Assembly (NCBI RefSeq): GCF_040954835.1
Contig: NC_090703.1
Location: 20,597,444 to 20,661,443, forward strand
Direction: 5' to 3'
From: Lepisosteus oculatus
Lineage: Eukaryota > Chordata > Actinopteri > Semionotiformes > Lepisosteidae
Length of the DNA stretch: 64,000 nucleotides
The notes under the pieces are model-generated. The model worked only from the letters and a program-made list of their open reading frames with translations, did no database searches and was not told the DNA's origin. Shown in pieces: positions 1 to 64,000 of this stretch; the stretch's first letter is position 1, and every line of letters begins with the position of its first letter. Made by a program: the position numbers and the translations under genes.

Positions 1-371
1 GCATCTGCTCAAAAGCTAATTTATGGACTTATTTGTGACAGACAGTAGTAGTTAATAGTAGAATTCTGATTCTTGGTGGTAAAATGTGCTTTTTCTTTTC
101 TGTTCATCTTCCGATGGACTGATATCTAATTTTCCCACCGACTTGTCTTCAAAAACATGACTTGCATTACCTCTGTCTCCCACACATACTTTGCTTCTTG
201 AGTAGATGCGTAACCTTTTACAATCTTAATAACACAGAACAGAGCAAATCCATTTTTGAACATCAGTGTTCAGACATATGTAGCTTCACAGCAGCTTAGA
301 GTCTCTGTTGTTACTGTTGTGACCTTGTGGGTTTCCCTGTCTTACACACCCCTCTCTGTCTCCTCTGACAG

Positions 372-493
372 AGCCTGCCGCTGTGCTGGCTGTGGATGGG
401 AAACTGCTGACCCTGGGGCTCCGGCCTGCCTCCCCGAAAGTTCAGGGGCCTCCGGTTCAGGGGCCACTCATTCAGACACTGCTGCAGCCACAG
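372..493 (+). CDS. bicra/bicral: BICRA/BICRAL exon a
   Basis: The acceptor follows a pyrimidine-rich tract ending ctctgacag, and the donor is cag|gtgaga. The first two bases complete a codon from an upstream exon outside the window; then 40 codons read PAAVLAVDGKLLTLGLRPAS and on to LIQTLLQPQ. The segment is proline- and glutamine-rich low-complexity sequence that lies N-terminal to the GLTSCR1 domain. It ends on a complete codon, which fits the start of the next exon at 2553. Confidence 0.7.
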
Positions 494-3400
494 GTGAGAA
501 GGAAACCTGATTCTTCATCATACCCCCACATACGTTCACTATAACACCACACTGCTGAGCCCCAGAAGTCAATATATTTATTGCATCTGGTCTTTAAACC
601 TTTTAAAGAAAGATAACATGAGAAATCTCCAGGGGCGTTTGCAATATCTGGCTATTTCAGTCTTTCTGTTCAAAATGCAAATATATGCTTTGCTTTTTGA
701 TTATGACTGTAATGCTGGCATCAGCAGTTGAGGTCAAGACTTACAGAGAATCTCACACATGAGAATTGTTAAGATAAGATACATATTCAATATACAATTT
801 CTTGCATTAGGAATTTGTCTTTTTGCATACCCCAGCTTGCTCTCCCTGAGACACACAGACAGGGAGAGAAGCTTGAAGTCAGAGCGCAGGGTCAGCCATT
901 TATACAGCACTCCCTGAAGCAGTTGGGGTTAAGGGCCTTGCTCAGGGGCCCAACGGAGTAGGATTTCTCTGCCAGCCATGGGATTTGAACCAGCAACCTT
1001 CCAGCCATAGGCACAGATCATTAGCCACAGTGCCACCACTTCACCCAGAGATTTTGTAATAAACTCATCTCTTGGGCAGTTGGAGGCGTTCGTTAAGTCC
1101 TATGTTTTTACATATTACAGTATTTCGATATTGCCACTGCTTGTTCTGAAGTCTGAAGGCATAATGTTGCTTCTGGTGATTTATGCGGGTAGCTCTGAAC
1201 TCTTGTGATCAGACAGATAAGTAGAGGAAAAACACCTGTAACTTTCATAGTGTACAGGATTAATGTGTTAACATGTGTCCTGTCACTGAAAAAATGACTT
1301 GCACGCAGCTAATATTAATTTTTCTTGAATTGCAAGCCCTGATTTTAACATGAACTATCACTGAAAGCTCATATATACTGTAGTTAAAATATGTCAGGTT
1401 GCCCAAGTTTCTGTCTTTCGATACTTACAGTACAAATGTTTTCACACCTATGTTATGCAAAGGGTGAAAATAATTATGTTCATGATTCAAATACATGACT
1501 GGGCATTGTGTTAATATTTGCTATTCTGAACTTAATGAGAAGTAGTCTCAGTTATAAAAAAAGTACTAGACATGAAATTTTCTCTTTACAAAAATCACTT
1601 GGTGTGCTGAATATCAGCTGATATTGGTAAGAAATGAAATGCTAATTGGACCACATCTGGGTATTTGGTCCATGGTGCTTACTGTATTAGCGACATATGT
1701 TGCTAAAATTATGCTTACATTCATTAGCAGGGGTTTAATCAGTTATGTGTACAGTGTACTTACTTGATCACTCTTCGTCAAACAGATGCTAGTCTACTGA
1801 TACACATGCCTATAATCACCAGTTACTTAAGTCGTGTTATTACTACTTATACAACTGATAAAGTATATTTCTTATATATTTCATAATTAAAAATTTGTGC
1901 ATCTTTGTATACACAGGGTTTACAAATCTCTTATTCTGTGAATAACCTAGACTGATACAATGTAATGTTGTGAAACTTCGTAATTTGTATTTCAGTTTTC
2001 TTGCATTCCCTTGATTGATATTCTTAATAAATCACAAATTGAAAAAAATAACTATATTAATGTTTTGCACATGGTATTATCATATAAGCACCCCACTGTA
2101 GAAAGATTGGTTGTCTCTAGCAGCCATTAGCTTAGGTGAAATATTGCAGAACTAATTGAAAATATGCAGACCCTGCATGCAAATCTCACGAGAGTTGATA
2201 GAATATTAGCTAGCAAATTGAACAAATCATCCCTCCTTTACCCAGGTAAAGGTTGAAAAGAGAGCTTATTTGTAACACCCCAAACAGACAAGGGCATTGT
2301 AGATAGATTGACCAGTTTAAGATTAAACTGTTTAAGACATATTTGTAACGCAATCTAAAGTATTTGGTAAAACAACGTGTTGAGAAACTATTGGTCATGG
2401 ATTGGTCTGCACACATTGGACAACCTTTAAAGAAATGGGGTATCCCATTTTCATTGGGATTGTGCAGAGATAGGATCTGTGCATCATGATAAGATGTGTA
2501 GATGCTTAAATATGAGCTGTTAAATTTTAACCTGTCCTTGTCTTTCTGTCAGCCACCAGTCCAGACAGGGAGCGTGGAGAGACCAGTGAATACTCTGCTC
2601 AGGAGACAAAGGTCAGAGTCCAAGGAGATCAGATTGGGGGGACTGACAAGGGTGTTTGAGAATTTTTGTCTAAACATCTAGGGTGATTCCTGGTAACATC
2701 ATCAACTCTGTTACTCTTTAACTGCCTGTAATTAAACATACAGTTCTACACAAATCATGAAGTTATCATAGATAGGGAACAAGTAATTACATATCTAAAA
2801 TTCCCATTATTTACCCTTTTGTTTTGTTTTATCCCAAAACACAATCAGGATTTCTATGTTCTGTTCTTCTTAGCTTATTTACTTGCAAGAACACAATAAC
2901 CATATAACTGTATTATTGTGAACCATACTGTATATGTATTAACTGAATGGAGTCTCTAAATAGACAGGCTGCTGTCAGTAACTGAAGGTGAAAGAAAGTG
3001 TTTTGCTGAAATCCTGAGTGATAAAATGTCCATACACAGATATAAAAAAGTTGAATTTTTGATCACCATAGAAGAACCCCTAACCGGTAGCCGGAAAAGA
3101 ATAATGGCATATTTGGGTTATTCTAATATATTTCTCTAGCACTTTTTAAAAAAATATATAAAGCTAAGATAAGATAAAAATAAAATATTTGGGCATCTGA
3201 GAGGGTGATGTTATTCTGTAACATACTACTTCATGTTTAGTTTTACTGAAACCCTGATACTCTAGATACAGTGGTGTGAAAAAGTGTTTGCCCCCTTCCT
3301 GATTTCTTATTTTTTTGCTTGTTTGTCACACTGAAATGTTTCAGATCATCAAACAAATTGAAATATTAGACAAAGATAACACAAGTAAACACAAAATGCA

Positions 3401-6400
3401 GTTTTTAAATGAAGGTTTTTATTATTAAGGGGGAAAAAAATCCAAACCTACATGGCCCTGTGTGAAAAAGTGATTGCCCCCTAAACCTAATAACTGGTTG
3501 GGCCACCCTTAGCAGCAACAACTGCAATCAAGCATTTGCAATAACTAGCAATGAGTCTTTTACAGCGCTGTGGAGGAATTTTGGCCCACTCATCTTTGCA
3601 GAATTGTTGGAATTCAGCCACATTGGAGGGTTTTCGAGCCTTAACCACTTTTTTAAGGTAATGCCACCACATCTCAATTGGATTCAGGTCAGGACTTTGA
3701 CTAGGCCACTCCAAAGTTGAACTTTTTGGAAGGTGTGTGTCACATTACATCTGGCGTAAAACTAACGCAGCATTTCAGAAAAGGAACATCATACTAACAG
3801 TAAAATATGGTGGTGGTAGTGTGATGGTCTGGGGCTGTTTTGCTGCATCAGGACCTGGAAGACTTGCTGTGGTAAATGTAACCATGAATTCTGCTGTCTA
3901 CCAAAAAATCCTGAAGGAGAATGTCCGACCATCTGTTCCTGACCTCAAGCTGAAGCCCACTTGGGTTATGCAGCAGGACGATGATCCAAAACACAACAGC
4001 AAGTCTGAATGGCATAAGAAAAACAAAATGAAGACTTTGGAGTGGCCTAGTCAAAGTCCTGACCTGAATCCAATTGAGATGTGGTGGCATTACCTTAAAA
4101 AAGTGGATAGGGCTCGAAAACCCTCCAATGTGGCTGAATTCCAACAATTCTGCAAAGATGAGTGGGCCAAAATTCCTCCACAGTGCTGTAAAAGACTCAT
4201 TGCTAGTTATTGCAAATGCTTGATTGCAGTTGTTGCTGCTAAGGGTGGCCCAACCAGTTATTAGGTTTAGGGGGCAATCACTTTTTCACATAGGGCCATG
4301 TAGGTTTGGACTTTTTTTCCCTTAATAATAAAAACCTTCATTTAAAAACTGCATTTTGTGTTAACTTGTGTTATCTTAGTCTAATATTTCAATTTGTTTG
4401 ATGATCTGAAACATTTCAGTGTGACAAACATGCAAAAAAATAAGAAATCAGGAAGGGAACAAACACTTTTTCACACCATTGTATAAGGCCACAAAGTGGC
4501 ATTCCAGTTGAAATGTAGCAGTTTGAGCAAAAGTTGAATGTTTGCAACCAGGTAAATAATCACTACCAAAAAGAAATTTAGTAAAAAGTATTTTTTCTGC
4601 GACACTTTTGAAAATACGACTGAGAGCAGGCATAGGTCAAATGTACTGTGGTCTGCAGACAAAGTTGTTAGATTGGAGCTGGGTGCTTTCACTAGGCCCT
4701 GTCGTGTGTCTGTACCCCAGGTTCCAGCAGCAGATCTGCTCGGATCACAGTTCTGTGATGGACCCCGATGTCAGCACTCCCTTTGTCTCCCTGGAGGACA
4801 GCCTGAGCCGCTTGCTCCCCTATCACACCTGCGTGGGGGTGCTGCCTAGCACCGAGGACTTTTATAGAGGTGAGTCAGGGCTCGTATGGGCCTGTCATTG
4901 TTTTCCAGTGTGGAATCAGCTGTCGGTAGTCAAAAGACAGCGTTCCAGGAAATCTGTGTCGACTAGGGGCATCCTTTTGCATATCTAATAACCTCACTCT
5001 GAGGACCTGACTGAAGATGGATACCAACTTGCTATGACAACCAAGGACACTGACTTTTCTATTAATGAACCAAACTCATCTTTTGCTGAATAAGGTAGCT
5101 TTTAAAAAACGTTTCACATTTTGAGTCACCTGTAACAATGTTAAAACATAGCAAAATAATGCAGTGGATCCAAGCCTTTTTTTAAAGTAGGCACTACCTT
5201 TAGTTCTGGATTTCACTCATGGATGCTTTGTTGACACCCAAAACTGTTTTCAAACTCATTTTAATGTACGCACAAGTATGCTTGTATGTAGGAGTAAAAA
5301 CTGAAATGTTTATTTATGATAGCCATTTTTAGTTTCTCCGGGTGGGTGAGCCAAACTGTGTGCTACTTTCTTACACAGATTGAAAATTATACTTTTTTTC
5401 ACTAAGTGAAGGTCAGAAGTACGATTTAAATTGCTTTACTCTTTTTCATTTTACTATGAAATATCATATGAAACCTCATTTTGCTTTCATCTTTTTCCAT
5501 ATGACTTTTCCTCTCAGGCTTTGTATTCACAAGTAGCAGATAGATTAATAGAACTGCGTTGTTGTAGAAACTGCTTTGTGCAGCTTATCATTGACCGCAA
5601 GTGGTCCATGGACCACAGATTGGGAAATACTGACGTGGTGGACCAGCTGTTTAAAGGCTTATTTGTAGCTTATCTTACAACAGTGCCTACAAGGAACAGG
5701 CAAAGTACAATTCTGTTGTTCAGCACAATTCTGTTCTTAAACTCTCAAATTAAATGACCTCTAAAGGAACAGAAAGCATGAATTTGTGTGTCCTACGGGC
5801 ATCATTTTGTAGAAACTAAAATAGTTCATTGCAGAGAAGCTGTGGGCATATAATTCTTCATTTTCATTGAACATAAAATGTATGATTATCATTTAAAATA
5901 ACTGGGACAGTTTTGCAGCAGAAAAAAATATGTTAAGACTTAAGGATCAGCCACATATATCTTATGTGGTAGTTTGACCTAGCGAGATTGATGCAAACCT
6001 TCTAGATTAATATTTATACTAAGGTTACAGAAAAAAGCATGGGTAATGCTTATCTATGAATCTGCTCATTGTCTTATGAGCATTGTCTGTGTGATTTAAG
6101 GGTGGGATCACACAGGACTGACTTTGGAAAAATCATGCCCTGAGTGATTTTGGGATGAGCTACAGTATGTGCAGGGTCCCTTTTTCCTGAGGATCTGAGA
6201 TCTGGTAATCCAGAGCTTCTGGAGTGGCCCAGTCAGTGCACAGCTGACTGAGGTCTTCTGAGGGCAGAAGTCGACCAGGGCTCCTTTGGGTTTCCGTGCC
6301 ACAGAATCACGATACCGGCGATGTGTTAAGAGTGGCTCAAAGAGGGCAGATCACAAGACTGCCAATACTTACTCATTCTCTACATGTGCAGGTGTGTGAT

Positions 6401-9400
6401 TTGTTGTTGAGAAATGAAAAACACAATTGTCTACTCCATATTGGGTGGGTATGACAAAAAATGGAAATATGGTCTATCCATAAATTCTGGAAAAAAATCT
6501 TGTTCAACCTTAATATCTTCTAAACATAATGATATATTTTAACCAACCCTTTCCTTTGATATACAGTATAAACCATGTAATCAGAGTTCTTGATTAAAGA
6601 ATTTAGTCCAAATTTGCTGTGATGAGATTTTTTTCATTTAACACTTGGCCATGGTGTGCCCCCCCTAGCCACATTGCTCTGGGTGGTGGACCATGTGGCC
6701 CTGAGATCCCAGCCCTTGACCAGCGATCTCTCTTCTGTGTGCAGTGGACGAGCAGTTTGAAGTGGTGTCCAGTCTGCTGTTGAAACGCACTCAGGACATG
6801 CTCAACAAGTACCGCCAGCTGCTGCTTCAGGAGGCACAGGTAAGACAGCATCTGGAACATCTGGTGTTCATTCTCTGTTGGCTGATGCCTGCATCTAAGG
6901 TGACTTACATACATTAAGATCTACCTAATTCTACACAGCAGCCCATCGTTGTTCTGAGTGTAGGTCAGAGAGGCACCAGAATGACTTTGCAATATCTGAC
7001 AGAGGAGAAAGAGGTAAGTAGGAGTAGCTGACTCAGTGCTGAGTCAGTATTTAAAAGAAAACATGAGAAAGGCTAGAAATGAGAGCTGATCTGAGGATCT
7101 CACCTAGCTGTTTCTTCAAGGAATCCAGGACATTGGCTTAAACAACAAGGCTGGGTAGCAGGTGATGCCTGAACAGCTGAGGCTTCAGGTGGCTGCTGTT
7201 GGCGGTTGAAAATGGTAAAGTCCTGTATGTTTATCTCTAGCAAAAGCACAAAATCATGAAGTGGAGTTGAGCAGGGACTGGTAGCAAGTGAAATGTTTGA
7301 ATTATAGAAAGAGCATTTAAAATGGCAGGATGAATGCAGAGCAGAAAAATCCCAGTCACGTCTTCAGTCTCCTTTCAAACTCTCTCTATATTCTTTCACC
7401 TCTTTTGTACATATGGACATGTAATCTTCATAATGGATTGGAGCTGTTGAGGCTGTTTTACCATTTGCCTGTCTGTCATTTAGAAAAGCATCTTTTCAAA
7501 TGCTTTCTTGTTCTAACTCCCTGGAACACGCTACTGCTGCTTTAAGTTGAATGCAAGTTGATTTTGATCGAAAGTCAATGACTGAAAAAGAAAAAAGAGC
7601 ACAGCCACCTGATGCTTGCCCTGCTGCTCTTGTAATTTAAATGTGCTACATCTGCTATTTGAACTCTGACAGGAAACAGTTCTACACTATGAAGACCTGA
7701 CACAAGTAGCCTTCTGACCAAAACATCCTGAATGATCAAAATAGTATAATGTACTGTCTGTTTTGACTGGTTCTTTTATTTTTTGGGGTCTCTTTGCAAT
7801 GTCTGTAAGCCAATGTGTGCTCACTACACTGTCTTCTGTCTGCTCGGGCTATGTGTAGTCACTACACTGTGCTCTGTCTGCTCTGACTCTGTCTGCTTGG
7901 GCTCTGTGCACTCACTACACTGTGCTCTGTCTCCTCGGGGTCTGTGCACACACTGCTCTGTGCTCTGCCTGCCCGGACTCTGTGCACTCACTGCACTTTG
8001 CTCTGCCTGCCCTGACTCTGTGCACTCACTGCACTGTGTTCTGTCTTCTTAGACTCTGTGCACTCACTGCACTGTGTTCTGTCTGCCCGGACTCTGTGCA
8101 CTCACTGCACTGTGTTCTGTCTGCCTTTCAGCAGGTGAGTCCATCGGCAGAGATGGTGATGCTGGAGCGCCTCTTCCTGCAAGATGAGAGGGCAGCACTG
8201 AGTGAGGAAAAGAGGATAGCCAAACTGGACCCAGGTGAGACCTGATTCGCTCTCTAATATTTTTGTGTGTAGGGGGGCAGCAATCAACACAGATTTTTTT
8301 AAAATACCATTCATGTTTGTCGTAGTATTATTAGACTGGCTCTTTTTTGTTCCTCTCAGAAAATAGGAATTTATTCAGGGACAAGACATTATGCCCGTCT
8401 CTTTGGAAACTCATGCTACAGTATACTTGGTGGGAAGAATATTATGAGATTTATTGTATCCTGTGCCTGAGTGACTCTTGACTATAAATAAACCTCTTGA
8501 AACCTCTGAAAGTCTGTGATGTCAGACAGATATGGGAGCTGGAGTTAGCTCCGCTGTTCAACAGAAGACTCAGTTTCTTCTTAATTATCAAAATAATCTG
8601 CAGCACTGTGGTTAATTGATCAATCAAGGATCAATGCAGTGCTAAACTAATAGGAAGGTTCAAAATCCTGTAATGGCCTGGAATGCTAAGGTTGAGGCAG
8701 AAAGACAGTCCAACTGTTAATGCATAATCTTTAATTGGTAGTTATGGGATGAAGATGTGCTGTCAATCTAAACACTCTGTCTCAGGGCTTGATGTTGTGT
8801 TATGCTACTGATCAAATAAATGTGAAAAACTGTCCCTTCACAGTGTAATACAGAAGAAATTAGGGGACACATTTTTATGTACCAACTGGATTGAATCCCA
8901 AAGTTCTGCTCTCTTCGATTCTGAGAATCACCACAATGTGCCCAAAGAGCTGTTCAATGTGCTGGATATGTCTCACAAGATGAACAAAAAGCATGCAGCT
9001 GGTATATTTCAATTTGTGACCCCTGAGTTTGTTGGTTTTCATTTCAGTGCTGAGTGAATCTCAGGCTCCAACTGTGGCCTTTAATCAATTTGCTTGCTTA
9101 GACTTTTATGTAACTTGGTTCTGCACACAGCCTTGAGTTTCAAAGTTCCTGTCTTCAAGGGTACTGTTTCCACCTTAGCATACAGAGCTTCTCCTCTACT
9201 TTCTTGCCCTTACTTATGACTAAACAGCTCTTATTGGTGACCAATTCATGATGGTCAGAGACAGGTGAAAATGACACTGTATCCGGCACCATCAATGAGT
9301 GTTTCTTACCTTCTGTAGAGGTTCAGTTGGTTAAATTTCAGGGAATACCAGAATAAGGGGAATTCTGAAACTCAGAAATTGGTAGGTTGATATTAATTGC

Positions 9401-10918
9401 ATATTCTGTTTGACCTTTAAAGAAATTAACACAAATTTTAAAATATGCCCCAGAAAAGAAACTGAAATCAATTCACTTGGGATGAAAAACTCAGTTGGAA
9501 CAAAAAAAAGAGACCGTGTTTCTTCAGGGATGGGATGATGATGAATTTATGCCTCAAGAGGGCTTTCTTCGTTAGAGAGTGATTTTACCTTTTTTTAAAA
9601 GGATGTGGCTTAGATTTATGACTATGATTATGAAAAAAAGTTGATTTTGACTTACCATTAGGTTTAACTGGCCACTAGTTAAATTTGCTGTCATAGTAGG
9701 CATATCTTTAGAAGCTTTATAAGCTCAGCTTCTCCGGTGGTAAAGGTGTTTATTCAGAGTTCCGGTTGAGTCCTGTAACTTTGACTTTGCCAGTAGAGGA
9801 GCCTGGGCTGTGCCACACGTCACCTGTGACTGGCGTTTCCCAGAAGGCCATGCAGACGTGTATTAGCGCCACAAGGAATTGTGTTGGCCAGGGCTTCTTG
9901 AAGTGTTGAGTGTTTATCAGTGAGAGCTGCATATGTCCCCCATTCACCAGGTGTTTAATCTGGTGTTGTGAATTATGAATGAAAATAGCAAATAGCTCAA
10001 AGTGCACATGTAAATGAAAGGAAGGCAAAACAATTTTGTACATGCCTGTTTCATTTTACAGCACGTTGTTTACACAGCCAGCATCCCAGCTGGAAGCTCA
10101 AAAATGCAAATTAGGTTTGCAAAAGTTGTTGCTAGTTTATCCTGGGATTGTTTATATTTTAAAACTTCTTTAACTTTTGTCTCTGCTGACCTGTTCTTGG
10201 TTCCACAGAATCCTTCATTGCCTCCCTGTACAAACCTGGGGTCCAGTCCAGGTCTCCAGCGGCCCAGTCTCCTCCCTTGAAGGGGAGCAGCTCGTCTCCA
10301 CCGTGGGCGATGCTTTCCAATCGCCCCCCCGGCCTCAAGACCTACCGATCCAGTAGCCGAGGAGGCCTCAAACTGACCATTAAGCACGAGGCCGGCTCCA
10401 GGAAGGTGGTTCACAACTCTGCCTGTGAGTCCAGGGGTGAGGCTGTTTCCTGTGCCTCTGCTGTCCCTGCTGGGAAAAACCAGGAATGCGGGGAGCTTAC
10501 CAATGGGAACTCATCCCGGGGCCTGGATTTTAGGGAATCCCCGCAGGGCGTGACCGAGTCCCCTTCGGGTGTCTCCAAACAAGAGCCTCAAACGTTCAGC
10601 GGCGGGTTCGCTGGGACACAGGCAGCCGAGAACCCGGGTGGCCCAGAGGAGTCGCCCCTCACCGACACCGAGCCGTGTCCACCGGCTGCCAAACGCGCGC
10701 GGCCCGGTCCCGCGGAGGAGCCCAGCACCTCGCCAGAGGACAGCGCGCTCAGCGAGCACCTCCAGAGCGCCATCGACAGCATCCTGGAGCTGCAGAGGCT
10801 GCAGGGACCCCTGGCCTCCGGGCCCCGCTGCCCAACCTCCCCCCAGGACAAGCAGGAAGCACGGGCGTCCTCCGCCCTGGAGGAGGCAGTCAACAGCATC
10901 CTGGATGAACAGGTGTAG
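372..10918 (+). CDS. bicra/bicral: BICRA/BICRAL-family (GLTSCR1 domain) protein, 3' part of gene
   Basis: Six exons joined in frame: 372-493, 2553-2611, 4721-4869, 6745-6839, 8132-8234 and 10209-10918. All introns are GT-AG and the phases agree. The product is the C-terminal part of a GLTSCR1-family protein, a subunit known to define the non-canonical BAF (SWI/SNF) chromatin remodeller in the nucleus. The GLTSCR1 domain is spread over exons 3-5: a stretch starting RFQQQICSDHSSV, then LLPYHTCVGVLPSTEDFYR, LLLKRTQDMLNKYRQLLLQ and VSPSAEMVMLERLFLQ. The last exon carries NRPPGLKTYRSSSRGGLKL and, near the C-terminus, LSEHLQSAIDSILELQ, both typical of the family. The 5' exons lie outside the window. 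I cannot decide between the BICRA and BICRAL paralogues from memory of the family alone. Confidence 0.88.
494..2552 (+). other. BICRA/BICRAL intron
   Basis: AT-rich intron sequence. It holds the minus-oriented SINE copy at about 785-1045 and otherwise shows no coding or structured signal that I can support. A minus-strand reading frame at 2210-2416 has no splice or family support. Confidence 0.6.
785..1045 (-). repeat. tRNA-derived SINE, copy 1 of 3
   Basis: On the - strand this has a tRNA-like head with a B-box (GGTTCAAATCCC). A conserved body follows, including a cttaaccccaactgcttcagg-like stretch and a ctccctgtctgtgtgtctc-like stretch. The 3' end reads toward gcaagaaattgtatattg. The same element recurs in the same orientation at about 16180-16440 and in the opposite orientation at about 28365-28632. 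The boundaries are approximate. Confidence 0.8.
2553..2611 (+). CDS. bicra/bicral: BICRA/BICRAL exon b
   Basis: A 59-base exon between tctttctgtcag and the donor aaag|gtcaga. In frame it reads PPVQTGSVERPVNTLLRRQ and leaves two bases (ag). These are completed by the first base of the exon at 4721 to give Arg, directly ahead of FQQQICSDHS. The phase match on both sides supports this short exon although it holds no recognisable domain by itself. Confidence 0.65.
3269..3717. repeat. Left arm of large inverted repeat in Tc1 element
   Basis: About 449 bases that are the reverse complement of 4034-4481, with a few percent mismatch. Read on the - strand, the arm encodes the same transposase C-terminus (SPDLNPIEMWWHYLKK to AAKGGPTSY) as the right arm does on the + strand. 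The arms are separated by about 316 bases of unique transposase sequence. Confidence 0.85.
4034..4481. repeat. Right arm of large inverted repeat in Tc1 element
   Basis: Partner of the arm at 3269-3717. It contains the transposase C-terminus, its stop at 4262-4264 and the terminal inverted repeat. The original right end of the element is most likely the source of both arms, because it is the one continuous with the remaining transposase reading frame. Confidence 0.85.
4721..4869 (+). CDS. bicra/bicral: BICRA/BICRAL exon c, start of GLTSCR1 domain
   Basis: The acceptor is ctgtaccccag and the donor is agag|gtgagt. The first base completes Arg; then FQQQICSDHSSVMDPDVSTP, FVSLEDSLSRLLPYH and TCVGVLPSTEDFYR follow, leaving one base. 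This is the highly conserved opening of the GLTSCR1 domain and the main evidence for the family assignment. Confidence 0.92.
6745..6839 (+). CDS. bicra/bicral: BICRA/BICRAL exon d, GLTSCR1 domain
   Basis: The acceptor is tctgtgtgcag and the donor is cacag|gtaaga. Two bases complete Val; then DEQFEVVSSLLLKRTQDMLN and KYRQLLLQEAQ follow. The helix-forming LLLKRTQDMLNKYRQLLL core is characteristic of the GLTSCR1 domain. It ends on a complete codon. Confidence 0.92.
7815..8125 (+). repeat. Minisatellite, about 38-bp unit
   Basis: Tandem, imperfect copies of a unit containing gtgcactcactgcactgtg followed by ttctgtctgcc. The last three to four units are almost identical and have a period of about 38 bases; the earlier ones are diverged. 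All three forward frames stay open for long stretches, which creates spurious reading frames. The array ends directly at the acceptor of the exon at 8132. Confidence 0.85.
8132..8234 (+). CDS. bicra/bicral: BICRA/BICRAL exon e, end of GLTSCR1 domain
   Basis: Encodes (Q)VSPSAEMVMLERLFLQ, then DERAALSEEKRIAKLDP plus one base; the donor is ccag|gtgaga. The acceptor is tttcagcag, a tandem NAGNAG site. Using the first AG adds a Gln codon (start 8132); using the second starts the exon at 8135 with Val. Both stay in frame. The pyrimidine tract is formed by the end of the minisatellite. Confidence 0.9.
10209..10918 (+). CDS. bicra/bicral: BICRA/BICRAL last coding exon
   Basis: The acceptor is cttggttccacag. 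Two bases complete Glu, followed by SFIASLYKPGVQS and a Ser/Pro-rich stretch. Then come NRPPGLKTYRSSSRGGLKL, TIKHEAGSRKVVHNSA, a long low-complexity acidic/proline part with an AAKRARP basic patch, LSEHLQSAIDSILELQRLQG and a related repeat, LEEAVNSILDEQV, before the stop TAG at 10916-10918. The two SAIDSIL/AVNSIL helices look like a duplicated motif. GC content is clearly higher than in the flanking introns. Confidence 0.92.
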
Positions 10919-12602
10919 CGTTTGTGCGTGAATGTGAGAGTACGGGCAGTGGGGGAGGGGGAGCGGGGGCAATTAGACAACGAATGAGTGAAAAGGAGAT
11001 ACTTGACAGCACCGAGTTAGCGATCTTGAAAGAAAACCTTTTCTATTTTGTTGGAAAAAAGCTTCTTGGACCTATAAATTATTCAAATATAAGAAGATAT
11101 GTTTGAATTTCAGTGACGGTCAATCTTGTCCTATGCTTCAAGTAAATTATGTTCACAGGTTATTGCAGGTTGCCATGGTTGTTAATGTATATTGATGTCT
11201 GAAACATTCATTCTTTTCATATTTGGAAGGAGACCTTTTTTAAGTCCCAAATGAATAGACAAATTGCAAAAAAGCAAATTTGCAAGAGGGGCGTCCTGCC
11301 ATTAAATTAAGCACTGAATGATCCACTGTTCCAGGAACGTTTACTGCAGAATTTATTTAAAAGCTTTATTATGCTGTAATTACTGTAAAATATCACTCAA
11401 ACAGCTTAGCTTCCCAATCAGTATGTTTTAATTTGACAGTTGAAAACTTGTCTTTTTTGGGAATTGAATGCAGAGACAGAAGTTTGGTGGCAGACGTTTT
11501 GAATCCCTATTTTAACAATTTCTACATGGCAACCACTTGCTTTTCAAAATTTTTAATGTTTTAAAATTATTTTTTATAAATGTTTTACCATCTCTTAATG
11601 TTGTTTGGAATTAAATATCAACACAGCTCTTTCACTTATAGAACTTTTATATGTTCTCCTGAAAATAAATGCCAAAAAAGCACTTAATACACTACAAAAA
11701 AGTGGGACTATCCATGTAGCTAAGAGATTAATGCTTTCAGTATGGAATTCCCTCATTTGACTTTTCATCAGACGGCTCGGAGTGTAGGTCCAATTCACTA
11801 CAGGAATATTGCCATCATAGTGCATTGAATCTCACCACTCGGAGTCTGTTTGCACTTTGGAATATGAGATGATGAAGTAACTAAAAAAAACTTTAACTGG
11901 GTCAAAAACCTGAGTCTACACTTACCTTTTGAACTCTAATTGATGTTAAATGTAAAGACGTCTAAATTATGTGAAAGTATTTTACTTCTAAGACAATACG
12001 GTTTTGGATCACAAGGGAAGTCCATACTGTAATGCAAAATTTAAATTAAATTGAAGCAAATGATCAAAATTCCTTCCAGTGTTTGTAACTTGGTTCTTAG
12101 AGCAGCAGGTAGAGCACTTCACAACCATTTTCCTATGTGGAAAAAGGCCTGTTGTGACTTCTGTGACTTGGAATGACACTGATAGTTTGTCCTATTAATA
12201 TGGGAGAAATCAACAGAGTGTGCATGAGAAAATGACCATATTTTATTATGCATCTGCTAAGAAACTGAAAGTTTCTTTACCATTCTGCTCCCAGTGTCAA
12301 ATTGCTGATGCCACTGATGTTTGAATGCATTTATTTTGAATTTATCAGGCTTTTTTCATTTACTCTAAATGACAAAATGAAAATGTTTTGAAGTGCAGCT
12401 TTTCTTTCTTATAGTTTTACTAAAACACTCTGCCTCTTTGAAGTCAGAGAAATGGTGGGGAATGTTTTGTGTTGATTTCATTTACAGTCAAGACTGTTCT
12501 AATGCATTTGTGTTGTGTAGCAGGAATGTGGGGTGAATGTGCTAGTTTGTGGTGAATTGAGATCTGATGTCTGCTTATCTACTTTGATATATTTTTTTCC
12601 AG
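10919..12602 (+). other. Probable 3' UTR of BICRA/BICRAL and flanking sequence
   Basis: AT-rich non-coding sequence after the stop. An AATAAA at about 11664-11669 is a possible polyadenylation signal. I see no further feature before the candidate exon at 12603. Confidence 0.4.
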
Positions 12603-12707
12603 CTGCCAATCAGGGAGGAATATGAAATGGACCACCCCTTTTTCCAAAAGTCACAGAGAGAAATGGAAATGAAGGAAATACACCAGTCTAGTTTTGTTAT
12701 AATGTAA
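12603..12707 (+). CDS. Candidate alternative terminal exon of BICRA/BICRAL
   Basis: A strong acceptor (tttgatatatttttttccag) precedes 34 codons beginning LPIREEYEMDHPFFQKSQRE and a stop TAA at 12705-12707. The previous exon contains CAG|GTGTAG exactly at its stop codon. Splicing from 10912 would therefore skip the TAG and continue in frame, because both sides are at phase 0. The donor is weak (GTGTAG). No homology is known to me, so this is an inference from splice signals, reading frame and purine-rich content only. Confidence 0.3.
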   Translation: MPIREEYEMDHPFFQKSQREMEMKEIHQSSFVIM

Positions 12708-15700
12708 AAGAATGTAATCTGCTTACATTAGGGGACAGTTTCAGTGACAACATCTCAAAAAATGTTTTAAATGGAAACCTACAAAAGGTGTCTCTGTGGT
12801 CTGTTTCTGAAGATACATTGGGAGCAGAGCTTCTTCCTATCTGCGGAGGAATTAATTAGGAAATATTTAAGAGTTTCATCCTTTCAGTAATGGTTGGGAA
12901 CAGTCACTGTGGTGAAGGTGTAACAGTAGTGTAATGGCTGTTCTGTTGGTCTTTCCATTGTAGACTTGAGCTCTGGAAGCAGTGAGATTGGAACTTCTGA
13001 ATCAAACTGAAGAGCAGTGACTTGATTTTGCATACTGTAGGTGTGTGTGTTCCTGGGTGTTGAATGTGTGAATATTCAGCGGAGTGAAATGGATTTGGAC
13101 CATTTTATTTCTGAGAAAACATATCAGCAGTGAGTAGATGTATACGATTTGTTTCAGTGCTGTGGAAATTAGGAAATTATGTTTGTTAATTTGGCAGTTT
13201 AACTAGCTGTTAAGAGTCCAAAACAACAGACTCAAGTATAATTAATATATGAGGAACAGTCTTAACATTGAGGCATTTGAACATTTAACAAAAGGTGTGC
13301 TTTAATTTAAGTGTTCTGCTTAATGCTAGTGGTTAAGCTGTTAATGACAAGAAAAGCTTTTGTCTCAGTTCTAGATTCCCATAACAGCTGTTTAACATTC
13401 ATTACATTTACAGCTACTGTATTAAACGACACCAGCAAATAAGAAATCACAATTCTTATTTTTTAGCACGGAGGAATTTTTAGAAAATTGTGAAAATTGT
13501 GAAATTGTAAAAAAAAAAGATACGCAAAATGTAGTCACTTTTGGAATTTTAAAAAGGTAGAGGCTATCAATTACAGGTGTTATTTTCTGTTAAGGAGATG
13601 TTGAATTCAGTATGATAAAATTAGCAATAACAAACTACAGAAAGTATTCCAACACATGTTAAAGGCACTAGGATATTCCAAATGGGTGGAAAGGTGTTTA
13701 TAGGAAACAGGAGACAAAAGATTGTACAAATATTGTCTGGCTGGATAAAGGTATATTCATATCTTTTCAAGAAGTGATGTAGTTTAGGGTTGGAGGTTAG
13801 TTTGTGACAATAAGGATAATGCGCTCATTAAAGTTTTGTCCACCTTTGTATAACGGGGATGATATGGTTGGCTGTGTTGTTTCTGAAAAGGAGAAAGATA
13901 TGTGTTTGGCATTTTACAGCCTGCTGCACAGAATTCAAGCGCACTTTCCATGAGAATCACAGGCCAGTTGGTCAGTGCTGCTTGTGAAAGTTAAAACTTT
14001 CAAGGTGAATGCTAAAGTGTAATTGTATTTATTTCCTCCAGAAAAAATCAGAAGTGAATTGTGTTTTTTGAAGTGACAAGTCAACACAAAAACACTTAAC
14101 GCTTTTGTCTGATAAAAACCTCTGTGCCAAAATCTCAAAACTGTTTTGTGGTGGTGCAGGAGAGTAACCCACTCGAGACTTTCTTGTGAGGACTCCAGGT
14201 GTTCAAATATATTTTGGGTTGCAAAGAAAACAAGTCCTAGTGCACCTTCCAAGATTCAAATTCAATTTACACCCCTGAATTCGAGTTTGTGCTAAACAGT
14301 TTCAACAAAAGTTGAAATACAAGCAGGCCCTCTTAGTGTTAAACACTAAGTTAACAGGGCTGTATGTTAATTTATCCACTCAGTGGACAGATTTTTACTT
14401 TCTAGGGATGTGTGTCCAATGTCCACCTTAGCTCCAAGTATAAAACAGATATAATAAGAATTATTTTAATTGGTTGTCAAAAGAAGCAGTTTTCTGGTTC
14501 CAGTGATGTGTATGACATGATCCTGGAGGTCTGGTTTATAACTACAGGCCCACTTATGCCAAAGGCAGCTTTTGTTACTCACAGATCATCTCTGAAGAGA
14601 CACGGTGAAATACCTGAATGGGCTTCCCTGCAGCTAAGTTCACCCTGAAAGCTGACTGACATCACAGCAGCTCTATGGATTGTGCTTGTCATTGTAGATA
14701 ATAATGTAAGATGTATTGCAATTCAAAAGGCATTCAACCAAAAATGTCTAATTAGTTGTTGGTCATGTTTCAATTACTCATTCTTTAATGTTCTGTGTAT
14801 CATCTGATCATCATGAGGTTAGGCTGCTTTTATGTTCTGCAAATCTTCTGATCGATAAGGACATAGATGGGGGGATTGTTTAGGAGAGTTCCAACCAGAA
14901 ACCAATGATGGGTTCAGCCTTTTGTGATCCTGGATTGCACTAATGTAAAATAGGGAACTGTTTTAAACATAAGTATATCATCAGAAAAAAATGTCAGAAT
15001 ACCATGGCTTGTCCTGCTTTTACTGTGTGTGTCACAGTTATTTCAGACATAACTTTTATTTTGCATCCCCAAATTGGGAATGCATTTGCAAAAGAGACCC
15101 ATTTTTCATGCGTGTTTCGTAAGTGGTATTTTGCCGGGATGAAAACGGCAGTGCCAGTGTTGAGAGCAGTGCTGTACTGTTGTGACCCACACAGACTGTG
15201 TGCTGAGTTTTGGGGTGTCTGGGAGATAGGGTGGGGGTTGGTGGGGGGGGTGGGGTGGGTTTCCTGCATGTTGAGCCATTTGCTTTGTGTTTTTATTTAT
15301 TCATTTATTTTACTGTGAAAAAGAAAACATTACCTGGGAGCACAGCTCAGACACTGCGTTTTCATCTCAAAAATGTTTTGAGACTGACTGATTGTTCTGT
15401 TGCCAAAATCCTGGGGCCTTAATCACCAGAACCAGATTGTAACCATTGTTCTGGCATCAACCCAACTAAAGACTCTCCTTTGGCTATAGACACGGAAGTG
15501 TTTAATTTAAAAAAAAAATGTAAAAGAGAAAAAAAAAATCTTTTGTACACATTTTTTAACAGACTATTTATTAAATTGTGATTTTCTAAAAAAAAAAAAA
15601 AAGTCAAAGATGTTTAATGTTGCTGCTTATTTTTCTCCTTTTGAAAGCAACCTTTGTAGTTTTTTTCTCCAGGTGTTTAAAGTGAGGCAAGGACAAGAAG

Positions 15701-16160
15701 AGTGATGGGACAGTAGCTCTTCCTACACAAGAGAGTGACCCTGTTCATATTAACAGATAAAGAGGTTTACCTGAGTGCTCCAACTCTGGATAAATGCATC
15801 TCTATAATGACTCAAATAGAAAACCAAATAGAAGCCTGCAATTATAAACAATGCAGCTGTTAAGATCTGTTAAGTCTTAAGATGAAACGGCTACCGATTT
15901 CAACTGCAGTCCTTGAGGGCCAGGACTCTCCTGTAGCGTCATTCTTCAGAACACAGCCTTTAAGCACTGTACTGTAAGTGATCTATCTAATCTGGCAGAA
16001 GAAATACCATGTCTGTTGTGCTGCAAAATATGTTCATGACAGGATGGAGAGTTAAGACACCAAAGATGTTCCTTGAAGTAACCCACAAGTAGAGGCTTTT
16101 GGAAATCCTTTTAAACCCCCCTACCTCCAAGCACCCTTTACACATCACACTAATTAACAC
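12708..16160. other. Intergenic sequence without supported gene
   Basis: AT-rich sequence between the BICRA/BICRAL and EXD2 genes. It contains homopolymer A/T runs and a G-rich stretch at about 15230-15260 that could form a G-quadruplex. No reading frame here has splice or family support. Confidence 0.5.
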
Positions 16161-16179
16161 AGGTACGTCTTGGGTAGCA

Positions 16180-16440
16180 GTAATCACTTTATTGGCCATA
16201 TACAATTTATTGCATTAGGAATTTGTCCTTTTGCATACCCCAACTTGCTCTCCATGAGACACGGAGAGAGAAAAGCTTGGGGTCAGAGCGCAGGGTCAGC
16301 AATTCATACGGCACCCCTGGAGCAGTTGGGGTTAAGGGCCTTGCTCAGGAGCCCAATGGAGTAGGTTTCCTCTGCTGGCCGTGGGATACAAACCAGCAAC
16401 CTTCCAGCCACAGTCACAGATCCACTGCACTGCCCCATGC
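16180..16440 (-). repeat. tRNA-derived SINE, copy 2 of 3
   Basis: Same element as at 785-1045, with the same minus orientation. The 3' end is visible as cactttattggccatatacaa on the + strand, and the body and B-box region run to about 16440. Boundaries are approximate. Confidence 0.8.
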
Positions 16441-19364
16441 AATTTCATTATATGAATTGGTAATACAATTTTTGCAAAGAACTAGAAACTCAAAAACTAC
16501 TCCAAAACACTGGCAGTACATATATGGGTCAAAATGTTTTGTTCAGTGTGCTACAATTAAATCAAAACTATTTCATGGTGTAAAGTTGTTAAAACCAGAG
16601 GTGAAATCCTGATGTACACAATCAAATCCGATGTGTTGTCCCAATCAGTCTTGTCTACAACCGTGATTTTCAGATGTTGCAAATGAATGTTTACTGAAAT
16701 ATAAAAGAACAAATGCAAATTAGAAAAATATTTTGGGCGCTAGTACTGTAGTCAATTCCAGAAGCGTAAAAAAGAAGAAGCTTCGGCTTCAGTAAAAAAA
16801 AAAAATCTGAAGTACATAGCATACAACTGAGAACATAACTAATGCCTGCATATTTTTACAATAATTCTGCCAAGTTCTTATTTGCCTAACCCAAACCAAA
16901 GCAATCATGATTGACAAGTAATGCACGGAACACTTCAAACTGGCAAACAAGTACGCGATGGAAAGATAAGTCAAACTCCACAACATCCAGACAGGCTTGA
17001 CATTACTGCAAACCCTACAAGGGATTAACAGCTTTCATTCATCATTTGAATGGTAATGGGTTGAGCTGACTTACATTCATGAGGTAAAAGTCAATAAAGT
17101 GGTCTTTTCAGCCTACACTTAAAATGTATGTGCTGATAAGGGAGTCACCATTTTAACAGGAAACCACATCAAGCCCATTGCTGGATCTCTGTTAGTAAGC
17201 TCAACAGCCTGTTGTAATACACAAGTCTATTACTGGTACAGCTTACAACGCATGAGGGCGTTAGGGATTCTGAGGAGCATGGGATGCAAAACTTCAGCCC
17301 TATAACCCTTAGAAAAAAACCCTACTAACCTCTTATAGTAAAGGAAGGTATTAAATAAGTATAAAACACTAAAGATGACTGTACAGGCTCACTACCTCTT
17401 ATGCATGCTTGACATTTTTTAGTGAATAAAGAATTCCCCCCCCCGACCCAGTATTTTATTTTCTGGACTACAAAGCTGGATGCAGCTGCATAAATTGCAA
17501 GTCGACTGTATATAAACTTTGGGAACTGTAACAATTCAGCAATAAGGGAAGCTTAAAATCAGCATCACACAGTAGTAGTTTCTGGCATTAGAATAACCTA
17601 GTCTCAAGAACTACTTTTTTTGTTTATAGATACTCATTTATAGATTTAGAAGGACAGCATTTATTTCATAAATTTGAACAGTAACAATTTAGCTGTATTA
17701 ACACCAGATGCATCTATACATTTTCATTGGCTAATGAGCCGGTCATTCTTGACCACATCATTGTCTTGCTTCCTACATAATCATTGCAGAGGCTTTACTA
17801 GGCTGCCATGGTTAAGGACAGACCCAGATAGAAAATTAATCCGGACCACAGAAACTTCTGTCAAGCTATGAAGGCCCAATTAAAAGAAAGCTATGGCACA
17901 CTTATCAATGACCAAGCTGTAGCCCACGGCTGGAAAGAAGTCGTGATGCAGGCAAGTATCTGACCAAACACTTGCAATAACTAAAGAAAAGCAGCTGCAC
18001 ACAATAAAAAAAAATATATACCTTTAATATTTTATTTATAATGGATTTAAGGTTGTTTAAGGAAACCCTGCAGCTTTCCATTACATCTTGATAAAGAAAG
18101 TGAAAAGCAACAAGTTTCTTAGTAAAAGGTTAGGGATGTTTAGTCATCGTAGCAGCTTGTGTAGTCTTTCAGGTTACATAGTGTCATAAGGCAGTTTATA
18201 ATGGAGATCAAGTCACTCAAGTTACAAAAACATAAAAGAAAGTTGGCACTGCTTTATGGGTCTAGTTTTAAAAAATAAGCTATTGGCAGCTGTGAGCTTT
18301 AAAATCTTTTCAGAGTTTACAAACTGACAGCTGCAAGTCCTGTTTTCGTAAAAGCAGTTCCGGTAGATGCTAGAGACAACTGTGAATTCTCATTTCAAGG
18401 TCAAACTAGCTTAGATGTTCATAGGCTGTTTTGCAGTAACCTTTTCAAATCTTTGGAATCGACAGCAGTCTATAGCAACTACCAGAGCTTTCACTGGGCA
18501 ACATCCAACCTTCTATTCAACTAACAGAGTGCTTAACATGGCTACCTTTTCAGAATATACAGATATCAAATGGAAAGAAGATTTCAGGTTCTTGAGGGAA
18601 AAAGTTGCAGAACTATTGCATTCAGCAGCAAAGAGGGGACTGAGATGTGGGGCAATTCACTAGAAGTGCCACAAAATAGAAAAAGCTGAAAGAAACAACT
18701 AAAGCTGAACTATTGACCGTTACAGCTCTAGACATCGTAAGGTCTTAGAATTCTGGTATGAGGAGACCATGCGATACCACCTTATTCTAGCTAGAACTGG
18801 TGCTAAAATAACACCTGCACCTGTACTCTGATGGCTACAAACCCACAGGAATTTGCATTACTCATTTATGCATGTAAAATTTAAAAAAGATTAAGTGCAG
18901 GTTTGAGCGTCAAGGAATACAAATCCTAAAATTCAGGGTTTTTCTTTAGCTACTGAATTTATCCTGCATTTAAATATTTAAAAAGAAAGGACCAGCAAAG
19001 TGCCAAAATTAAGAAAACTGAATTTGTCTAGTCATTGACATAAAAAGTGACCTGCATTCACAAAATGGTGTTGTTCAGCTTTGCGAAGTCTTAAATCTTA
19101 ACTTCAGTTTATGGATCTTATGACTATTCTACAATGGCACATCAAAATCAGGGTTTACTGCTCCTGTACCTTTCGAGAGGGAAGAGACCAGTGAAAAGTG
19201 GTTGCAATGAGAACCCAGATCCACCCCAGGGTCAATACAAGCCCCAAGAAGGCTAAGCAATCTCATCCAGTCCTGTCACAAACCCCCAGGACCACCCTCC
19301 ACGGCAGGTCCAATACTGCAAACTGGGTTTTAAGCTTCACAATGGAGTTCAGTGTTGAGGTTCG

Positions 19365-19581
19365 TCAGCTGAGCTGGATTACAAGGTTCTCTCCATACTT
19401 GCGCAACAGCTTGGTGTGGTTATGCTCAACGGACCACAGAGGAGGGAGGTAGCGTGGCTGCATAGAAGAGAGGAAGTGCTGCCGCCAGCATTTCTCCAGC
19501 TCCATCAGCCCTCGGAGCCCTCTGTGGGCATAGGCTTGGACCACCTTCAGGCCATGTGGGATATAGCTCTCATTGAAGATC
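19365..19581 (-). CDS. exd2: EXD2 coding exon 8 (C-terminus)
   Basis: The acceptor is cttgttctgtgcag. The exon reads IFNESYIPHGLKVVQAYAHR and on to a SMQPRYLPPLWSVEHNH stretch, ending KYGENLVIQLS before a TGA stop at 19365-19367. This is the conserved EXD2 C-terminus. TTTATT near 18034, read on the opposite strand as AATAAA, is one possible polyadenylation signal about 1.3 kb downstream. Confidence 0.95.
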
Positions 19582-22500
19582 CTGCACAGAACAAGCACAA
19601 AGTCAGGGGACTACCACACCAAGGAATATCCACTGCCAATTTAAAACCAACAGCCTCTCTTAAAAACACAGGAGGTTTTTCACTGGGTACTTTTGCCAAC
19701 AATTGCCTTCCATTCTCTACTCATCCTCTTGATTCTGCAGCAGCCCAGTTGCACACACATGCTCGCTTGTAGCCCTCCATTTCACAGAGGCACAACTCCA
19801 GTCTTTGAAGGCGAAAAGCCAGCAGGTTCATCCACAGCAGAAGACCTTTGAGAAGCGTTTCTTAATTGGACCAGTTTAATTGGGTCAATTGGGTTAACAA
19901 ACCAAGGTTGAACACAAACCCAGAGACACTGGGGCCCTCTAGGACAGGATTTGTGCACCACTGGGCAGATCTTCATGCCCAATACTTAGGGAGAACTTCT
20001 AAAGACATTTAATTGCCAGAAACTACTGCTGTATTGTTGTGCATTTGATAAAAAATGCAAAAGAACTTTGACTGATTAATGTAACGCTCCATTACCTAGT
20101 TTCCAGGCTGGCGGCCTGCTTCAGCATGTCAGGCGTCACCTCCGTCGTGTTGAAGAAGGCCTTGATGACCGCCAGCAGCTCCTCCTGCCGGCTGTGGGGC
20201 AGGCTGTCGGCAGCGTTGAGCAGCGCTCGTGCCGCCGAGCGGACGTGCCGGCGGTCCGAGTCCTCCAGCAGCCGCACGCCCTCCTCACAGCCCAGGGGGG
20301 CGCCGTAATCCTCCGCCAGCTTCTGCTTCAGCTGGTTGTCATGGTAGTTGGAGGCCGCGTGGCAGGCAGTGCACAGCAGCAGGACATCGTGTGAGTTGTG
20401 GTCCTTCATCTCCGTGGGGAAGTGCCGGCGGTATTCGTGCGGGACTACATTTTTCCTGAGAGGTCAGAAATCGGCTCGATCACTCAGAAAATGAACAATA
20501 AATTACCCGACGAGAGCTCTCTAAAAACTAACAGAGTTGACTCCACATTACTGCCCTCAAAAGTTAAAACATGGAAAATCTGTCTAGGAAAGTAAATGTT
20601 GTGTAGGGGTTCCCAACTTAAGTGCATTAAAAAAAAAAAACATGCAGGAGTGCTAAAGAGGCAACTTTTTTGCTCAGGTAAGTATTCATGTAAAAATGAC
20701 TGGAAGGAAAACAGACCTTGTTTCTGGGACCTAGAAGTTTACTGGTTAATAAGCAACCTAAACTGAATGAATATTTCATCTTGTTGAAAATGGGAAATTA
20801 TCAAGTATAATTCACAAGGTTTATCTATTGATAATTCAAATATTAAAACCACTGTTTTGATGCAAATTGAGAAATTCAGACAAAGAACATAACATCCAAG
20901 TTAAACTGAATTAAAAAAAAATTAACTTAGGAGCAGAGTCTTCACCACCTTACACACCTGATGTAGGAATCTGTCTTTCCACAAACCACACACAGATTTT
21001 CTTTTGCAGTGAGGTAATAGTCCTGCTGCGATTCAGGGCGTCCCGAGGGCTCAAACTTCAGTCTCACAATGAATGGCTCCTCACTCATTAGCTCTAAGAC
21101 AAAAAAACAACTCTTGATTACCTCAACCTTGTTTTCAGGGTTCATTTTTTTAAAAACTAATCAGGTCTATCCATTTTCTGTGTTCCATCACATGTTCTTC
21201 TTGTCATTGGAACAATCAGAAACCTACTGGAGGTACTAAAACCTGGAGTTTAGTAATGAAATTTGGGGGAGAAAGACATCAAACACGGGTTGATATTCCC
21301 TCCCACTGTAAGAAGACTTCTTCAGATACACCCTGCCACAATAAGGTCCCCCTGGAGCCCAAAAGGCATTGCAAACATCCAGGGTCACATACTAGTCCTT
21401 TTCATATACTATACTTGCTTGTCCATCTATACAATACACAAATTTAAGCGTTAGGAAATTGAGAGAGCAGACTGAATCCAGGACAGGACTACATGGGACA
21501 CTTGTGGCATGACTTTGAGATTGACTGAAGTGGCACCACAGTGGGGCTGCCTTGCAGTGCTGGGGCTCTGGGTTCAAATCCGGGCCTGGGGTGCCATCAT
21601 CATGGATTTTACATGTTCTCCCCACGTTCGTATGGGTTTCCCCTGGGTGTTTAAGTTTCTTCACATAGTCCAAAGACAAGATAGGTTAAATGGCTTCTTG
21701 GAAAAACAACCCTCATCCAGGGTGTACCCTGCCTCATGCTCATTGTTTACTGGGATAGGCTGTGGTTCCAACGGTGTTCTTGAATTTGAAGAGGTGATTA
21801 GAAAAGGGCTGCTGAATTCAAAGGAATTTAGAGAGAATGTATCGTAGCTCATTTGAGCCTGCGAGGGCAATGATCATCTGGAGCTTGAAAGGAGTTCTCA
21901 GAAGACCCAGCAGGTTAGATAGATAGATAATACTTTATTAATCCTGTAGGTTGACCCTACTGCCTTGCTTCAGTCCACACCAGGCACCCAACAACCTTGT
22001 CTTCCTAGTCAGACTGGTGTGCCCCTTGTATCTAGCCAAGAAGATTCATGTCCAAGAATGCTGTAAACCTTAAGAACAAAGGAAATGCACCCCTCTCTCT
22101 TAAATCTACAGTGCAAAGTGATAAACTGGTTTACTTTAGGAAGGCAACTTATTTTCAGTGCTGTAATCCATTTTTAGTTATAAGCAAAGTACACTGAATT
22201 GCTTTAAATCAAGATGCACAATATGATTAAAAGAGGACTACCTCCAATCCCCTTGTCGAGGTACCACTTGGCCTTCTTTTTGTCACAGGTACAGAGGGGT
22301 TGTCCATCCGGAGCGTGAAGGAAACAGTTATCATATAGTGGAGATTTCCTAAAAACAATCATCACATAAAACAAGTGTGAATAGGAAGGCTTAGAGTTTC
22401 ATTAATCGGATACGTCATTACACTTTTTCTTAAGGCCACCACACTCACTTTAAAGATACCACCTCCTGTTTATTCAGATGTCTTAGGAGCGGCTCAGCAG

Positions 22501-25240
22501 ACATCTTTCCGATGTCGCTCACTGCTGCTGGACAAATGCCTTTTGAATGAAGGGGAGTCTCCATGGGGCATTTCTCCAGCAGCTGTAAGTAAAGTTATCT
22601 AGCTGACAGCCTCAAGCCAATGAGCCCTACAGGACTATGGGCACCAGGGTCTCAAAAGGGAAACATGGCTCTTTTTTTTGCATTATCTGCAATTTACCAA
22701 ATTGAGAACAATTAAGTTCTTGCACAAAAGCATGGTAATTGAGTTGTCAAAAATCAACCATAAACATCTTCCAGAATAATGACAAAGCACAGTTTACTGT
22801 AATTCTTTTAATAGTAAAATAGGTGTCAGACCCCAGTCCTCTCACTGCACTCAAATACACTCAAGAGTTAAAGCACTTGGACTACACCTCGCTCTTCCTC
22901 ATAGTAATGTTTTAGTTTGCCATGCCAACCAGGTACAAAGATTATTTACGGTGAAAAACCAAGACACTTAAAACACAAAACCTTCTCCTCAAATCTATGA
23001 TGTTCTTCTTTCCCTAGTCTTTAAAAGTGTAAAACATTTGGTGACGAGGCAGTGAAGCAGGTAAACGTTCAATCCTACCTGGCGGAGTAGCCCACCCCCA
23101 GCGGCTTGCGTCTGTTCTTGCGGGGGTCCGGCACCTGCTGGTCGCCGGAGCTCTGACTGTCCAGCGTAGCCCTCTTGCTCCTGCGCCTGCGCTCCCCAGG
23201 GCCCTCTGGGCCCTTCTCATCTCCCTCGCCGCCTCTCCCTCGGAACGGCACGTCCACCAGGCCCTGGCACCTGGACACCAGCTGCTTGAAGCCTCTCTCT
23301 GGCATTGTGCCGTTTTGTGTCTCTGGGGAATTTAGCCCCAGCAGGTGGAAGAACAAAGCAACTGATACCTGGGCATCCCTGCCAGCATATGTCACCTAGA
23401 ACACAAGCGCAAGGGATAATCATTAACTCCTGGTTAAAAAGAGCGGGAGGCAAATCCCATCTGGATCTTTTTTTTTTATTTAATGCAGTATAGAAACACT
23501 ATTCATCAATTTCATCAAATGCAATAGGGATGTGGGAAAGCTGAAGCCTATCCCAACAAGCAACAGGCGTAAGACTAGTGTATCACACAGCAGACTGGCA
23601 CAAAATACACCAGTGTCCATTTTCTTAGGAGCTAATTAACCTGCTAGTAGGTACTTTAACTGGTGAAGGAAAGCAAAGCACTCAGGATGAAATCCATAGA
23701 AACACGGGAGAAGAACATACAAACTCCATGCAGACAGCACCCCAGGAATTGAAACTAGGGCCTCAACACTGTCCTAAGAAAAAAAAAATAGTTCACTACC
23801 TGCTCCTGGGAGAGTTGCTCAGCTTCCCAGTCGCTACATCTCAGCTTCAGGGACTTATCCAGAGAGAAATTCAGAATATCTTGAGCTAAAGACTTCAGGC
23901 TCAAGCCATTATAGACTGTAACCTGTCTGTACAGCACATGTGAAGAAAAAGAATCAGGTCAGAATGCCAGGAACTAGCCACAATTTTAGAAGTCAAAAAA
24001 AGGAACGTGCATTCACATTCCTGATGTGGCATGTGGAGGAGCGTGGCTTTCCAGTCCACACCTCCACAGTGAGCTGCGCGATTATACTCAAGTGATAATG
24101 ACCTTTGCCTCATGGCCAGGTAGCGCAGATCCACCGTGCAGTTCACCGCCACCCCATAATCCCTTGCCAGCTTCCCTGCGTCTTCGTAGCAGCCCACACC
24201 AACTTTCAAGGTGGTCGGGTCCTGCAAGACGTCCAGTAGTGTGCGGGGAACAGGTGGGGTGCTGCTGCGGAACTTGGGGAGCCTGATGAGAACGCAGAGG
24301 CCACTGTAAGTGGCCATTTGTAGCAAGGAGACTGGGGCCGCTTTCCCCTTCACCGACACCTTGGAGAGGCAGAACACAGCACATCGGGGGTAAAAAAAAC
24401 AGGGGAAGGGTCAGAAGGCTTTTACACCACTAAAATAAACATGTCCTTGCCAAGCCAAAGCGCCACATTACACACACACAAAGTGCCAAAGAGCACAAAC
24501 AGGCCAGATTATGGTTGGCAGGAGCACTGGCTAACAAAAGTGCATTAAAATAACCATGCATTGTGGAAATGCATTTTCAGATAAGCTCACTGTACATGCA
24601 AGAGCACTGTGTGGAGTTTAGTTTTGAAAGGACTTTAACATTTTGCCTACAATGGATATGCTCCACTGAGGGACTTTTACACCTACAGTGCAACAGGACA
24701 GCTCTACGTCCAGACCACCTTCTGAAAAAGAACCAAGGAACAACCCTGTAAGATGCCCATTAACCAATCAAGTGCACAACAGCTGTTCCCCGGTGCTGGA
24801 ATGTGAAGACGTGCCACCCCCCGCCAGCCACCACGCTCACGCATTCCGCAAGCCTGCGAAGCAACACGCACGTCGGCCTCTGGCTTCATTTCGCCCTGCT
24901 GCTGATGCTGCTCGGTTACCCATTCGCAGTCGAGGCCCAGCACGGGGTAGACCGACAGGTCTCTCTGCACAGCTGGCCAGACCATCTCCCACTCCTCGCA
25001 CGAGGTCACCAGTGTCGGCTCCACCCCCAGCACCTGCTCGGGCAGGGGCAAGAGGGGCAATTCGGAGGCCTGGGGTTCCACCAAGCTATCCTGCTCGCTC
25101 AGCTCCGGCTGCCCCTGGTCTAGCTGTTGGGGGCTTGATCTTCTTCTGCGGGTCCTCACCACCTTCCAGATCACCAAGCCCCCCAAGGCAGCGCTCACCA
25201 TGGTGGCCACAGCTATAGTCAGGGCGTTTTGCCTGGACAT
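19365..25240 (-). CDS. exd2: EXD2, 3'-5' exonuclease domain-containing protein 2
   Basis: Eight coding exons on the - strand: 25240-24920, 24359-24103, 23926-23800, 23395-23079, 22348-22242, 21093-20958, 20455-20096 and 19581-19365. Together they give 1842 bases, which is 613 codons plus stop and close to the mammalian length. EXD2 is a DEDDy-type nuclease reported at the mitochondrial outer membrane and in DNA end resection. Visible motifs are the N-terminal membrane segment (ALTIAVATMVSAALGGLVIW), LGLDCEW with the DxE pair, DLRYLAMRQR, YAGRDAQVSVALF (Y-x3-D) and a C-terminal CxxC/His-rich HNH-like region. Every junction is GT-AG with matching phase, so the gene looks intact. Confidence 0.97.
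19780..19985 (-). repeat. Dispersed repeat in EXD2 intron 7
   Basis: On the - strand it contains a ctagagggccccagtgtctc-like core followed by ggttaacccaattgacccaa. A related stretch with tcctagagagccccagtcctgcag occurs on the + strand near 31690. Such ggtcctggaggaccc-type repeats are common in fish genomes. I do not know the family name, and the boundaries are approximate. Confidence 0.5.
20096..20455 (-). CDS. exd2: EXD2 coding exon 7
   Basis: Encodes KNVVPHEYRRHFPTEMKDHN, then SHDVLLLCTACHAASNYHDN and an Arg/Leu-rich helical region ending QAASLET plus two bases. The His and Cys residues (PHEYRRHFP, HNSHDV, CTAC) form the HNH/zinc-like part of the C-terminal domain together with CVVC in the preceding exon. 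The exon is unusually GC-rich compared with its introns. Confidence 0.95.
20958..21093 (-). CDS. exd2: EXD2 coding exon 6
   Basis: Encodes (E)LMSEEPFIVRLKFEPSGR, then PESQQDYYLTAKENLCVVCG and KTDSYI plus two bases. The CVVC pair is the first half of the C-terminal metal-binding-like motif. The donor is cag|gtgtgt. Confidence 0.95.
21525..21780 (+). repeat. tRNA-derived SINE (V-SINE-like) copy
   Basis: Has a B-box-like gggttcaaatccgggcc, then a body reading ttttacatgttctccccacg, gtatgggtttcccctgggtg and catagtccaaaga. This order is typical of the tRNA-head SINEs widespread in fish. Other copies or fragments lie at about 23500-23775 and 35710-36040 (- strand) and at 36100-36245, 42774-42850 and 44630-44875 (+ strand). 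Confidence 0.75.
21915..22000 (+). repeat. GATA microsatellite with retroelement-like tail
   Basis: Reads agatagatagataatacttt then attaatcctgtagg. A (GATA)n tract followed by actttattaatcc is a frequent 3'-end signature of non-LTR retroelements in fish. The family cannot be named from this short remnant. Confidence 0.45.
22242..22348 (-). CDS. exd2: EXD2 coding exon 5
   Basis: Encodes KSPLYDNCFLHAPDGQPLCT, then CDKKKAKWYLDKGIG, with one base at each side joining the neighbouring exons. This is the conserved start of the EXD2 C-terminal domain. The acceptor is gattgtttttag and the donor is ggag|gtagtc. Confidence 0.95.
23079..23395 (-). CDS. exd2: EXD2 coding exon 4, last exonuclease motif
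   Basis: Begins VTYAGRDAQVSVALFFHLLG, which carries the fourth acidic residue and the preceding Tyr of a DEDDy nuclease. A variable, charged linker follows and ends RKNRRKPLGVGYSA plus two bases. The linker has Arg/Lys-rich patches and is GC-rich. Confidence 0.95.
23500..23775 (-). repeat. V-SINE-like copy in EXD2 intron 3
   Basis: Minus-oriented copy: on the + strand it reads agaacatacaaactccatgc, then agacagcaccccaggaattgaaa and actagggcctcaacactg, the reverse of the SINE head. The right edge lies about 25 bases from the exon ending at 23800. Confidence 0.65.
23800..23926 (-). CDS. exd2: EXD2 coding exon 3
   Basis: The acceptor is gtgctgtacag, not the gacag four bases further on, because only the first keeps the frame. 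It reads QVTVYNGLSLKSLAQDILNF, then SLDKSLKLRCSDWEAEQLSQ and EQ. The NGLSLKSLA and RCSDW blocks are conserved in the exonuclease domain. Confidence 0.95.
24103..24359 (-). CDS. exd2: EXD2 coding exon 2, exonuclease domain
   Basis: Encodes VSVKGKAAPVSLLQMATYSG, then LCVLIRLPKF, TLLDVLQDPTTLKVGVGCYE and DAGKLARDYGVAVNCTVDLR followed by YLAMRQ. The aspartate in TVDLRYLA is the expected motif II catalytic residue, and VGVGCYEDAGKL is characteristic. The acceptor is tgcctctccaag. Confidence 0.95.
24920..25240 (-). CDS. exd2: EXD2 coding exon 1, membrane anchor and exonuclease motif I
   Basis: The start is MSRQNALT, matching the family N-terminus. An in-frame ATG 48 bases upstream (25288) is less likely. 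Residues 5-25 form a hydrophobic membrane segment, followed by VVRTRRRR, as expected for an outward-facing anchored protein. After a variable acidic/proline linker the exon ends YPVLGLDCEW, whose Asp and Glu are motif I of the DEDDy nuclease. The donor is tgg|gtaacc. Confidence 0.95.
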
Positions 25241-26699
25241 TTTTCTTCTTGGGGTGGGCCTTTTTAAATAAAAAGTATATCCACACACTCAAGGCTTCCA
25301 AGTCCAGTGAGAAAGCACAGAACAAGAGGAACAGATCTAAAAAAAAAAAAAGAGAGGTCTAAAGCATAAGCAAGCCTTGTGTCTTGATGCGATCCCTTGG
25401 CTTGTAGGCAAAAACAATAAAGACTCCGTTATACAAGCCCAAGGACAAGAGAGTTGGGATTCCAAGGCAGTAAGCGAAGCGGATTCACACTCGGGAAATG
25501 AAAGAAAACGTCGTCAATCCGGGCGAAAGGGAAACTGCCCCAGAAAGCCCAAACCCTCAGTGCCGCCGAAGCCAAATTCCAAATCCCACATCAGGCACAA
25601 GACCATCTTTAAATGAAATCAACCTCCATTCTGAAGCAAGTGATCTCTTCTCCCTGGAAAAAAAAAAAAAAAAGAGATTCAATCTTGTGTTGAGGAAATA
25701 AAACTGACGCGAAAGTTACAGAAGCCACAAGGCACAAAGAAATGAACTGCAATGACAGATTTTACTATTCCATGCATTTCCAAACACTGCAAGTTGTCAA
25801 AAGACAATGAAAGAGACCAGCTCTTCAAAAACAAGACAACATTCAAACCTACTTCACCACTTTAAAAAGAACCATCATTAATCGTAAAAATGTTAACATT
25901 AAGGGTTACGTTTAACTCTGATGTATGTCAAGCAGCAGCCCTCAGTCGCTTATTTCCAGAAAACGGTACATGGAGATTTGATGTAACCGCTTCACTAAGA
26001 AGTTATACTATTGTTGAATTAAACTATTGAGCTTTGAAAGGGAAAAAAAAAAACAGAATGGCAAGACACTACACTGGTATACAGTTTATAAGTTGCATTT
26101 TTCTTTTTTTGGTAAACACCAAAAGAAAAAGGTACGCAAAGAATTAAGCTATTACCCGAAATTCCAAAAAGTAACGTTTATCACCGTTTGCTCAAGTGCC
26201 AAGCTTTCACGCGTTTGGAGCAAACGAGTTAACGCAAATGCAACTCCACGCAGCGCAGGTATTACAGCAGGCTTGTGCGGCCACTTCAAATCACACCTAC
26301 AGTGACTGCCGTCGGAACACAGCCAAGACGCTTATTTTGAGGAGGGCACATCCACGGATTAAACAAGAATATGATTTGGTGCCATGTGCATTAACAAAGA
26401 CAGCTAGTTGTTCGATGAAAAATAACCCTCGGCATCAAACTCAAGCGTGTGTAAAAAGCGTGAAAATAACAGCATTAAAAAGCGTACACAGATTCATGCG
26501 AACTAAACTCTAATAGCACGTTACTGTCCTAACAAACAAAAAAATCCCTAAACGACCAGACTTTTGGACTGTCACTTTCCACAACACCGACTTCGTAGTT
26601 TTACAAACATAAACGACGAAATAAGAACCAGACAACTATTCAAAACGACAAGCCGCCTATTATGTAATTCACTTGATATTAGCTTTGACGGGGAAGAAT

Positions 26700-26960
26700 T
26701 TAATTTCTGTTCACTGCCTTTCTCAGCTCTCCAGTCTCCACGCGTTTCTCGTCGTACCTGCAAACACAGCAGCAACAACAACACCAGCCGACTCTTCCGG
26801 CTTCCCCTCCGTTGCCAAGCCGGTTTAAAGGAAGCTCCGGCCGGCACGCACCGCGGATAGCGCCCCCACGCACAGCCTTCCACGTGGGTCCACCAGCCCT
26901 GCTCCTGCACCGCTGGGTCTCCAGGCGAAACAGGCAACAGCTGCGGGAAAGGAGGACAGA
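26700..26960 (-). promoter_or_regulatory. exd2: CpG-rich promoter region and untranslated exon 1 of EXD2
   Basis: A local rise in GC and CpG next to AT-rich sequence, upstream of EXD2. On the - strand a donor tttgcag|gtacga ends at 26758. An acceptor tttttttttag lies near 25338, about 100 bases before the start codon. A non-coding first exon ending at 26758 is therefore likely. The transcription start is not visible. Confidence 0.5.
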
Positions 26961-26999
26961 CTCTCGGGGAATAAAAAAGACTCTTTCAAACCGCGCAAG

Positions 27000-28364
27000 T
27001 GCTTGTGGGTGTTCACACAGCTATTTAAACAACGTTAAATGCTTAATGCCTTCTTGTCAGACGCTCATTAAGAAGACGAAACGTCTACTCATTACTACTC
27101 AGACTATCTCAGAGGAGGTAGTGGATTATTCTTTTTAGGCGATGCATTATGACATAAATTAACAAATAACCAATTAATCTGGTTCCGATAAAGAACCATA
27201 AAACACCCAATCTCCCCCAGTTTAAAATACACAGCAGAAAGTCTCAAATGATGTGACATATTCCCTGTCTGGGCCGAGTGCGAACTAATGAGCTATAAAA
27301 CACCAGAACGTCACTACAGGCAGTTATGTTTATCAAGATGACTTAATGACCAGGTAACAAATCACCCGTCCCGCATTCGCTTGCAAATGATCTGGATATG
27401 CTGCCGCTAATGTGACTGTGGTGGCTATGACCATGTTCAGAAAACACCGTGTAAATGGTAAATGTCTTTGCACAATGCGTAAATCGATAGCTAGGGACTT
27501 CAGGCACTGGAATTCTTCTTATTAATATGAATTAATAATAACATTTACAAATCTCAGGGGAGGTTAAGGTCACATTGACGTATGGAGGGTTGTGTAAAGT
27601 GAACTCATAGTTGTTCAAGTTAGGAAATTGGGCCAAATACCTACTCTCTTTTATTTGAAAGTGCAAGATTTTGCAGTAAAAGTTATTTATTATTTTATTG
27701 CTAAGAACTGTGAGAATCTGAACCATTGCCATATAAAACATAAGCATATCTCTCATACAGAGATGATGTGCATTAGATTTCATTTCTTCATTTTCATGTG
27801 TTTAATGTATTATTTTTCGCTGGTTTAAATTAATCTGGTAATACAGTCTGTCACAAAGGTTGTACTGATTTAAAATAGTGCAGGTGTGCGTTTAGGATCC
27901 AGTGAAGATTTGTTCAGCGGGAAGCTCTGCAGCCCTGAAGGAGTGTAATGTCCTGAGAGACAGCAGTGTAGGAGTAGGAGCTGCACTTGCTCAATGTCAC
28001 GCTTACAGTCTGTGTACAGGACTTGACCACATTCCTGCCGAATATACCCCCTCTCACAATATCTTAAGATTGCTTCACTGACAAACCCAAAATTTGGAAA
28101 TTTCTCCATCTTCTTTTGGAATGTAACATTACATTTAATTGCAACATCATTTTACAACACGTATCTGTAGTGGATTATGATTTCACTTCTGTGCTGAGAA
28201 ATTGGTATAATTTCATTGCTAAAGAACTGTGTTAGACCAAAATAAAGAATAAGTTCTGGAAGACTTGTTTTTTTCTGTGCATCTTTTGGGAAAAAGTGGA
28301 AAAAAGTATTGTAGACAAAAACACAGTGCATATATGATGAAAGGAATTGGATTTTCTTATTTTA
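27000..28364. other. Intergenic sequence between EXD2 and the TRB locus
   Basis: AT-rich sequence without a supported gene, RNA or named repeat. The short reading frames at 27532-27783 and 27870-28109 have no family resemblance that I recognise. Confidence 0.5.
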
Positions 28365-28632
28365 GGTGTTTCTGGGCAGAGCAGTGCACCTATGGCTGGA
28401 AGGTTGCTGGTTCAAATCCTGCGGCTGGCAGAGGAATCCTACTGCTTGGGCCCCTGAGCAAGGCCCTTAACCCCCCCTGCTCCAGGGGTGCTGTACAATG
28501 GCTGACCCTGCGCTCTGACCCCAAGCTTCTCTCCCTGTCTGTGTGTCTCATGGAGAGCAAGGTGGGGTATGTGAAAAGATGAATTCCTAATGCTAGAAAT
28601 TGTATATGGCCAATAAAGTGATCTTTTCTCAG
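28365..28632 (+). repeat. tRNA-derived SINE, copy 3 of 3
   Basis: Complete-looking plus-oriented copy. It has the B-box ggttcaaatcctgcggctgg, then cccctgagcaaggcccttaa, ctgaccctgcgctctgaccc and a 3' end reading attgtatatggccaataaag tgatc. It lies just upstream of the V relic and is the best copy for defining the family. Confidence 0.85.
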
Positions 28633-28689
28633 CTGTTGCAGTTGTGAGATAGGTTTGCTGGGAGAAGTAATTCATGTCAAATGGATAAT

Positions 28690-28925
28690 AATAAGAACAC
28701 AAGTTGGTGCAGTCACTGTTACAGAGAGGGCCTGTGGCCTGCTGTTCTTATCCAAGCAGAAAGGACTGAAAGCTGAGCATGAGTCCAAGGTCAAGAGATT
28801 GACATCTAGCAGACTTCAGAGTGAAAACGTTCCACAGCCACTGACAGAGATCTAGCCACCCGAGCCTCAGTTCAGAACTGTAGTCATCAGCTAACACTAG
28901 AGGGCGGCACTGCATCAAGCATGGG
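28690..28925 (+). pseudogene. Decayed TRBV relic
   Basis: Aligns by eye with the second half of V1 and its 3' flank. It contains ctgctgttcttatccaagca, ggactgaaagctgagcatga, gtccaaggtcaagagattga and a cactgacagagatcta-like block. After a deletion that removes the FR3 Cys region, gagcctcagttcagaa and agagggcggcactgc follow, matching the sequence downstream of V1. No leader, Cys codon or RSS remains. It is a V1-related gene that has lost its CDR3 end. Confidence 0.65.
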
Positions 28926-29776
28926 CTACAAAAACCTTGGAGCTTCAGCAGAGGCTAACATTTCAGAGCAAGTTTTCTTGTATGGAATAGACATCACTCA
29001 GTCTGTCAAACCACACTCAGCACCTGATATCAGTCTTCAGTTGAGTGTAAATTCTCCATCAAGTGCGGGCTGTCAAATTTACAATGGCTTCTGAAGGGCA
29101 TAAGTGCAGATTTAATCTATTCAAGGTAACAATGTTTGTGAATAGAATGGCTCAGCTTCCATCAAGTGTTCTGGTCAAGGGAAAGGTGAAATGATGAAAA
29201 GGACTGCCCCTACTATTTTGCACTTCCTAATGTAGATTAAATAACACCAGTGTCCTTCCCTTTTACACCAATGTCCTGTCTGCACACACATTATACACAC
29301 CATTGCTTGGGAAGTGAAAAATGTCACCCAATGTTCGCCTGTGAAAAGTGTCACATGTCACTCTGGACACCTACCAAAATGACGTTGTGTAGTTAAAGCA
29401 TTGCACGTGAAAAGTATCATGTTGTTTTTTAGTGGACTTTGAAAGAGTTATCCAATATATTTATTATCCTTCTCTCCTGGTTCTCAGAATGAATGGACTT
29501 GGCTGTTGTCCTGTCATTCCAATCTGTTTATAGTATGTGTCAATGGAATACGTTTAACTTAGAAAAAGTTTTCAGCATACTTTGTCCACTGTGATGTGTC
29601 CACAGTGTTATTTGTGAGACAGTCGTCATCAGGCTACACCTGCATCACAACCCCCCACAAACATTAGCCAAAGTGACTGATATCCTACAAGGCACTGGTG
29701 CCCAGCAGGGAGAGCTCTCCACCCTGAGACACAGCACTGAACCGACTCCTTCTGTGCCTCCTCACTGCAGTTCATC

Positions 29777-30395
29777 ATGCTCCTGTTTGTCGCCACTCTA
29801 TTCCTCTCGCTGGCTCGTAAGTAGCGTACCTGTTGTTGCGCAGCTTCGGGGTTAAACATTTGTCTTGACAATGACACAAGATACAGCAGATTCTAACCCT
29901 ACAAAAACTGAGCTAATTTGTAATGTTTTCCTTTGGGCAGCAAACACAAGAAGTGTACAGTTTTACAGAAATGAAAAAAAAGGAAAACAGCTCCAATATG
30001 AACAATCTCACGTATGTGCCATATGCTGAAAAACATATGCATGCATGAAGCGCGGACATGTTACCAGGCTCCTAAATTAGTTCTTCTTTTCTTCCAGACA
30101 CTTTGGCAAGGACATCTGTGTGGCAGGAGAAGTTTACAGTAGGACACAGTGGTGAAGCTGTTCATCTGGTGTGCAAACAGAACGCGACTGATGAGTACAT
30201 GTACTGGTACAGGCAGGATCCCAAGGAGGGTCTGAGGCTGCTGCTCTTCTCCAGGTATGAAGGGATGGAAGCTGAGAATGAGTCTGAGGACAAGAGACTG
30301 TCAGCCAGCAGACCTGACAGAAAGAACTTCTTACTGACACTGACAGACCTCCAGCTCAATGACTCCGCTGTCTATTACTGCGCTAGCAGTTTAGA
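29777..30395 (+). CDS. TRB V gene V1 (CASS type)
   Basis: Leader exon 29777-29816 encodes MLLFVATLFLSLA, a signal peptide core; the donor is c|gtaagt. The V exon 30098-30395 follows ttcttccag. The V domain has the first Cys in EAVHLVCKQN, WYRQDPKEGLRLLLF in FR2 and NDSAVYYCASS at the end, the classic TRBV FR3/CDR3 signature. There is no stop, and a 23-type RSS follows directly, so it is judged functional. The protein would be the variable domain of the TCR beta chain on T cells. It is on the strand opposite to the constant region. Confidence 0.92.
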
Positions 30396-30434
30396 CACAG
30401 CACTACAGAGCCTCGGAGCCTCAATTCAAAAACC
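30396..30434 (+). other. RSS with 23-bp spacer of V1
   Basis: Heptamer CACAGCA (30396-30402), 23-base spacer, nonamer TCAAAAACC (30426-30434). The heptamer keeps the essential CAC but differs from the consensus CACAGTG at position 6-7. The nonamer matches the consensus at 8 of 9 positions. Confidence 0.85.
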
Positions 30435-31674
30435 TCTTGGGCAGTTCTATCAGTTGAACAGCAGAGGGCAGTGCTTGTTATGCAAACTTAAAAAATAACC
30501 CCAGTAGCATGTCCATATGATTTTCTTTGTTTTGCCTTCATAGATAGATATGATATAGACATAGACTCTGAGATCCTTTAAGAAATGACGTCTCAAAATC
30601 CTCACATTTATAGCCTAATAGAAATCAGACTCCTGCGGTTTACTGCCATTCTAATGTTGTCAGCAATTCAGGCCATAAAGAGGCCTACAGAAGGGAGTTA
30701 ACAGACAGTCACCAGACACTTGTGAGGCTTAAAGTCTGTAATAAAACGTTCAGACCAGTCACTTTACGTTGCAGATCACGCTGTATATGTTCACTGCCAT
30801 TGTGTTTTTACAGGGGTTGGTAAAGTAACCTTGCTTTATTAACACCACATGTACTATAGGATGAACACATGATATACTGTTGAATTTAGTGAGGTTGTTA
30901 AATTATTAATTAATCAAACTTTGAGAACGAGTGATTGTTTTCCTGTTGTGTAGATCCTAGTTACCATTTTTGAGCACTGGTGGGTAGGTTCCATTCTTCC
31001 CTCGGGTCCTCATTGTTCTATGATGCACCTTCACTTGACAAAGTTCTCTGACAGTGTTTTCACCCTGAAAAGGTGTGATTTAAAGCAAAATTACATTAAA
31101 AAAACTGATACTTCGATTGAAATGTAAGTTCAATTAACAGGCAAAACAACTTTGGAGGAGGAATCTTGAGTGCCAGCGATAAATCTTCAACATTTTCTTT
31201 CTAAATAAACAGTAAAGTGTTTCTTTACTTCAGTTATAACAACTGAGGGAGTACATGATGAACTGAGTCCAGGTCCCTTTCTAAGGGCTGACATTTTACT
31301 TATACAGTATTTATACTTACAGTTTATGGAACAATTCATGTAAATTGAAAGAGTTCAATTGAAGGAGATACTATTATCTTTATTGATAGCCACATAAATA
31401 AACTGCCCAGACTTGTAACAGATGCAGACTAGTTTTCCATTGGGTCTCATCAGGGCAGTCTAACTTTGTTTCGACTATGGCCTTGATGCTGTTTTGTCCT
31501 TTGTTTAGTTCTGCTTCTAGCCTAGTGACAAATCTGGGGATCTCCATCATGTTACTTGTTACATTTTAGAAATGAGCAGTTAATATTATAGAATTACACT
31601 GCTTCTCTTTATTACCCACAGAATGCCCTCATGTAGTTATTTAGTTCTGTTCTCTCAGTTTATCTGTCCATCTA

Positions 31675-32226
31675 TGTCAGGAGTTTCCAGCATTGGTCCT
31701 AGAGAGCCCCAGTCCTGCAGACTTGAAAGGTACCCAGCAAATTTCTGAAAACCTGCAAAAAGTTAACTGTGATCAAGTAAAGAAGTGATTTGTTCAATTA
31801 AATAAACTAGAGATGATCTGGAAAACGGTACCACCATCTGGAAAACGGTACCGGAGCATTCGGGCCCGGACTACTAGACTCAGAGACAGTTTTTACCCCC
31901 GCACTATCAAACTATTAAACTCCCAGCCTCTGTCACCTACGATCTGAACCCTCACAGTGCCTTCTCTCTTTATCAAAACTCAAACACACATTGAAATCTA
32001 CCTCTACCTCACATGTCAAGAAGCTCACTCCCCATAATTTTCTATCCCTTATTTCATTCTGTTGATGTTTGATTTTGCACATCTGATGGTGTTTTGCACA
32101 TTGCCTGTGCCTGTGCAATTGTATTGTTGTTTTTTTTGTACATCTTACCATCTGAGAGCTAGCTAAATACCATTTAGTTATACCATATACTTGTATATGC
32201 GTATAACGACAATAAACTTGAACTTG
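31675..32226 (+). repeat. Repeat cluster with 3' end of an L2-type LINE
   Basis: The first part (about 31678-31730) is a tcctagagagccccagtcct dispersed repeat. From about 31810 a decayed LINE end encodes RARTTRLRDSFYPRTIKLLN, the typical last residues of L2/CR1-like ORF2. It is followed by a 3' UTR ending in acgacaataaacttgaactt gaa. A 21-bp sequence, catctggaaaacggtacc-like, is directly duplicated near 31815-31850. Confidence 0.7.
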
Positions 32227-32540
32227 AAATTTAAAGAATAAGAATCATGCAAAATCTGCACTAGATGGAAAATTGTAGATGTGATCCAGCCCAGTTTCAC
32301 CTTCACTCACAACCAGTGAGAGTCAGCCTGCTGCAGCCCTGTGAGATTACCTCTCTTGGTTTGAGCGAGACAGCTGCCTGGAATCAAACACTGTTCATTG
32401 CTTGTCCTGCACAGCTTTCAGAGTCTGAGTGTTTTGCCTATCTGGGCCCAGCCCTGAAAGGAGGCGTGGAGCTGCTTTCTTGCTTAGGGCAGAGCAGACT
32501 TACAGAAGTGCTGTTCTTCTAGGCTCTCAAGAAGAGGACC

Positions 32541-32580
32541 ATGACATTCATTTTACTGCTCCTTTCGGTATTTATGCATT
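32541..32580 (+). CDS. TRB V leader exon (MTF type), probably serving V2
   Basis: ATG followed by 13 codons MTFILLLLSVFMH and one base, with donor t|gtaagt. It looks like a normal V leader. The nearest V exon (32862) has a destroyed acceptor and stops. The next intact V exon, at 33544 (V2), starts in the matching phase, would complete a Cys codon, and has no other leader upstream. So this leader probably splices to V2 across the dead V exon. Confidence 0.7.
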
Positions 32581-32861
32581 GTAAGTTCAAGTTCAAGTTC
32601 ATTGTAAGTGGTAGGAAGCTAACTTTATCTCCTTTTATTAATCTTTGTGCTCATCTCATTTCATTTCATTTGTTTTTTTTTTTTTATTTTGTGTCACATT
32701 TGAATGGAATTCCTGACTCTTTACCACTTTTTCATCAGATGAGTTTTCCTGGTGGACTTTTGTTGTTCCTGTCTCAGTCTCTTAATTTTCTTTCGATTTA
32801 TTTTTTTTCAGTGACACACTAAGCTGTGTTTTGTCTCCCTTTGTCCATTTTTGAGCTCCTG

Positions 32862-33151
32862 GTGTTTCTGCTGTGGAAGTTCCGTTTGTCCTTCAGTCTC
32901 CCTCCTCCATTGCACAGCCTGCTGGATCTCAAGCCAGTTTGATGTGCAGTGTGGAAAATTTCAGCAACCCTCAAATGTTGTAGTATAGGCAGAACTCTAG
33001 ATCAGAACTCGAGTTCCAGGTTCTGGCCATTGGACCAGGCACACATGGGGACCCACCTTTTAAGCCAGACAACTGAATGGAAGTACCTAAAGTCTGGAAA
33101 CAAAGTCTCTTGTTCAGGATAACAGTGGAGTCTACTACTGCTCATACACTG
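32862..33151 (+). pseudogene. TRB V pseudogene
   Basis: The V exon reads VSAVEVPFVLQSPSSIAQPA, then GSQASLMCSVENFSNPQML. After this the invariant FR2 Trp codon is TAG (32981-32983) before YRQ. A second in-frame TGA lies near FR3, and a frameshift precedes the final VYYCSYT. The acceptor position reads ctcctg where sister genes have ttccag, so the AG is lost. The remaining RSS is weak: CACATGG, with an acagaaacc-like nonamer at 25 bases. Confidence 0.85.
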
Positions 33152-33543
33152 CACATGGCTGTTCTCACAAATGGAGCCCCACCACAGAAACCTCTGGAGA
33201 GCTCTGTTTTGAGCACAATGGTGACATAGCCCCTTGAAGGGGCTTTTATAAGAATGTCATTTTGCTTTAGCTGGTTCTTTAAGAAAAAGCTTAAATTGTC
33301 TTTTGCCATGTTTTGTTTTACTTTGAAGGCGAAACGCAGCATGTGACAGCTGGGAGACAAAGCCATGGTTGCCATTTAGCACAATAAATAATTGTAAAGA
33401 GACTATGTGCTCCAATTACATCTGGAAATTATCAATTTTTTTCATGGAAAGCCCATCTTTTTTGTGCACATTCTCCAGACTCTAATTTTTCAGGAAGAAT
33501 TGTCTGTCAAACAAGCTGAGTTGGCTTTTCATCTCTTTTTCAG

Positions 33544-33839
33544 GTATTTCAACAGAAACTGTAATTGAGCAGAGCCCACGCTACATTGCCAAGTTACGAG
33601 GAGAGAAAGCCAAGATGAGCTGTACGCTCAGTGGGACCTCCACCCCCTTCCTCTACTGGTACAGACAGCATGGCAGTGGAGAGATGGAGTTCCTCTTTCT
33701 CTCCAGGGGCAAGGGGATGTTTGATGACTCTCCGGTGAAAGACTTTATACCAGAGAGAAAAGAAGACCTGTTCCTCAGCCTGCGCACAGACAGCCTGAGA
33801 GTGAACCACACTGCAGTGTATTACTGTGCCTGGAGTAGA
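33544..33839 (+). CDS. TRB V gene V2, V exon (CAWS type)
   Basis: The acceptor is catctctttttcag. The 296-base exon encodes ISTETVIEQSPRYIAKLRGE, then KAKMSCTLSGTSTPFLYWYR, QHGSGEMEFLFLSRGKGMFD and a FR3 ending VNHTAVYYCAWSRHSD. It has both domain Cys residues, the WYRQ Trp and no stop. It is near-identical to V3 and V4 except around CDR1. The first codon needs one base from a leader; the exon at 32541 fits. Judged functional if that leader is used. Confidence 0.88.
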
Positions 33840-33878
33840 CACAGTGACTGAGGCACACAGGGCCCCTGAACAAAAACC
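33840..33878 (+). other. RSS with 23-bp spacer of V2
   Basis: Perfect consensus heptamer CACAGTG (33840-33846), 23-base spacer and perfect consensus nonamer ACAAAAACC (33870-33878). Confidence 0.95.
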
Positions 33879-34676
33879 TCACAGGATCTTACAACTGGCT
33901 CCTGGAGCTGGCAGACTGTCATCAGCCTTGAAGTAGTAATATTGCAAGATGTAAAAATGAAAGCACTGCCATAAAACAGAAGTTTAAATATGTTGCACTC
34001 CACTATAGTCAGTGACTAACATTTCACTGTCCTTTTTTATCCGCATTGTAAGAGCCATAAATAATATTCACATGATGTTCAACCAGATAGCAGTCAGTAG
34101 TGGTTTTGTAAGAATGTTACCCATAATTTGTAAAACAGGATATTTACTTTCAATGCGAACAAAACACCTACTTGCCAGATGGGTGTCAGCACTGCCCAAC
34201 TAGATTTTAAATCTAAATAAAACTAAGGAATACATTGTAGATCTTTCAGAACTGAATTGCAATATTAAAAGGTATCTGAGAAACATTTTTGACACAGTAT
34301 TTAAATATATATACAGTATAAGTGAAAACAATGTGATTGTGTGTCCTAAAATATTTAAATGTAAATGATGTGTGTGTGTGAGATCAACTTTTACATTTAA
34401 AATTCTTCATATCGCCTCTCTGTATGGACAGTGCATCTGCTGAAGAAATAAGTCCCCCTGTGCTGCTAAGTGGAAATGATTTCATTAACAAGGCCATCAC
34501 AGGCAAGACAATCGATGAAACACTGGAGAGAGCCAAGTCTCCTCCTTCATCGTGAGGGGTGTGGACAGAGCAGAGAGGAAGAGCTCTGAGCTCATACGGG
34601 TCTAGACTCCCTTCCTGAGCTCCACAGCGCCCTGCTGCTGTCAGCGCTGAGTTCACACACACCTGTCTGGAGGACC

Positions 34677-35490
34677 ATGCTGTCACACTGTGTGCTGGTG
34701 CTGCTGCTGCTGCTGCTGCTGAGGAGTGAGTGGACCGACAGCAACTTGCTGGCGGGGTCACAGGCTGCACGGTTTCAGCTGGGGTGCAGTCAGGAGTAGT
34801 GTAGCTCCTAACAGGACTTTGAACACCTGAAGATTAAAATACAGTGATTTAGTTAGGATTTAAAATGCAACATTCCAAGCTGCTGTATTGTTAGTGTCCC
34901 TATTGGTAATTCTTACAGAGTGGTTTTCTAAGCTTTTCAAAAGAGGAAAAACGTGCTCATCAGTATCTGGAAGAAATTGTTTTCATACAGTGTGTGTGCA
35001 AATGTAGGGATAATCAATGTTACTACGAGAAAATGAACAGAAAAGAACTACACTTATACTGTACATGTTCAATTTAATTTACATTTAAAAAAATGATTGC
35101 AGTAGGAAATTTTGCATAGAGGTTAGATCATTTTGCTTCATGGTAATTTCAAGCTCACTGTTTTCTACCCTGCTAACAGGTTTCTTTTTCCCAGGTTTCT
35201 TAGCGCAGACTGTAATTGAGCAGAGCCCACACTACATTGCCAAGTTACCAGAAGAGAAAGCCGAGATGAGCTGTACTCTCAGTGGGACCTCCAGTCCCTA
35301 TCTCTACTGGTACAGACAGCATGGCAGTGGAGAGATGGAGTTCCTCTTTCTCTCCAGGAGCAAGGGGATGTTTGATGACTCTCCAGTGAAAGACTTTATA
35401 CCAGAGAGAAAAGAAGACCTGTTCCTCAGCCTGCGCACAGACAGCCTGAGAGTGAACCACACTGCAGTGTATTACTGTGCCTGGAGTAGA
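34677..35490 (+). CDS. TRB V gene V3 (CAWS type)
   Basis: Leader exon 34677-34725 encodes MLSHCVLVLLLLLLLR plus one base; the donor is a|gtgagt. The V exon 35195-35490 follows tttttcccag and encodes FLAQTVIEQSPHYIAKLPEE, then KAEMSCTLSGTSSPYLYWYR, QHGSGEMEFLFLSRSKGMFD and AVYYCAWSRHSD. Phases agree, both Cys and the Trp are present, and a consensus RSS follows. The leader contains a run of seven CTG Leu codons. Judged functional. Confidence 0.93.
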
Positions 35491-35529
35491 CACAGTGACT
35501 GAGGCACACAGGGCCCCTGAACAAAAACC
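35491..35529 (+). other. RSS with 23-bp spacer of V3
   Basis: Heptamer CACAGTG (35491-35497), 23-base spacer identical to that of V2, nonamer ACAAAAACC (35521-35529). Confidence 0.95.
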
Positions 35530-35709
35530 TCACAGGAGCTTACATCTGGCTCCTGGAGCTGGCAGACTCTCCCGAGTTTGTGTGAGGTACAAAATATAAT
35601 GAGGCACTTCCCTTATTTCAATTAACTGAACTTCAAGACCACAAACCCAAAATCAACAAGTATATGAATCATACAGCTGTGTTTGAAAGTTTATTTAAAT
35701 GTTACACAC

Positions 35710-36040
35710 CATTCATCCATCTATTCATTCATCCTATTCCAGGAGAGCCAGAGGTTATCCTGGCAACCAAGTGCAAGGTAGGGGATACCCTGAACAGGAC
35801 ACCAGTCCACTGCATGGCAGACAGATACAAACACGCATCCCCAGGGCCAGCTTTCACAGAAGCTAATTAACTTACCGGTATGTCTTTGGACTGCAGAAGA
35901 AAACTGGAACACCCAGAGGAAACACATACAAACAAGGAGAGAATGTCCAAACTCCGTGCAGACAGCACCCCAGGTCTGGAATTGAACCCAGGGCCCCAGT
36001 GCTGTGAGGCAGTAATGCTTACCACTGTGTCACCCTCATA
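35710..36040 (-). repeat. V-SINE-like copy
   Basis: Minus-oriented copy. The + strand shows gaacccagggccccagtgct and gtgaggcagtaatgcttacc at the head side, gagaatgtccaaactccgtg in the body and ggacaccagtccactgcatg toward the tail. It separates V3 from V4. Confidence 0.75.
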
Positions 36041-36099
36041 AACATAATTCATTTTAATGCAAATTAGTTAGAGTTTGCATTAAAGTTTGCAGCAGTCAA

Positions 36100-36245
36100 A
36101 CATTAATTAGTTTCTGGGAAGATTGGCCCTGGTGTGAATGTGTGTGTGTGTGGTATCCCATCAAGAGTGTTTTCTGTTTTGCACCTGGTGCTTGCCAGGA
36201 TAGGCCCTGTGACCCTGTGTTAGATGAAGTGTCTAGAAAATGAAG
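36100..36245 (+). repeat. V-SINE-like 3' fragment
   Basis: Reads ttaattagtttctgggaaga ttggccc, then a short GT run and ccaggataggccctgtgacc. This is the tail half of the same SINE family in plus orientation. Confidence 0.5.
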
Positions 36246-36694
36246 GAAAGGATACTGGGAAAGTACATTCTTGGTGAAATATTAAAAATACACATACATT
36301 AAAATATATATGTGCATGAATACCAATATCAATTTGTACCAGATTTAGACATAAATTAATATATTAACTGTAGTTTTATGTTTTGTTGTATTTAATTTCT
36401 GCACTCGTTACAAGTGACTCTCACTGTGCAGCTTTATTAGGCATATCAGCCAGTGATCTTCTCACATCTTCTGGGTACATTACAAGATTGAAGATTGAAC
36501 TGTCTAGGAACTATGTGATGAGTCATCAACCGATGAAGCATTGGAGAGGGCCAGGTCTCCTCCTTCATCGCGAGGGGTGTGGACAGAGCAGAGGGGAAGA
36601 GCTCTGAGCTCACACAGGTCTGGACTCCCTCCCTGAGCTCCACAGTGCCCTGCTGCTGTCAGCGCTGAGCTCACACACACCTGACTAGAGGACC

Positions 36695-37694
36695 ATGCTG
36701 TCACACTGTTTGCTGGTGCTGCTGCTGCTGAGGAGTGAGTGGACTGACAGCAACTTGCTGGCGGGGTCACAGGCCGCAGGGTTTCAGCTGGGGTGCAGTT
36801 AGGAGTACTGAAGCTCCTAACAGGACTTTGAACACCTGAAGATTAAGTGATTTAGTTAGGCTTTGTTACACAGATGAGGCTTTTAAGGATTTTCCAAGTT
36901 ATGTGTCTGTATTGGTAAACCTTACAAGGGTGGTTTTCTAAGCTTTTGAAACCAGAAAATGTTCTCACTGTTTTCTGAAAAAAACAAACAAACACAATTT
37001 TAAGCATGAAAATGTGGTATAAAATAATATTAGCAGAGATATGACAAATGAGATGTTCTATATTTCTTACCTTAAACATACTTTTTAAGAGCAGGTGGAG
37101 GGCATTAGTGCAAAACAAACAATTCATGTTTGAAGTAAAAAATGTTCAGAAATACAACAGAAGTAAATGTTTGAAGAATGCCTAAGGTGTATTTCAGTTA
37201 AATCTGAGACAATGTTCCTAATGTTTTTTTTTGGCCCTTATGCAAAAGAGGGGATCATGACATTTTGGAGGAAACAACAAAATTCATTTTACTGCTCGTC
37301 TTTCTAGTAAATGCTCATTCAGTCTAATCAGCTCTTGTTTTTCCATGGTAAATTCAGTCTGGCTGTTTCTACAGAGACCAATAGTTATTTTTCCCCAGGT
37401 ATTTCAGCACAGACTGTGATTGAGCAGAGCCCACGCTACATTGCCAAGTTACCAGAAGAGAAAGCCGAGATGAGCTGTACTCTCAGTGGGACCTCCAACC
37501 CAGATCTCTACTGGTACAGACAGCATGGCAGTGGAGAGATGGAGTTCCTCTTTTGCTCCAGGGGCAAGGGGATGTTTGATGACTCTCCGGTGAAAGACTT
37601 TATACCAGAGAGAAAAGAAGACCTGTTCCTCAGCCTGCGCACAGACAGCCTGAGAGTGAACCACACTGCAGTGTATTACTGTGCCTGGAGTAGA
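36695..37694 (+). CDS. TRB V gene V4 (CAWS type)
   Basis: Leader exon 36695-36734 encodes MLSHCLLVLLLLR plus one base; the donor is a|gtgagt. The V exon 37399-37694 follows ttttccccag and encodes ISAQTVIEQSPRYIAKLPEE, then KAEMSCTLSGTSNPDLYWYR, QHGSGEMEFLFCSRGKGMFD and AVYYCAWSRHSD. It has an extra Cys in the FR2/CDR2 border (FLFCSRGKG). The long intron holds a broken second leader near 37258. Judged functional. Confidence 0.93.
37258..37320 (+). pseudogene. Relic MTF-type V leader inside V4 intron
   Basis: Reads atgacatttt, then an insertion of about 17 bases, then ttcattttactgctcgtctt t. Without the insertion it matches the leader at 32541. The insertion shifts the frame into a stop, so it cannot serve as a leader. 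Confidence 0.6.
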
Positions 37695-37733
37695 CACAGT
37701 GACTGAGGCACACAGGGCCCCCGAACAAAAACC
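37695..37733 (+). other. RSS with 23-bp spacer of V4
   Basis: Heptamer CACAGTG (37695-37701), 23-base spacer differing from V2/V3 at one base, nonamer ACAAAAACC (37725-37733). Confidence 0.95.
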
Positions 37734-38282
37734 TCACAGGAGCATACAGCTGGCTCCTGGAGCTGGGCACGATGATGCTGTCTAAGTTACTCTCCATTGA
37801 AGAATAAGGGGGTGGGGTTCCTAAAAATCCAGTGGCAGTTTTCGTTGTACATTGCAATATCTGTTCAAATACCATTACTTTAACATTACTAAATATTTTT
37901 TCATTGTTCGGCAATGACTGCTGTGCTTATCCTGACTGCAGTGTCCGGGACACCCCTATGCTTTGAAACATTGGAATTAACCTGGAATTGAGCATAACTG
38001 AAAAAGTAAAGCAATAATTAAAAACTAAATCTGCAGAAGGTTTTCATTTAAAAATATAAGAGATCACAGATCAGCTAAGGAGTACTTTTTCAAGCAATAG
38101 TTTGAAACAAACATAGGAATGCTCTGAGATGACAGTTACTGGGACTCAAACAATAGTTGCAGAGTGAAGTGTGGTTGGGAGGGCTGGGTGTCAGGGGTGG
38201 AGTTTGGGTGCTCAGTGCTCAGTGACCCGAACGAGTATTTCTGCTCTGCTCCTTGAGCTCACACACACCTGACTGGAGGACC

Positions 38283-38969
38283 ATGCTGTCACCCTGTGTG
38301 CTGGTGCTGCTGCTGCTGAAGAGTGAGTGGACTGACGCCAACTCGCTGGCTAGGGTCATAGACCCTCCATCTTACAAAATTGAGTTTACACTGTTAGAAA
38401 TGATCAATTCAATTCCTTGTGTTTCTTTCTAGCTCTACAAGTCTCAGACTAATGCAACAATTGATATCTTGGACTTAAGAATCCTTGCCATTGCTCTCTT
38501 TTTTTTTTACTTTTTAGGAATAATATTCTAGAATGTTATTAAGATGATGATTTCATGTTATTTTTTCTGCAGTACAGGATATTTTAATGTAGAATTTTGA
38601 TTTAGGCTCTACACTGTATACTGTCTACATGTCTGTAAGGTGGGGTAAGTGAAAGCGTATCATTTCTCTCTTTCAGGTGTGGATGCTATGTCTGCACATC
38701 AGTTTCCTCTTTCATTGGTTCATAGGTCTGGCTCTCCAATGAACATAACTTGCTCCATTACAGACCACAGCAATCCCAATATGTACTGGTACAGGCAAGG
38801 CCCTGAACATGAGCTGGAGTTGCTTTTTTATTCTATTGGTACTGGACATGTAGATCCCATCAGACTAGACCGGTTTAGAGGAAGCAGACACAACAGCTCC
38901 CATTTCACTCTGGAGTCTACAGCTTTGGCAGTGGATGACTCTGCGGTGTATTTCTGTGCTGGGAGTGCC
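38283..38969 (+). CDS. TRB V gene V5 (CAGS type, MLS-type leader)
   Basis: Leader exon 38283-38322 encodes MLSPCVLVLLLLK plus one base and is closely related to the leaders of V3/V4. The V exon 38677-38969 follows ctctctttcag and encodes VDAMSAHQFPLSLVHRSGSP, then MNITCSITDHSNPNMYWYRQ, GPEHELELLFYSIGTGHVDP and FTLESTALAVDDSAVYFCAG followed by SAHSA. The FR3 end is almost identical to V7. The promoter and leader thus look group-B while the V exon is group-C. Judged functional. Confidence 0.92.
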
Positions 38970-39008
38970 CACAGTGCCTGACACACATTGACTATCAGCA
39001 CAAAAACC
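38970..39008 (+). other. RSS with 23-bp spacer of V5
   Basis: Heptamer CACAGTG (38970-38976), 23-base spacer, nonamer ACAAAAACC (39000-39008). Confidence 0.95.
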
Positions 39009-40029
39009 ACACCTGCAGTCCTTCCCTGAGCCTTATCTTTCACCGTTGTTAATATAGGAGCATGTCAGCTAGAAGACAGTCATGGCGTTACAATGTTTTT
39101 AAGCATAATGTATTTAGAGTACATGGTGAATTCCAGCGGAAAAGTATTTCTTAAAGGTATCCTAAAAGTTTAAAGTTGCATTTTGGGACTTGCTGAGCCC
39201 AATAACGTATTAGAGGACATATGCTTATTAATTTTATTTCTCCCAAGATGTAACATAAGAGCAAAAGAAAGATAACAAATGAGAGATGGCTATTGGCTCA
39301 TTTCTGCTCATTGCTAGAAATTGATTGTCCATGAATCCTGTATTGTTGTCCTTCACGGGCTTCAACAATCTGATTCCCACAGCCCTTTGCATAAAGAAGT
39401 ACCTGCTGTTCTCAGTCTTAACTGCACCGTTGTTTTGCAGCTGGGGAGGTTTGAAAAATTATGATCTCCAACGTTTTCTAAAAGAAGGTACAAACGTACA
39501 AGAAAGAATATGAGAAGGTTAAAGAGAAGTGAAATTATCTTTTCTTTAAAAAATGGTTTGGGAAAATAATCAGTTTTTCAAATCTTTCAGTTATCCAGTG
39601 GTTCCTGGCCAGAATGTGTTGGGTGGGAACACTGCACCCCAAAACACAGAACTGAACCCAGATTGCTCCCGCAAAGAACACATTGGTACATAAATTGACA
39701 TGGAAAGAGATATGTAATTAAACCCACTGTATACTGATTTGAAATTATCAGCCAAGACAATACATTAATAATAATCTTACTGAGTGGGTGGGTAATGTAT
39801 GCACACCTGAAATGTCTGCTTGTTAAAAAGCATGCCAGCTTACACATAATTCTTAATAAACTCCAGTACATTTAAAATTAGAAACATTAGGGTGAGATTA
39901 GGTGCATCAAGCCATTCGTCTAGTGAGATCTGGCTTGAAAAACAGCTTCACAGTGAAAAGAGTATCTCTACAAAGTCATGAGTGCATTTTCCTTCTCCAT
40001 CTCCAGGTGTCTCTGCAGGTCCTCTCAGC

Positions 40030-40040
40030 AGCGATGTCAC
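40030..40040 (+). promoter_or_regulatory. CRE/decamer-like promoter motif of V6
   Basis: AGCGATGTCAC, about 180 bases upstream of the V6 start codon, resembles the conserved TRBV promoter decamer AGTGAYGTCA known from mammals. The surrounding 300 bases are duplicated upstream of V7. Confidence 0.4.
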
Positions 40041-40220
40041 AGCTGGGTGAAAAGGAGGCGGATGTTCAGACGTGAGGTGGCCTCAGGCTCTTTGACGACC
40101 TCTTGCTCTTCCCCAGAGGTGATCAAACCTTGTTCTGTCACACCAGCTCTCTTCCTGATCCTCCTCTGGAGCTCCCAGCAGACACAGACACAGAAGTCCT
40201 TCGTGTGGCAGCAAGGCATC

Positions 40221-41053
40221 ATGGGTCTCTTTCTCCTGCTGCTGCTGGTCAGGGGTGAGCTGTTACAGTGATTCTATTCATACATATCGACAGTGCTCAT
40301 TACAGTTTTAGAAGACACTTGGCAAATATTAAGACCAAACAGATTTAGCTTTTTGAGAAACATGCTGAGCGGTACTTATTTCTAAGGTTTGGTACAGAAC
40401 TCCATTTATTCCCTATATTTTAAAAATACATCTAAATAATAATTTATAAATAATTCTAAAAACAAATCAAGCAGAAGACAGCAGGCTCTAAAACAAGATA
40501 GATTTCTAATAGTACCTAAAGAGAGGTAGGACTATCTGAATCAGACTCAAGCATTGAGATTTTGGAATCGTCATGTCAGGAAAAACTTTTCAAGCATTTG
40601 CACTGACTCAATTATTTGCATAACAATGCAATTCAAATGAACTGTGTGTGAAATCAAGTAATGTGAATCCTGAGACAGCTTTTAAGGAGGAATGTCTTCC
40701 CTGACTAATCCCCAACCTGAACCTGTTATTTTAAGTAATTGCTTTTTTTCTTTCTTCCAGGGGCTGTTTCTGTGACTGTACGGCAGTATCCTACAATAGA
40801 ATTTGGAATACAAGGCAGTACTTTAAAAATATACTGTGAGGTGACAGGGTCAGCTAGTCCTTCAATCTACTGGTTAAAGCAACAGAGCCATAGTGATCTG
40901 AATCCTCTGTTTTATTCTGTTGCTTCTGGTAATGTAGATCCCCCCACACAGGGGCATTTCAGTGCAACCAGACCCAATGGCTCCCACTTCATTCTGGAGT
41001 CTACAGCCTTGACAGTGGATGACTCTGCAGTGTATTTCTGTGCTGGAAGCACT
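40221..41053 (+). CDS. TRB V gene V6 (CAGS type)
   Basis: Leader exon 40221-40254 encodes MGLFLLLLLVR plus one base; the donor is g|gtgagc. The V exon 40761-41053 follows tctttcttccag and encodes AVSVTVRQYPTIEFGIQGST, then LKIYCEVTGSASPSIYWLKQ, QSHSDLNPLFYSVASGNVDP and FILESTALTVDDSAVYFCAG followed by STHSA. FR2 has WLKQ where most TRBV genes have WYRQ or WFRQ. Phases agree, there is no stop and a consensus RSS follows. Confidence 0.92.
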
Positions 41054-41092
41054 CACAGTGCCTGAAACACATTGACTGTCAGTACAAAAACC
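41054..41092 (+). other. RSS with 23-bp spacer of V6
   Basis: Heptamer CACAGTG (41054-41060), 23-base spacer, nonamer ACAAAAACC (41084-41092). Confidence 0.95.
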
Positions 41093-41530
41093 ACACCTGC
41101 AGTCATTCTACAAGCTCAGAGATAAACCATCATTAATTCAGAAGCACTGCAGATACAAAAGAGAGAATAGTCTTCAATAACTCAATAATCAGTCTCTGCT
41201 GTTTTTGTTAGCACAATACAATTTATTTATTTTTACTTAGTGAAATGATTCATGGGAGAAGGGGAACTTAGCAACAGGTAGTTGACTGAACTCATTATTA
41301 TGACCCGTTTCTCTCAGAAAACTGATCCAATAATTCACATTGAATTGAGAAGGACATTTGAGAGCATTTTTCATGTTCCTGTGGAAAGCTTTTTTACTGC
41401 TGCCTTAAGCCTGTTTTTAAATTAATCTGTTTTTAAAATCAAGACTTTCATGCACAAGGAGTTTCTTTGTACAAAGCCATGAGTTAATTTTCCTTCTCCA
41501 TTGCCAGGTGTCTCTATAGGTACTCTCAGC

Positions 41531-41541
41531 AGCGAGGTCAC
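41531..41541 (+). promoter_or_regulatory. CRE/decamer-like promoter motif of V7
   Basis: AGCGAGGTCAC, about 200 bases upstream of the V7 start. It is the duplicated counterpart of the V6 motif but carries T to G at the CRE core, so it may be weaker. Confidence 0.3.
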
Positions 41542-41738
41542 AGCTGGGTGAAAAGGAGGCTGATGTTCAGGCGTGAGGTGGCCTCAGGCTCTCTGACACC
41601 CACCAGCTCTTCCCCAGAGGTGATCACACCTTGTTCTGTCACACCAGCTCTCTTCCTGATCCTCCTCTGGAGCTCCCAGCAGACACAGACTCTGACTCAG
41701 AGCTGAGAGACAAGTCCTTCGTGTGGCAGCAAGGCATC

Positions 41739-42657
41739 ATGCGTCTCTTCCAACTTCTGCTGCTGGTCAGGGGTGAGTTGTAACAATCACAGAAGCTTTG
41801 TTTTTGCTGATAGCTTCGATTCCATCAGTTTGAAAAAATAACCATAATAAAAAAGTAAAGGTTTGAAAAAAAGTAATCTGCTCTTCATTGGTTGTCCACA
41901 ATTTATCTCCCTTGTAAAAACAACAGTTTTTCCATATTAGAGTAGCAGCTTCAGCCATTATTTAATATTTGTGATTGTTTGTCAGTGAAAAAGGCTACAT
42001 GGTAATCAGACATTTCAATGCATGATGGAAGAGCAAAACCAGTATGTTTTTGTAGAATCTCTGCTCTTTAACCAATTAATTACATTTTCAGCATATGCAC
42101 TTTCTTTTCTGTAAGAATGTAATCAACATTTTCTTTCTGAGCAGTGCAATAGGCTGTTGTTCCATGCAGCGTGCAGTCCCACCTTGTACTCTGGGCCTCT
42201 GGAACAGGCTCTGTGTCGCCACGACTCTCACCAGTAATATGTGGCTTTCTAATAATGGATGGAAGGATTGTAATAGTATTAATTTTAGGATAATGGTGTA
42301 AGAGATAGACTTTTGCTGATCTCTACCCCGTTATTTGAATCAGCTGTCCTTTTTTTCCTTCCAGGTGCTGTGTCTGTGACAGTTCGGCAGTATCCTACAG
42401 TAATATTTGAAAGACAGGGAAGTTCTTTTGAGCTAAACTGTGAGGTGACCGGATCTTCTAGCCCTTCAATCTACTGGTTCAGGCAGCACAGCTCTAGTTT
42501 GCTGAAGCCTCTGTTTTTCTCTTCTGCTCCTGGGACTGTAGATCCCCCCACAGTGGACCAGTTCAGCTCAAGCAGGCAGAACTGGTCCCATTTCACTCTG
42601 GAGTCTACAGCTTTGGCAGTGGATGACTCTGCGGTGTATTTCTGTGCTGGGAGTGCC
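41739..42657 (+). CDS. TRB V gene V7 (CAGS type)
   Basis: Leader exon 41739-41772 encodes MRLFQLLLLVR plus one base; the donor is g|gtgagt. The V exon 42365-42657 follows tttccttccag and encodes AVSVTVRQYPTVIFERQGSS, then FELNCEVTGSSSPSIYWFRQ, HSSSLLKPLFFSSAPGTVDP and FTLESTALAVDDSAVYFCAG followed by SAHSA. Both Cys residues and the FR2 Trp are present, with an NWS sequon in FR3. This is the V gene closest to the constant region. Judged functional. Confidence 0.93.
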
Positions 42658-42696
42658 CACAGTGCCTGACACACATTGACTATCAGTACAAAAACC
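42658..42696 (+). other. RSS with 23-bp spacer of V7
   Basis: Heptamer CACAGTG (42658-42664), 23-base spacer, nonamer ACAAAAACC (42688-42696). Confidence 0.95.
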
Positions 42697-42773
42697 ACAC
42701 CTGCAGTCCTTCCCTGAGCCTTGTCTTCCACAGGAGCAGTTCAGCTCATTTTAATAAAATTAATGTTATTAAA

Positions 42774-42850
42774 GGGTGGCATGGTGGCACAGTGTTTAAC
42801 AGTGCTGGGTTCAATTCCTGGGATGATATCTTTGTGGAGTTTCTATGTCC
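42774..42850 (+). repeat. V-SINE-like head fragment
   Basis: Reads gggtggcatggtggcacagt, then gctgggttcaattcctggga and tttgtggagtttctatgtcc. These are the A-box/B-box head and the start of the body of the SINE, truncated. Confidence 0.65.
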
Positions 42851-43754
42851 ACAGTGACTGAAACACATTAAATCAGTAATTCTTTCAGTAACACCTTCTT
42901 TCAGGTGTCTCCTGGTTTTGAGCCAGCAGTGGAAACAGAATGAATTGGCAAATTATTATATTTATGGTACTACTTCAGAGGCTTGTTTTGTAAGACAGAT
43001 TGACCTTATGCAGAGCTGGATTCTGTGCAAATGAGATGAGTTACATCTGAACTTGAGGCACATTGAGAAGCAACAGCCAGCTTTCTTTAATACATAACAG
43101 GCAGATCTGTATACATATATTTTACCTTCTAAAGTAATATAGCACCACCACATGAAAAGTAATACCAGTGATGCACATATGCACTGCATCACTCCACGTT
43201 TTGACATTTTTCGAAATAACAATTTTCTTTGAGCCCTGACACAATGGTGCATCGCCTGGAGGCATCGTGTTCAGATCTCTCCTAGGGAAAATTTCAATCC
43301 TGGCTTGAGAGACACTTGAGCTCTCGGCCATTAGCAGTAACCTTCTGTGTGATGGCATAGAATCTTTGGATTGTAGGGTTCTGATGTATTAGTGTGGCAC
43401 GATCTACCTCGTGCCAAGACAATAACTGATGCGAATTGTGTTTATCTCTCGCCCATTGTTCACTCTAGGCTCTATACTATATACAGTACTAGAGCAAAGC
43501 TCAAAGTGTATATGATAGCCCACAACAAGGCAGGGATCATCATCACAGAGGAGCAGTCTCCATGTCACACCTAGTGCCAACCTGTGTCGCTTCAAAGACA
43601 GCCCCCTGCCTCGGGTCTTTCCTGTATTGGAAGTTCCTCCATCACCTGGTCTTATTTATAAAACCTTCTAGAAACATTGAAAATAAAAAGTCATAGGCCA
43701 ATGATGTGGATTTTTGAAGGTGTGATACTGTCAGTATCAGAGCGGCATGGGCAC

Positions 43755-44224
43755 TGTAACGAACAGTTCTTACCGGACCCTATGCGGACGACACAATCCG
43801 AAGAAGTGGGGAAACACTAGGGAAACGTCATGCAGGAATACGGGGCTGAAGACAGGGGGATGTGTCCAAGGTGCGCTGGTGCACGGGGGAGGTGTGGCCG
43901 AGGCAAACAATCCAAAAGAGTAATCCTTAGAGAGTATCCAAAACACAAAAACCAGGAGATCCATCAAAACACGGAATTAAAACACGAAGGCCGGGTCGGA
44001 ACCGGCGGACAGGGAACAGGAACAGGAACCGAGATTAAAACCTTAACGGGACCAGGGGCTTCCAGGTCCCAGACTCGCACGATACGGAAATCAGATGCAG
44101 AGCCCGGATGAGCGACAGCGCCTGGCTTTAAAGGTGGGCTGGGAATAGGAAACAGGTGCACAGAATAAAGTCTCAAGTGAAAGGGCTGGAGCACCCTTAA
44201 GGAGGGGGGACTATAATCGTGACA
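43755..44224. mobile_element. Solo LTR of a gypsy-like retrotransposon
   Basis: A 470-base unit beginning TGTAACG and ending GTGACA, the TG...CA ends of an LTR. It is flanked on both sides by the 5-bp direct repeat GGCAC (43750-43754 and 44225-44229). There is no internal region or second LTR, so it is a solo LTR left by recombination. Read on the - strand it has TTTAAA-type promoter-like sequence and resembles fish Ty3/gypsy LTRs; the orientation is uncertain. Confidence 0.75.
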
Positions 44225-44310
44225 GGCACAGCATCCCGTAGAAAGTATTCACCCCCTGAAGCACAAAGTCATAACATTAATATTTAGTTCAAACTATAAT
44301 TAATAATAAT

Positions 44311-44430
44311 AATTGCTTACACTTATATAGCACTTTTCTTGACACCCCACTCAAAGCGCTTTACAGGTAATGGGGACTCCCCTCCACCACCACCAATGTG
44401 CAGCACCAACTTGGATAATGTATTTCAAAT
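44311..44430 (+). repeat. Dispersed repeat (cttatatagcacttttc type)
   Basis: Reads acttatatagcacttttctt, then ctcaaagcgctttacaggta and cctccaccaccaccaatgtg. It matches a short repeat that I know to be frequent in fish genomes; the class is unknown. Confidence 0.55.
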
Positions 44431-44629
44431 TCAAAAAGATGTTAACTTTGCTGTGAGATTTTTAGGTGCTTGTAGCATGTGGCTCCAAGAGGCTCATGAG
44501 ACTTTGGGCATGTCATGTCCATATCCCACATGTGCAGCTACCTGGTTTTTAGCTAGTTAATGACAAGTGTTTCTTACTCTGTTTTGCTTGGGATGGAGTG
44601 GGGTAGATTAGAATAAGACATCTTTTTTT

Positions 44630-44875
44630 TTCATCTGTGTGGAGTTTGTATGTTCTGTCCGTGTTCATGTGGGTTTCCTCCGGACGCTCCAGTTTCCTCC
44701 CACAGTCTAATAACGTTGGTAGGTTAATTAGCTTCTGGAAAAATTGGTCATAGTGCGAGTGTGTGTGTCTACCCTGTGATAGACTGGGGTCCTGTCCAAG
44801 GCCTATACAACCTCACACCTGTTGCTGGCTACAGCTCTGGCTTGATTAAAGCAGATAGAAAGTGGATGGATGGAT
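44630..44875 (+). repeat. V-SINE-like copy, body and tail
   Basis: Reads tctgtgtggagtttgtatgt, gtgggtttcctccggacgct, gtaggttaattagcttctgg and ctgtgatagactggggtcct, ending agaaagtggatggatggat. This is a long, relatively well-preserved copy lacking the tRNA head. Confidence 0.8.
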
Positions 44876-47140
44876 TAAACTGGTAATGTCTGGAATACAG
44901 GACTCAGCAAGTGCCTTTCCCCCTTGAGCCACACGGGGCTCTCTAATTTCACAGTTTCAACATGTCATGTGGAATTGCCTAAGTATTCTTGAACTGTGTA
45001 TCTTTTATAACAGGGAGGGAACACAGGGTCATAAAGTGGAGGCTAGAATATTTTATGCAAAGCACGTTGGTTTATTGAGTTTTACCTTCCCAGTGATGAT
45101 GTTCTTTGGAATGTAAATGATAATTGTTATTATGCACTCTTAAAATGAAAACAAAAAGATTAAGATATTATTGTGAAGAGTGTGTATCTTAAGGCAATAA
45201 GTTTTTTAACAGCTGAAAATATTAACAATAGTACTTCTACTTGTATATAAGATATATTTAAAAAATATGTATTATAGAACATTTAGAACAAAAGTATTTG
45301 ATATGCAGCTATGAATGAAATATGTTTAGGATTTCTGGAGACATATGAAAAATATAATCAATATTCTTAATTTGATCTACCTAAAAGTAGATGGGCTGAA
45401 TGGCCTACTCTTCTATGTAACTCTTTCTGTTACAGTATATTCATGTTTTCACGTCTTTGTAATTTCATTTGCTCATCAGCAGGTGTCACTAAACACCTCC
45501 AGAATTTTACTTCAGTAGCTATCACAACTTACTGTGCTCAAAACGGAAGAGAAATTGATCTCTTTTGATCCTCAAAAATGCTACTCTTGAAAATAAAAAA
45601 AACATTTTGAGCGTCTGATGAAAAACATCGGAAACCAGAAATTGGTGACATTTTAGGTAAGAAGGTGAATGAGAATAACCGTTTATTAATAACTAAACAC
45701 AGGATTCTTACTCACTACTTGAGGAAGGACACCAAAGAATTAAATAATCTAATTGCATACATCACTGTTACAGTTTACATGGGCAACTGGTAAGTCTATA
45801 AAATAAGAGGCAAATGTACCAGCTCAGTCAGTCAGTTTATAAATATTGCATAGTCCATACCTGAGCTCAGAGGCTCATCTGGCTGTAGCCTAAGTCTTCA
45901 TCCGCAGCATGAAGCAGACAGAGATGGGACACCAGTCCTTCCCAGGCTGACCCCAGCAAATCCTGGAACCTATTTACTTACTCTTACAACTGCAAGAGAT
46001 GCTAACCTGTGTCTTTACATGCAAGAGCCCAGTGCCATAACTACTCCAAACTTCCCCCAATCTTATCAAAGCAGCTTTTTCTACATGTCATGAGGGACAA
46101 TAACAGCCAAGAACTGGATGCTTTGTGACTGGGCATTTTAGGAAGGACAGTTTTGGCTTCATCTGCTTGGTTAAAGGGCAGTAGGAAAAGGAGGCAAGAT
46201 TGGGGATGGGGTGGAGGAGAGAGGTCGAGACAAATGCAGAAGCAGATGTTTGCGTATCGATATATATATAGTTAATTTCAGAATTGATTATGATTAGAAA
46301 CAGCTGAATGGAATTGACATTTCTCTTGAACTTCAGTTAATATCTTCAGTTTATCAGTCAGTCTGTAAAATCTCTAAAATTAATAACAAATTGACAAGTC
46401 GATTTATAAATATACCAGACTGTTGGAGCCCAGGACTCACAAACAACTCAACATCTTTAAGAAAGATTACTGAGGAATTTTAAGTACCTAAGATAGTCTA
46501 TATGTCTCAGGCTGCCTGGGCTCATCCAGTTTGGGTTAGAACAGGAGTTCTCTGTGAGTCAACACACTAACAAAATGATAAAATATGTAATCTATTTATA
46601 ATTGACTAATGAGCTGAAGATTTTTAAATTCGCTAGTTTTACAGGGTGACTGGTTTATGATGAGATGATAAATTTACTTATTGTTCAATAAGTACCGATT
46701 TTCCACCTAAACAGAAACATATGCTGTACTGTATATACAGTACAGTGTATGTGTGTGTAGACTATGTCTTGTTAAACAAAGTGAAGAAGCTCTTTACCAT
46801 CCAAATTTCAGCTTTAAGACATTTCTTTATTATTTTAATTATTTGACATTTTGCATGCAATTATGATCTCTTTCAAAACAAAATGTATTTCCTTCATGCT
46901 TGTGGGTTTTACTGGCTGTAAAGTAAGGGATTTAATTGGCTACACTTTTATTTACTTCATACAATACAATTGCTTAGGTTAATTTTCTAAGTTTATAGGG
47001 AAGTGAGTTTAATTCTTCTGGTAATTTTTTAATCTGGGTTTTTAGGATCTGTGCAAACATGGACAAATTTGCTTTTGCTCTGCCCTCCCCACCCCCTCCC
47101 CGTCCGATTCAGAAATGCCTTGTGACAAAAAGAACAATTA
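44876..47140. other. Non-coding stretch 3' of V7 and of the C region
   Basis: AT-rich sequence with a possible decayed V-SINE fragment on the - strand at about 45870-46050 (ggacaccagtccttcccagg) and a short TA run near 46260. No V, J or other coding signal was found on either strand. Confidence 0.5.
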
Positions 47141-47149
47141 AGATCAAGA

Positions 47150-47520
47150 AGCCAACAGCTGCAGCTTCACAGATGTCTCCTAAATATTTCTAGGGCACTG
47201 CTCGGTGCAAGCCTAGCTTGTTTGTGCATTCTTTATCACCACATCCTGCGGCTGCCATTGTCCTCCCAGACTCTCTGCCACACGGAACATGAGCTGTGGT
47301 TTCACAGCCTACACGCGGAACGTCTATTTTCTCCTCATAAACACAGCAGTACCTCAGATCAAGCCACATCCTCTGCACTGCAAAACTCACAATGCAGAGC
47401 GAACTTGCAACTCTGCTGCTAAAGGTCAAATGACAAAGGTGTTTGTGTTTCTCTATCTTCAACACTCAGTTTCAACAATACTTTCCCCCCTTTTCAGATT
47501 ATTATCGCTTCCTGGTGATT
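47150..47520. promoter_or_regulatory. Candidate TRB enhancer between C region and inverted V cluster
   Basis: The block has higher sequence complexity than its AT-rich surroundings. It contains an E-box CAGCTG (47156-47161) and a composite RUNX/ETS-like site whose minus-strand reading is CAGGATGTGGT (47238-47248). It also has a RUNX site TGTGGTTT (47295-47302), a TCF-like ACAAAGG (47433-47439) and an ETS-like CTTCCTG (47508-47514). It lies 1.8-2.1 kb beyond the last C exon, where the mammalian beta enhancer sits relative to TRBC2 and TRBV30. This is inference from motifs and position only. Confidence 0.3.
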
Positions 47521-49271
47521 CAGTCATAATAAAACACACAAACAAGACAAGGCTGTTTACCATGTATATATCAGTGGTGGCAGGGGACTGTGTCATCTGA
47601 CTTGATTTGAAGGATCTCAGTATATTACAGCTGACCAGAGAGCTTATGCACCCTTTTTTTCTGTAGCCTTTAATATACAGTACCTGCTTTACTCAATTCT
47701 GCCTTTAAGACGATTTTGAATTAGCATTTTGCATTTTGGTTCCTCTGCAGTGTACATATAGCATTTTAGCCTTAAAAATACTGTTCATTACAAATAACAC
47801 AATGTTGTCATAAGAGTTTTCTGATTAGAAACTGATTTATCATTGCCCAGTTTCTGTGAATTGACTAGATTATTTTTGTTGACCAGGGCCACTCAAAGCC
47901 AGTGCCCTCTCAATCCACTCCACTGAAGTGTTTCGTAACAGTTCTTAATTTCCTATATCAATACACAATACTGTAAGTATCGGTATGAGTACAGTATATA
48001 GATCAATACAGTTATAGAAGTGCAGGTTGTGAGGACTAGACCAGGACTAGTGACAGTTGTTGACTGGCCCTGCTACAGCCCCTAGACCGTACCTTCAGAG
48101 TCTGTAATAGAGACACACTACTGTCGGAAGAATTTCAGCACTTTGTTTTATCTGGGTGACGGTGTTGTGTTTCAGTAATTGATTAATCAATTTCTTTTTG
48201 AGCGCCACTGTTGTGGCAAGAGCGGAGTTCTGTGGCAGCTGTGATCTGTGATTAATCATGTTTCTGTTATAGGTAGTAAACAGAAGACTAGGGATAGCTC
48301 ACGGACAAAAAAGAAAGGACTGAAAAGTTAGAAGGGCATTTGATACTGAAGGAAGATAAGTTTGTGGGTTTTGAGAGTAATTTTGTTTTTGTAATTAGTA
48401 ATTTTACCCCCTTCATAATCTACCCTTAATGTTTTAAATCATCACCTCCATTCCGTTTGCTCATTTTTACTGGGAAGTAAGGGTACTTTTCATAATTCTG
48501 TACACTCTGTTATACTGTATACTTTGCTGCTAATATTTAATATGTTTTTATAATATATTTTGCAATATAAAAACACAAAACAGATACAATTATTTTGACA
48601 GATTTTTTTTTATTTGAAAACCTTTAAAAAACAAAGCTGATTGAAAAGAAACAGATTTCAGCTACATAACACATTTCATTTGAACCTAATCAAATATATG
48701 AGACAAATATGAGTCAATGATTTCCACTGACTCATATTTCTATATCATTTCATTGTCCCTGTCATTTCTATATTAGTTCTAACCGTAAAAAATATAATCA
48801 AAACAAGCAAGATGAAAGAAATAAGAACTTTCCACTAAGTTATCTGTTCAAAAACAGAGGTTAAAGAAGTGACACTGTTACAAACATAAACAAGCCTCAC
48901 AAAACATTACTGCTTTGAGTTAAATGAGGGGCACATGGTCTTAAAATACCATATCATGCAGAAGCCTATGCTTAATAACACATTTCACAGCATTGTAACA
49001 CACGGTGAATGAAAGAGTAAAGGCAAGATGTGATCTTCCAGATTAAATATATTAATGAGAAAAAGAATGTGTGGCTGAAAGAATTTCTCGCTATTCCCTG
49101 AGCACTGATGTACTCCCAATTGCTTGAAAGTAATTGTAAAAGCTTGGAGATATGTCTTACGTGTTTGTAACGGGGCTACAATGCTGTGTCTGAAGGTTAT
49201 ATAATCAAGATGCACCATTTACAGTAATTTAGTAAAATCCTTGCTAAAACGTTTTAAAAATCTTCACCAAA

Positions 49272-49337
49272 TCACGTCTTTACAGAAACATTTGGAAGTG
49301 TTCCAATATTTTGTGTTAGCTGGGTAGGATCGGGGCT
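49272..49337 (-). CDS. trbc: TRBC exon 4, cytoplasmic tail and stop
   Basis: The acceptor follows a strong pyrimidine tract, ctttttttctattttttgcag. The exon reads SPDPTQLTQNIGTLPNVSVK then T and TGA (49272-49274), in phase with exon 3 ending WKLK. The tail is longer than the few residues in mammals, so the assignment rests on splice signals and phase. TTTATT at about 48609-48614, AATAAA on the coding strand, could be the polyadenylation signal. Confidence 0.65.
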   Translation of the reverse strand, partial: SPDPTQLTQNIGTLPNVSVKT

Positions 49338-51860
49338 CTGCAAAAAATAGAAAAAAAGAATCCATCTGCTATGTGCAATTTAATTAAATCGGATCATACT
49401 GTTATGAAATTTTGTGAATTACAAGTTTTAATTCAATCCAGTCTTTTACACAACTCTGAGTGTCAAAACAGTCATGCAAATTGTGTTTATTGCAGATATC
49501 ACAAGGATTGTCCTATCAACAATACTCATAATAAAGTTTGGATCAGCTCTGATTTCTCTTTTCAAAGCAACACAGGCAAAGGGGTCCCATTTCAAAAGCT
49601 TTTATCTGAATTCTTCCAATCTTGCAGTTTAGGCAAAGGTTTTCTCACATGTAAGCTGTAAGAATGAAAAAAAAAACAGTATCTCAATCTTACTAACATT
49701 TTTGTTATACTATATTTGTAGTGCAGAATTATGACATATGACCAAACATATACCGTCTGACTTTTTTCCAACATTTAACAATTACAATGTACATATTAAA
49801 ATACTGAACTAAACCTGCCACACAGTAATACTTAGCAACACCGTTATCAGACATTGCACTACATATTTTTCATTATACTTCTTTGACTTTCAAACTTCAC
49901 CCACAGTTCATACTCCAGTCGCCTGGGCCTGATTTAAAAATCCCTGCTGCCCTAAATATCAAATAAAAAAATCAATAGTCGGCGAAGAATTATGTTAAGC
50001 TGCAGATTTTTAATGCCATAAAAATATTTTAGTTTTAATTCTGTGCTTTACCTTTAGTTTCCAGACAAGGACTGTGAGGAGAAGTCCGTAGAGAGTGCTC
50101 TTGCCGAGGAACAGCAGGTAGGTGAGGCGTGTCGACCTTAAAGTTTCTACAACTAAGCAGAGCAAAGCGTCGGACAACTCATGGCAAACCTGGGCTTGCA
50201 GAGAAACTGCCAGATAATGGGGAAACTATCCATTTGTATAGAACTGACAAAATAGTACATCATAGAGAGAATAATAGAATTCTAGTTATTACAGAATAAA
50301 TGATGAATGTGAGCAGCAGTAGTAAATGTTCTTCTTTTCTTGTGGTTCAAACATTAAATGCAAAATGTTTCTGTCATTTTCAATGGTGTAACAACATCAG
50401 ATTTCCCAGTTTAATGATTTTTGAATTCCCCTTTTCCCTGTGTCTGTGACATTATACTTCAATATCAAAAACCATGAAACACTTATACTTCTGTCTGGGG
50501 AAAACTATAGAATATTAATTCCCTATCAGTAATTTGAGTAGCATGTCTTAACTGAAGTTACTGAAGAATGAATAGGCTGCAAATACAAATAGTAGAAAGT
50601 GCATTTGGCTTTGTAATACAATTGGACTATACTGTTCTTTGAGCTTTATTTTTTAATGAGAGGGTGATAATTCACATTTAAAACGATGTAGCAAACAAAG
50701 CACCTACAAAAAGTGAAAGGTTAGATAACAGTTGAAAGAACAGCAGAATACAGTCCATCAAATGCAGTATATCGAGCTTACCTGCACCACAACCTGAAAG
50801 ACAAAAAAAAAGCTATTTTACAAGCTAATTTGAAATCTTAGAAAAGGAAATATCATATAATACTTATCTGCACAGCAGTTATGATAAATAAATAACATCA
50901 AGGCATATACTGTATTTATATAAGCTTGGTATTAGCTTGCAAATCATTAGATACTGTATGATGAAAAAAATATTCTCTTTTGTTTTATGCACATTAACTT
51001 TTATATTTTGTTTTTTTTTACAGAGCTTTGAAAGCAGGTCTGTTGTTAGGTATGTAGCTACTGGACTGGTCCAGTAATCGAGAAATTGAAATCACCACAT
51101 ACATTATACTGTCAGTGGTCTGTACTGCTTTAATTATTATTATAATAGTAATTCAGAACTCTTGAGAGGAGAAACAGGCTCACCCTGAATATACTGGTAG
51201 TAGCCAGTAATGCAGAATGATAGTATCTACTGTAACTCTTCATGACTTCTAAATGGGACTATTTCTTTAAATACTACCTGCAACTGTTTTTTATAGATTG
51301 AAAATAACCTAGCTGTAAAAAGTTTTGATGGCATGTGCTTGTGTTTTAAAACAAATTAATGTGTGGAGACAATACAAGCAGAATAAGATCATGGTGTCAA
51401 GCTGTTAAAAGTTTGAACGTTTTTGAGTGCGGTTGTAGATTGAAAACTCATTAATTAGATACAAAGCTAAAGTACCACAGCTGTTACTTACACCCATCCC
51501 TATCTAAGCCTGTTCCAGCCTAGTGACACCTACCCTCCTTTCCCTTGATGGATATTTCTACTGGGGCACTTTCATTGAAGAAAGTGGTGACACAGGTGAA
51601 GTTTTTCTTTGGAGTGAACCACTCGAGCGCGCTGACTCTCAGCCGGCTGGTGATGCTGTACTTTCCCTCTTTGTCCTTGATTGCTGTATCATCTGTCTTA
51701 ACCCAGTTTGTTCGGTCCTGTCCACTGACTTTCCAAGAAACAGTGATGTGTTCGGGATAGAAACCTGTGATCACACACACTAAGGTGGCTCTTCCTTTGT
51801 CTTTGATTTCCTTTTTCGAGGGCTGAAGGATTTTGACAGTGGGCCTAGTGATATTTTTGT
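49272..51860 (-). CDS. trbc: TRB constant region (C beta), four exons
   Basis: Exons on the - strand: 51860-51534 (Ig domain), 50793-50782 (hinge with Cys), 50194-50052 (connecting peptide and membrane segment) and 49337-49272 (cytoplasmic tail, stop). Phases join from J (one base left) through all exons. The product is the invariant part of the TCR beta chain, pairing with TCR alpha and CD3. The Ig fold, the Lys-containing membrane helix and the Cys-bearing microexon match C beta rather than C alpha, C gamma or C delta. The upstream J segments support this. Only one C region is present. Confidence 0.95.
50052..50194 (-). CDS. trbc: TRBC exon 3, connecting peptide and transmembrane segment
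   Basis: Encodes (A)QVCHELSDALLCLVVETL, then RSTRLTYLLFLGKSTLYGLL and LTVLVWKLK. The LLFLGKSTLYGLLLTVL part aligns with the mammalian C beta membrane helix and keeps the basic Lys needed for CD3 contact. The correct acceptor is ctctgcaag; a second AG five bases further (cccag) would lead to an immediate stop. The donor is aag|gtaaag. Confidence 0.9.
50782..50793 (-). CDS. trbc: TRBC exon 2, 12-base hinge microexon
   Basis: Between ttttttgtctttcag and |gtaagc lie only 12 bases, gttgtggtgcag. With one base from exon 1 they encode G-C-G-A-like residues, including the Cys expected to form the inter-chain disulfide bond with TCR alpha. Mammalian C beta has a comparable 18-base exon at this position. 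Phases on both sides are correct. Confidence 0.85.
51534..51860 (-). CDS. trbc: TRBC exon 1, C1-set Ig domain
   Basis: The acceptor is tcctctccctcag. With the base left by J it encodes DKNITRPTVKILQPSKKEIK, then ATLVCVITGFYPEHITVSWK, EGKYSITSRLRVSALEWF and KKNFTCVTTFFNESAPVEIS followed by IKGKE. The Cys pair (LVCVITGFYP and FTCVT) and SW core are those of a TCR C domain. There are three N-glycosylation sequons (NIT, NFT, NES). The long FG loop of mammalian C beta is absent, as in other fish. Confidence 0.96.
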
Positions 51861-53309
51861 CTGAGGGAGAGGAACAGGAGGTTACCTGACAGCCAGTACT
51901 GTTTGTTTGACTTACACGTTCTTAATTAATGATTGCACTTGACAGTGAAGATGCGTTTTTTTAAACAAATTGAATGTACCCACTTTCATTGCTGCAATTC
52001 TAATGATAGCCCTATAATGAGTATGTTGCAGTTCTTAGTTCAATATTAAATTAAAACATAATGCAATTTATGCTTGAAAAACAGATTTGGAAAAGGTCTA
52101 CTGACTTTGTCAAACCGCTGCACTGAGACATTTAATCTCATTTCCGAAGTGCTAAACAAATTTAATAGGTTTAAATGAGTTTAGTGACCCACTAAACTCA
52201 TTTATACAAATGTTGTTGTTACTTTTAAAAAACAGAACTACTACAGTTTTGCTGCTTCAACCCAATTTCTCCACCGTGAACGCAGTTGCCCGTGGCCCAG
52301 ATATGGGTTGTGTCACACACCTGTTCGCCACCAAAAGTAGCTTTATTGTCACACTGGCAGATCGGTGAATTTCAGCATTTGTGCTGGCATGAAACTAATG
52401 TTGCAGTATTTGTTTTGCATTTGTCGTAACTGATAATATTTATCTTTTACTGTGCGTTTTTCTAATTGCGAATGTTTTCTATTTATTTTTAACAAGAAAA
52501 AACACACATTGAAGTAGATAAATAACACAATAAATATTAACATCGATACTAGTAGACCGTTATTTTCTTCTAAGGTGATGTTTACTAGCTTATTTGTGTC
52601 TTGTCTGTAAAGCACAATAAACTATCGGGCTTGCATATTTACAGTTTTGAACTATACAGTAGTTTATATGAACTTCGTCCTAAATTAGACAGTACCAGTT
52701 TTATTTTTCAATCTAAAAAACATTGTTTTCGAACAGCAGCCTGCGGCATTTTCAAAATCTGAATCACTGAGGTACAAAAACAGTTACAGACGATTAGAGA
52801 AGTACCACGAACGACAGCAAAACGTTGTTTATCTCATCTGAACAATCCACCACAGACGTGTGCTACCCATGCGCTCTTAAATTATTCTCGACATTTATGA
52901 AAACTAGTAGACAGTTCCGTATTTACGGCAGCGTCTTGAATTTATCTCGGGATTTTGTATTATAATAGTAACAGTCATATAAAATCACATTACTTTAACT
53001 TGCAGTTTATTTTTATAATCATTGCACTTATGCCTGTTAATGTAAGATCATTTTTATGTACATTTTATAACGATAGAATATTACAGGGTCATATTCTATA
53101 TTTTTTATATTGTATGCTGCGCTCGGCTTCTGTACTGAATACTGTATTTCAGATCCTCTAAACGTCTTTTCAGTCATACAGTATCGATTTTTCGTTTTAC
53201 ATATTTCTGGGACTTTTTCCGCAAAGGCCTTACATTTTAGCCTGAATATGCGACCTAGTTTTATAAGTAAGAATTTGCAAACAAAACAAATTAAATATAT
53301 TTGACTCAC
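51861..53309 (-). other. J-C intron of TRB
   Basis: AT-rich intron between J1 and the first C exon. I find no further J segment or RSS in it. A hydrophobic reading frame on the - strand (52615-52349) has no leader-donor or family support. Confidence 0.6.
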
Positions 53310-53359
53310 CTATGACAAACAGTTTTGTGCCATCGCCGAAGAAAACTGGATTGCCAGAG
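53310..53359 (-). CDS. TRB J segment J1 (closest to C)
   Basis: Coding reading SGNPVFFGDGTKLFVI plus one base, with the FGxG motif, then donor |gtgagtc. The 12-type RSS lies at 53360-53387: on the + strand heptamer CACAGTG, 12-base spacer, nonamer ACCAAATCT (weak). Phase fits TRBC exon 1. Confidence 0.93.
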
Positions 53360-53387
53360 CACAGTGGTCTGAAACTAAACCAAATCT
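53360..53387 (-). other. RSS with 12-bp spacer of J1
   Basis: Consensus heptamer at 53360-53366 and a 12-base spacer. The nonamer at 53379-53387 departs from the consensus at several positions, so J1 may be used less than J2-J4. Confidence 0.8.
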
Positions 53388-53719
53388 GTACACCCATTTC
53401 TGCAAGGCATGCTTATCTACAGGTGTTTATTTTGCAGAATTTGGGGTTTTCATAGATGAAGCAAAACTAACTCAAATGTATTTGTTATAAAGTGTTGAGT
53501 CTGTACTGTGAAACAATAAAATGCTGTAAGACGTGAATTTATTGAAAGGTTTTATACAATATAATTTGCAAACAGGTGACGCTTCAGGAGTTTGATTCTT
53601 TATAATTATACTCATTTTTTTAACTGAGTAATTAATAAGAAACTGCTTTCAGACAAATAGTGTGTATCTATACATACAGAGATAACATTTTCAGACTTTT
53701 TAAAAGCTGGATATCATAC

Positions 53720-53769
53720 CTAGGACTATCAGTTTTGATCCTCTGCCGAAGTGCTGCTCATAGCCAGAG
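53720..53769 (-). CDS. TRB J segment J2
   Basis: Coding reading SGYEQHFGRGSKLIVL plus one base, FGxG motif, donor |gtatgat. The RSS of 12-type is at 53770-53797: heptamer CACAGTT, 12-base spacer, nonamer CACAAAACC. Confidence 0.94.
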
Positions 53770-53797
53770 CACAGTTTCACAACTCATGCACAAAACC
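53770..53797 (-). other. RSS with 12-bp spacer of J2
   Basis: Heptamer CACAGTT (53770-53776), 12-base spacer, nonamer CACAAAACC (53789-53797), read on the + strand. Confidence 0.88.
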
Positions 53798-53990
53798 TCT
53801 CCAAATTCTATACCTAATCTCTGTCAAATACGATTATACATGAACAGGCAAAAATGCCTTTTTTTATTTTAAAGACAAAACAAAGCAAGGGAAGTTTATT
53901 GATGTAAAAGTGATCGTAAAATATGGTGGTTACTGTAGCCCTAGTCTATTTTTTCGTAAAATGAAATGTAATCAATGGGAATGTTCTTAT

Positions 53991-54043
53991 CCAGTACTGT
54001 CAACTTGGTTCCTTCACCAAAGTACAAAGGTGAGGGGCCAGAA
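53991..54043 (-). CDS. TRB J segment J3, splice donor altered
   Basis: Coding reading SGPSPLYFGEGTKLTVL plus one base, with an intact FGxG motif. The sequence after it is ATAAGAAC where the sister segments have GTAAG or GTGAG, so the first intron base is A instead of G. A rearranged J3 could not splice normally to C. RSS at 54044-54071: heptamer CACAGTG, 12-base spacer, nonamer TTCAAAACC. Confidence 0.88.
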
Positions 54044-54071
54044 CACAGTGACACAAGATGTGTTCAAAACC
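54044..54071 (-). other. RSS with 12-bp spacer of J3
   Basis: Consensus heptamer CACAGTG (54044-54050), 12-base spacer, nonamer TTCAAAACC (54063-54071), read on the + strand. Recombination looks possible even though splicing is not. Confidence 0.88.
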
Positions 54072-54291
54072 ATAGCCTGTGCTATGCACACATATGCACA
54101 CTGAAGTGTTGGTCCAGGTAAATGCTTTTGGCTCCAATAGTTTCTGAATCAACTCGCCTTCATGTCCTTTACTCTCTGAAGGTCTCAATCTCAGATAATC
54201 ATTTGAACTTGAAAATCTCAAGAAGTGTTTAAAAAACATTTTTGTGAACAACAGATATTTCAAGACAAACGTAATATTGAAAATACCTTAC

Positions 54292-54344
54292 CCAAAATGA
54301 TTAACTTGGTTCCAGTACCAAAACTCAAAGGTGTATAACCTGAG
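54292..54344 (-). CDS. TRB J segment J4 (closest to D)
   Basis: Coding reading SGYTPLSFGTGTKLIIL plus one base, FGxG motif, donor |gtaagg. RSS at 54345-54372: heptamer CACAGCG, 12-base spacer, nonamer ACCAAAACT. No further J was found up to 58 kb. Confidence 0.93.
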
Positions 54345-54372
54345 CACAGCGATTCATGACATTACCAAAACT
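54345..54372 (-). other. RSS with 12-bp spacer of J4
   Basis: Heptamer CACAGCG (54345-54351), 12-base spacer, nonamer ACCAAAACT (54364-54372), read on the + strand. Confidence 0.85.
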
Positions 54373-55720
54373 ATCACAGCTGACTGCCGCTTTGTTTTCT
54401 AGCAAGTGGTTAAACTCACTGGGGGCTCTGCAACTGTCATGAGGCCCACAGAAGTCTAACTTGGTAAAGGACTCTCTGCATAAGCATGTATTCATGAACA
54501 ACATGACCTAATGTTTAACAGGAGGTATGGGGAGGTGATTGCTGGACATACTGTAAGGCTCCTATATATTATATATGGTATAATTGCATAAAGATTACAG
54601 TTAATCTTGGAATTTGACAACCAAATCAATCAAGTTAGCGGTATCAGTTCACCAGTTCATAATCTAGGCAACTCATGTCATTTGTTTTAGAAAGATACGT
54701 TTTGAAATCTTTAACATGTTGCCACAAACTGCTTTAAGACACTGCACACCATTCATGTGGAGAGCTCAGTGGCAGAGTTCACTTTCTGTCAACATGATTA
54801 ACCACAACAAAAGATACATTTCTAAGTCACACTTTGGTCAAACAAAGAGTTGTGTCAGATATTGTACCAAGACTCCTGTAAAGTGAGACAAAAAGATATT
54901 TAAATTTTGTAATGTTGTAAATTAAATGTTGTAAATTAAAAAAAAAATATTTTGACAGATCTTAGAACTGAGATTTCAGGTACAATAATTTTCAGGTTAT
55001 ATGTGAATAGCTTTAATTTTGTCAATTTTAATAAATAATGTATAAAATAACATTCTGTTAGTGACATGCAGTAAGCTATCATGTTATTGATCTTATTGTC
55101 AGAAATTATTTTTAAATAGTTCTGCTTTTGCATAATAAGTCAGTAAAGCAAAAATAAATATTTCCCTACTTGCAAAAACTGAATCAAAATCCCAAGAACA
55201 AAAGTGCTGCATGAAAAGATTGTACTTGATGACAATAAATGTTATAAAAGGTGGTAATTATGAAGTGCATTTATGAATGAGATTAAGGTTTTAACAAAAA
55301 ACTCATAAACTGAACTGAATAGGAGTAGTTTTGACATCCATGTTTAGGAGGGATATACGGCAATCAGTACTGCTGTGGTGTCAAGATACATTGTTGGTGA
55401 CTTGTTCAGTCACATTCCATTTTCCACTGTTTAATTAATGACCCTACATACTGTAAATCATACTTACAATCACCAAATTATGTTCCTTGTAAGTACAATC
55501 TCATGTTTCAGTCTATTATGTGCAAAGTATAAAGCACAGGTGTATGAGCACAGCTTTCAAAATTCCATTTAACATAATGTTTTCAGATAAATACATTGTT
55601 AACAACAAGCCACTTCCTTCAATTGTCATTAGTGACAATTTTCCTATTTGTGTCATGTTAAACATATACGTTTTTATTATTGTTAATTTTTGTGCACTGT
55701 ATGCTAAGCATCAAAAGAAA
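54373..55720 (-). other. D-J intergenic sequence, first part
   Basis: AT-rich sequence between J4 and the repeat cluster, with no J-like FGxG frame or RSS pair that I can find. Confidence 0.5.
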
Positions 55721-55724
55721 CAAG

Positions 55725-55865
55725 TAATAGGTTTATTCCATGCTGAAAAGAGAAGAAGGAAAACACAACATTTCAGATGTGGAGCCTTCTTCGAGTATGA
55801 AAGGTTCCACAGCCAAAACGTTTTGTTTCCTTTCTTCTCTTTTCATCATGGAATTAACCTATTAC
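55725..55865. repeat. Palindromic foldback (MITE-like) element
   Basis: The left arm reads aggtttattccatgctgaaa, then agagaagaaggaaaacacaa. The right arm is its inverse with mismatches: aaaacgttttgtttcctttc, then ttctcttttcatcatggaat. The arms are about 50 bases and face each other around a short centre. A related left-arm sequence recurs at about 57250-57300. Confidence 0.7.
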
Positions 55866-55899
55866 TTGTTCCTTTGCAGAATGCAGAATGACAGTGATA

Positions 55900-56260
55900 A
55901 ACTGTAACATGGCACAACAACCAAATACAGCCTGTCGATGACAGAGCATGATACTGTATGAGCATTGAAGGGGAGGTCCAGGTGTAATGGTCAAAGCCAG
56001 ACTGTCTCACTGCTACAAAACTCCACATGTAGTGGTTGATGGCAACCTGACTGTATACTGTTACATTGACCAAGTCCTTGGATCTCAATTGCCCAAGGAC
56101 ACCTAGGTACATTGACGTTGTTAAAAAGAGAGGCACAGGAGCATCCATGGCCATACTGGTACAGGATGCTGGCGATTATAGGAAATTGAAGGAGATCATC
56201 TTGGCCTAGGTGGGAGATTAATCATTGATAGCTATAGGGCAGATGCCTTTGCTCAGTGCC
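55900..56260 (+). repeat. Possible decayed Tc1-like transposase fragment
   Basis: A broken frame near 56020-56080 reads VVVDGNLTVYCYIDQVL, resembling the GNLT-YID block of Tc1-family transposases. Stops and frameshifts follow. No ends are visible, so this is tentative. Confidence 0.3.
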
Positions 56261-56452
56261 TGCTAGATGCCAGATGCTGAGGGCTGTACCCTATAGAACT
56301 TATACCAGTTTTATAAAAGTGCTCAAGGGGGTCGTCCTAGAGTAACTTACAAAAGAACTGTCCCTGTCCCTGCCTTAAAACTCTCACTGAGGCTGTTGAA
56401 CTGGCAGAAAATCATTTATCTTAAAGGGTGGAGAGCTTGTAATTGTCTACCA

Positions 56453-56530
56453 CAGTGGTTCTCTAACTGTGGTACGCATACCACTGATGGTACGCGGAGT
56501 GCCCCCAGGTGGTACGCCAGATGACACTGG
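56453..56530 (+). repeat. hAT-like terminal repeat fragment
   Basis: Begins cagtggttctctaactgtgg and continues with tacgc-rich sequence (tggtacgcggagtgccccca). CAGTGGTTCTC-type ends are typical of hAT/Charlie-like elements. The other end was not located. Confidence 0.45.
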
Positions 56531-56680
56531 AAATTTGTTGTGTGCACTGAAAATTTGGGACTTAAAAATTGAATAATTAAAAATTATGTAAATGTTTCTG
56601 TGATTTACTTTGGTTTCAGAAAGCTTGATACGGGTTTTTACGGAAGTGCATTGCTGCCAATAAGAAAACAATTCACCCCC

Positions 56681-56724
56681 TTATCTCGTAATTACGAGAT
56701 ATGTATCTCGTAATTACGAGATAA
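56681..56724. repeat. Perfect nested palindrome
   Basis: Two 20-base arms, ttatctcgtaattacgagat (56681-56700) and its exact inverse (56705-56724), are separated by four bases. Each arm is itself built on the 18-base palindrome ATCTCGTAATTACGAGAT. Confidence 0.9.
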
Positions 56725-57019
56725 CAATGCTTACGTCAACCTGTTACGTTGTGCACAGAACACATATAGAAGCTACGGTGAACTTGGCAGGCACTTTCGG
56801 TTTAACGATTGAGTCCAGCGTTGCGGAATTTGTACAGAATTCGACTGGGGTTTAGTCATAATGAAATCTTGCAATTTTTAGCAAATATGAACAGAATCAT
56901 TACAAGCATGAGGGCCAGTTTTGTGGGATTTGGAGATCAAAGCAATGATGGTTCCGTTATGAACAGTTCCACGTGCAATCACTTCCACTGCTTAAAACTG
57001 TAAGTCTGCACGTAGCGAT

Positions 57020-57240
57020 ATAGGTATTGTAACGGACACGGCCAACATTACAGGTTGTGCGAGCTGGTTGCCAGCGTGGTGATGTCACCGCCCTTCCCTG
57101 TGAATAGCAGGGACCTTCAGCCGGCTGGTTCCCTGTTGAGTGATGCCAGAGACCCGGGTTTGAGCCCCAGCGTTGGAGGGCTGACCTGAGGCGGGAGCCA
57201 TGAGGGCACAAACCCATGAGAACCCGAAAGCACTATAGTA
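57020..57240 (+). repeat. SINE-like repeat with B-box
   Basis: A GC-rich block within AT-rich sequence. It contains gtgatgtcaccgcccttccc, gagacccgggtttgagcccc (B-box GGTTTGAGCCC) and aggcgggagccatgagggc. It looks tRNA-derived; the family is unknown. Confidence 0.45.
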
Positions 57241-57359
57241 TTAAAGGAATAAATGAAAGGTTTATTCCATTGTGAAAAGAGAAGAAAAGAAAGACAACAT
57301 TATGGCTGTGAGGCCTTCTGCCCTCCATCCAAGTGAAAAAAGGGACTTCCACGTTTTTT

Positions 57360-57800
57360 GAGATGTGCAAGCTACTACCAAAGGACCATCACCAACTTCT
57401 CTGCAATCACTGCTCCCTTGTCTGAACGACCCAAAAAAGGGTACTCCAGATACAGTCTAGTAGATGGAGCAGCACTAAATCCGTGTTCCAGACAATGATG
57501 ACGATGGAGGACCTGCTGTGTTGGAACGCAATCATGTGCTGTCCAGACTTCTCCTTACAGTTTATTTTGCAGGGACTGGGAACAATGCTGTTTCAAAAGA
57601 TCCGGGGAGTGGAATGACAGGCTGTCTACCTCAACAGGAAGCTCTTTCCTCAGTGCTACAACCCTATCGAAAGTGATTGCCCAGCCATCAAGTGGGAACC
57701 ACAATACTACATAGCGCGACACCCCTTTACACTCATAACTGATCATGCTCTTCTGAGGTGGCTCCCTGTTGACAGGCGTGAGAAGATTAAATTCTGCAGA
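57360..57800 (+). mobile_element. Decayed Ty3/gypsy pol (RT/RNase H) fragment
   Basis: Translated with frameshifts, it shows the border of reverse transcriptase and RNase H. The readable blocks are LLCWNAIMCCPDFSLQFILQ, GLGTMLFQ, LNRKLFP, YNPIESDCPAIKWE and TLITDHALLRWL, the usual order in gypsy RNase H. It has several stops and no LTRs. It lies about 270 bases from the D segment. Confidence 0.75.
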
Positions 57801-58030
57801 CCAGGGCTCATGAGGCAGCCAGTATCTGAAAGATAGATTTTGGGACCATCTGAAGACAGACTGTTTCTGTGCCTCATTTTGTCTTTGTAATTATGAACAT
57901 TTTGTTTCACTACATGAAAGAATAAGAGAGTAATTGTGCTTGTACAACACTGGTGTGCTGTTGATTTTTACCAGTCTGTTACATATTTATTATTGTCAAG
58001 AGACCCTGCAAGGCAATTTGATGCTACTTT

Positions 58031-58067
58031 GGTTTTTGTAGTTTGCTATGGAAGATCTATCACTGTG
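58031..58067 (-). other. 3' RSS of TRB D segment, 21-bp spacing
   Basis: On the - strand: heptamer CACAGTG (58067-58061) directly after D, 21 bases, then a perfect nonamer ACAAAAACC (58039-58031). A 23-base spacer is expected here. At exactly 23 bases the nonamer would read aaaaaccaa, which is poor. Confidence 0.75.
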
Positions 58068-58079
58068 CCCCCCCGTCCC
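58068..58079 (-). other. TRB D segment
   Basis: Twelve bases reading GGGACGGGGGGG on the - strand, very close to the Gly-rich mammalian TRBD1 sequence (GGGACAGGGGGC). It is flanked on both sides by heptamers, with a 12-type RSS on the 5' side and a roughly 23-type RSS on the 3' side, the arrangement unique to beta/delta D segments. It encodes Gly in most frames. It is 3.7 kb upstream of J4 and on the same strand as J and C. Confidence 0.88.
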
Positions 58080-58107
58080 CACAGCAATACAGTATCATTC
58101 AAAAACT
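58080..58107 (-). other. 5' RSS with 12-bp spacer of TRB D segment
   Basis: Read on the + strand: heptamer CACAGCA (58080-58086), spacer atacagtatcat (12), nonamer TCAAAAACT (58099-58107). It is compatible with the 23-type RSSs of the V genes. Confidence 0.85.
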
Positions 58108-61100
58108 CACAAACGTGTCATTTTCTCTGCTGACATCACAGAGATGGCTTGTTTACACAAATCAGGGCATTCCTTCTCTTGAAGATAATGTAATACTCAA
58201 CACTGACACGCTTTTCCTGTTTACCTGAATGATCTAGTCTGCGTTGGAGGCTTATGTACAATATTTGATAAGAGTCTCCACCTACAACTGTGTGTGTGTG
58301 TGGGTGTATGTGTGTGGGCAAAATATTTTACACTCTATGTAGGACATGCATTTTTAGTATTTTTCATAAAAAAACAAATTTCGGAATACCCCTTTGTTAA
58401 TGATCTTTTTCACTTCCTGATAATCCATTATGATCAGTTCAAATACATCTTGGGAAAATGTATTTGAATTAACTAAATTAACTGTCACAATTAACTAAAC
58501 ATTCTCATAATTTACAAGATGAGCGCATCTGATGTTTGAGGTTTGCTTGCCATTCTGTCTGCCTTAAAAATTAAGAAAGTAGTGTTCATTGAAAATCCAC
58601 TAAAACCATCAAGTTTGAGTTCTTGAACAAAAACAGTAATTCTAGATTTTGTAGAAGATATTATATTGTATGTTTCCCTGAACATTTGGAGGGTAATTCA
58701 TGTGTCCTAGCATCCTAACAAAGCAACACATACAGTAAGCGTTTTTGTCTAAGTTTAATCATACCATATCATGTGATGTGGAACAAAGTTTTCTACAGAT
58801 TCACATGCTCCTATTGGATTTCATTCCAGTTAGGCTCATCATACCTGGCCTCATCATTCATCTTTTTCATTAGTGATGTTATATTTGTATCATTGTGCGT
58901 TCATGAATAAGAAAGAATCAATGACCAACAAGAGCAGAGGAATTATCTGACATAATATTTACATTTCCTTTTGTTATTGGAATTATATCCCTGTACTTTG
59001 GGCCTGACTCTCTAAAGAGGTCATTATACAGTACTTATTGACCAGTAGAGCTTTAGAGCTCCTTAGATTTACTTACCTTAAGAAGGTGGCTGAAATGTAG
59101 TTCTATCTGGGTTCCTGCCTGATGTCCAACATATCCTCATGTTTTTGACTTTGCTCTAAGGTTTTTCCTTATTAACTTTAAATAAACATATGGCAAAATA
59201 TCCGAGAAAGATTTATCGTCAGTACCAAAAAAATAGAAAAGTTACGTCATGTCGCCCCCTAGTATCATCTAAGAATATTGCAAAATTAGGTAAACCGGTA
59301 ACTACTCTCATGGGTATAATTATGTAACTTTCACATAATTATTTTTGCATGTTTGTAAAATACACAGAATAATGTGATGTGATTTGTTTACAGCTGCTGA
59401 ATATACGTATACATATTTATTTCTAGTTTATTTTATAATTTGATCATATGTATGAATCAGAAATGAACTCGTGTTGGGGAAGATTTCTACATAATTAACA
59501 CATTACGTTTTCCGCAAATGCTTGTTATTGTGTATTTATTATAGTTTACAATACAATATTTTTAATACTTTAACCTTCTTTGTTAATGTTTCTTTTTTGT
59601 GTGAAAGAGTGATGCCATATAAGTGATCGCTTGTTCAATTCGTATCAGCAACGGAATTATCTTTTTTGTCTTTGGTGTATCAGTATTGCTTATATTTTCC
59701 TTATCAATGAATCACTGCTGGTGAACAGTCTGGGCGATTTCTAGGGGTTGAAGACTAAGTTATATCTGTGAAGATAATAAACTATATTCACTGTTTATGA
59801 ACAGTACGTTAAATGCATGTCAAAAGAAAAAAAAAGAAGCAATATACGAAGCATTTTCATTTTTTTTGGTGACAGAAAACGAAAACCAGCCATATCCAAG
59901 TTTCTTTTGCTGTAAGATAGTTCTGTGTTGCGTCATTCAGAAGACAAAAGACAGAAATAGACCCTATGAAGCCCTTTGTTTCTGTTTCAAGGTCAGAGGT
60001 TGCTCCTTACACACCTGCGCTCCCCAGTAACGGTTCTCTGGTTTCTGGCGGTTCTACAATCTCCGGATGTTAAGGTGTAACCGAGTCTCTTTGCGAGTGA
60101 AAACTCCGTCATGAGGAAACTATTCACGCGAGCACAATGGTGCGGTTGGAGCTGGCTCTTTGAGAGCACTTTTTGACAAACGCTCCTGCCATAATTAACT
60201 GAACACCTGAAAAAATAAACCACCACCACTTGACCACACAACAAAGCTGAAGGAAATAAAAGAAAGAAGAAAAATCACTATAGTCATCTGCAAAAAATAG
60301 TTTATTTGAAACAGGCTTACATAATACTACATAGTGCTTATGTTGTTATGTCTTTCATTTTCTAATAATGCTCTGATAAAGGTTTAACACTTGTGTGGAT
60401 TTTTTCTTAACAGCACCACAAATGACGAATTGTTTATTTGTTGCAAAGTATTAATTATAAAAACAATACATAAAACATCCCTAATGAGACTGATGAAAAT
60501 GCTTGAAGGCTTACAGGATGGTGAACAAAGTGACTGTTCCACTTGGTCATGTCTGGGCTACCAAAAAAGGGCTTTGACAAGAACAACAAACTTACTCTTT
60601 TTCCATATTTTGTGATCATAGAAAATTATGGGGAGTACTTATTTTCCACTGAAAGAAAATCACAAATTTTAGCTGATTACATGCCAACATACAGTAAATG
60701 TTGCAAATATAAGAATGATCACATCTGCAAAAACAAATTGCCGATTTCTGTTTGATCCTCCAAGTATTGCTGGTTGTTTCAAAAACTGTTAAAATGCTGC
60801 CTCTCTAATAACAAATCTCATAATGGCAGTAAGAAAAAATGTGGTTGATTTCTTCCTTAGTGAACACCTGTGTGAAATACACATTTAGTACATTAGTAAT
60901 TTTACTTTTATTATCTATAAATCCACCACTATGCTATTAATGTCTTGGACACATTTGACTTATTTTAAAATGCATTTTTTATCCTAATATTTTTAGTCTG
61001 TCTTCTCTGTCTCATTGCCATACTGTAAGTCCCATTGTCAGCTTCACATTTGGATTTTACAGTTTCAAAGTATCCTTCAAAGCATACAATATTATGGTCA

Positions 61101-62210
61101 CAGTTCCCTAATAGTTCTTTCATCTCTGGTTGCTTGTTTGTTTTCATTTGAATAAAATGAGAATAATACAATCATTTACTTTTATACAGTAGGTGCTCCT
61201 ACAAAAGGATGAAAGCAGTTAGCAGTGTTTTTCATTTAAATGGAAGTTTGGGACAAGTTTAAATTCTAATCTCACACTTCCACTTTCCTACACATTCTGT
61301 ACAGTATAAATATATCTCTTATATGATGACCATGTTTCTGGTGATTCCAATAACAGAATTGTCAGCAAATTGGAAGCTTCTATCTCATGCATTTGGGTTT
61401 CTACTGTAACTACCTGGTCTTTGTTTTGTTTTTCCTTTTGGGTTCTTTTTAAGACTTTACCCTCTCAGGTATCTTTCTTTTAGATTTTCTTTAGATTGAA
61501 GCATACATCTTTCAAGGTTATTTTAATTAGCAAAGAGTACATTCTAGGGATGAATTTCTTTTAAGGTTTCTTGTTGTAATTGGTGGGATGGGTTATAGAA
61601 CATCTTAAATTTAAACCAACTGGCTTAACAGCATTTGAACAGAACTGAGTGAAGGGTTTGTTTTGTTATCTTGGTGTTTGGAGGTTTGCAGTGGAACTTC
61701 ACAGATCTTTCTTATTTTGGTTCATCTTAATCTGTCTTGAAAGTAGTTCAGCAACCTTTTTTCATCTTCAACCCACAGAACACGTGTTTCATGACCTAGT
61801 TCTTGAACAACAGTCTACTTTCCACTCACTAATCTCACACAATCTTGATGAAAACAGAGATGGCAAACCACATCCTTTATCTTTTTTGTTCCTTGTATGT
61901 TACTGTTTACAAAAATGGTGTTTCAAGAGAAGTGTGAATACAGCATCACACACACATGGTTGTTAAGGCTGAACACATGTTGAATGATGCTGCTGAAAGA
62001 ATCGGCCTTTGTTGGATCTGTAAACAATATTCTTGAGTTTACAGATGTTTTGGAGAAAAGCTTCCCTTTTCCATTTCTGTTTCTGATTTAATATGAGCTA
62101 GGATCTTTTACATGTGATTTGCCCCATCCCAACCTTCAATTCTAAAGTATTTTTGGGGGAGATTGTGGGATCTAGTCTTGCATGGCTTTTGTAGTGTGCC
62201 TGCTTAATTA
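58108..62210. other. Sequence upstream of D without supported gene
   Basis: AT-rich sequence with a short GT repeat at about 58290-58320. I find no further D, V or J segment and no exon with splice support on either strand. Any promoter of germline D transcripts would lie just upstream of 58107. Confidence 0.5.
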
Positions 62211-62214
62211 TGTT

Positions 62215-62375
62215 ATTAAATTGTCTAAAAATAAGCAGCAGATGATAAGAGTTCTGGACTTGTAACTTCAAGTTTGTAGGTTCAAATCCCAGCTGAGACA
62301 CTACTGTTGTATTCTTGAGTAAGGTGCTTCACCCTCATTACTACAATAAAATACCTAGCTGTAAATGAATGAACA
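62215..62375 (+). repeat. Another tRNA-derived SINE type
   Basis: Reads gataagagttctggacttgt, then gtaggttcaaatcccagctg (B-box), gagtaaggtgcttcaccctc and aaatacctagctgtaaatga. This is a common fish SINE layout, different from the two families above. Confidence 0.65.
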
Positions 62376-64000
62376 TGTACATATCTTCAAAAAAGGCCAA
62401 ACGAAGACCATAGATATGCTGAAAAAAATGTTTACTATATAGCTGATAAATAGGTATAGCCTCCTTTCAGAAAATTTTAATTCCTATGTGGGAATTCAAT
62501 TCTACCGTATCAAGCCTTATGTGACTACATACAAGAAAATTAGAAACATGCAATGAAAATTCACACATTCTTCTCTCAACAGTGTTTTAATGTCAGAAAC
62601 ACAATTTGGAAACTACTAAGGAATATAGATGATTCTGCATCTGTATACAGGTTTGAAAAAAGGATTTTCAAGAGACTTGTGAGAAAGAAAATGATTTTAA
62701 TTCTCTATATAAAGAGAAGGTACAGAAAGGAAACAGATGGTTTTCACAAATTATATTTAACATTTTTTACAGAGTTAAAACAATGTATAACAACAGCAAA
62801 TATCACTTCACTTAAGGATTAATCTAGATAATGTTTTCTTTTTGCCTTTCAACTTTCAGACACAGTTGAGTTAATTTTTCCTCTTCGTTTTTATATCCTA
62901 CACAGGATATAAAATATCAGACAGCTGAAAAAGCGCATTGTAGATATTTGGATAATTATATAATTACAGCACAAAATAATAGAAGCATCAGACAGTACAA
63001 AACAACAATAACTGACAAACTTGTCAATATCCAGATTGTAGATTTGGCTTTATAAACAAATACAATATGTATATTGCCTTAATGATAACAGGAGAGGTGC
63101 CTTTACATTTACTACAGTTGTATGGTACTACAGTTATGACGGTTTACATTTACTTACAGTTGGATTAGTTTATTTTGAATATTAATTTGATTGTTTGTCA
63201 AGTAATGTGCATTGTAACCACTAATAACATATTGCTTCATAAATTCCAAAATAAATGTCTTTATTGACAGAGTTGCAGAAAACAAATACTTTATTTTTAG
63301 GATTTATGACAGACACAGAGTTCATATAGGTAAAACACTCATGTGTAATTCAGGGTATTAAAAAATTCTTTAGTGCAGCAGTAATTCACTTATACACTTC
63401 TGCATACCTCATTGCAAGTGATACTGTTCCCTTATAATTTTTTGGAACAAAAGGAAACTGAAGTTATACGATTGGTAGAAGGTCATGTTAGTGCCAGTCC
63501 CTAATCCTATAGCACATCATGGTTACCAGAATGTAAAGGAAATATCCTTTTATAAGCAAATAGAAGTTTCACATCTCTTCTTATGTGACTGGTTTTACAA
63601 TCCTTCAGTTGTAATGTTTTCCTGAATTTCTCTGTGGAATAAAAAACAAACAAATGTCATGAAGCCATAAAGTCTCCCTGTACCAAAACTGAGAATTATT
63701 TCACAATAAAACATGATTCACTACAGTACCTGTGTCTCACATTACAACCTTTCCTCACCATACTATAGAAAATGATAAACTGACTTAAAGAAAAGTGATT
63801 TTCATCAGCATTTCCTTATTTGATCTGTTTTGGTATTCCTTTTTCACTGTATTCCTTGCTGTTGTTGCGTCTATTGATTCTTCTGAACCTGCTTTGTAGA
63901 TTTTTGATTATATTTCTAAAAGTGGTATCCCTTTTATAATGTTTTAAATACTGTAACATTTCAGTACTGTTTACATCTATGTTCATCAAATATTTTCATA
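62376..64000. other. Right end of window, no supported gene
   Basis: AT-rich sequence. The reading frame 62553-62822 has no splice support and no recognisable family. Confidence 0.4.

Follow-up and report, generated by a model that had tools for sequence, protein, structure and literature searches.

In mammals, human TRBV30 and mouse TRBV31 (TRBV28 in opossum) are located 3' of the last TRBC gene in the opposite orientation, carry a 23-bp RSS and belong to one sequence group; the Lepisosteus oculatus TRB locus described here is alike in all of these respects. As far as the available text of one report goes, the inverted V30 of mammals is joined by inversion, and it is preferentially used in human, mouse, bats and artiodactyls, though not in rhesus (PMC11264764). 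The opossum orthology is termed an ancient arrangement in the available portion of another report (PMC2275272). The layout V(n)-DJC-DJC-inverted V is described for human, zebrafish and catfish in the accessible part of a third (PMC9247247). The TRB loci of zebrafish and channel catfish resemble the present one in that V, D, J and dual C are followed by reversed V, but the same part of that report gives one or few reversed V and no link to TRBV30, whereas seven are present here.

We analysed a stretch of 64,000 nucleotides (the window; Table 1). It contains seven V exons, all on the + strand (30098-42657), each with an RSS of 23-bp spacer on its 3' side pointing right. The RSSs of V2-V7 (six of seven) are the exact consensus CACAGTG-23-ACAAAAACC, and that of V1, CACAGCA-23-TCAAAAACC, is off consensus. 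An RSS scan of the window, covering heptamers starting with CAC, TGC or CGC, gave six 23-RSSs at 14/16 or better, all on the + strand and all within 28-43 kb. Leader, V exon and RSS are complete in six of the seven inverted genes, and the features taken to mark a functional V gene (leader, open V exon, conserved Cys and Trp, 23-RSS) were found in these same six, V1 and V3-V7. The V exon of V2 is open and its RSS is perfect; between the V pseudogene and V2, a leader search with a 25-base floor found no likely exon. This floor recovers the 34-base leaders of both V6 and V7, which were overlooked at a floor of 36 bases. Homology between V2 and V3 begins near the splice acceptor, at 33534. The preliminary description had counted seven intact V genes on the + strand with rightward RSSs; strand and signals hold throughout, and intactness holds for six, V2 being without a leader of its own. 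The dN/dS values among the V genes were 0.37-0.51 in the four pairs computed. A V1-like fragment was also found at 28739-28852. Scans of the window against Rfam (gathering scores) and for tRNA genes gave nothing, and a Pfam search of seven flanking reading frames identified transposase fragments in two and nothing in the other five.

Table 1. TRB features in the window, in window coordinates.
Feature	Span	Strand	Parts	Remarks
V1	29777..30434	+	leader 29777-29816; V exon 30098-30395; RSS 30396-30434	TRBV19/28/6-like by pairwise score
V pseudogene	32541..33153	+	leader-like exon at 32541; V exon 32843-33153	V exon contains stops
V2	33544..33878	+	V exon 33544-33839; RSS 33840-33878 (perfect)	TRBV30 group; no own leader found
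V3	34677..35529	+	leader 34677-34725; V exon 35195-35490; RSS 35491-35529 (perfect)	TRBV30 group
V4	36695..37733	+	leader 36695-36734; V exon 37399-37694; RSS 37695-37733 (perfect)	TRBV30 group
V5	38283..39008	+	leader 38283-38322; V exon 38677-38969; RSS 38970-39008 (perfect)	TRBV30 group
V6	40221..41092	+	leader 40221-40254; V exon 40761-41053; RSS 41054-41092 (perfect)	TRBV30 group
V7	41739..42696	+	leader 41739-41772; V exon 42365-42657; RSS 42658-42696 (perfect)	TRBV30 group; closest to C
TRBC	49629..51860	-	exons 51534-51860, 50782-50793 (connecting, with Cys), 50052-50194 (transmembrane), 49629-49655	3'-most of two; exon roles assigned by eye from the translation
Four TRBJ	53310..54372	-	J4 53310-53359; J3 53720-53769; J2 53991-54043; J1 54292-54344	12-bp RSS
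TRBD GGGACGGGGGGG	58031..58107	-	D 58068-58079; 5' RSS 58080-58107; 3' RSS 58031-58067	

Concerning the D, four J and C exons, their earlier placement on the - strand was borne out, with four C exons and a span of 49.6-58.1 kb. The Ig-C1 domain and the connecting and transmembrane exons of TRBC were all found. Among the best 60 of 5477 PDB matches of C exon 1, most were TCR beta chains, and a few, including the top two, were immunoglobulin-type chains. The 5' RSS of the window's D has a 12-bp spacer and a weak heptamer, its 3' RSS has a spacer of 21 bp as against 23 bp in the upstream D, and the splice donor of J2 is AT rather than GT. As the D and J2 signals are thus weak or broken, the D-J-C cluster of the window may see little use.

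The 200 kb to the right of the window were searched in the same genome, with coordinates continued in window numbering. A second D-J-C cluster is present there, with C at 66.3 kb, D at 78.2 kb and 16 J motifs, and its D has good RSSs. The second Cbeta is 68% identical to that of the window; the next C-domain matches, at 33-34%, are on other contigs. Beyond this cluster we found the main V array, 74 V matches at 89-227 kb that correspond to about 71 genes (three broken genes account for two matches each), all on the - strand and hence in conventional orientation. No V was detected from D to the right window edge, nor, at E values up to 1e-3, any on the + strand farther right in these 200 kb. 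The order of the locus is consequently V(n)-DJC-DJC-inverted V. The RSSs follow the scheme of a 12-RSS 5' and a 23-RSS 3' of D, 12-RSSs at the J genes of the window and 23-RSSs at the V genes, with spacer deviations; many of the main V genes carry a 22-bp spacer. In mammals, trypsin genes sit inside the V array. A motif scan of 264 kb recognised none within the array here. Globin exons of the same genome were compared with PDB chains: one alpha exon has fish haemoglobins as its best single chains, well above those of tetrapods, a second alpha exon gives a mixed list, and the beta exon comes nearest to bird chains; alpha-like and beta-like globin genes share one contig. On balance this suggested a ray-finned fish.

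Taken together, the window very probably represents the 3' end of an ordinary TRB translocon, and its inverted cluster a tandem-expanded counterpart of TRBV30/TRBV31 that would be joined by inversion. The position, 3' of the last TRBC and in orientation opposite to D-J-C, is that of the mammalian genes. Gene order, orientation, RSSs, open frames and splice sites (the V2 leader and J2 donor excepted) were observed directly, as was the tree, in which the TRBV30/31 clade stands apart from other TRBV and includes V2-V7. A branch at 98/95 separates V2-V7, human TRBV30 and mouse TRBV31 from 66 main V, V1 and 12 human V; the tree (94 columns, 87 rows) gives no order inside the TRBV30 group. Trees denying the link between V2-V7 and TRBV30 were rejected by AU tests (p = 0.011 and 0.021), the groups having been defined after inspection of the tree. 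In pairwise comparisons, with manually entered reference V sequences, TRBV30/31 was the best of 14 references for all six of V2-V7, 16-33 bits above the next human V. Among the fish V compared, the best match of TRBV30 was V5 and that of TRBV31 was V6. The best single TCR beta chains in the PDB for V4 and V7 were 3hg1/5xov; MEL5 is a TRBV30 receptor according to the available part of a report (PMC5887915). The comparison with TRBV30/TRBV31 made in the preliminary description is thus upheld, V2-V7 being grouped with TRBV30 in the tree. On sequence evidence, the inverted block corresponds to the TRBV30 position, which here has grown to hold six genes of TRBV30 type and one other V.

We considered the possibility that part of the local V array was inverted in this lineage, and that the resemblance of the cluster to TRBV30 arose by convergence or as an artefact of the tree. 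Pairwise scores do not place V1 with TRBV30, its best references being TRBV19, 28 and 6-5, and it adjoins the TRBV30 group at just 80/80 in the tree. Of the 66 main V, 8 likewise have TRBV30 as the top of the 14 references, with a margin of no more than 4.2 bits. V2-V4 score almost as high against the best main V, TRBV30/31 being just 1.5-4.7 bits above it; with so small a margin, their TRBV30 link rests on the tree. Chicken, where the inverted V is assigned to a family that also includes three conventional V (PMC10972964), offers a precedent. On the other hand, for V5, V6 and V7, TRBV30/31 outscores the best of the 66 main V by 22, 23 and 9 bits, respectively, the trees lacking a TRBV30 link were rejected, and V7 matches reach no more than 49 bits outside the inverted block, against 54-56 with V2-V4 and 101-134 with V5 and V6 (150 of 578 candidates scored). 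We consider such a local inversion unlikely. An error of assembly is less likely still. The locus was read from a single assembly, and in pink salmon a set of nine V displaced behind C was attributed to an assembly issue by the authors, as stated in the accessible part of their report (PMC10464911). However, neither the window nor the 200 kb at its right contains any N, an error would hardly place TRBV30-group V at the mammalian TRBV30 place and in its orientation, and reversed V after C are reported in zebrafish and catfish in the part of the literature cited above (PMC9247247). Finally, the proposal of the preliminary description that the whole V cluster is inverted relative to D-J-C, with inversion as the main joining mode, would fit the seven inverted V of the window and the lack of V between D and its right edge, but, provided that the assembly to the right is correct, is rejected with near certainty by the 74 conventional matches (about 71 genes) and second D-J-C just outside, with no + strand V beyond D at E values up to 1e-3 in the 200 kb searched. 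That description had left to a search for further V genes upstream of D whether the inverted block is the main V source or a side cluster; the conventional V at 89-227 kb settle this in favour of a side cluster.

As a counterpart of TRBV30, the cluster would have gained its six TRBV30-group genes, in two subgroups (V2-V4 and V5-V7), by tandem duplication, with V1 as an additional gene of another type. RAG would pair the 23-RSS of a V with the 12-RSS 5' of a D, and the DNA between the paired signals, which takes in C and the whole interval from C to the chosen V, would invert. Since the two signals share one direction along the chromosome, it would retain the signal joint; the earlier deduction of this mode of joining from the orientation of genes and RSSs was correct. 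The estimate of 15-28 kb for the inverted DNA agrees with the germline distance from the inverted V to the window's D (15.4-27.7 kb), but the segment itself would measure 10.7-24.0 kb after D-to-J deletion. To the upstream D, the germline distance is 35.5-47.8 kb. Conventional V lie at least 30.9 kb from the window's D, and a main V is found 10.8 kb from the upstream D. Judging from these arrangements, cells should perform inversional joining and use its product. An ad hoc scan for ETS-RUNX composite sites gave 12 in the window, equivalent to 1.2 expected per 6.3 kb, and none at 42.7-50 kb; we therefore claim no enhancer there.

Exact consensus 23-RSSs are present in six of the seven inverted V and in 2 of the 74 main-array matches (Fisher p = 5.9e-7), or in 13 of 74 when spacer length is ignored (p = 5e-4), V2-V4 and V5-V7 being tandem copies that leave just two or three independent lineages. 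The exact RSSs, and a distance to the window's D shorter than that of conventional V, are the reasons for a tentative suggestion: the inverted TRBV30 position might derive from the ancestor of ray-finned fish and mammals, and might have been duplicated here and retained as a preferred source of beta chains. The sequence of this one genome is evidence that mammals and this fish may share a single old arrangement in their inverted V behind Cbeta, and the contrast in RSS quality provides a testable case for long retention of V genes joined by inversion.

Among the literature matches listed, we recognised no report of inverted V in the TRB of gar, bowfin or sturgeon; the bowfin TCR beta locus is named, and its orientation is not given in the text available. 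In axolotl, several non-inverted V fall inside the inverted clade at low bootstrap (PMC11754216), which, together with the chicken case, indicates that V position and lineage are not always coupled. Where mammals have one inverted gene, the present locus has six of the TRBV30 group together with one further V and a V pseudogene. Several inverted TRBV, as here, are described in tuatara (5 V), Iberian ribbed newt (three clusters), axolotl and Chinese alligator, all of other lineages, in the available parts of two reports (PMC11754216; PMC12698447). By the same accounts, those of tuatara lie behind TRBC, as here, whereas two of the newt's inverted clusters are among six TRBC-J-D units (PMC11754216; PMC12698447), and most inverted V of the newt show expression, as far as the accessible text of the second states (PMC12698447). 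Multi-gene inverted V clusters have thus already been reported elsewhere, and the present cluster adds one more.

Concerning V gene orientation, we searched the genome (1.2 Gb, 813 contigs; window at C8:20597444-20661443) and read the locus over the window and the next 200 kb to its right (264 kb in all; window numbering is continued beyond 64 kb). The preliminary description had suggested looking in these 200 kb for further V genes. An HMM built from V1-V7, the seven + strand TRBV genes of the window (V1 farthest from C, V7 nearest), and 14 human and mouse V sequences gave 74 V matches there (E ≤1e-3), three pairs of which are halves of one broken gene each (~71 genes). As all 74 are on the opposite strand, the claim that the whole V cluster is inverted was an over-reading. 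Sixty-six of the matches span at least 255 bases, and 37 passed a simple test (length, two cysteines, 23-RSS). Many other V genes of this main array have a 22-bp RSS spacer, which in 11 of the 74 (~140-223 kb) replaces the 23-bp spacer between a perfect heptamer and nonamer. The second Cbeta is 68% identical to that of the window; the other 54 of the 56 matches genome-wide are far weaker and on other contigs. In the second cluster, 16 of 19 FGxG(T/S) motifs run on into LTVLG, the J count leaving out the three that do not, and the upstream D has good RSSs on either side. In conventional reading, the locus order is V(n)-DJC-DJC-inverted V.

Features of the L. oculatus TRB locus (window numbering)
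Feature	Position	Strand	Remark
DDE transposase gene fragments	3487-4264		Pfam DDE_3
EXD2-like exonuclease exons	20092-25288	-	C side
V1-like fragment	28739-28852	+	same orientation as V1-V7
V1-V7 exons	30098-42657	+	23-bp-spacer RSS after each, pointing right
V pseudogene	32843-33153	+	same orientation as V1-V7
C exons (four)	49629-51860	-	window; spliced, an open TCR beta constant region
J (four)	53310-54344	-	window
D (12 bases)	58068-58079	-	window; with RSSs 58031-58107
Second Cbeta	66.3-66.7 kb		right of window
J motifs of second cluster	68.5-77.7 kb		right of window
Upstream D	78188-78199		right of window
Main-array V matches (74)	88,953-226,666	-	right of window

Within the window, the opposed orientations of V1-V7 and of D, the four J and C are real and had been well described. 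Six 23-RSSs score at least 14/16 in the window, and their confinement to the + strand of the V block leaves chance as no explanation. Heptamer and nonamer are exact consensus in six of the seven inverted V genes, against 2/74 in the main array, a contrast of interest among tandem copies that are not independent; the exception is V1 (CACAGCA/TCAAAAACC). The count of seven intact V genes holds for exons with a 23-RSS, but not for V2, which is without its own leader: no likely start exon was found between the pseudogene and V2, leaders below 36 bases included. One may speculate that V2 borrows the leader at 32541. The likeness of V2 and V3 begins near the splice acceptor. DNA identity is 96% for V2-V4 and 79% for V6-V7, with dN/dS of 0.37-0.51 in the four pairs calculated.

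The relationship of the block to TRBV30 (human) and TRBV31 (mouse), the inverted V genes of mammals, is of interest. One of the two was the best reference for all six of V2-V7, leading the next human V by 16-33 bits; TRBV30 was also best for 8 of 66 main V genes (lead ≤4.2 bits). In the PDB, no single TCR beta chain scored higher than 3hg1/5xov with V4 (48 bits) or V7 (56 bits); the MEL5 receptor is TRBV30, according to a passage of PMC5887915. Multi-domain constructs rank above these chains through summed domains, including the single-chain TCR 3tf7, whose beta part gives 33 bits for V4. The best single chains for V1 (65 bits) include TRBV6-2 receptors. In an unrooted tree of 87 rows, V2-V7 and TRBV30/31 lie on one side of a branch (support 98/95). 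With groups chosen after the tree was seen, AU tests rejected keeping all human and mouse V together (p-AU 0.011) and grouping V2-V7 with the main V (0.021), and did not reject V1-V7 as a single clade (0.08). We regard an ordinary TRB layout, with the inverted block as counterpart of TRBV30/TRBV31, as highly probable. It is improbable that part of the local V array was inverted in this lineage, the TRBV30 likeness being convergence or a tree artefact. The lead of TRBV30/31 over the genome's own main V is 22, 23 and 9 bits for V5, V6 and V7, but 1.5-4.7 bits for V2-V4, and this small margin slightly raises the standing of such a lineage-specific event and slightly lowers our confidence in the TRBV30/TRBV31 counterpart.

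With the signals of V and D facing in one direction, a V-D joint needs inversion, as had been proposed; the V 23-RSS would pair with the 12-RSS 5' of D. The segment of 15-28 kb given for this agrees with the germline distance to the window's D (15.4 kb for V7, 27.7 kb for V1), but D-J deletion in this cluster (3.7-4.7 kb) would leave 10.7-24.0 kb to invert. Following the inferred steps, use of V7 would leave V1-V6 upstream of the joined gene, and use of V1 would turn V2-V7 with the segment, so that they would finish on the downstream side of C and have no D. At the window's D, the 5' heptamer is weak (5' RSS CACAGCA/TCAAAAACT) and the 3' RSS spacer is 21 bp long (23 bp in trout, in a passage of PMC10464911), and J2 (53991) has AT at its splice donor where GT is needed; this 3' cluster may thus be little used. 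The connecting exon of its C (12 bases) carries a cysteine. Since the 5' RSS of the upstream D (CACAGTG/ACAAAAACT) is better, that D, 35.5-47.8 kb from the inverted V before deletion, may be their main partner.

Elsewhere in the genome, the best match of V1 beyond itself, among the best 150 of 696 candidates, was a V exon with one TAG (C5:61570208-61570483; 45% identical). Most of the best 150 V-set matches lie on C18 over ~3-19 Mb and are perhaps IgH or TRA/D; four score equally, 5,017 bases apart (5.257-5.273 Mb). Of the EXD2-like exons, 23901-24410 matches EXD2 (6k17); the other two are presumably EXD2 by resemblance, and no EXD2 match was found for 20092-20463. EPHB6 sits at this locus end in mammals and chicken, as a passage of PMC2275272 has it. 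The transposase fragments lie farther to the left.

Inverted V sets are already known in other vertebrates, and the present locus is a further case. As a rule, mammals carry one inverted V gene 3' of C. Passages of the respective papers describe one or a few in zebrafish and catfish (PMC9247247), one each in chicken (PMC10972964) and duck (PMC5278385), five in tuatara (PMC11754216) and three inverted clusters in newt, with axolotl and alligator cited as having several inverted V (PMC12698447). A shared ancestral inversion has been proposed for amniotes, with mention of salmonids and some amphibians, in a part of PMC11754216 where the same low-support clade also took in several non-inverted axolotl V. 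For salmonids, PMC10464911 places almost all genes of a locus in one orientation in the section concerned, unlike PMC9247247, which marks a salmonid V as opposite; the cod TRB genes are all forward according to a legend of PMC13149839.
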